33,893 nt of DNA from positions 1 to 33,893 of the forward strand of contig JAQVVD010000015.1 of assembly GCA_028699155.1 (NCBI GenBank), in the 5' to 3' direction. Positions 1 to 33,893 of this stretch are shown here, one piece after another. The position numbers were made by a program, and so were the translations under genes. The first letter of the stretch is position 1. Each line of letters starts with the position of its first letter. This DNA is from Candidatus Peribacteraceae bacterium (GTDB lineage: Bacteria > Patescibacteriota > Gracilibacteria > Peribacterales > Peribacteraceae). The notes below the pieces were generated by a model. It made no database searches. It was given only the letters and a program-made list of their open reading frames with translations, and was not told where the DNA came from.

Positions 1-1
1 G

Positions 2-94
2 GAGTTGCGTTTCAGCCAGTTCCTCTCCGTACTCGCATTGCTTGGGACTGTCGTGTACGTTATTGTTTATCGCCGAAAGTACCCCCATCTCTAA
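2..94 (+). CDS. C-terminal fragment of a CDS truncated by the window edge (ends ...SVLALLGTVVYVIVYRRKYPHL*), probable membrane protein
   Basis: Open frame 2 from the window start to TAA 92-94; hydrophobic segment then basic tail; next ATG at 96. Confidence 0.5.
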   Translation, partial: ELRFSQFLSVLALLGTVVYVIVYRRKYPHL

Positions 95-95
95 T

Positions 96-455
96 ATGCA
101 ACAGTTCACCGAAACCATTCAATCTCTCCTGGAGCCTTGGCTCCTCTTCCTCGCGGATGATCCGATGCTCCGTCTCCTGCAGGGCAGCATGCTGCTGGTT
201 GGCATTCTGGTCATCTTCCTCGTCTTCTTCACGACGCGCGATATCCTGCTGAGGACGAATTCCTTCCTGTATATGTTCGTCTGCATTCTGCTCGTTGCCG
301 CGTTCCCGGTTGCAGGATTCCTGCTCTACCTGCTCATCCGCCCTGCCAGGACGCTCAGGGAGCGCGAGCTCTACGCGATGGTGGTTGCGCTGAAAGCGCC
401 GAAGAAGACAGACGTTGCTCCATCGGAAAAATCCAAGGCACCGAAGAAGAAGTAA
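96..455 (+). CDS. Small membrane protein of unknown function (two TM segments, Lys-rich tail)
   Basis: ORF 42..455; ATG at 96 directly after the previous stop is the more plausible start. Confidence 0.7.
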   Translation: MQQFTETIQSLLEPWLLFLADDPMLRLLQGSMLLVGILVIFLVFFTTRDILLRTNSFLYMFVCILLVAAFPVAGFLLYLLIRPARTLRERELYAMVVALKAPKKTDVAPSEKSKAPKKK

Positions 456-482
456 GTGCCGCACACTCTTCCCCCGTACGCC

Positions 483-902
483 ATGCCCTCACTTAATTCT
501 CTGCTCGTTTACCTCTTCTATCCCAATCCGGGCGCAGTCGCTTTCTCCAATCCTAAGGCCCTTACCCTCCTCATTGTCTGTGCTGCGATGCTCGTGGCTT
601 CGTTCTTCTTTAGGCGGTGGCGCATGCACCTGGGCAATCCCGTCACGCGGCGCCTGAGCCGCTCGTGGTCAACGGCATCCTTCTGGTTCGGTCTCACAGG
701 GTGTTTTCTGGTGTTTTCGCGCATGGAATCCATCAGTTACGTCTCCATTCGTTTCCTGTGGGTACTGTGGGCAGCGTTCCTCGCGCTCTACCTCATCGTG
801 CAGGTTCGCGTCTTCCGCGCGCGCCACTACAACGTTCTTCCCGCGGAGCGTACGGAGGATCCCCGTTCGCGCTACCTGCCGAAGCGTAAGAAGAAAAAAT
901 AA
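483..902 (+). CDS. Small polytopic membrane protein of unknown function (KRKKKK tail)
   Basis: ORF 456..902; hydrophobic segments LTLLIVCAAMLVASFFF and FLWVLWAAFLALYLIV. Confidence 0.65.
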   Translation: MPSLNSLLVYLFYPNPGAVAFSNPKALTLLIVCAAMLVASFFFRRWRMHLGNPVTRRLSRSWSTASFWFGLTGCFLVFSRMESISYVSIRFLWVLWAAFLALYLIVQVRVFRARHYNVLPAERTEDPRSRYLPKRKKKK

Positions 903-1007
903 GCAGCTCTGCAAGTTCGCATCCTGCGTTTCTGCTTGCGTTCGCTGTGCGAACGTTCTTCAATGAGGCACTGCGAAGGAAGATTCGATTCCGTAGACTC
1001 TGTTCCC

Positions 1008-1919
1008 ATGCGGTCGCTTTCCTACAAGGGCATTACCTGGCATGACGATCCCGATCCGACCAAGAAAGATTTGGTTCGGCTGCAGAAGAAGTACGGGTTC
1101 CACGAGCTCGATATTCAGGATTGTCTGAGCGAACATGAACGTCCCAAGGTCGAGGAGTACGAGAAATACCTGTTCATCGTCTTCCACATTCCGTATCTCA
1201 GCCGCACCTCCGGGCGCATCCTGAAGGAGGAGGTGAATATCTTCATCGGTCAGGAGTTCATCGTGACGTTGCATGAGGGGAAAATTCCCATCCTGGATTT
1301 CCTCTGGAAGGAGCTTCGGGATTCCCGGGTCAAGCGTATGGAGTACCTGGAGCATGGGACGGGATTCTTCCTGTATCAGCTCATGCGCCATTTCTTCGAG
1401 GGCATCTTCCCTCTGGTCGATACCATGACCAAGCAGCTGCGCCGCATGGAAGATGAGCTGTTTGAGAGCGGGGAGGAAGTGGATCTGCTCAAGGACATCA
1501 TGACGCTCAAGCGCAACATCATCACGATGCGCAGCATTCTCCTGCCGCAACGTACCCTGATTGCGACGCTGGAACATAAGAACAAGCGGTTTGCCTCCGC
1601 GGATCTCACGCTCTACTTCGATGACATCCTCGATGCGATCGAACGCCAGTGGTCGCTCCTGGATACGGCGAAAGAAATGATCGATGCCCTGCAGGAGACG
1701 CATGAATCCTGGCTCAGCCACAAGACCAACGAAGTCATCCGCGTGCTCACGATCTTCTCTGTGACGATGCTGCCGCTCACGTTCATTGCAGGTCTGTACG
1801 GCATGAATGTCGCACTGCCCTTCGATCATCATCCGTATGCCTTCTTCGGGATTGTCGTTCTCCTCCTCCTTCTGACTACCGGCATGATCGGGTTCTTCGT
1901 CCGGAAACGGTGGTTGTAG
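1008..1919 (+). CDS. corA: CorA-family Mg2+/divalent cation transporter
   Basis: C-terminal TM pair with YGMN motif (FIAGLYGMNVALPF); acidic N-terminal domain; TAGACT 8 nt upstream of ATG 1008. Confidence 0.93.
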   Translation: MRSLSYKGITWHDDPDPTKKDLVRLQKKYGFHELDIQDCLSEHERPKVEEYEKYLFIVFHIPYLSRTSGRILKEEVNIFIGQEFIVTLHEGKIPILDFLWKELRDSRVKRMEYLEHGTGFFLYQLMRHFFEGIFPLVDTMTKQLRRMEDELFESGEEVDLLKDIMTLKRNIITMRSILLPQRTLIATLEHKNKRFASADLTLYFDDILDAIERQWSLLDTAKEMIDALQETHESWLSHKTNEVIRVLTIFSVTMLPLTFIAGLYGMNVALPFDHHPYAFFGIVVLLLLLTTGMIGFFVRKRWL

Positions 1920-1983
1920 GTTCCTGAGGTCGCAGCGGCTTCTCTCTCCGTATTATTGACAGAAGCGCAGTTCAGGGAATAGC

Positions 1984-2922
1984 ATGCTTCACTTTCTTAT
2001 GCCTCTCAAACACGGTCACGAAACACGGCTTATTTTCCTGCTTGGGGTTGTTTTCATTGCGACGGGTATTATGGTGTCGCTCCTCCCGCCGCTGCCATCC
2101 GGTTTGGGTCCCTGGACCGTTCTCTTCCTTCTCTCCGTCCTCTACTCGGTTCTCCTGTATCCAACGTTCAGGCGCAACCGTGCGGATAATGCCTTTCGGA
2201 AGTTACACTGGTTCCCCGCACTCATGCTGCTGTTCTGGCTGTTCCTGCAGGGTGCTATGCTCCTGTTTGACGGGGTCGCTGCCGTTTCCCGGATTTTTGC
2301 CTGGGGGTGGTCACTCCCTGCTGTGACGGTAGGGTTCTTTCTCCTGTTCGTTTTCTGTCTGCAGGTGATACGCCAGCGTGCGCGCCGCATTCTGCTCCTC
2401 GCGCTCTTGTTCGTGCCGTACGCCGTCATGGGATTCCTGGCAGAGCAGCCGCAGTTTACCGTGAACCAGCGTCTGGCAGCGCTGCTGTGGGACCATGCGA
2501 TCTGGAGCGTTGGATCCGGTCAGAGCGGCGCCAATCTGGTTGCTCAGAACGGTTCCCAATCCTCCGCTGCACTCAATCTGGATCCTTCTTCCGATCCTGG
2601 TGAAGAACGCTGGCGCGAGGCATTGCGCGCGTTCCAGCGTCGCATGCAGGGCACAGTATCTTTCGGCAGCGTGGAAACAGGAGCGACTGCTGGCGGCTCG
2701 CAGAGTGCAGCTGTTTCTGTCGGCGAACAGGCGGTGCCACAGGTGCCTGCGTTCCCACCCAGCCTGCAGCGCGGCGGCACGGGCGCACATCTGCGCGAAG
2801 TTGCGTCCAAGCCAAACGGTTTGCCAGAGTCCGGGTTCGGGTTCGGTGCCTTTGCGCTCACGCTTGTCGGCGGCTACTGCGCGACGCTCCATGCGCGGGC
2901 AAAACGGAGAAGCGGCAATTGA
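1984..2922 (+). CDS. Polytopic membrane protein of unknown function with low-complexity linker and C-terminal TM (start may be 1999)
   Basis: Long ORF with N-terminal TM helices; TTGACA 1956-1961 and TAGCAT 1980-1985 upstream favour the ATG at 1999. Confidence 0.65.
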   Translation: MLHFLMPLKHGHETRLIFLLGVVFIATGIMVSLLPPLPSGLGPWTVLFLLSVLYSVLLYPTFRRNRADNAFRKLHWFPALMLLFWLFLQGAMLLFDGVAAVSRIFAWGWSLPAVTVGFFLLFVFCLQVIRQRARRILLLALLFVPYAVMGFLAEQPQFTVNQRLAALLWDHAIWSVGSGQSGANLVAQNGSQSSAALNLDPSSDPGEERWREALRAFQRRMQGTVSFGSVETGATAGGSQSAAVSVGEQAVPQVPAFPPSLQRGGTGAHLREVASKPNGLPESGFGFGAFALTLVGGYCATLHARAKRRSGN

Positions 2923-3010
2923 AAATTGAAAATTGAAAATGGAAAATGGAAAACGTACCGGATGGGTTGCCCCATGTGTTCATTTTCCATTTTCAATTTT
3001 CCATTATCCA
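2917..3010. repeat. Intergenic hairpin element of iterated GAAAATT/GAAAATG units
   Basis: Left arm aattgaaaattgaaaattgaaaatggaaaatggaaaa and right arm cattttccattttcaattttccattatcca are complementary; inner ATGGG/CCCAT. Confidence 0.8.
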
Positions 3011-3025
3011 TTAGGATGTTCCTTG

Positions 3026-4291
3026 ATGAGTACCATTCAAAAACTCCACGCTCGCCAGATTCTCGATTCCCGCGGGAATCCCACTATTGAGGTGGACTGC
3101 ACGCTCGATGATGGCTCGTTCGGCCGGGCAGCGGTTCCCTCCGGTGCTTCTACCGGATCACACGAGGCGCTCGAACTGCGCGATGGTGACAAGAAGCTCT
3201 ACGGGGGGGCCTCTGTGCTCAAGGCGGTTGCCAATGTGAATGGCGCCATAGCCTCCGCGCTGGTTGCGCAGGACATCGCCGATCAGCGGGGCATCGATGC
3301 CATGCTGGTGGAGCTGGATGGCACTCCCAACAAGTCGAAGTTTGGCGCGAATGCGATCCTCGGCGTTTCCATGGCTGTGTGCCGCGCCCGCGCAGGAGCG
3401 GAGCGCAGGCCTCTCTACCGCTCGCTCGCAGACCAATTCGGCGCCGGCGATCCGACGTTGCTGCCTGTGCCGCACATGAATGTCATCAATGGCGGCAAGC
3501 ATGCGGATAGCGGGCTCTCGTTCCAGGAGTGCATGATCGTGCCCTGCGGATTTTCGCGTTTCTCCGATGCGCTTCGCGCCGGAGCCGAGACGTTCCATTC
3601 GCTCAAGAAAATTCTGAAGAATGACGGGCACATTACCGCAGTGGGTGATGAGGGGGGATTCGCTCCACGCGTGAAGAATGCCACGGAGGCATTCGAGTAC
3701 CTGGCGCGCGCCATAGAGGAGGCGGGGTACGGTGCGAACATACGGATTGCCATCGATGCGGCGGCATCCGAATTCTGCAAGGATGGCGTCTATCATGTGG
3801 ATGGCAGGCAGCTCTCATCTTCCCAGCTTACGGACTACTACGCAGAACTCATCGATCGCTACCCCTTCGTGAGCATCGAGGACAGCCACAGCGAAGATGA
3901 CTGGGAGGGATTCTCCGGCATGACTGCCGCTCTCGGCGGCAAGGTGCAGCTCGTGGGCGATGATCTACTCGTGACCAATGTGGAGCGCATTCAGAAGGGG
4001 ATTGAAATGAAAGCCGTGAATTCCGTTCTGATTAAGTTAAACCAGATCGGAACGGTGAGCGAGACCGTGGATGCCATCGAGCTCGCGCAGCAGAGCGGAT
4101 GGACTGCGGTCGTGAGCCACCGCAGCGGCGAAACGGAAGATACCTTCATCGCGCATCTGGCTGTTGCGATGGAGACGGGACAAATCAAAACGGGTTCGGC
4201 TTCCCGCACCGATCGCGTGTGCAAATACAACCAGCTCCTCCGGATCGAGGAGCAGCTGGGGAAGAGTGCGCGGTACCAGTCGCCGTTCTAA
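3026..4291 (+). CDS. eno: Enolase (phosphopyruvate hydratase)
   Basis: [72 protein letters not shown]. Confidence 0.98.
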
Positions 4292-4447
4292 GCTTTCCTC
4301 TTCAGCCACCAGCTTTTCAGCGGTGGGAGGCTTACCTCCCATGCTTTATCCTTTTCCACGCGCTTGTTGCGCTCATGGAGTGCCTGAATATTTGCTTCGA
4401 GATTTTGCATGGTTGTTGCAGGCTTGCATTGTATACTCCCGCCGTGT

Positions 4448-4524
4448 CGGGGTGTAGTTCAGTTGGCTAGAACGCATGCATGGGGTGCATGAGGTCGCTG
4501 GTTCGAGTCCAGTCACCCCGACCA
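4448..4524 (+). tRNA. tRNA-Pro (anticodon GGG), 3' CCA encoded
   Basis: Acceptor CGGGGTG/CACCCCG, anticodon stem CATGC/GCATG with loop ATGGGGT, GGTTCGAGTCC T-arm, ACCA end. Confidence 0.93.
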
Positions 4525-4528
4525 GCTT

Positions 4529-4561
4529 CGTGAGAGACAAACCTACGGTTTTTCTCTCACG
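4529..4561 (+). terminator. Hairpin downstream of tRNA-Pro, putative terminator
   Basis: GTGAGAGA-C-AAACC TAC GGTTT-T-TCTCTCAC; 8 bp plus 5 bp with one mismatch; T-run inside the 3' arm. Confidence 0.5.
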
Positions 4562-4751
4562 GACTCTCATTTCCCTCAGAGGTGTCGCTCCAGCGCGGGA
4601 AACCCGCGCTTCGCGGTCATTTTCATGTATCTTGTGCGATGCATGGACGAAGCGAATGCGGATCCGAAGGAAGTCCAGCTTTTGAAAAGTCATTCCTATT
4701 GCCAAATCCTGCCGGATTTGGTTTCATGGTCTCTTTTCTATTCTCCAAGTA

Positions 4752-4780
4752 TTGATTTTTAATAGAAATTATGTCATAAT
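4752..4780 (+). promoter_or_regulatory. Putative sigma70-type promoter for the DHH phosphoesterase gene
   Basis: TTGATT 4752-4757, 17-nt spacer, CATAAT 4775-4780; ATG at 4795. Confidence 0.5.
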
Positions 4781-4794
4781 AATACGTTACATCC

Positions 4795-6174
4795 ATGAGT
4801 CTCTCCTCGTCAGAACTGGCGGCAGCATCCAAAGCAGTGCAGGAGCACCAGCGCATCCTGGTGATTCCGCATGCGAATGTCGATCCGGACGGCTTGAGCA
4901 GCGCACTCGCGTGTTACGAAGTCTTCCGTGCCCTCGGCAAGGATGTCACAGTCGTGTGCCCCGATACGCTTCCGGAATCACTCAATTTTCTCCCCGGGTT
5001 CGAGAAGCTCTCCCGATCGATGGAGGCGCAGGAGAACTTCGTCATCACCATTAATCTGGAGGATGGGATGGAGGTGGATAAACTGCGTTACACGGTGGAG
5101 GACAAGCGCGTGAATATCATTGTCGTGCCGAAGAGCGGGCGCATCCACAGGGATCAGATCACCCTCTCTGAGGGCGATGCGCCGTACGATTTGATCGTCG
5201 TGGTGGATACCGCCGATCTTCCGCTCCTCGGATCGCTCTACACGGAGCATATTGACGTCCTCTCCTCGGTGCCGATCCTGAATATAGACCACCATATCAG
5301 CAATACGAAGTTCGGGCAGTTGCAGCTCATTGATCCGACTGCTGCGAGCGCAACGGAGGTGCTCTACCACTGGTTCCTGCAGGATCCTGCGCTCAGGAAG
5401 ACGCTCACGGCGGATACCGCGACGCTCCTGCTCACCGGGCTCATCACCGATACGCGCAGTTTCCAGAATCCCAATACTACTCCACGCTCGCTGGAGGTGG
5501 CTGCAGAGTTGCTGGAGCTTGGCGCGCGCCAGCAGGAGATCATCAAGAACATTTACAAGACCAAGCCGCTCTCCACGCTGCGCATCTGGGGGCGCGCGCT
5601 CAACCGGATTCAGATCGATACCTCCGGGGGAATTGTCTGGTCCACGGTTTCCCGCGAAGACCTTGCGGAAATGGGGGCAGGCAGCAAAGAGACGCACGGG
5701 CTCCTCGACGAGCTCATCTCCACCATTCCCGATGCCGATGTGCACGTGCTCTTCACCGAGCTGGAGGAGGGGGAGGGAGGGCTCAAGGCGAGCATGCGCT
5801 CCTCGCCCGCCATCAATGTGAGCAAGCTCGCTGCGGAAACCTACGGAGGAGGCGGCCACGCGCGCGCCGCCGGGTTCCGCATCAAGCGGTTTTCCAACTT
5901 CGATCTGCAGGTGCTCGAGTGCATCCAGAAGCTCCGGGATGGCATTGCGGCGCAGCGCGAGACCGCGCAGGCGCCGCGCCCTGTGCCGCCTGCTTCGCAG
6001 GCGAAAGCGCCGCAGGAGCCGAAAGAGGAATCTGCTCCCGATTCTCCTCTTCCCTCTGCGAAGCCAAAAACGCGCAGGAAGAAGGAGCTCGATGTCGTCG
6101 GGGATGTCGCTCCCCGCAGTATGGAGGGCGGCGATTCCGGCGATATCATGCAGGAGCTGACATCCGGCGCGTAA
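4795..6174 (+). CDS. DHH/DHHA1-family phosphoesterase (NrnA-like)
   Basis: ILNIDHHISNTKFG (DHH motif) and YGGGGHARAAGFRIK (DHHA1); sits upstream of infB. Confidence 0.88.
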   Translation: MSLSSSELAAASKAVQEHQRILVIPHANVDPDGLSSALACYEVFRALGKDVTVVCPDTLPESLNFLPGFEKLSRSMEAQENFVITINLEDGMEVDKLRYTVEDKRVNIIVVPKSGRIHRDQITLSEGDAPYDLIVVVDTADLPLLGSLYTEHIDVLSSVPILNIDHHISNTKFGQLQLIDPTAASATEVLYHWFLQDPALRKTLTADTATLLLTGLITDTRSFQNPNTTPRSLEVAAELLELGARQQEIIKNIYKTKPLSTLRIWGRALNRIQIDTSGGIVWSTVSREDLAEMGAGSKETHGLLDELISTIPDADVHVLFTELEEGEGGLKASMRSSPAINVSKLAAETYGGGGHARAAGFRIKRFSNFDLQVLECIQKLRDGIAAQRETAQAPRPVPPASQAKAPQEPKEESAPDSPLPSAKPKTRRKKELDVVGDVAPRSMEGGDSGDIMQELTSGA

Positions 6175-6238
6175 GAGAACTCCGGGGCTTTCGCTTGTGG
6201 TCAATCTCTCCTCTGTTAGACTGGCGTACGGCTTTTCG

Positions 6239-8509
6239 ATGCCAACCATGCGCCTCGTGAAAGTGGCCAAAGCATTGGGTATGACAGGACAGCAGCTCCG
6301 CCATGAGCTGGAGTCCGTCGATTTCGGCGTCAAGGCGACCGACAGGGAAATCCCCGATGGCCTGGCGCAGGGCATCATCCGTTTCATTGCGCGCAAACAC
6401 GGGATAGAGGTGGATATGGAATCCCTGGGGTTCTCCGACGAGGGGCAGCACGAACAATCGCCTGTTGCCAGAGAGGCTGTGGCATCCTCGGAGAAGGACG
6501 AGGTGCAGGCGGCGCGCCCGGAGGAGGAGAGCATGTCTTCCGAGGGGCTCAAGGTGCTGCGCAAGCTCACGCTGGAGAATGTATCGCAAGATGCGATTGC
6601 GGAGGAGAAGCGCAAACTCGATCAGGGGACTCCCTCCGGCAAGAAAGAGCGGGAAGAGGTGCAGCAGGAGGAGCGTGCAGCGGCGCGCGCTCTCCAGCAG
6701 AAGAAAGCGGAGACCGCCGTGCAACAGCAAATCAAGCACAAGGAGGGAAAGATCTCTCTCCCCGACCAGCTCACCGTCAAAGAGTTTGCGGAGAAGGCGG
6801 GTGTCCAGATCCCGAAAGTCATTCAGGCACTCATGAAGAACGGCGTCATGGCGACTATCAACCAAACGATCGATTTCGATACTGCCGCCATTGTCGCCGC
6901 GGAGCTCAATGTGGAGGCGGAGCGTGAGGAAGCCCAGGTGGATGTGGAGCATCTGATGAGCCGTAATCTGGAGGAGCTCCTGAAGGATGAGAAGTCCAAT
7001 CTCCAGCCGCGTCCTCCCGTCGTGGTTGTCATGGGGCATGTGGATCATGGGAAAACATCCATTCTCGATGTGGTGCGCACAACGAACGTTGCCGCCGGAG
7101 AGGCTGGTGGCATTACGCAGCACATCGGTGCGTACCAAGTCGTGCATATCCCCAAGGGGACCAAGGACGAGCACCATATCACGTTCCTGGATACCCCCGG
7201 ACACGAAGCATTCACGGCTATGCGTGCCAGGGGCGCACAGGTGACGGATATTGTCATCATTGTCGTGGCCGCCGAGGAGGGAGTGAAACCTACGACAGTG
7301 GAGGCGATTAATCACGCCAAAGAGGCCGGGGTTCCCATCATTGTTGCCATGAACAAGATGGATAAGGAGGGGGCGGATCCCGATCGGGTGAAGGGAGAGT
7401 TGGCAGCTCAGGGGTTGCAGCCCGAAGATTGGGGCGGGTCTGTACCAGTCGTTCCCTGTTCTGCGAAGACGAAGAAGGGGATTGATGACCTGCTCGATCA
7501 GATCGTGCTGATTGCCGAGATGCAAGGGTTCTCTGCGAATCCTCATCGCAGCGCCGTTGCCACGGTCATCGAGAGCCACCTGGATCCTTCACTCGGCGCA
7601 CTTGCGACGGTCGTGGTGAATACCGGTACGCTGCACAGAGGAGATGCGTTCGTCTGCGGCGGGACCTATGGCAAGGTTCGTGCCATGATCAATGCGCAGG
7701 GCGAGCGGCTTGAGGAGGTGTTGCCGTCAGGCGCTGCGCGCATTTCCGGTTTTGGCGATGTGCCGATGGTCGGCGATATCTTCCAGGTTGTTCACTCGGA
7801 GCAGCAGGCCCGCACAATGGTGGAGGAAGTCCGGCGCATCAGTGCCTCTCGCCAGAAACGGAGCTTCGCGGATCTGGTCAGCCGCCTTTCCGAAGGGAAG
7901 CTCACACAGCTCAAAATCGTGCTCAAGGCGGATGCCCAGGGATCCCTTGAGGCTCTGCAGGATGCGCTGCGCAAGCTTGCCTCCGAGGAGGTGACGGTCA
8001 AAGTTATCCATGCGGCAGTCGGAACCGTATCAGAGAACGACATCATGATGGCTGCAGCCAGCGACGGCGTCGTCATCGGATTCCATGTGTCCGTGCCTGT
8101 CGCCGTGCATCAGACTGCAGAGCGCGAGGGGGTGGAAGTGCGGGAGTACGATGTGGTCTACACGCTCCTGGATGATGTGCAGGGTCTCCTCAAGGGATTG
8201 GTCGAGCCGGTGGAAGAGGAGAAAATCTACGGGCATCTGGAAGTCAAAGGAGTCTTCCTGACTAAGAAATCTGAGCAGATTATCGGGGGCAAGGTGACAG
8301 ATGGCTTGCTCAAGCGTTTGCCTTTCCGGCTCCTGCGCGAGGGCAAGGAGGTCGGTACTGGCCGCATTACATCGCTGCGGAAGGCCGAGAAGGATATCAA
8401 AGAAGCGAAGGAGGGGAGCGAGTGCGGCATGCGCGTAGAAACATCCGTTCCCGTTCAGGAAGGAGATGTTCTGGAGGTGTACCTCCGGGAACTCAAGAAG
8501 AAGGCTTAG
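6239..8509 (+). CDS. infB: Translation initiation factor IF-2
   Basis: [41 protein letters not shown]-2 N domain and C-terminal domains; ATG 6239 preferred over GTG 6197. Confidence 0.97.
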
Positions 8510-8510
8510 C

Positions 8511-9755
8511 CTAGATTGCACGCGGCGTAGTCCCCGCCGGGGGCGGCGGCGCTGGCTGCGGTGGCATGGCAGCGGGTGGCAACTCCTGCGGGCCGCTGAG
8601 GTTCTCGAAGTACTGCCGCGTCGCTTCCTGCGCGCCGCTGTCGCTCACCTGCAGGAATATCCTGCAGAGGTGCATGCGTTCTTCCCGCTGCATGCCCCTG
8701 AATTGCCTGTGTGCGGTGATCTGGTCATTTCCTGCTATGTCCTGCAGGAACTGTGTTTCTGCTTCATTCTGTTCCTCCGGCGTTTTCTTCTTGTTTCTGA
8801 GCGTTCTCTCCATCTGCCTGAACATGCGTTTGCCCGCAGGCGACATCAGGTTCGACGTAAGTTCCCTCCAGCCCAGCGGATCGGTGCGGAAGTACTCTGC
8901 TTCGATCTTCCTGTGCTGCGGTCCCATGCTGACTTCGAACGCGGCAATACGTTCCCGCAGCGTCGTGCACTGGTCCACGATCTTCGCCACTTTCCCCTTC
9001 GGGAAGCCGTTTGCCAGCAGGTACGCTGCGCCGGCGTACGCTGCGGTGGTGTACCCGAGTTTGAATTTGTTTGCGATGAACGAGAAGAGCGCCAGCGCGC
9101 TCACGGCTACCAGCCCGACCGCCCTCGCCGCGATGCCCGTCTTCGACCAGCCTTTCGGCGTCGCCTGTTGCCTGATCTCCAGCTCTTTCTTGGCGATGGG
9201 ATCCATCTCCATGATGGCGATCAGCGTCGCTTTGAGATGCTGCAGGAATGCCTGTTGCTGCGGAGTTGCGATCGTGATGAGTTGCTCCAGTTCCTGCACG
9301 TGTTCATTCACTCTCCCCGTCCAGATTCGATCTTTCCCCTGGTACTTCATGAGGAGTTTGGAGGTGGGTATCCCTTTCTTGGGTTTGCCGAATTCAAAGA
9401 GAGCCAGCATCTCCTGTAGTTTCTTATTGATTGCGGGGTCGAACGTGCCTTCTACTTTGGCGTATTCCTCTTCCAGTGCGCGTTTCTCCTCCGGGGAGAG
9501 CAGAAAGAGTTCCAGCCGTGCTGTCACGAGTTCGCTGTAACGCTCGTACCATTCCGTTCCCAGCACGCTCGCGCCTTGCCTGAGGTCCGGCAGCGTTTCT
9601 ACGAGGCTGCTCTTGCCGGCCATCGTTGTGAGTTCGACCTCCAGCCTCGCTGTCTTCCTGCGCAGCCACTCGCGGTACTCCGGGCTCTCCGGGTTCGGTG
9701 GCGCCTCCTGTTCGCGTTCTGGCGGGACCTGCCGCTGTTGTTCTGGTGTTCGCAT
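8511..9755 (-). CDS. Unknown protein with central hydrophobic segment(s) and Pro-rich C-terminus
   Basis: 414-aa ORF starting 18 nt after the upstream membrane-protein gene; convergent with infB with a 1-nt gap. Confidence 0.65.
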   Translation of the reverse strand: MRTPEQQRQVPPEREQEAPPNPESPEYREWLRRKTARLEVELTTMAGKSSLVETLPDLRQGASVLGTEWYERYSELVTARLELFLLSPEEKRALEEEYAKVEGTFDPAINKKLQEMLALFEFGKPKKGIPTSKLLMKYQGKDRIWTGRVNEHVQELEQLITIATPQQQAFLQHLKATLIAIMEMDPIAKKELEIRQQATPKGWSKTGIAARAVGLVAVSALALFSFIANKFKLGYTTAAYAGAAYLLANGFPKGKVAKIVDQCTTLRERIAAFEVSMGPQHRKIEAEYFRTDPLGWRELTSNLMSPAGKRMFRQMERTLRNKKKTPEEQNEAETQFLQDIAGNDQITAHRQFRGMQREERMHLCRIFLQVSDSGAQEATRQYFENLSGPQELPPAAMPPQPAPPPPAGTTPRAI

Positions 9756-9773
9756 GGTACGCGTTTGTTCTGT

Positions 9774-11573
9774 TTACGTGTTCCTCCTCTCCGCATCTAT
9801 CTCATCTGCCTTGCGCAGGATGACGTCAATGTGCGTGTTCCCTACTTTTCCATCCTGATCCATTGCTGCCCGGACTGCGCTGTTTTGGGAGTGGATCACG
9901 TCGCGCATGCGTTCGGGGCTATTCCTCATTTCTACCGAGAGTTCCCGCAGCGCACTTGTCACGTCCCTGCCTCCCCTCATTCCCTCTGCGATCTTTTCCA
10001 GGATGCGTGTTTGCCTCGTTGCAATCGCATCTGCTTCCGGGCTGCCTCCTCCGCGCAGGTTCTCGCTCATATTCTGGAAACTCAGCTTCCTGTTGCGGAT
10101 CGCGATGTTCGGGTTCCTCAGGAATCCTTCCGGCAGCGGGCTTGCGCTCATGATGGATTCGTACTGTCTCGTGCCGCCCTGCGTCTCTACCGGTATGAAC
10201 GGAAGCGCCAACGGCACCTTGAGCGCAAATTTACCCCAGTTCTGTCCTACGCTCTGAATGGCGCCTGCAGCACGGGCGTAGATGCTGCCCATCTTGCTGA
10301 TTGCGGCGAAGACGCCCACCCACATCACGATGACGGCCACGAAGCTCCAGAGCAGTTGCCACAGGTTCCTGATGCTGCTAATGAGCATTCCCTGGTCATT
10401 GCAGAGGTACGTCCCGTACGGACCGTTTTGCGGACATGCGATTCCGCTCACGCTATTGAGCATGATGAATCCGACTGCGAGGGGGATCGCAATAGCTGCA
10501 GGCAGGAACGCAGCTTTCACGAAGTGTTTGAAGATGCCCATGGTATCCGCCTCACCCATTTTGTCTCCCATGACGAAGCCGACGAACATGAAGGGCATGA
10601 ACGCGACTGTGAGCCAGATAATCGGGATTCGTATGAGGAATACCACTGCCATTGCAACGAGGGGCAGCAGTGCTGCGACTGTGTAGAAGAGGATGAACAT
10701 GAACTGTACGATAAACGTGCCAAGTTGCTCCAGGCTTGCCCACGTGCCGTCCGCAGGTCCCGGCGCACTCAGCACTTTCCCTGCCTGCACGATGCGTACG
10801 TGGTTGACGTAGAGTCCGTGCAGCATGGCGAGTCCCGTATTGAATTCTTCGTCGTACGGCGCAAGCCTGATGCAGACGAGGTTGCTGATTTTCACGTAGT
10901 TGGGATTGTTGCCTGCCTCTGCGATGTTCACGCACTCTGCTGCGAGTCTATTATCTTCCGCATCGCTGCGCCTTGCCGTTGGGAAGAGCCATGTTTCTGC
11001 AATGTACTGACAATCTGTGCTGTTGCCGTTGGCATCTTCTGTCCTGCACTGTGTTCCGATGGCCTGCGGCAGGGAGTAGATCGTTGCAGCGAGCACGTGT
11101 GCGGTATCCAGAATGACGCGTGGGAAGAACCACGAGAAGTTCACGAGGATGACCGCAAGGATGAATTTGGCTACGTGCGTCTTCATGAATTCGCCGCCCT
11201 GGGTAGGAACGATCACGGCGTAGAGCCCGACGAATACGAGCATGAATGCCAGAATGACATTCGTGAGGTTCCGTGAAAGTTGCCAGATGCTCAGAAGGGC
11301 GCCGGTTCCTTGCGTGCCTCCATTGACCGTGAAGATGAATTCAGGATCCAGGAGCGCTGAACACACATTAATTGTTGCGTAGATGAGGAACATTGCGAAG
11401 TCGAAGAAGATCGCTGACTTCTTGAGGAACTGCGTGAGATCCAGATCACCGGAGCCTGCTGTTACACCTTGCGCCTGGGCAAATTCAGTCATCACGCTGT
11501 TGTCCCCCAGGATGTACCAGAGGAGAAAGAATCCGCACAGAGCACCGAAGAGGAGTTTTCTGTTTGAAGGCAT
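9774..11573 (-). CDS. Polytopic membrane protein resembling VirB6/TrbL (type IV secretion-like)
   Basis: N-terminal signal/TM, many TM helices, large Cys-containing loop, soluble C-terminus; TATACT 7 nt upstream of ATG. Confidence 0.6.
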   Translation of the reverse strand: MPSNRKLLFGALCGFFLLWYILGDNSVMTEFAQAQGVTAGSGDLDLTQFLKKSAIFFDFAMFLIYATINVCSALLDPEFIFTVNGGTQGTGALLSIWQLSRNLTNVILAFMLVFVGLYAVIVPTQGGEFMKTHVAKFILAVILVNFSWFFPRVILDTAHVLAATIYSLPQAIGTQCRTEDANGNSTDCQYIAETWLFPTARRSDAEDNRLAAECVNIAEAGNNPNYVKISNLVCIRLAPYDEEFNTGLAMLHGLYVNHVRIVQAGKVLSAPGPADGTWASLEQLGTFIVQFMFILFYTVAALLPLVAMAVVFLIRIPIIWLTVAFMPFMFVGFVMGDKMGEADTMGIFKHFVKAAFLPAAIAIPLAVGFIMLNSVSGIACPQNGPYGTYLCNDQGMLISSIRNLWQLLWSFVAVIVMWVGVFAAISKMGSIYARAAGAIQSVGQNWGKFALKVPLALPFIPVETQGGTRQYESIMSASPLPEGFLRNPNIAIRNRKLSFQNMSENLRGGGSPEADAIATRQTRILEKIAEGMRGGRDVTSALRELSVEMRNSPERMRDVIHSQNSAVRAAMDQDGKVGNTHIDVILRKADEIDAERRNT

Positions 11574-11685
11574 TCAGAGAAGTATAGCAGAATTTCATAG
11601 GAGACGCAACTGTCCTCTTCGCTCCGTAAAGCGATACTGCTCTCGTTCAATAAATGTATTCCAGAACATAAAAACTGTTCAATTG

Positions 11686-11704
11686 TGAGTATAAATTGTA
11701 CTCA
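11686..11704. promoter_or_regulatory. Perfect operator-like dyad TGAGTA-N7-TACTCA
   Basis: TGAGTA 11686-11691 and TACTCA 11699-11704; further TGAGTA at 11708 and 11821. Confidence 0.55.
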
Positions 11705-11763
11705 ATATGAGTAATATATTTAGAGAGTATTTCATATTTATGTTTTCAATAAGCCATTTTTAT

Positions 11764-11794
11764 TGATCAAAAAAAGTGATCTATAATATGATCA
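11764..11794 (+). promoter_or_regulatory. TATAAT box embedded in TGATCA/TGATCT/TGATCA repeats
   Basis: TGATCA 11764, TGATCT 11777, TGATCA 11789; TATAAT 11782-11787 lies between the last two. Confidence 0.45.
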
Positions 11795-11864
11795 ATTTTC
11801 TTGCACTTACGCTATTGATTTGAGTACAGTTTGTGTACGCCGCAGTTCCCCCTTTCATGCGAGC

Positions 11865-12452
11865 ATGTCTTCCACTGTCTTAAAAGCACTGTTTAGCTCA
11901 CAGACGAGAGTGAAACTTCTCTCTACGTTCCTGCTCCATCCGGAGCAGGAGTACTTTATCCGTGAGCTGACGAGGCTCCTGAATGAACAGATCAACTCCA
12001 TCCGAAGGGAGCTGGAGAACCTGCGTAGGATTGGCCTGGTCAAGGCGCGCCATCGTAACCGCAAGAAGTACTACCGCGTGGATTCGGAATTCGTTCTCTA
12101 CAGCGAGCTCAAGAGCATTTTCGCCAAGGAGATCCAGGCGGACAGCCCGATCGTTGCCAGCTTAAAGAAACTGTCTTCCGTTAAGCTGGTGCTGCTCGCT
12201 GGTATTTTCGTCGGAACGGAGAGCAAGGTAGATCTCCTTGTTGTGGGTGATGTGAAGAAGGAGATGCTCGAGGCATTGCTCCTGCAGGACCCGACTCTCA
12301 AGAACGTGAAGTACTCCATTTTCACGGAGGGGGACTTCCTCTACCGCCTGAGCCTGCGAGACCGTTTCATCTCGGAAATCCTCAATGATCCGCGCCACCT
12401 CCTTGTCATCAACACGCTTCAGCAGGAGATTGATGAGGCCGTGAAGCGTTGA
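11865..12452 (+). CDS. Winged-HTH transcriptional regulator with C-terminal nucleotidyltransferase-like domain
   Basis: wHTH: SSQTRVKLLSTFLLHPEQEYFIRELTRLLNEQINSIRRELENLRRIGLVKARHRNRKKYYRV; NTase-like: LVLLAGIFVGTESKVDLLVVGDV. Confidence 0.75.
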   Translation: MSSTVLKALFSSQTRVKLLSTFLLHPEQEYFIRELTRLLNEQINSIRRELENLRRIGLVKARHRNRKKYYRVDSEFVLYSELKSIFAKEIQADSPIVASLKKLSSVKLVLLAGIFVGTESKVDLLVVGDVKKEMLEALLLQDPTLKNVKYSIFTEGDFLYRLSLRDRFISEILNDPRHLLVINTLQQEIDEAVKR

Positions 12453-12512
12453 AAACTCCCGTTTTTTCCTTTACTTCCGTGCGGGTGAGCCGCTAGTCTT
12501 TCGCACGTCTCT

Positions 12513-12965
12513 ATGGCGTCAGTGCTCCTCCAGAAGCAGGCGGTTCCCTTTGTAAAGCAGCGGCCGGATATCCGGCCGGGATTCACTGTTCGCGTGCATG
12601 AGCGCATCCAGGAGGGCGGCAAAGAGCGCATCCAGGTATTCGAGGGACTGGTGATTAACGTGCACAAAGGCGCGTTCCCCACAGATTGCACCATTACAGT
12701 ACGTCGCATTGTTTCCGGTGTGGGAGTGGAAAAGATCTTCTCGCTCCATTCTCCGCAGGTGGAGAAGATCATGGTGAAGAAGGTGGCGAAAGTTCGTCGC
12801 GCAAAGCTGTTCTTCCTCCGCGGACGCCGCGGCAAGTCCGCACGCTTAAGCGAGCGCTTTACGACGGCGGATGAGTTCTCCATCGCCGCAGCCCAGAGCG
12901 AGAAGAACGAGGTGGAAGAGGTACAGGAAGAAAAAGAAACAAAGGCGGATGACAAGAAGGAGTAG
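12513..12965 (+). CDS. rplS: 50S ribosomal protein L19
   Basis: [28 protein letters not shown]...[41 protein letters not shown]. Confidence 0.95.
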
Positions 12966-12986
12966 AAACGCGCTATAGTACGTCCT

Positions 12987-13940
12987 GTGCAGTACGTTCT
13001 CATAGGAAATTATGGCGTTGGCAATCTTGGCGATGAGGCTCTGCGAGAGTATTTCCTTACGCAGTTTCCGGACGTGCATTGGAACGTTCTTTCCGCGCAC
13101 TCACGCGGAGATGAATTGCCTAGGCTCCCTGCGGGGATTCGCTCCTTCTTCACTCCATGGTGGAAGACGCTGCATGCGATCAGGCGGTCAGACGGCGTTG
13201 TGTTCGGAGGGGGAAGCCTGTTTACCGATACAGAATCTTCCTACGCATGTTTCCTCTGGTGGTGGCATGTATTGGTCGCATGTCTTCTTCAAAAGAAGAT
13301 AGCTCTTGCTTTTCAGGGGATAGGGCCTTTTCGTACGAGGAGAGGAGAGTGGTTCGCACGCTCGGCATGCAGGATGGCATCCCACGTTTCCGTGCGGGAT
13401 TCCCTCTCGCGCGAACGGCTGGAACATTGGAAGTTGAATACAGAAGTTATACAAACTTTCGATCCTGTTTTTTCTTTAATTGATAATGAAAAGAAGTATT
13501 TAAGTTCAAAAAATGTATTCGTCATAGTGCCACGAAAAAATTCATCTGCAACCTTCCAGAATCGCGCCCGCGAATTGCTGGATTCCCGGGCATGGGATGA
13601 GGTGCGCATCCTCTCCATGCAACCCGATGATCCGGAGGAGTGCGTACTCTGTGCGCAGCTCACTACGCATGCTGCGAATGTGAGGGTCGTGCCGGTACGC
13701 CTCCTCCCGGAACTCGCGATGCACATTGCTGCGGGAACGACGATTCTCACGCAGCGCTATCACGCAGCACTCGCCGCACTCGCGCTCGGTAAAGCGTTCG
13801 AGGCGCTCGCGCAGGAGGAGGGCGATAAACTTTCGGAGCTGACCAAGTATCAAGGGCATTCGCAGCAGTGCCTGCGTCTTGTGCGCGACGGAGAGGCGGC
13901 TCTGAGGGGATGGTTGGAGAGGAGATCTTCTTCCTGCTAA
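12987..13940 (+). CDS. Polysaccharide pyruvyl transferase family protein (CsaB-like)
   Basis: VLIGNYGVGNLGDEAL N-terminus, VFGGGSLFTD, IALAFQGIGPF, SVRDSLS, TTILTQRYHAALAALALG; GTG start with TATAGT 7 nt upstream. Confidence 0.88.
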   Translation: MQYVLIGNYGVGNLGDEALREYFLTQFPDVHWNVLSAHSRGDELPRLPAGIRSFFTPWWKTLHAIRRSDGVVFGGGSLFTDTESSYACFLWWWHVLVACLLQKKIALAFQGIGPFRTRRGEWFARSACRMASHVSVRDSLSRERLEHWKLNTEVIQTFDPVFSLIDNEKKYLSSKNVFVIVPRKNSSATFQNRARELLDSRAWDEVRILSMQPDDPEECVLCAQLTTHAANVRVVPVRLLPELAMHIAAGTTILTQRYHAALAALALGKAFEALAQEEGDKLSELTKYQGHSQQCLRLVRDGEAALRGWLERRSSSC

Positions 13941-13985
13941 AGAGGCGCTTCTGCTTATGGCATTTCTTTGCTATAATACAGAGGA

Positions 13986-14405
13986 ATGCATAATGCACTC
14001 TCCCTCACGGCGGACGAGCAGAAGCTCTTCGATGCGCTCCCCGATGGTCTCAAAGAAGGGTGGGTTATCACAGAGGAGCAGGGAACGTACTCGGATACGC
14101 CCAGGCATCGGATGATGCGGATGCAGCTCATGCATCTCCATGATCCTAAGATGCAGGAATTCCTCGGGAAGGCGAAAGCGACAGAAGGGGATGAAAAAGC
14201 CCTTGCAGCACTCGTTGCGCGTACGGATCTTTCCGATGTTTCAGACGGTGATCTGGCCGAACTCTTCTTCGTCCTGGGACCAGCGCCCCTGTCGGCGCTC
14301 ATCCTGTCGTTGCTCAGGGCAGTGAAGAGCGACGAAGATATCGACGATCTTGCTTCCTTGACGCTCATACGGAACTCGCTCCTCAGCGCTCTGCACCATT
14401 CCTGA
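13986..14405 (+). CDS. Unknown 139-aa protein
   Basis: ORF with TATAAT 8 nt upstream of ATG; co-directional with the following two genes. Confidence 0.7.
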   Translation: MHNALSLTADEQKLFDALPDGLKEGWVITEEQGTYSDTPRHRMMRMQLMHLHDPKMQEFLGKAKATEGDEKALAALVARTDLSDVSDGDLAELFFVLGPAPLSALILSLLRAVKSDEDIDDLASLTLIRNSLLSALHHS

Positions 14406-14411
14406 GATTCT

Positions 14412-15026
14412 ATGTCACCCGAAACAACCCTCGATCCTGTTACCGGCCCCAGTGGAGATGAGACGAAGATTGAGGCACCCCAATCGTTCATACCGACACC
14501 CGAGCGGCTCTCGCAGTACCTGGAGATGAACATTGCGGAAGTGGATGCTGCACTGCGGTCTGTCGAGGGAAGGGCGACTCTCTACAGTCGTATTGTCGAA
14601 CACGAAGAGGATCTTAGGCAGCTCTACCCCGATTTCAATTCGAACGGTTTGCGTGAACAATTGGATCTGATCGGCGATGTGTTACGCCAGAAGGAGGCGT
14701 ACATGAAAGACGTCTCATCTCCTGAGAAGAAGGGGCTCTTTCGGAGGGCGTGGGACCGCGTGAAGGGGTTTGCGAAACGGCATCCGATTGTAACGGCGCT
14801 TCTCGCGATTGCCGGCATTGCCGCCGCAGTTGCAGGAGGCTTCTACCTGACGGGGAATTGGGAGCTCCTGCTCACATCCACGGGACTTTCCAAGGTGTTT
14901 GGCAGCGTAGATGCTGCCGGCGAGATGATCACACCGACTCCGTACACTCCCATGGCGCCGGGCGCGGGGGAACTTCAGGTTCCTGTGCCTGCTGATCCGA
15001 TCCCCGGGGCGGAGATACCAATATAG
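14412..15026 (+). CDS. Unknown single-pass membrane protein (204 aa)
   Basis: TM segment PIVTALLAIAGIAAAVAGGFYLTG; starts 6 nt after the preceding stop. Confidence 0.7.
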   Translation: MSPETTLDPVTGPSGDETKIEAPQSFIPTPERLSQYLEMNIAEVDAALRSVEGRATLYSRIVEHEEDLRQLYPDFNSNGLREQLDLIGDVLRQKEAYMKDVSSPEKKGLFRRAWDRVKGFAKRHPIVTALLAIAGIAAAVAGGFYLTGNWELLLTSTGLSKVFGSVDAAGEMITPTPYTPMAPGAGELQVPVPADPIPGAEIPI

Positions 15027-15051
15027 ACCTACATTTTTCACATACATACCA

Positions 15052-18000
15052 ATGTCGCAGCCAGAACGATTCCGCCAGGGGAATGAGATCGCGCGCGAAA
15101 CGCAGCTTCCCTTCGCAGAGACGCTCAATACGCTGGAGAAAACAGTCGGTCCGTCCGTGCGGGGCATACCCGATGAGGTCACCGAGGATTGGCTCAAAGA
15201 GCAGCTGGCGGATATCGTGAAAGATCACCACATTGATACGTTCAATGAGCAGTATCTGTACAACGAACTTCTCTACCGTAGAGCTTCTCTGCAGCGTCAG
15301 AAGAATGTACGGGAAGCGCTGCAGCGCGGTGAGCAACCCAACGGCGAACTCCTGAAGGAACTCGTGGTGGCAAACCAAGCCGTCACGTACCACGAGTACT
15401 TCCGCAGCGGTGTGAATCATGTGCTCTCTGTGATGCGTCGCTACGAGACGATGCGCGGCACTATGCCGCACGTTCCCCCGTACCTGGTGAAAATGGAGGT
15501 GGAGACCAAACGGTACATCGAAGCGTTGCAGGGTGCTGTGCAGGAACGAGTTGCATTCTCCAACGTCATTCTCCTCGAGCACCATGTGGAGAAGGGATTT
15601 GGCAACGATGCTGTGCGTCTGCGCACGCTGCGTGACGGGTACATGGGTCAGTTGAGTGATGCGAGCAGGCAGGCGTTGGGCGGCGATCTGGAGCAGAAGC
15701 TCATTCGCGCCAATCAGCTCAACCAGAGGATTGTGGAACTCCTGAGCGGCAGGCACGGATTACAGGGAATCGAGGAAGGATACGTTCCCAAGCGCATGTA
15801 CCTGGAGTTGCTCAAATACCGGTATAAGCAGCTGCTCGATTCGCAGAAGCAGATTGCCGTGGATACGGATCTGGCGAGCTCAAAATCTGAGCTTGCGCAT
15901 TTTACGAGGAAGTTCGAGATGGCTCAGAAAGGCCAGGGGAAGTTCACCGAGGAGGATGTCGCTCGCAGCGAGGAACTCCGCAAGCGCATTCGGGACGTCA
16001 ACGGACAGTTTGCCCTGCTCGGAGAGCAGCGCCGTGCCGTCACGCAGGAAATCTTAGGGCTCACGGATGAATTGGCGGTCTATAACATCGAGCAAACGGA
16101 ACTGGCGGATATTCAGAACCAGCTTGGTAAGAAGTACAGTTTCGAAGGCGTTGCGGGCATCAGTCCGCTCAGTACTCCTCCAGAGGTGCGGGATGCCATT
16201 GCGAAGAACATGGAAACGCGGAAGCAGTTTCACCTCACGCAGATGGGTTCATTCCTGACTGTCGTAGAGGAAGATGTCTTGCATGTCGGGCTCAGGGAGC
16301 GCGTGGAAAAAAAATGGAACGAGGACGGCCGCGAAGCGCTCCGCCTTGTGACGCACCGCCTTGCCGGATTTTTTACCTTCGCCGTTCCGGAGGCATTCGG
16401 CATGAAGGAGGCGGCGAAAGATGCTCTCACGCAGCCATTGGATGAAGCGATGGGATGGCCATCGAATTGGGAAGATCTTTCCCCGGAAGAGCAGGAAAAA
16501 GCTCTTGAAGTTGTTCGTGAAAAGACGAGGAGCGTTCTTACGCTCATCGAGAATTTCGATACGTCCACGATACAGAACTTCCGCGAGACAGTCTCCGTCC
16601 TTCAGGGCATGCCGCCGATGTCTCAGTACGCACTCGAGGATGTGAAGTTCGACGAGAATGACCAACCGATCCTTCCGGAGGAACGCGTGACAACGGGAAA
16701 CAGGGATGCTCTGATCCGGAAGTATGGCGGCGGTACCGTGCACCTCATGCTCATCAGGCAGTTCCATGCTCATTGGGGCACGCAGCAGCCTCCGTCCGGT
16801 TTCTTCGGCGAATACGCAGAATTCCTCCACGGCGTTGATGCTGTCATTGATGTACACCTGGATGTCGGGCGCGCCCTCCATGTCCTGGGTGACCGGTACA
16901 TGGATCTCGCGAAACTGTGGATGCAGATTGCGCTCGTTGCACTGGGAGTCGGTATTCTCATCGGTGCCGGCGGCGTTCTCATCCTGAAGAAGGTTACAGG
17001 GAGGAGCGTTCGTGCAATTCTCAATGGCGCCGGGCGCGTACTGCCGAATCTGCCTCGCTATGCTCCGCGCATGGGCGCATCCGCGCCCTTCCTCTACAGG
17101 GCGTATCTCGACTACCAGAAGATCGGAGATATCGCCGAGAGCATTGAACGGCAGCGCATTCATCTCATTGCCGAACTCGAGGGGGCGGGCTTCGTCGCGG
17201 ATCCTCCGGGACAGGAGAGCACGTTCCGCTACAAGTCCGGCGGAACGGATATCAAGGTGAATGTCTCCGAGCTGAAGGATGCACTGGAGGGTCAGGAGAC
17301 GGCGCAGGGTGCGCGCGTTGTGGGGAGTCTCGCACAGGCTGCGCTGATTCTCCGGTTTGGTATTTCCAGGGCGGCGGTGCCACTCATGATCGCGGAGGTC
17401 GGCGTTGAAACCATCCGGTACGGATTGGATCAGGAATCAGACAAGAAGTTCCTGCTACGCGCGCCGGCATGGCTCATTGCCAAGATCAATTTGGAGCAAG
17501 CAACCGGCGAGACCGGGTATTCCATGCTCGCGAAGGCATCCGGAGAGATGATGACGGACAGTCCGTTCGGCGACGCGGAAGATTCGCAGGAGAATAGGGA
17601 GAAACGCGACATACGCGAGAAGATGCTCTTCCAGATCCTCATGGAGGAGTTGCGGCAGTTCCCCGAGCTGCGGCAGGAAATTCTGGGAGGTACTACGCAT
17701 CCGTTGCGTCTCGATCTCTTCTATAGGAACGGTTTTACAGATGTGTTCCTCCCTGTTTTCTACGCACGATTGTTCGAGCTGGTCGGGAAGGGGCGTCTTT
17801 CCTGGGAGGAGATCAGCAAGGGGCAGATTGACAGCGACTGGAATATTCCGCTCCCAACATCTCCGAAAATCACTTTGGTGGAACTCCGCCGCGCCATGCG
17901 CGAATCAGTCGTGTTCTCTATGCAGCATACGCGTGAAGAGCAGTATCTCTCTGCGCGTAAAGAGCTGGTTGCGCTGGACGCGCAGATCCAGAAGGAGTGG

Positions 18001-19773
18001 AGCCCGGAACTGCAGGCGAAGAGAGATTTTCTGGATTCCGTCGTACAGGAATTGGGGAAACAGGAGGTATTCGGGAAGAAATTGAGCGATGTTCCTGAGT
18101 GGGGAGATCGCGTACAGACCGGTACGACGCGTGCGAGTTCTGTCGCCAAGCTTCTCTTTGCAGGCGCGCCGAAGCATGATCACCGTGTGGAGGCGGATAC
18201 GGTTGCCGGTCTCCCGGAGGGATTCAATTTCGGTGATCGTACTTCTGTCTATTCCCGGTTCCTCGCGGATAATCCTGCGTTGCGTGCGCAACTCAACCAG
18301 GTACTCCCCAGGACAACCGCCGAACCTGAAGGGCGCGTATTTCCTTCCATTTGGTCGAAGGAAAGCTGGCAGATGCCGACGGGTTTCGATAGCAGGAATG
18401 CGCGTCTGGTTGATTCCCACTTCGTTGCGAACGGAGTTTCTGAAGCTGTGGGATTGCCGAAGATGCGCGATGAGATGTTCGGTACGACGGATAGCGTTGC
18501 GTTCGCTCTGAAGCGTGTCACGGAAGGTTCGATCAAGCTCTTTTCTGAGCATGCCGCACGTACGAAACAGCGTTCTTTGGAGCAGAATGCTTTCCTCGAA
18601 TCTTCGTTGTACAAGCGCGAGTCTCATACGCCCATCGTTCTTACTCGATACGAGGGGCGTCCGTATGTGACAGGGGACACGAAGCAATTTGCGGCCCTCA
18701 CGGAGATGTTGCGAGACCCTTCCTCGGGAGAAGAGGCATTCTCGTTCGAGAAGCTCGTTGCCGTGTGTTTCGAAGGGAAGACGCTGTCTAATGGGCACCA
18801 GATCGTTCTTGCGACGTACATGTTCGGTGATGTTGCATCTCGTTCTGAAGAGTTGCCGCGTTTCTACGTGATGCAGCGTGCCGCCGGCACTTCTGCGACT
18901 GCACGCTGGACTTCGCGCCTGCAGGGATTCAGCCACGCTTCGGGCGGGGCGAGTTTCCTCAGGCAGCCCGGTGCGAGTGCGATGCTGGATGCCGTACGAG
19001 TGCAGCTGGGTACGCGTGAGGAACAGCGACAGGAAGCGGCGGTGAAACAGGAAGCTGCGCAGCGCGAGCAGATGACTCAGTGGGAACGCGAGAAGCCTGT
19101 CCGTGACCAGAAACAGGCATTGCAGGAGGAGATCGTGCGTGCCGCTGAGCAGCGGGCGAGACAGGACGGGGTTGTCGGGTATGTCCCGGGGCGGTACGTT
19201 CGGGATGAAGAGAAACAGAGATTCTCTCTGAGTTTCGATACTTTTCAATCACGCTATGGCGATTGGATCCTGGAATTGCGGCCGCAAATTTACGTACAGC
19301 AGGAATTGCGTGCAGCCGATACTCCGGCGCCGAAACGCGGGTTCGCTTTTCACGCGCGGAACGAGAAGACCGGGCAATCGTATGCTTTCAATATGGATAT
19401 CGATGATCTCAGGGCTCCGAGTCGTGCTGTAACGGAACAGGATATCGCTATGGCGACCGCTCTGCTCACTGCTCCGCTCAATCTTGCGGGACATCCCCAG
19501 GAGAAGGATAAAAAATTCGTCGAGGCGGTTCGTCGGTATGAGTTACGGCGCCTGCTCGACATAGCGAAGTACAAGGGTTCACACAGTTGGAATGCCTCTG
19601 AGTTTCGTGACAATCTGGAACAGGAGCTCTGGCCGTACTATCGCGATGCGAAGAATAAGGATATTTTCCTCAATACGTTGCTGAATAACCTGACGACGTA
19701 CTCGCCGGTGACGGGCGGAGTGTTCAGCAGTACGTACGGTACGATTCTGAAGAACATGAAGCAGCAGTACTAG
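15052..19773 (+). CDS. Very large (1573 aa) unknown protein with internal TM segments and charged, probably helical regions
   Basis: Uninterrupted 4.7 kb ORF; TM LAKLWMQIALVALGVGILIGAGGVLIL; second hydrophobic stretch VVGSLAQAALILRFGISRAAVPLMIAEVG. Confidence 0.85.
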   Translation: MSQPERFRQGNEIARETQLPFAETLNTLEKTVGPSVRGIPDEVTEDWLKEQLADIVKDHHIDTFNEQYLYNELLYRRASLQRQKNVREALQRGEQPNGELLKELVVANQAVTYHEYFRSGVNHVLSVMRRYETMRGTMPHVPPYLVKMEVETKRYIEALQGAVQERVAFSNVILLEHHVEKGFGNDAVRLRTLRDGYMGQLSDASRQALGGDLEQKLIRANQLNQRIVELLSGRHGLQGIEEGYVPKRMYLELLKYRYKQLLDSQKQIAVDTDLASSKSELAHFTRKFEMAQKGQGKFTEEDVARSEELRKRIRDVNGQFALLGEQRRAVTQEILGLTDELAVYNIEQTELADIQNQLGKKYSFEGVAGISPLSTPPEVRDAIAKNMETRKQFHLTQMGSFLTVVEEDVLHVGLRERVEKKWNEDGREALRLVTHRLAGFFTFAVPEAFGMKEAAKDALTQPLDEAMGWPSNWEDLSPEEQEKALEVVREKTRSVLTLIENFDTSTIQNFRETVSVLQGMPPMSQYALEDVKFDENDQPILPEERVTTGNRDALIRKYGGGTVHLMLIRQFHAHWGTQQPPSGFFGEYAEFLHGVDAVIDVHLDVGRALHVLGDRYMDLAKLWMQIALVALGVGILIGAGGVLILKKVTGRSVRAILNGAGRVLPNLPRYAPRMGASAPFLYRAYLDYQKIGDIAESIERQRIHLIAELEGAGFVADPPGQESTFRYKSGGTDIKVNVSELKDALEGQETAQGARVVGSLAQAALILRFGISRAAVPLMIAEVGVETIRYGLDQESDKKFLLRAPAWLIAKINLEQATGETGYSMLAKASGEMMTDSPFGDAEDSQENREKRDIREKMLFQILMEELRQFPELRQEILGGTTHPLRLDLFYRNGFTDVFLPVFYARLFELVGKGRLSWEEISKGQIDSDWNIPLPTSPKITLVELRRAMRESVVFSMQHTREEQYLSARKELVALDAQIQKEWSPELQAKRDFLDSVVQELGKQEVFGKKLSDVPEWGDRVQTGTTRASSVAKLLFAGAPKHDHRVEADTVAGLPEGFNFGDRTSVYSRFLADNPALRAQLNQVLPRTTAEPEGRVFPSIWSKESWQMPTGFDSRNARLVDSHFVANGVSEAVGLPKMRDEMFGTTDSVAFALKRVTEGSIKLFSEHAARTKQRSLEQNAFLESSLYKRESHTPIVLTRYEGRPYVTGDTKQFAALTEMLRDPSSGEEAFSFEKLVAVCFEGKTLSNGHQIVLATYMFGDVASRSEELPRFYVMQRAAGTSATARWTSRLQGFSHASGGASFLRQPGASAMLDAVRVQLGTREEQRQEAAVKQEAAQREQMTQWEREKPVRDQKQALQEEIVRAAEQRARQDGVVGYVPGRYVRDEEKQRFSLSFDTFQSRYGDWILELRPQIYVQQELRAADTPAPKRGFAFHARNEKTGQSYAFNMDIDDLRAPSRAVTEQDIAMATALLTAPLNLAGHPQEKDKKFVEAVRRYELRRLLDIAKYKGSHSWNASEFRDNLEQELWPYYRDAKNKDIFLNTLLNNLTTYSPVTGGVFSSTYGTILKNMKQQY

Positions 19774-19833
19774 GGAAGAATCTCTTCCTGATTTCATTCG
19801 CGGAAACGCGCGCTTCTCCATATCATAGGAGGC

Positions 19834-21651
19834 GTGGACATTCGCAATTTCTGCATCATCGCGCACATCGATCACGGCAAGTCAACGCTTGCCGATCGCA
19901 TGATCGAGGTGACCGGCACCAAGCAGAAGCGCGAGATGAAGGCACAGCTGCTCGATACGATGGATCTGGAGCGCGAGCGCGGCATTACGATCAAGCTGCA
20001 GCCGGTGCGTATGGCGTGGAACGGCGTGCAGCTCAACCTGATCGATACGCCGGGTCACACGGATTTCCGCTACGAAGTGAGCCGCAGCCTCGCTGCCTGC
20101 GAAGGCGCGATTCTGCTGGTGGATGCTTCGCAGGGGATTCAGGCACAGACGCTGGCGGTCCTCTATATGGCGATGGAACATAATCTGACCATTATTCCCG
20201 TTCTCAATAAGATCGATCTTCCGGCGGCGGACCCCGAGCGCGTGAGTGAGGAAGTCGTGCATTTGCTCGGATGCCCAAAGGAGGACATCCTCCTCATCTC
20301 GGCGAAGGAAGGCAGGGGAGTGGCGGATGTTCTCCAGCGGGTTATTGACCGTGTGCCGCCGCCCAAACATACCGGCCATGCCGGCGTGGCGCGGGCGCTC
20401 ATCTTCGATGCGGCGATGGATACCTATCGCGGGGCGGTTGCCTATGTTCGCGTGGTCGATGGGACGTTCACAAAGGGGCAGCAGATCTATCTGCTTGGCA
20501 CGAAGGCAAAGTTCGAAGCACTGGATATCGGGCACTTCTCCCCGCAGTACGTCTCGGATGCGGATCTGAAGGAAGGGGCAATCGGGTACATTGTCACCGG
20601 CGCCAAAGACGTTGTGCGAGTTCGTACGGGAGATACGGTCGCTTCCTCTCCGAATGCCGTGCAGCTCCCGGGGTACAAGGTGGTGCAGCCGATGGTGTTT
20701 GCGGGTCTCTATCCTTCGGAAGCGGATGAGTATCCACGGCTACGCGAAGCGCTGGAGAAGCTCTCGCTCAACGATGCTTCGCTCTCCTTCGAGCCGGAAC
20801 GCAACGTGGCGCTGGGCAACGGGTTCCGTTGCGGGTTCCTGGGGCTCCTTCACATGGATATCGTGCAGGAGCGGCTGGAGCGGGAGCATGATTGCGATCT
20901 CGTGATCACTGCGCCGAGCGTATTGTACGAAGTCGTGCTCAGTGCCAGGCATCCGGCGGAGATCGTCCGGTCCAGCTTGCTCAAACCCGATGAGCCGGAT
21001 ACCGCCGTCATTTCCAATCCTGCGGATTTTCCCGATCCGACGTACATCAAGGAAGTGCGCGAGCCATGGGTCAGGCTGGAGGTCGTCGGTCGGAATCAGG
21101 ATGTCGGCGCCATCATGACGCTCGTGCAGGAACGCCGTGGTACGTACCTTTCACTCTCGTATTTGGATGCTGATCGTGCCCTCCTTCACTTCGAAGTGCC
21201 GTTGCAGGGGATCGTGCTGGATTTCTTCGACGGCCTTAAATCCGCGACATCCGGATACGCATCCATGAGCTACGAGCCGCTCGGGTACCGTGCCGGCGAA
21301 CTGGTGAAGTTGCAGATTCTCCTGCTCGGCGAACCAACTGAGGCACTCAGTACGATCGTCCACAAATCAGAAGCGCAGCATGTCGGAGCGATCATCTGCA
21401 AGCGTCTCAAAGAAGTGATCCCGAAAGCCCAGTACCAGATCCCGATCCAGGCTGCGATTGGTGCCAAGGTCGTTGCGCGCGAGACGCTCTCCGCCTATCG
21501 CAAAGATGTGACGGGATACCTGTATGGGGGCGATGTAACCCGCAAGCAGAAGCTCCTCAAGAAGCAGAAGAAAGGGAAGAAGCGCATGAAGCAGATGGGC
21601 AGAGTGACGCTCACGCAGGATGCGTTTTTGAGCGTGCTCAAGCGCTCGTAA
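19834..21651 (+). CDS. lepA: Elongation factor 4 (LepA)
   Basis: MDIRNFCIIAHIDHGKSTLADRMIE, LDTMDLERERGITIKLQPVRM, DTPGHTDFRYEVSRSL; GTG start, AGGAGG upstream. Confidence 0.97.
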   Translation: MDIRNFCIIAHIDHGKSTLADRMIEVTGTKQKREMKAQLLDTMDLERERGITIKLQPVRMAWNGVQLNLIDTPGHTDFRYEVSRSLAACEGAILLVDASQGIQAQTLAVLYMAMEHNLTIIPVLNKIDLPAADPERVSEEVVHLLGCPKEDILLISAKEGRGVADVLQRVIDRVPPPKHTGHAGVARALIFDAAMDTYRGAVAYVRVVDGTFTKGQQIYLLGTKAKFEALDIGHFSPQYVSDADLKEGAIGYIVTGAKDVVRVRTGDTVASSPNAVQLPGYKVVQPMVFAGLYPSEADEYPRLREALEKLSLNDASLSFEPERNVALGNGFRCGFLGLLHMDIVQERLEREHDCDLVITAPSVLYEVVLSARHPAEIVRSSLLKPDEPDTAVISNPADFPDPTYIKEVREPWVRLEVVGRNQDVGAIMTLVQERRGTYLSLSYLDADRALLHFEVPLQGIVLDFFDGLKSATSGYASMSYEPLGYRAGELVKLQILLLGEPTEALSTIVHKSEAQHVGAIICKRLKEVIPKAQYQIPIQAAIGAKVVARETLSAYRKDVTGYLYGGDVTRKQKLLKKQKKGKKRMKQMGRVTLTQDAFLSVLKRS

Positions 21652-22195
21652 TTTCTCCAAATAGATATTCCTCAATCGGCGTCTGCTTGCGCCCGTCGAT
21701 TTCCGCGTAGAGCCGCAGGCGGTCTACCGGAATATCGAATGCGCATCCATCGAGCGCTTTCATCACGCGCTTCTTGACGGTTGCGAACCGTTGCGGGTGC
21801 CGGGTGCGTGCGAGGGTGATGTGCGGTTCGAACCGTTTGCCGCTCACCCAGGGGCAGGATTTCTTCAGGCGCGCCAGTTCCTCGGAGAAAGCGATGTGTA
21901 AGAAGAGCACCCGGTCTTCGCCGCGGCTGCCGAATGTCCCTGCACCGATTACATGGAGCGCGAATGGCGCCGTACGTTCTGCCACGCTCCCCGCTTGCTG
22001 CTGAATCTGGCGGTACTCGATCTCCATCACTTCCGGCCAGTACTGGAGCGTGAGGTGAGGGGATTGCGGGTTCTGGAAACGCAGGATTTCTCCGAATGGT
22101 TTCAGTTCCTCCTGGAGCGCCTGAAACTGCCACTTCGGCTGGCCTTCCAGCGGCAGTGCCACGAATGCCGCCTTGAGCGGAAAGGAGAGTTCCAT
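21638..22195 (-). CDS. thpR: RNA 2',3'-cyclic phosphodiesterase / 2'-5' RNA ligase family
   Basis: Two HxTx motifs: SPHLTLQYW and EPHITLARTR. Confidence 0.88.
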   Translation of the reverse strand: MELSFPLKAAFVALPLEGQPKWQFQALQEELKPFGEILRFQNPQSPHLTLQYWPEVMEIEYRQIQQQAGSVAERTAPFALHVIGAGTFGSRGEDRVLFLHIAFSEELARLKKSCPWVSGKRFEPHITLARTRHPQRFATVKKRVMKALDGCAFDIPVDRLRLYAEIDGRKQTPIEEYLFGEITSA

Positions 22196-22890
22196 CAGTC
22201 GTCTTCTGTTTTCTCCTCGTGTTTCTTTGCGATCAATGCTTTGCGCACGCCCGGAACGAACGGCTCGAAGACGGTTTGCAGGATGCTGGCCGTGAGCGGC
22301 TGGAGTTTCTCGAACGGCGCGGAGCGTTCCTGTACCGTGAAGAATTCCTGCAGGACGAACGTCGTGAGCTGGAGCACGGTGCCATCGATGTTCTTCTCAT
22401 CCAGCATGAGTTTGAGCAGGATTCCCTCCGGATCGATCGAGAGCACGAGCTGCATGCGGGTGATCCACTCGACGAGTCGGCGGTTCGTTTCCGCATCCAT
22501 TTCGTCCCCTTTCATGAGCGCCGTATTCTCCCCGACGGTTTCCTCCGACGATTTCTTGCCGTTCTCCTTGAGGTAGCTCTCCACTTCTTCCCGGGAGGTT
22601 GCGTGGATGAGCGAGAGGACGGCGAGGATGAAGATGCTGGGGCAATCGCGTGCTACCAGGCGCGAGATGAGCAGGAAGAAGTGCGCATGCTGCTTGTCAT
22701 CCAGGAATCGGATGATGATTTGTGCGACCTGGTCGTCTTTCTTCTTCGAGCGTTTCTCCTCCTTTCTGATCTGCTGCATGGCAGCCGCAGCAGCAGCAAA
22801 GCGCTGCTTGGCTTCTTCACTTATTCCTTCTGAGACGCTTCCGCCTTCTCCCGGTGCCCATGATTCTGCCGGTGCTCCGGATTCGGACAT
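22195..22890 (-). CDS. Unknown 231-aa protein, translationally coupled to thpR
   Basis: Stop/start overlap TGATG with the thpR ORF; TACCAT 6 nt upstream of its ATG. Confidence 0.65.
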   Translation of the reverse strand: MSESGAPAESWAPGEGGSVSEGISEEAKQRFAAAAAAMQQIRKEEKRSKKKDDQVAQIIIRFLDDKQHAHFFLLISRLVARDCPSIFILAVLSLIHATSREEVESYLKENGKKSSEETVGENTALMKGDEMDAETNRRLVEWITRMQLVLSIDPEGILLKLMLDEKNIDGTVLQLTTFVLQEFFTVQERSAPFEKLQPLTASILQTVFEPFVPGVRKALIAKKHEEKTEDD

Positions 22891-22896
22891 GGATCT

Positions 22897-22970
22897 ATGG
22901 TAAATGGAAAATGAAAAATAGAAAGTTAAAAATGCACCACGAAAACATTCCCCTCCGATTTTTCATTTAC
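22897..22970. repeat. Second intergenic hairpin element (GAAAATG-type units)
   Basis: Left arm atggtaaatggaaaatgaaaaatagaaagttaaaaatg, right arm atttttcatttac; resembles the 2917-3010 element. Confidence 0.55.
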
Positions 22971-23254
22971 TTCGTCTTCGCTGGTTCGATGTGCACGTAC
23001 GTGCAGCGTTCGCGGCGACCGTTGAACTTGGGAATTCTCTTCTGGCTGAATGCGACGACGCCGGCGACGTTCGCATGGATCGTCCAGTCCTTGCCGAGGT
23101 GGGTATTGTCGCCCGGTCGGTACCAGAATCCTTTCTGGCGGATCAGAATTTCTCCTGCGGAGACAGTTTGCCCGCCGAAGCGCTTTACGCCGCGCCGTTT
23201 GGCAACGCTATCTCTGCCGTTACTGGTAGACCCTCCGGCCTTTTTATGTGCCAT
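22967..23254 (-). CDS. rpmA: 50S ribosomal protein L27
   Basis: [61 protein letters not shown]. Confidence 0.96.
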
Positions 23255-23325
23255 AGTGCAGGGATTCTACGTATTTTCCTTTGCCTGGCAAGGAAAATCA
23301 TGCACAATAGCTTGCGCCTATTTCG

Positions 23326-23404
<79 letters not shown>

Positions 23405-23422
23405 ATTTTCACGATGTAACGT

Positions 23423-23776
23423 ATGGAATGGAAAAATCTTGCTCCCGGCTTGGTGCGCCAGAGAGTGATCATGGAAGGCACAACCAGTGAGATTGTCGAG
23501 CCAGCCCAAATTAAATCCTATCTTGATGAATTAGCTGTAATTGCCGGGATGGAAAAACTTTCTGGTCCATATGTCTATTCTGCACATGAAATGGGTTTTG
23601 GCGGATGGATACATTGGAAATCGTCTGGTGCTGCTTTTTACTCGTATCCTACAAAACCACCCTTATTCACGGTCGATTGTTATACTTGTAAACCTTTCTC
23701 TGCAGTGAAAGTTGCGGAATTCACAGAAAACTTTTTCAGTTCTATTGAATTTGTCTGGAAAGAAGTGGGTGTGTAA
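23423..23776 (+). CDS. Divergent S-adenosylmethionine decarboxylase (SpeD)-like pyruvoyl enzyme homologue
   Basis: SSGAAFYSYPTKPPLFTVDCYTC aligns by eye with the bacterial SpeD ESHISIHTWPE...VDxxTC core. Confidence 0.62.
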   Translation: MEWKNLAPGLVRQRVIMEGTTSEIVEPAQIKSYLDELAVIAGMEKLSGPYVYSAHEMGFGGWIHWKSSGAAFYSYPTKPPLFTVDCYTCKPFSAVKVAEFTENFFSSIEFVWKEVGV

Positions 23777-23806
23777 TGCACTGCAAGTCCATCAATTCTC
23801 AAGCAT

Positions 23807-23831
23807 AGCCGCACGTGGGACGCATGCGGCT
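23807..23831. terminator. Hairpin AGCCGCA/TGCGGCT after the SpeD-like gene
   Basis: 7-bp perfect stem, 11-nt loop, 30 nt after the stop codon. Confidence 0.4.
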
Positions 23832-23864
23832 GAGAACTACTGTTTATCATTCCGCTAATTTTTC

Positions 23865-23909
23865 TTTGGGGGACTAGGGAACCTTGTTCGGTTCCCTAAG
23901 CCCCCCAAA
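23865..23909. repeat. Strong composite hairpin TTTGGGGGACTAGGGAACC-TTGTTC-GGTTCCCTAAGCCCCCCAAA
   Basis: 9-bp perfect inner stem TAGGGAACC/GGTTCCCTA plus outer G5/C5 and TTT/AAA pairing. Confidence 0.7.
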
Positions 23910-24000
23910 CCCCCCTTACCCTCCTAACTGTACCCGTAGTTATTGGCATAATATTTCGGGCATTTTCAATGAGGAAACAAAGTTGCAAAAAAGGAACTTG

Positions 24001-24010
24001 CCGCAACCAA
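24001..24010 (+). repeat. att-like direct repeat, right copy
   Basis: CCGCAACCAA identical to the 3' end of tRNA-fMet at 23395-23404. Confidence 0.5.
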
Positions 24011-24011
24011 T

Positions 24012-24476
24012 TCATTTTCTCCCGTAGAACGACCGCTTGAGCTCTTCAATCTTCTCTCTGTGGAAGAGGAAGAGTTGCCAGTGTTCGAGGATGGGCATCT
24101 GCCGGAGCAGTTCCAGGTACGCGGCCTCCTGCTGCTGCGCCATGGTGTCGTTTTCCTGCGGCAATGCAGCTCCCCCCGTCCTGTCCACTTCCTGTGTGAA
24201 GATGAGCACTTGTTCGCCGGGGGTCACTCTTCCCAGGTTCTCCTTCGCGTACTTGTCTTTGTACTGTGAGGATTGGTAGTACTCCAGTTCCCGCTTCCCC
24301 GCCTCGATTGCATTCCGGAGCGCGCTGTTTCTGCCCTCGATGACGGCGAGCGTCTCATCGAAGAGGACGTTTCTATAGAACGAGAGCGCCAGTCCGAATG
24401 CCATGAGCCCCACGACGGTGAGCCCCACGACGATCGTGACCTGTTTGCTGAGCGGCTCGATGTGCCTGTATGCCAT
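24012..24476 (-). CDS. Septum formation initiator family protein (FtsB/DivIC-like)
   Basis: N-terminal TM, coiled coil, then YKDKYAKENLGRVTPGEQVLIF (typical C-terminal motif). Confidence 0.82.
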   Translation of the reverse strand: MAYRHIEPLSKQVTIVVGLTVVGLMAFGLALSFYRNVLFDETLAVIEGRNSALRNAIEAGKRELEYYQSSQYKDKYAKENLGRVTPGEQVLIFTQEVDRTGGAALPQENDTMAQQQEAAYLELLRQMPILEHWQLFLFHREKIEELKRSFYGRK

Positions 24477-24506
24477 CGGGCATAGGGTACTTGGGATGGA
24501 GGGGTT

Positions 24507-24605
24507 CGGGAATAGGGAATAGGGAGTAGAATACTAGGGATTAGGACTAGGTTATCAAATACAAAAAATATCCCTATTCCCCAGTATTCCAGTATTCTAT
24601 TCCCG
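24507..24605. repeat. Third intergenic hairpin element of GGGAATA / AGTATTC units
   Basis: Left arm cgggaatagggaatagggagtagaatactaggga; right arm tccctattccccagtattccagtattctattcccg. Confidence 0.75.
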
Positions 24606-25880
24606 ATGAAGATCTACTGTTCCGGGATCGGCGGCATCGGCCTGAGCGCGTACGCATTCCTGCAGCAGAAAAACGGGCATACCGTCCTGGGTTCGGATCG
24701 TTCCGAGAGTGCGATGACTGCCGCGCTCGCCGGGAAGGGGATCACTGTTTCCTGCAAGCAGGACGGGTCTCATATTCCGGAGGATTGCGATCTCTTCGTG
24801 TACTCCGAGGCGATCCCTCAGGATGCGCCGGAGCGGCGGAAAGCTGCAGAGTTGGGCATTCAGCAGTACTCCTACTTCCAGGCGCTCGGCGAACTCTCCA
24901 GGAATTCCCGCGTCATCGCGGTGTGCGGAACGCATGGCAAATCCTCCACGACCGCTATGGTGGCGAAGGTGCTCATGGATGCGGGGAAGGATCCGACCGT
25001 TATCGTGGGGACGGTGTCGCCCGATCTTGGAGGGCAGAACTGGAGGAAGGGCGGGAGCGATCTCTTCCTGCTTGAGGCGTGCGAGTACCGCCGTTCTTTC
25101 CACAATCTCTCTCCCGCTATCATCCTCATGACGAATGCGGATGGAGATCACTTCGACGCATTCGCATCTGTGGAAGAGTACCAGCAGGCGTTCGTTGATT
25201 TCCTTACGCTGCTCCCGGAAGGCGGAGCAGTGATTACGCACATGGGTGACCCCGACTGTGCGCGCATCGTTCGGAGCGGCGGCGTTCCTGCAATCGATGC
25301 GGACGCGTGCGCTCTGCCCCGCCTTTCCGTACCGGGCGAGCACATGCAGCGCAACGCTCAACTGGTGCTGGTGCTTGCGGAGCTGCTGCACATTCCGGGT
25401 GCGCAGGCTTCCGCATCGCTCGCGTCCTACCAAGGGTGCTGGCGGCGGTTGGAGCGGAAAGGGGAGTACAAGGGCGTGCCGGTGTTCGATGATTACGGCC
25501 ATCACCCGCGCGAGATACAGGCGACACTGGCTGCGTTGCGCCAGGAACACCCGGAGGCGCGGTTGGTCTGCGCCTTCCAACCACACATGCACGACCGCAC
25601 TCTGAAATTGTACGACCAGTTTGTTCAGTCATTCTGTGGCGCGGATGTCGTCATTGTGCCCAATGTGTACGATGCCCGCAGCGATGTGGAAACAGCGCAG
25701 GTAGATGTTGATGCGTTCGTTGAGGATCTCCGCCGCCATGGAGTGCCAATTGCGCGCAATGGTCACTCATTGCGGGAAACGGAGCGGTTGCTCAAGGAGG
25801 AGATTCTCCGGGAAGGAGACGTGCTCCTCTGCATGGGTGCGGGAGACATCACTGCCCTCGCAACTTCCATGGTTTCCTAG
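24606..25880 (+). CDS. murC: UDP-N-acetylmuramate--L-alanine ligase
   Basis: GIGGIGLSAYA, AVCGTHGKSSTTAMVAKVL, DDYGHHPREIQATLAALR. Confidence 0.9.
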   Translation: MKIYCSGIGGIGLSAYAFLQQKNGHTVLGSDRSESAMTAALAGKGITVSCKQDGSHIPEDCDLFVYSEAIPQDAPERRKAAELGIQQYSYFQALGELSRNSRVIAVCGTHGKSSTTAMVAKVLMDAGKDPTVIVGTVSPDLGGQNWRKGGSDLFLLEACEYRRSFHNLSPAIILMTNADGDHFDAFASVEEYQQAFVDFLTLLPEGGAVITHMGDPDCARIVRSGGVPAIDADACALPRLSVPGEHMQRNAQLVLVLAELLHIPGAQASASLASYQGCWRRLERKGEYKGVPVFDDYGHHPREIQATLAALRQEHPEARLVCAFQPHMHDRTLKLYDQFVQSFCGADVVIVPNVYDARSDVETAQVDVDAFVEDLRRHGVPIARNGHSLRETERLLKEEILREGDVLLCMGAGDITALATSMVS

Positions 25881-27169
25881 TAGGAATCGCCCGTGAATTC
25901 CGGGGAATTTTCCAGGTACGTCTCCTTTGCAAGTGTGACGATCTTCGCGAGTTCGGCGCGGTTGATGGGGTCATTCGGCCGGAACGCGTTCGTCTCGCTG
26001 CTCACGATGCCGTCCAGCGCCGCCGTTTCGATCGAGGCGGCATACGGCGCATTCGGCAACACATCGCGAAACAGCGTGCCCTTTGGCCAGATGCGCGGCA
26101 CGTCGAGCGCCTGCAGGAGCGTCGTGATGACTTCTGCGCGCGTTGCCGGGCGCGCCGGGTCGGTCTCTGGATCGAGGATTACCTGCCAGTAACGCTGTTC
26201 CGCGGAGGCGTAGTACTGCTGAAACCAGGTGCCTTGCGCCCGTTCGTTGCGCGGGGAGCTTGGGAGGCCGGCATCGCTGATTCCGGCAATTTTGTGTGCG
26301 ACTTTGAGGAGTTGCGCCAGCGAGACGGAGTCGCCGGGACCGAACTGCCCGGTGTATGCGCCTGCCTCGTCCTTGTACCCTGACATGATTCCCGTCTTTG
26401 CGACGTTGTAGATGTGCGTAGCGAACCATTCTGCCATCGGCACGTCCTCCAGCACTATTCTGTCTGTCCCCACCGTGACGGTGACGTACCGTATCTGTCG
26501 TTCTTCTTCCTGCTGCGCGAGACTGCTGAGCGCGTCGCATTCAAGTTTCACCGTGAAGCTGATGCGTCCATCCTTCTCCATCGTGCCGGATTGCGCCTTG
26601 GGCTGAGGGCAGCCTTCCGGGGGCTGGTACTGGACGGAGTAGAGACCGAACGGCACATCCTCGTACGATCCCGGTGTCACTCCCTGCGTCGCGAAGTTAT
26701 TGGGTCCTACCAGCTGAAACGGGATGCCCGCAGGCTGGCTGGTTACCGAGACCTTGCCCGTGACTGTGAAGCTCTCTGTCGCCCGTATGAGATATACGTC
26801 ATCTTTGGAGAGCGTGAATGCTACTCGTGGTATTCCGCTCGTGCTGAGCAGTTGCCCGTTGCGGAAGAGCTGGACGTAGGCGCTCGCACCCTGTGCGTTC
26901 TCGATGAGCAGGGTGTACAGACCCGACGGCACTTCCTGATTGATGTACCGCTTGGCGCGTTGCATGGAGAGCATCGACCTGTCCGGGCGTATGAGCGTCC
27001 AGTTCCCCAGCGCATTCTCTTCCTCTGCTTCCTGCAGGATTTCTATCGTTCCTGTTCCCTCTATGATCGTATCTCCTGATGCTGCGTGGAGCGCAGGCGC
27101 GGGAATGAGCATCCCTGCTGCGGCAGCGATTGCAAGCAGGCCGGAGTGGAGCGGGTATTTTGCAGCCAT
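25877..27169 (-). CDS. Secreted S-layer homology (SLH) domain protein
   Basis: Signal peptide MAAKYPLHSGLLAIAAAAGMLIPAPALHAAS; three C-terminal SLH-like repeats (MAEWFATHIYNVAKTGIMSGYKDEAG..., LFRDVLPNAPYAASIETAALDGIVSSETNAFRPNDPINRAELAKIV). Confidence 0.85.
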   Translation of the reverse strand: MAAKYPLHSGLLAIAAAAGMLIPAPALHAASGDTIIEGTGTIEILQEAEEENALGNWTLIRPDRSMLSMQRAKRYINQEVPSGLYTLLIENAQGASAYVQLFRNGQLLSTSGIPRVAFTLSKDDVYLIRATESFTVTGKVSVTSQPAGIPFQLVGPNNFATQGVTPGSYEDVPFGLYSVQYQPPEGCPQPKAQSGTMEKDGRISFTVKLECDALSSLAQQEEERQIRYVTVTVGTDRIVLEDVPMAEWFATHIYNVAKTGIMSGYKDEAGAYTGQFGPGDSVSLAQLLKVAHKIAGISDAGLPSSPRNERAQGTWFQQYYASAEQRYWQVILDPETDPARPATRAEVITTLLQALDVPRIWPKGTLFRDVLPNAPYAASIETAALDGIVSSETNAFRPNDPINRAELAKIVTLAKETYLENSPEFTGDSY

Positions 27170-27191
27170 AGTATTGTGGAGAGAAACAAAA

Positions 27192-27225
27192 CGGGTGAGC
27201 TCCTTCTGAGAGGAATACTCACCCG
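27192..27225 (-). terminator. Rho-independent-like terminator/attenuator between the two surface-protein genes
   Basis: Minus strand CGGGTGAG-N18-CTCACCCG followed by TTTTGTTTCTC. Confidence 0.6.
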
Positions 27226-27246
27226 CGTATGGTACCCGCTTTGAGG

Positions 27247-27852
27247 TCAGGCTGCCACTGTCGCCGGTTTTCTTGTTTGGAGTAGCAGAAGAAGCAGTCC
27301 GCCCAGCGCACTCAGGCAGAGGAAGAGCAGATCGAATCTGCCTCCTGTTGGTGGGAAGACCGCAGCGCCGATTGTCGCTGTGCTGCTGATGGTGGAGTTT
27401 TGCACCTGTATCTGTGGCCCCGAGACGCGTGCGGTCACATCCGTCACGGCGCCAAAATTCACTTCGGGTCGCATGCGTATGAGCAGTGACGTGCTCCACG
27501 TTTGGTTTGCGTACACCGCATCTATCGTCCACAGGACAGTGCGGTCGTTCACCATTGTTCCGTTGCGCGGGAGCTTATCCACAATCTGCAGTACTTCGGG
27601 ATCAAATTGAAAACTCACCTGCACGTCGTCCTGCGTGCGCCTGTCGTGATTGCGCACCTCGATCGTGTAGAGCACCGCATTGCCCGGCATCACTTCCTGC
27701 TGATTGGATACCAGCCCTATTGTCACTTTGCCTGCACGTTCATCCTCCGCTGGCGTATTGGCGGCAACTGCCTGCTGAGCAGAGAGGAGCATGCCGAGCA
27801 TTGTTATGCCGGCGAACACCGCTGTTTTCGCATATGCCAGAGAGGAATCCAT
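27247..27852 (-). CDS. Secreted DUF11-like domain protein with LPxTG-like C-terminal sorting signal
   Basis: Signal peptide; VSNQQEVMPGNAVLYTIEVRNHDRRTQDDVQVSFQFDPEV; C-terminus FPPTGGRFDLLFLCLSALGGLLLLLLQTRK. Confidence 0.72.
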   Translation of the reverse strand: MDSSLAYAKTAVFAGITMLGMLLSAQQAVAANTPAEDERAGKVTIGLVSNQQEVMPGNAVLYTIEVRNHDRRTQDDVQVSFQFDPEVLQIVDKLPRNGTMVNDRTVLWTIDAVYANQTWSTSLLIRMRPEVNFGAVTDVTARVSGPQIQVQNSTISSTATIGAAVFPPTGGRFDLLFLCLSALGGLLLLLLQTRKPATVAA

Positions 27853-27878
27853 AGTACTGGTGGAAAATAATGGTTGCT

Positions 27879-27907
27879 ATTAAATCATTATATTTGATAT
27901 TTGTCAA
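27879..27907 (-). promoter_or_regulatory. Promoter for the DUF11-like gene
   Basis: Minus strand TTGACA (27902-27907), 17-nt spacer, TTTAAT (27879-27884). Confidence 0.6.
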
Positions 27908-27911
27908 TATC

Positions 27912-30386
27912 CTACCAATGCTTTTCCAGAGCGGTTTTCCAGGTATTCAGCAGTTCGGAGAGACTGAGTTCCAGCAGGGGATGTTCCCCGCGCATGACGC
28001 GGAGCATCGCTTCCTGCGTTGTGGCGCCGATCCGCAGCGCTGTCATGTTGTTCTCTGCTGCACAGGAGAGGAATGTTTGCTCTTTTTCTTCGGGAACCTC
28101 CAGCAGGAATCCACCCGTTTCGGAGAAGAGGAGCTGGTCCGTGCGCAGCGTGCTCCCGAGCGCATCCAGGTCTATGTCTGCGCCCAGATTCCTGCCGACT
28201 TTGCGCTGTGGGGCGAACATCTCAAACAGCGCCATGAGCAAGCCTCCTTCGCTGATGTCGTGGCAGGCGGCAACGAGATTCCGCCCGATGGCCTGGGTGA
28301 CGCAACGTATCTGGCAGGAAACTTCCCCGAAGTTCGGCTCAGGGACGTTCTCCCCCAGCAGCGCATCGCGCCCCGCCTGCGTGCGTTCCTCCAGCACCTG
28401 GTAGTAGAGCGACCCTCCGCACTCATCCCTGCGTTCACCGATCAGGTAGAGAGCGGATCCGGCGTTCTTCACCTGCATGGTCACCGCCCTGCGCGCATCC
28501 GCGAGTATGCCCGTGCAGCTCACGATGGCAGTCGGGTCAATGGCGCTGCCATCCGGTTTGCCGTTGTAGAGACTCACGTTGCCGGAAATAATGGGAACCG
28601 GCTCCCCGTCTATGAGTACTCCTTTCGATGCGTCCGCGATGCCGCCGGCGCCTTCTTCCAGCTGCCAGAGCTGCTGCGGAATTTCCGGATTGCCGTAGTT
28701 GAGGCAGTCCGTGAGCGCGCGGGGCAGGGCTCCCACGGCTGCCACGTTGCGCATGGCTTCCACCGCGGCATTCGCTCCCTGCCAGTAGGGGGAGATCCTG
28801 CCGTACCTTCCGTTGCCGTCCGCTGCGATCGCGACGCCCCGCCATCGTTCTTCCTCTGTCAGTTCCCATCCGGGGTGTGTTCCTTCCTGCACGTAGCTCT
28901 CCAGATCCTGCAGTGGCGCAATGACTGCGGCATCCGCTTCGCCCGGTTCGATGACGGAGTTTCCGATGACGTTCTTGTCGTAGTGCCGAAAAACCGGTTC
29001 CCTGCTCGCACCATTCGGGTGCGAGAGCAGCGCATGGAAGATTTCTGCGAGAGAGAATTCCTTCCCTCCCACTGTGACGATTGCTCCGTTGCAGGCGATC
29101 TTCGGCTCCTCGCCCGCGTACGCAAAGGCTTTGGTCGGGCGGGCGTACTGCAGTCCGCAGGTGATATCCAGCGCTTTCGCTTCACAGACAATCTGGCCTC
29201 TGTACGTTGCGCGGTAGATGTTGCTCTCCGTCACTTTGCCGATCAGGCTCGCCCGCGCGTTCTCCGCCACGCTCGGGAGTTCCCATATCTCGTTGTAGTG
29301 CCTGAGGATGTGCTCCGTGAGGTCCGGGTGGCACATCCAGCAGAGGCGTTCCTGCGTTTCGGCGCAGGCGATGACTTCTGCCGGCAGGCTGTCTATCGCA
29401 ACGTGGACGTTGTCCAAATTGATGTCTGCTCCGAGCCCCCTATCTGCCACCTGCTCCACGGATGCGCAGACGACGCCTCCCGCGCCGAGGTCCTTGAAGC
29501 TCACTTTATCCAGGTTCCCTTCTGCGGCGAGCCAGTCGAAGAGCGCGTAGGTGGAAGCGAGAATGTGGCGTTCCAGGAACGGGTTGGGTTCCTGCACGGC
29601 TCCGGTGTTCTGCTCGCGCTTCTCCTCCTCCATGCTCGCGCTGGCGAACGCCGCTCCTCCGAATCCGCTGCGGTCCGTCGGCTTGCCGACCAGGATGATG
29701 TCGTAGCCGACTTTACCGGCATCCTTCGGCACGTAGCTGTGAATCACCTCGTCTTCCCGCACGATGCCCAGCGCGATCGCATTCACGAGACAGTTGCTGT
29801 TGTAGGCCGCATCGAAGACAGTGTCTCCGCCCAGGTTCGGCACGCCGAGCGGGTTGCCGTACCCCCCGATGCCGCGCACGACTTCCTTCGCGACGGTGCG
29901 GGATTCTTCCGTCTGCAAATCTCCCAGCCGCAGCATATCCATGCAGCCCACCACGCGTGCTCCCATGCAGACCACGTCGCGCACCGTGCCGCCCACGCCG
30001 GTTGCCGCGCCCTCGTACGGGACGATCTGCGACGGGTGGTTGTGCGACTCATGCGTCACGACGAATCCCCACCGCTTCCCCCTGGGCGCATCCGTGATTG
30101 CGACGATGCCGCTGTCTTCCACCGGACCTAAGATGATATGTTTCCCTTTCGTGACGAATTTTTTCAGGAAGGGGCGCGATGATTTGTAGCTGCAGTGCTC
30201 GCTCCCCTGAATGCCCCAGATCACCGCTTCCACCACCGTCGGATCGCGCCCGAGCATCTGCGAAATCTTGCGCGCTTCCTCCACTGTGAGGCCGATCTGG
30301 TGTGCGGACAAGAGTGCCCGTATCTCCTGCTGGGTCGCAGTGGAGAAGGGGAGCGTCGGCACGGATGGTCTGGAGGCGTTTGGCAT
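27912..30386 (-). CDS. purL: Phosphoribosylformylglycinamidine synthase, PurL subunit
   Basis: SEHCSYKSSRPFLKKF, THESHNHPSQIVPYEGAATGVGGTVRDV, GGYGNPLGVPNLGGD, LSEGGLLMALFEM-type C-terminal region. Confidence 0.94.
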   Translation of the reverse strand: MPNASRPSVPTLPFSTATQQEIRALLSAHQIGLTVEEARKISQMLGRDPTVVEAVIWGIQGSEHCSYKSSRPFLKKFVTKGKHIILGPVEDSGIVAITDAPRGKRWGFVVTHESHNHPSQIVPYEGAATGVGGTVRDVVCMGARVVGCMDMLRLGDLQTEESRTVAKEVVRGIGGYGNPLGVPNLGGDTVFDAAYNSNCLVNAIALGIVREDEVIHSYVPKDAGKVGYDIILVGKPTDRSGFGGAAFASASMEEEKREQNTGAVQEPNPFLERHILASTYALFDWLAAEGNLDKVSFKDLGAGGVVCASVEQVADRGLGADINLDNVHVAIDSLPAEVIACAETQERLCWMCHPDLTEHILRHYNEIWELPSVAENARASLIGKVTESNIYRATYRGQIVCEAKALDITCGLQYARPTKAFAYAGEEPKIACNGAIVTVGGKEFSLAEIFHALLSHPNGASREPVFRHYDKNVIGNSVIEPGEADAAVIAPLQDLESYVQEGTHPGWELTEEERWRGVAIAADGNGRYGRISPYWQGANAAVEAMRNVAAVGALPRALTDCLNYGNPEIPQQLWQLEEGAGGIADASKGVLIDGEPVPIISGNVSLYNGKPDGSAIDPTAIVSCTGILADARRAVTMQVKNAGSALYLIGERRDECGGSLYYQVLEERTQAGRDALLGENVPEPNFGEVSCQIRCVTQAIGRNLVAACHDISEGGLLMALFEMFAPQRKVGRNLGADIDLDALGSTLRTDQLLFSETGGFLLEVPEEKEQTFLSCAAENNMTALRIGATTQEAMLRVMRGEHPLLELSLSELLNTWKTALEKHW

Positions 30387-30474
30387 CGGCTGCCGTGATT
30401 ATGCAGGAGCTCTCCTCAGAATGGAAAGAGGAAGTGCGTTTGTATTCTTTCCTTCTCTGCTACTCTCTGCTGCG

Positions 30475-31836
30475 ATGATCACGTTCCTCCGCAACCGTCT
30501 TTCCCAGCAGCGCCTCGTTGGAGGCGCGCTGGTACTCGCCGTAACGCAGCTCGGCGCGTCACTCGCCGGGCTGATCCGCGATCGCACGCTCGCGGGCACG
30601 TTCCCGGGGCTCAACGTGGTGGATGCGTACATCTCGTCATTCCGCTTGAGCGACCTCCTCTTCCAGATGTGCATCATGGCGGGGTTCTCTGTCGCGCTGG
30701 TGCCGCTGCTCGCGCAGTACCACGGGAAGAACGATACGGAAGCACTTGGCAGGCTCCTGAGCGGCGTGGTGGGTATGGCGGCGTACGTGTTCGGCCTGGT
30801 TGCGCTCGTTGCCGCCATCTTCTTCCCCGCCATCGCTCCGTACCTCGTGCAGTTCGAGGGCGAGTCGCTCGCGCTCTTCATCACCTTCGGCCGCCTCGCG
30901 CTGCTCGCGAACTTCCTGATGGTCTTCGGGAATGCGTTCGGCCAGTACCTGATCACCACACAGCGCTACTGGATCTACGGCATCACTCCGATTCTCTACA
31001 CCGTCGGCACCATCTTCGGCACGCTCTTCCTCTCCACGCCGGAGACGTTCGGCGCGCTCGGCCCTATGGTGGGGACGCTCGGCGGTTCCGCTCTGTACGT
31101 CCTGCTGCGCTTCTGGGCAGTGCTCCACTCCGGCTGCAGGATGCGTCCCGCAATCTGGCATCCGGAACTTCCGGAATTCTTTCGCCTCATGCTGCCCCGC
31201 ATGGTCGCGCTCGGCGTGCTGCAGCTGCAGCTCCTGCTCTTTGATACCGTGGCTTCCGGCCTTCCCGCGGGTTCCGTGACCATCAATGCGTACGCGCGCA
31301 ACTTCCAGTCGGTTGCGGTCGGGGTTGCGGGCATCGCGCTGGCACAGTCCGCTTTCTCGCTCCTAAGCCAGGCAGCGGCAAAGAAGGAAGTCTTCCGTTT
31401 CTGGATCTACCTGCGCAAGGGGATGATCGTGCTCCTGCTCGTCACCGTCCCCTGCGCATTCCTGCTCACCTTCCTCGCGCCTGTTGCCGCGTTTCTCGTG
31501 CATCTGACGCATCGGCTGGATGTGTTCCGCGTCTGCCTCGCGCTCTACGCTGTCAGTATTCCGTTCGAGAGCATGAATCACCTGCTCCTTCGCGCGTTCT
31601 ACTCGCTTAGGAATACATTCAAACCGGCGGTCTTCAGTGTGCTCAACGGGGCTGCGGCCATTGCGCTCTCCTGGTTTCTGGCACCCCAGATAGGAGTCTT
31701 CGCACTGGCGATCGGGTTTGCCGCGGGACAGCTCATCGAGCTCCTGGGGCTCGCGATCCTCCTGCCGCGCCAGATTGAACTCTCCATGGAGCGGGGGAAT
31801 CCTCTGAGCAACTTGTATAAAAAAATTGTACACTAG
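30475..31836 (+). CDS. murJ: Lipid II flippase MurJ (MviN family)
   Basis: LGASLAGLIRDRTLAGTFPGLNVVDAYISSFRLSDLLFQMCIMAGFSVALVPLLAQY; MOP-type polytopic membrane protein; ATG 30475 preferred (TACTCT 8 nt upstream). Confidence 0.9.
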   Translation: MITFLRNRLSQQRLVGGALVLAVTQLGASLAGLIRDRTLAGTFPGLNVVDAYISSFRLSDLLFQMCIMAGFSVALVPLLAQYHGKNDTEALGRLLSGVVGMAAYVFGLVALVAAIFFPAIAPYLVQFEGESLALFITFGRLALLANFLMVFGNAFGQYLITTQRYWIYGITPILYTVGTIFGTLFLSTPETFGALGPMVGTLGGSALYVLLRFWAVLHSGCRMRPAIWHPELPEFFRLMLPRMVALGVLQLQLLLFDTVASGLPAGSVTINAYARNFQSVAVGVAGIALAQSAFSLLSQAAAKKEVFRFWIYLRKGMIVLLLVTVPCAFLLTFLAPVAAFLVHLTHRLDVFRVCLALYAVSIPFESMNHLLLRAFYSLRNTFKPAVFSVLNGAAAIALSWFLAPQIGVFALAIGFAAGQLIELLGLAILLPRQIELSMERGNPLSNLYKKIVH

Positions 31837-31881
31837 TTTTCGCTTTTACAAGAGAATAAATATGTATAAAAATTGTGTACG
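31813..31881. repeat. Two imperfect copies of TGTATAAAAA(AA)ATTGT-GTAC upstream of the 31990 gene
   Basis: ttgtataaaaaaattgtacac (31813-31833) and atgtataaaaattgtgtacg (31862-31881). Confidence 0.5.
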
Positions 31882-31952
31882 ATATTGTGCTCTCGTTCTG
31901 CGGGTACGTGCTGATGCCGTGTTGTAGCGCGGGATTGGATCAGTGTCTGCCA

Positions 31953-31982
31953 TAGACATTTATGTCATATTTATGGTATAAT
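31953..31982 (+). promoter_or_regulatory. Promoter giving a predicted leaderless transcript of the 31990 gene
   Basis: TAGACA 31953-31958, 18-nt spacer, TATAAT 31977-31982, ATG 7 nt later. Confidence 0.65.
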
Positions 31983-31989
31983 ATTACTA

Positions 31990-32799
31990 ATGAGAGTCGA
32001 ATTAACACCCATCCAGTACGCAGGAGAAGAAGAGCTGCTTGGTGTTGTGGACGTAGAAGGACACAACGTTGTTCTGTATACCAGAAAACTCATTGCGAAC
32101 GACCCCGAGACGCGCACTGTCAAACCGACGTTGGAGATACGTGCGGTTGTGCCATCCATTACGCAAGTAGGGCACAGCGATTTGCGGTATGACCTCGTGA
32201 CGAAGGTTGATGCATTCCTCTCTGACCGCCTGAAGAAGGATTACATCGTGTATGGTTCGACTTCCGGATTGGTCTGCGTGCCCAAAACCGTAGAACATCT
32301 GGAGCAGGATGAGCGACACGTCGATACCGCCGGCATGCACCCCGCCTTCTTCGAGCATAGCCGTATGTGCAGACAGGATATGCTCGCTTGCCTGGATCCC
32401 ATGGTGGCTAAGATACAGGCCGTATTACAGGAAACGCGTTCCGATCTGGAACTTCTGTCCTCGGAACCGCCACCGCCCGAAGCTGCGGTGCGCGCGGCGC
32501 GCGATCTCCTCCACTCCGTCGTCTGGGCTCCGGAACCTGCCAGGCAACAGGCGGCCGACGATGGTCGCGTGCTGCACATTCCTGCATCGTACGAAGGCAT
32601 GTGTTACACCTACAAATCCTCTCTGCCTGCAGGCATAGATTGGCATGCACTGGAGCACGGCATGCGCACCGTTTTTGCGGGGGAAAAATTGGATATGGAC
32701 GTCGTACACCGTCGCGTTTCCCGCAGGGGCACAGATGAGAGTTGCCTCTTTCTCATTCGCGCTACTCCCGAGAGCCATCAGAAATTGACTGGATCGTGA
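31990..32799 (+). CDS. Unknown 269-aa protein
   Basis: ORF with good upstream promoter; no family recognised. Confidence 0.75.
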   Translation: MRVELTPIQYAGEEELLGVVDVEGHNVVLYTRKLIANDPETRTVKPTLEIRAVVPSITQVGHSDLRYDLVTKVDAFLSDRLKKDYIVYGSTSGLVCVPKTVEHLEQDERHVDTAGMHPAFFEHSRMCRQDMLACLDPMVAKIQAVLQETRSDLELLSSEPPPPEAAVRAARDLLHSVVWAPEPARQQAADDGRVLHIPASYEGMCYTYKSSLPAGIDWHALEHGMRTVFAGEKLDMDVVHRRVSRRGTDESCLFLIRATPESHQKLTGS

Positions 32800-33052
32800 A
32801 TCCCCGGAATCCCGCGGGTTCTGCGTCGTGCGTGCGCACCTCCGCCACTTTCGCAGCCGCTGGTCCTGTGTGCAGCCACTCCTCCAGTTGTGAGAGTTGC
32901 TCCTCCGTTCCTTCTGCGTGGACTTCTACCGAACCGTCGTCGCAGTTGCGCACCCAGCCGGTTACGCCCAGTTCCCGCGCTCTCTCCTCCGTCTCTGAGC
33001 GAAAGAAGACGCCCTGGACGCGACCGAATACCCTGAAGAGCCTGGCTGCCAT
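32762..33052 (-). CDS. acyP: Acylphosphatase
   Basis: RLFRVFGRVQGVFFRSETEERARELGVTGWVRNCDDGSVEVHAEGTEEQLSQLEEWL; TAGAAT 7 nt upstream of ATG 33052. Confidence 0.93.
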   Translation of the reverse strand: MAARLFRVFGRVQGVFFRSETEERARELGVTGWVRNCDDGSVEVHAEGTEEQLSQLEEWLHTGPAAAKVAEVRTHDAEPAGFRGFTIQSISDGSRE

Positions 33053-33127
33053 GCAGTCAATTCTAGATGCAAAATCCATCATGCGGAACAGCCTGATGCC
33101 CGGAGCGTACAGTTTTTGTGCAGGATT

Positions 33128-33373
33128 TCAGGGGAGCGTATGGTAGATCGATTTCCAAAATGCATAGTCCTCATCAGTCATTGTGCCTTGCTTCCTCTTC
33201 TCAAGAATCTTCGCCGTGTCTCTTTCGATCATTCCCTGCATTCTTTTACGTGTTTCTTCAATTCTACCGAGTACTTCCAGATAATCGAGGTGTCCATCAA
33301 TTTCACCACATTCATCAAAACCTGCATCTGCCACTTCTGGCGGCGGCACGTTGTTTTCATTGGGGATTGCCAT
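33128..33373 (-). CDS. Small unknown protein (about 81 aa)
   Basis: MAIPNENNVPPPEVADAGFDECGEIDGHLDYLEVLGRIEETRKRMQGM...; TAGAAT 8 nt upstream of ATG. Confidence 0.55.
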   Translation of the reverse strand: MAIPNENNVPPPEVADAGFDECGEIDGHLDYLEVLGRIEETRKRMQGMIERDTAKILEKRKQGTMTDEDYAFWKSIYHTLP

Positions 33374-33416
33374 AGCGTGCAATTCTATGCTTTTGGATGA
33401 TCAATCCAAGGAAGAA

Positions 33417-33626
33417 CTAGGGATTTTTGGGTTGATCCAATACAGGGGTTTCACTCGTATCGAGTGTACCCGTTGATTGAACCGCCTGATGGGTGTCATC
33501 CTGTATGCGCACGAAGTTTCGCTGCCGGGCAGCTGCTGCCAAATGCGGATTGACCCGATGCGTTGCTGCGCCAGTGCGGCAGAGTTGAAGGTACTCCCGT
33601 GCTGCCTGCGTGATATCTTCTTTCAT
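33417..33626 (-). CDS. Small unknown protein (69 aa)
   Basis: ORF with perfect TATAAT 8 nt upstream of ATG. Confidence 0.5.
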   Translation of the reverse strand: MKEDITQAAREYLQLCRTGAATHRVNPHLAAAARQRNFVRIQDDTHQAVQSTGTLDTSETPVLDQPKNP

Positions 33627-33653
33627 AGGAGGGGATTATAGCCGAAGGATATT

Positions 33654-33893
33654 CTACTTTGTAAGAGCATCCCGTATCTCCCGCAGGAGCACCACCTCTT
33701 CCGGCGGCGCCACGGGCGCGACCTCTTCCTTCTTCTTCAGCTTGTTGAGCTGCTGTATCACCAGGAAGATAGAGAAGGCAATGATGATGAAATCAATGAC
33801 CGTATTGGTGAAGAGGCCGTAATTGAGGGTGACTGCGGGCGCTGTTTCCGTCGCGCGCTTGAGGGTGATTGCAAGCGTAGAAAAATCAACGCC
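33654..33893 (-). CDS. mscL: Large-conductance mechanosensitive channel MscL, C-terminal part (truncated by window end)
   Basis: Minus strand [79 protein letters not shown]. Confidence 0.95.

What the first reader, a model, noticed from the sequence alone, without database searches (positions are those of the whole stretch)
994..33640. Recurrent TANNNT -10 hexamer 6-8 nt before start codons: widespread leaderless transcription
Seen, hexamer and spacer to start: corA TAGACT N8 (994); eno TAGGAT N8 (3012); VirB6-like TATACT N7 (11581-11586 -); csaB-like TATAGT N7 to GTG (12974); 13986 ORF TATAAT N8; lepA TATCAT N7 to GTG (19821); 22890(-) TACCAT N6; ftsB-like TACCCT N7 (24484-24489 -); murC TATTCT N7 (24593); murJ TACTCT N8 (30461); 31990 ORF TATAAT N7; acyP TAGAAT N7 (33060-33065 -); 33373(-) TAGAAT N8; 33626(-) TATAAT N8. 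TANNNT is expected about 1 in 64 per position at even composition, so about 14 of the two dozen or so starts is far above chance. Established: bacterial transcription starts about 7 nt after the -10, so the start codon would sit at or near the RNA 5' end. Few of these starts have an obvious Shine-Dalgarno; lepA (AGGAGG) is an exception.
Basis: partly seen in the sequence, partly recalled or inferred. Interest (0 to 1): 0.72.

Follow-up and report, generated by a model that had tools for sequence, protein, structure and literature searches.

The report
Leaderless, Shine-Dalgarno-free gene starts in Peribacteria
This uncultured bacterium (Candidatus Peribacteria) seems to start many of its messenger RNAs right at the start codon and to have given up the usual ribosome-docking (Shine-Dalgarno) signal, even on the ribosome's side of that pairing.

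Summary
All 14 TANNNT hexamers and spacers are exact. The genome is a Candidatus Peribacteria (Patescibacteria) assembly. In 643 kb of it (about 55%), with starts called without looking upstream, TANNNT sits 6-10 nt before about 30% of starts against 7% background (p about 1e-47). It is the most enriched of 64 comparable patterns. Aligned on the hexamer, the sites show a -35 TTG at 16-17 nt and an extended -10 G: sigma70 promoters whose predicted start lies at or within about 4 nt of the start codon. With homology-fixed starts, 17/30 lepA, 24/30 murC and 18/29 eno genes of relatives keep it; an E. coli stretch shows none.

Two additions. Shine-Dalgarno motifs are at or below background, and the 16S tail has lost the canonical CACCUCC in all 14 family members read (here CACUUCC), covarying with a hairpin to the downstream spacer. 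Genes inside the ribosomal-protein operon have neither -10 (1/15) nor SD (0/15); most abut the upstream stop codon. So leaderless initiation is one of two SD-free modes. Loss of CCUCC in one Peribacter was already listed (PMC10783764); I did not find the leaderless replacement reported. No transcript 5' ends were seen.

The parts
994..999 (+). -10 hexamer TAGACT, N8 to corA ATG 1008
   Evidence: CorA PF01544
3012..3017 (+). -10 hexamer TAGGAT, N8 to eno ATG 3026
   Evidence: eno TIGR01060; 18/29 relatives keep TANNNT at 6-10
   Evidence: PF01368
11581..11586 (-). -10 hexamer TATACT, N7 to ATG 11573 (599-aa protein, no family match)
12974..12979 (+). -10 hexamer TATAGT, N7 to GTG 12987 (polysaccharide pyruvyl transferase)
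   Evidence: PF04230; start not chosen by the independent caller
13972..13977 (+). -10 hexamer TATAAT, N8 to ATG 13986
19821..19826 (+). -10 hexamer TATCAT, N7 to lepA GTG 19834; the AGGAGG in the spacer is not conserved
   Evidence: lepA TIGR01393
22897..22902 (-). -10 hexamer TACCAT, N6 to ATG 22890
   Evidence: the independent caller chose 22779
24484..24489 (-). -10 hexamer TACCCT, N7 to ATG 24476 (DivIC/FtsB-like, below cut-off)
24593..24598 (+). -10 hexamer TATTCT, N7 to murC ATG 24606
   Evidence: murC TIGR01082; 24/30 (this genome included) keep it
30461..30466 (+). -10 hexamer TACTCT, N8 to murJ ATG 30475
   Evidence: MurJ profile position 6 aligns to residue 18 from this start
31977..31982 (+). 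-10 hexamer TATAAT, N7 to ATG 31990
33060..33065 (-). -10 hexamer TAGAAT, N7 to acylphosphatase ATG 33052
   Evidence: PF00708
33382..33387 (-). -10 hexamer TAGAAT, N8 to ATG 33373 (small ORF)
   Evidence: ORF not supported independently
33635..33640 (-). -10 hexamer TATAAT, N8 to ATG 33626 (small ORF)
   Evidence: ORF not supported independently

Best explanation
The hexamers are the -10 elements of ordinary sigma70-type promoters placed so that transcription starts at, or within about 0-4 nt of, the start codon, giving leaderless mRNAs. In this bacterial family Shine-Dalgarno (SD) recognition appears not to be used: SD motifs are not enriched before starts and the 16S tail no longer carries the canonical CACCUCC. 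Genes with their own promoter are therefore translated mainly from 5'-terminal AUG/GTG codons. Genes inside operons have neither -10 nor SD and are probably translated by stop-start coupling or by SD-less leadered initiation. Shown from sequence: the positional promoter architecture, the absence of SD enrichment, the anti-SD change, and the lack of both signals inside the r-protein operon. Inferred: actual 5' ends, leaderless translation, and coupling.
For: Positional peak: 134/455 starts against 32.5 +/- 5.6 shuffled; TANNNT is the top of 64 patterns (4.26x; next TANNNC 2.08x; other AT-only patterns at most 1.2x). -35 TTG at 16-17 nt and extended -10 G (46%); -1 = C in 28/40 at spacer 6. Homology-fixed starts: lepA 17/30, murC 24/30, eno 18/29. 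SD motifs 21/443 against 35.8 background in the own sample, 7/316 against 21.5 in family relatives. E. coli control: -10 7% against 5%, SD 59% against 3%. 16S tail altered in all 14 family genomes read. R-protein operon genes: 1/15 with -10, 0/15 with SD; 9 of the 15 start within -4..+3 nt of an upstream ORF's stop. S1-domain proteins and sigma70 region 4 proteins are present.
Against: No transcription-start data. About two thirds of called starts lack a consensus TANNNT at 6-10 (net excess about 26% of all starts, about 32% of divergent ones); some are start-call errors or weaker -10s, some must be leadered. The mature 16S 3' end is not mapped.
Confidence: 0.88

Rival explanations
1. Leaderless transcription is real but a minority; the main mode is SD-less leadered initiation (G-poor, unstructured leaders, perhaps bS1-assisted), with leaderless genes a subset.
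For: Net excess only about 26% of all starts; r-protein operon genes have neither signal; G is depleted at -25..-1 (0.19 against 0.24).
Against: Homology-fixed lepA, murC and eno starts reach 57-80%; a mixture model with a looser -10 gives 0.65, though control windows give 0.18-0.37.
Confidence: 0.35
2. TANNNT near starts is an AT-rich, unstructured translation signal rather than a promoter.
For: Its position overlaps where a ribosome binding site would be; A/T-rich non-SD sites exist in Bacteroidota (FCB group, PMC9581028).
Against: Other AT-only patterns are not enriched; -35 and extended -10 align at promoter spacing; signal nearly absent in operon-internal genes.
Confidence: 0.04
3. The hexamers are real -10s, but the dominant transcripts start at other promoters further upstream, so mRNAs carry leaders.
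For: Not excludable without transcript data.
Against: TANNNT counts at spacers 20-45 stay near background with no second peak; the site is kept at a fixed distance across some 30 genera while the flanks turn over.
Confidence: 0.06
4. Chance, or starts chosen by the reader to fit the hexamer.
For: Four of 14 starts are not chosen by the independent caller.
Against: p about 1e-47 with motif-blind starts; homology-fixed starts.
Confidence: 0.01

Closest known systems
Deinococcus-Thermus '-10 motif adjacent to ORF' leaderless expression (PMC12340547; Zheng 2011 and de Groot 2014 cited there)
   Same: TANNNT 6-7 bp before the start in about one third of ORFs, acting as the sigma -10; an added -35 enhances it; leaderless mRNA.
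   Different: Deinococcus also has a clear GGAG RBS motif; here no SD signal is detectable and the 16S anti-SD is altered.
[quoted passage not shown] Peribacter riflensis with 7% SD
   Same: Same lineage, same loss of CCUCC and SD scarcity.
   Different: In the sections I read, that survey does not say what replaces SD in Peribacter; here the replacement (leaderless promoters plus SD-less operon-internal starts), the family-wide tail variants and the covarying hairpin are described.
GeneMarkS-2 leaderless bacterial genomes such as Mycobacterium (21.6% of bacterial species, up to 40% of transcripts, as summarised in PMC9581028)
   Same: Promoter -10 immediately upstream of starts in a large fraction of genes.
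   Different: Mycobacteria keep an intact anti-SD and use SD for leadered genes (own knowledge).
Bacteroidota SD-independent initiation with sequestered or altered anti-SD
   Same: No SD usage; anti-SD changed in many Flavobacteriia (PMC10783764).
   Different: There the anti-SD is sequestered with bS21 and sites are A/T-rich (own knowledge); here bS21 was not detected in the own genome and leaderless promoters carry initiation.

Membership tests
Leaderless-transcribing bacteria (Deinococcus type) | Positional peak of TANNNT about 6-8 nt before starts, far above background | tested here: met
Leaderless-transcribing bacteria (Deinococcus type) | Motif is a sigma70 -10 (promoter context) | tested here: met
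   -35 TTG at 16-17 nt, extended -10, Y-1/R+1 at spacer 6; sigma70 region 4 proteins present; sequence evidence only
Leaderless-transcribing bacteria (Deinococcus type) | Transcription starts mapped at the start codon | not testable with these tools
   no transcript data
Leaderless-transcribing bacteria (Deinococcus type) | A second class of genes with a GGAG SD motif (seen in Deinococcus; not required for leaderless transcription itself) | tested here: not met
   SD 21/443 against 35.8 background
SD-scarce organisms lacking CCUCC (PMC10783764 class iv) | 16S 3' tail without CCUCC | tested here: met
   own tail GGAACACTTCCTTA; of 14 family genomes 9 read CACTTCC/CATTTCC, 4 CATCTCC (none with CCUCC) and 1 (G069) CGCCTCC, which keeps CCUCC
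SD-scarce organisms lacking CCUCC (PMC10783764 class iv) | Low percentage of SD genes | tested here: met
   5% against 8% background
Bacteroidota-type anti-SD sequestration | bS21 present to sequester the anti-SD | tested here: not met
   PF01165 not found in the own genome nor in 6 of the 7 other family members sampled; a divergent bS21 could be missed
Bacteroidota-type anti-SD sequestration | Intact anti-SD in 16S | tested here: not met

The most novel reading that the evidence does not exclude
The whole family has abandoned SD:anti-SD pairing. Its ribosomes start on 5'-terminal codons or by stop-start coupling, and the former anti-SD is now kept only as one arm of a 16S 3'-end hairpin (UUCC/GGAA and CUCC/GGAG variants covary), SD use having been lost in the wider class before the anti-SD decayed.
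Probability: 0.5. Interest if true: 0.7.

Novelty: new variant of a known kind. Interest (0 to 1): 0.57.

Why it matters
Patescibacteria are a large part of bacterial diversity, and their gene starts are usually called with tools tuned to SD sites; if leaderless starts are common, many annotated starts and 5' regions are wrong. A bacterial family with leaderless promoters, no SD and a decayed anti-SD also offers a natural test of how initiation works without SD, and of the order of loss: class relatives with a canonical tail already show no SD enrichment (4/171 against 9.8 background).

Tried and rejected
A Deinococcus MP1 plasmid stretch as positive control was weak (10% against 5%, 30 genes) and is not used. 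The mixture-model fraction 0.65 is not used as an estimate because control windows give 0.18-0.37. The small GGAG excess 2 nt before starts is too close for an SD and was not pursued. Tight gene pairs are fewer here (14%) than in the E. coli stretch (22 of 43), but my caller misses genes (70% coverage) and the E. coli stretch is rich in r-protein operons, so no conclusion is drawn. SD complementary to the altered tail (GGAA, GGAAG) is not enriched either.

Full report
What the window is. The window is contig 23 of a 1.18 Mb, 44-contig genome. Its enolase is up to 77% identical to those of Candidatus Peribacteria/Peribacterales assemblies. Two tRNAs are the only Rfam hits.

Observation. All 14 hexamers and spacers are verbatim. 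A fifteenth was missed (TACGTT N6 before 4795). Fifteen of 28 window starts carry TANNNT at spacer 6-10 (P about 6e-11). To avoid circularity I wrote a gene caller that scores coding potential and start-codon type only.

Genome scale. In 643 kb of the genome, 134 of 455 starts have the motif at 6-10 nt, against 32.5 +/- 5.6 in dinucleotide shuffles. Of all 64 X1X2NNNX6 patterns TANNNT is the most enriched (4.26x), then TANNNC (2.08x); other AT-only patterns are not enriched (at most 1.2x). Divergent genes have it in 38% against 9% background, same-strand pairs closer than 30 bp in 18.5% against 5.6%. The same pipeline on an E. coli stretch gives 7% against 5%, and finds SD in 59% against 3%.

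It is a promoter. Aligning on the hexamer brings out a TTG at 16-17 nt upstream (8 and 15 sites, about 2 at other distances; P about 1e-11), a G two bases upstream (46%), A/C preference inside the -10, and at spacer 6 a -1 C in 28 of 40. These are features of sigma70 promoters with a start at the start codon. The genome has sigma70-family proteins with region 4. With spacers of 6-10 nt and the usual 6-7 nt from -10 to +1 (established knowledge), leaders would be about 0-4 nt.

Conservation. With starts fixed by homology across about 30 genera, TANNNT at 6-10 nt is present before 17/30 lepA, 24/30 murC and 18/29 eno genes, while the surrounding upstream DNA is not visibly conserved. The AGGAGG of lepA is found only in this genome; the few SD-like matches in other lepA genes are the AGGA inside TAGGAT.

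No Shine-Dalgarno. SD tetramers at spacer 4-10: 21/443 in this genome against 35.8 background, 7/316 in family relatives against 21.5. The 16S ends TGGAACACTTCCTTACCAGGGAA instead of TGGATCACCTCCTT. All 14 family genomes read have changed tails: CACTTCC (7), CATTTCC (2), CATCTCC (4) or CGCCTCC (1; G069, which keeps CCUCC but not CACCUCC). The downstream spacer reads GGGAA where the tail has UUCC and GGGAG where it has CUCC, so a hairpin over the 16S 3' end is kept while the anti-SD drifts; similar hairpins are predicted in most tails across the phylum. Its role (3'-end maturation or masking) is inference. This is one covarying pair in few independent lineages, so its weight is moderate.

Operon-internal genes. 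In the ribosomal-protein operon (locus L168), with starts taken by homology to E. coli, 1 of 15 genes after rplC has TANNNT and none has an SD; 9 of the 15 start within -4..+3 nt of an upstream ORF's stop. So there is a second, SD-free mode, probably stop-start coupling. S1-domain proteins exist; bS21 was not found.

Distribution. The -10 peak is significant in all groups sampled inside and outside the class, but weaker in AT-rich genomes where background is high. Class relatives with a canonical tail also lack SD (4/171 against 9.8), whereas three genomes outside the class show SD (24/110 against 6.2). This suggests that SD use was lost before the anti-SD decayed; samples are small (16-64 genes per genome), so this is a lead.

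Literature. PMC10783764 Table 4 already lists Ca. Peribacter riflensis among SD-scarce organisms without CCUCC. The leaderless TANNNT design is known from Deinococcus, and about a fifth of bacterial species are predicted to be partly leaderless. Searches for leaderless transcription in Patescibacteria found nothing relevant; the library lacks most subscription journals and preprints.

Limits. No transcript 5' ends; home-made gene caller with about 70% coverage; about half of the genome read; mature 16S end unknown.

Noticed in passing
16S tails in L082-L111, L132-L151, L172-L198: The 16S anti-SD is altered or lost in several other class and phylum lineages: f18 g72 (GGAATATCTCTTTTATAGAG), G071 (GGACCACCTCTC), G006 (GGAATACCGCC), G197 (GGATCACTTCTTATC) and G156 (GGAACACTTAAACAAG..., part of a long perfect hairpin).
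   Followed up: partly
L031, L035-L078 upstream of eno; G034, G018, G103 stretches: In class relatives outside Peribacteria a TTAA(C) motif sits about 9-12 nt before starts: TTAA before 10/14 eno genes (3/29 in Peribacteria), and 26 TTAA hits at spacers 9-12 over 61 starts in AT-rich G034. It does not look like a -10; possibly a non-SD signal.
   Followed up: partly
window 15052-19773 (+): A 1573-aa protein without any Pfam or NCBIfam match.
   Followed up: no
   Followed up: no
16S genes of many class genomes: 16S genes matched in several separate pieces (breaks near model positions 535-547 and 873-874), consistent with the insertions known in CPR rRNA genes; not examined further.
   Followed up: no
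own genome sample: A small excess of GGAG exactly 2 nt before starts (7 against about 2 expected), too close for SD; unexplained.
   Followed up: no
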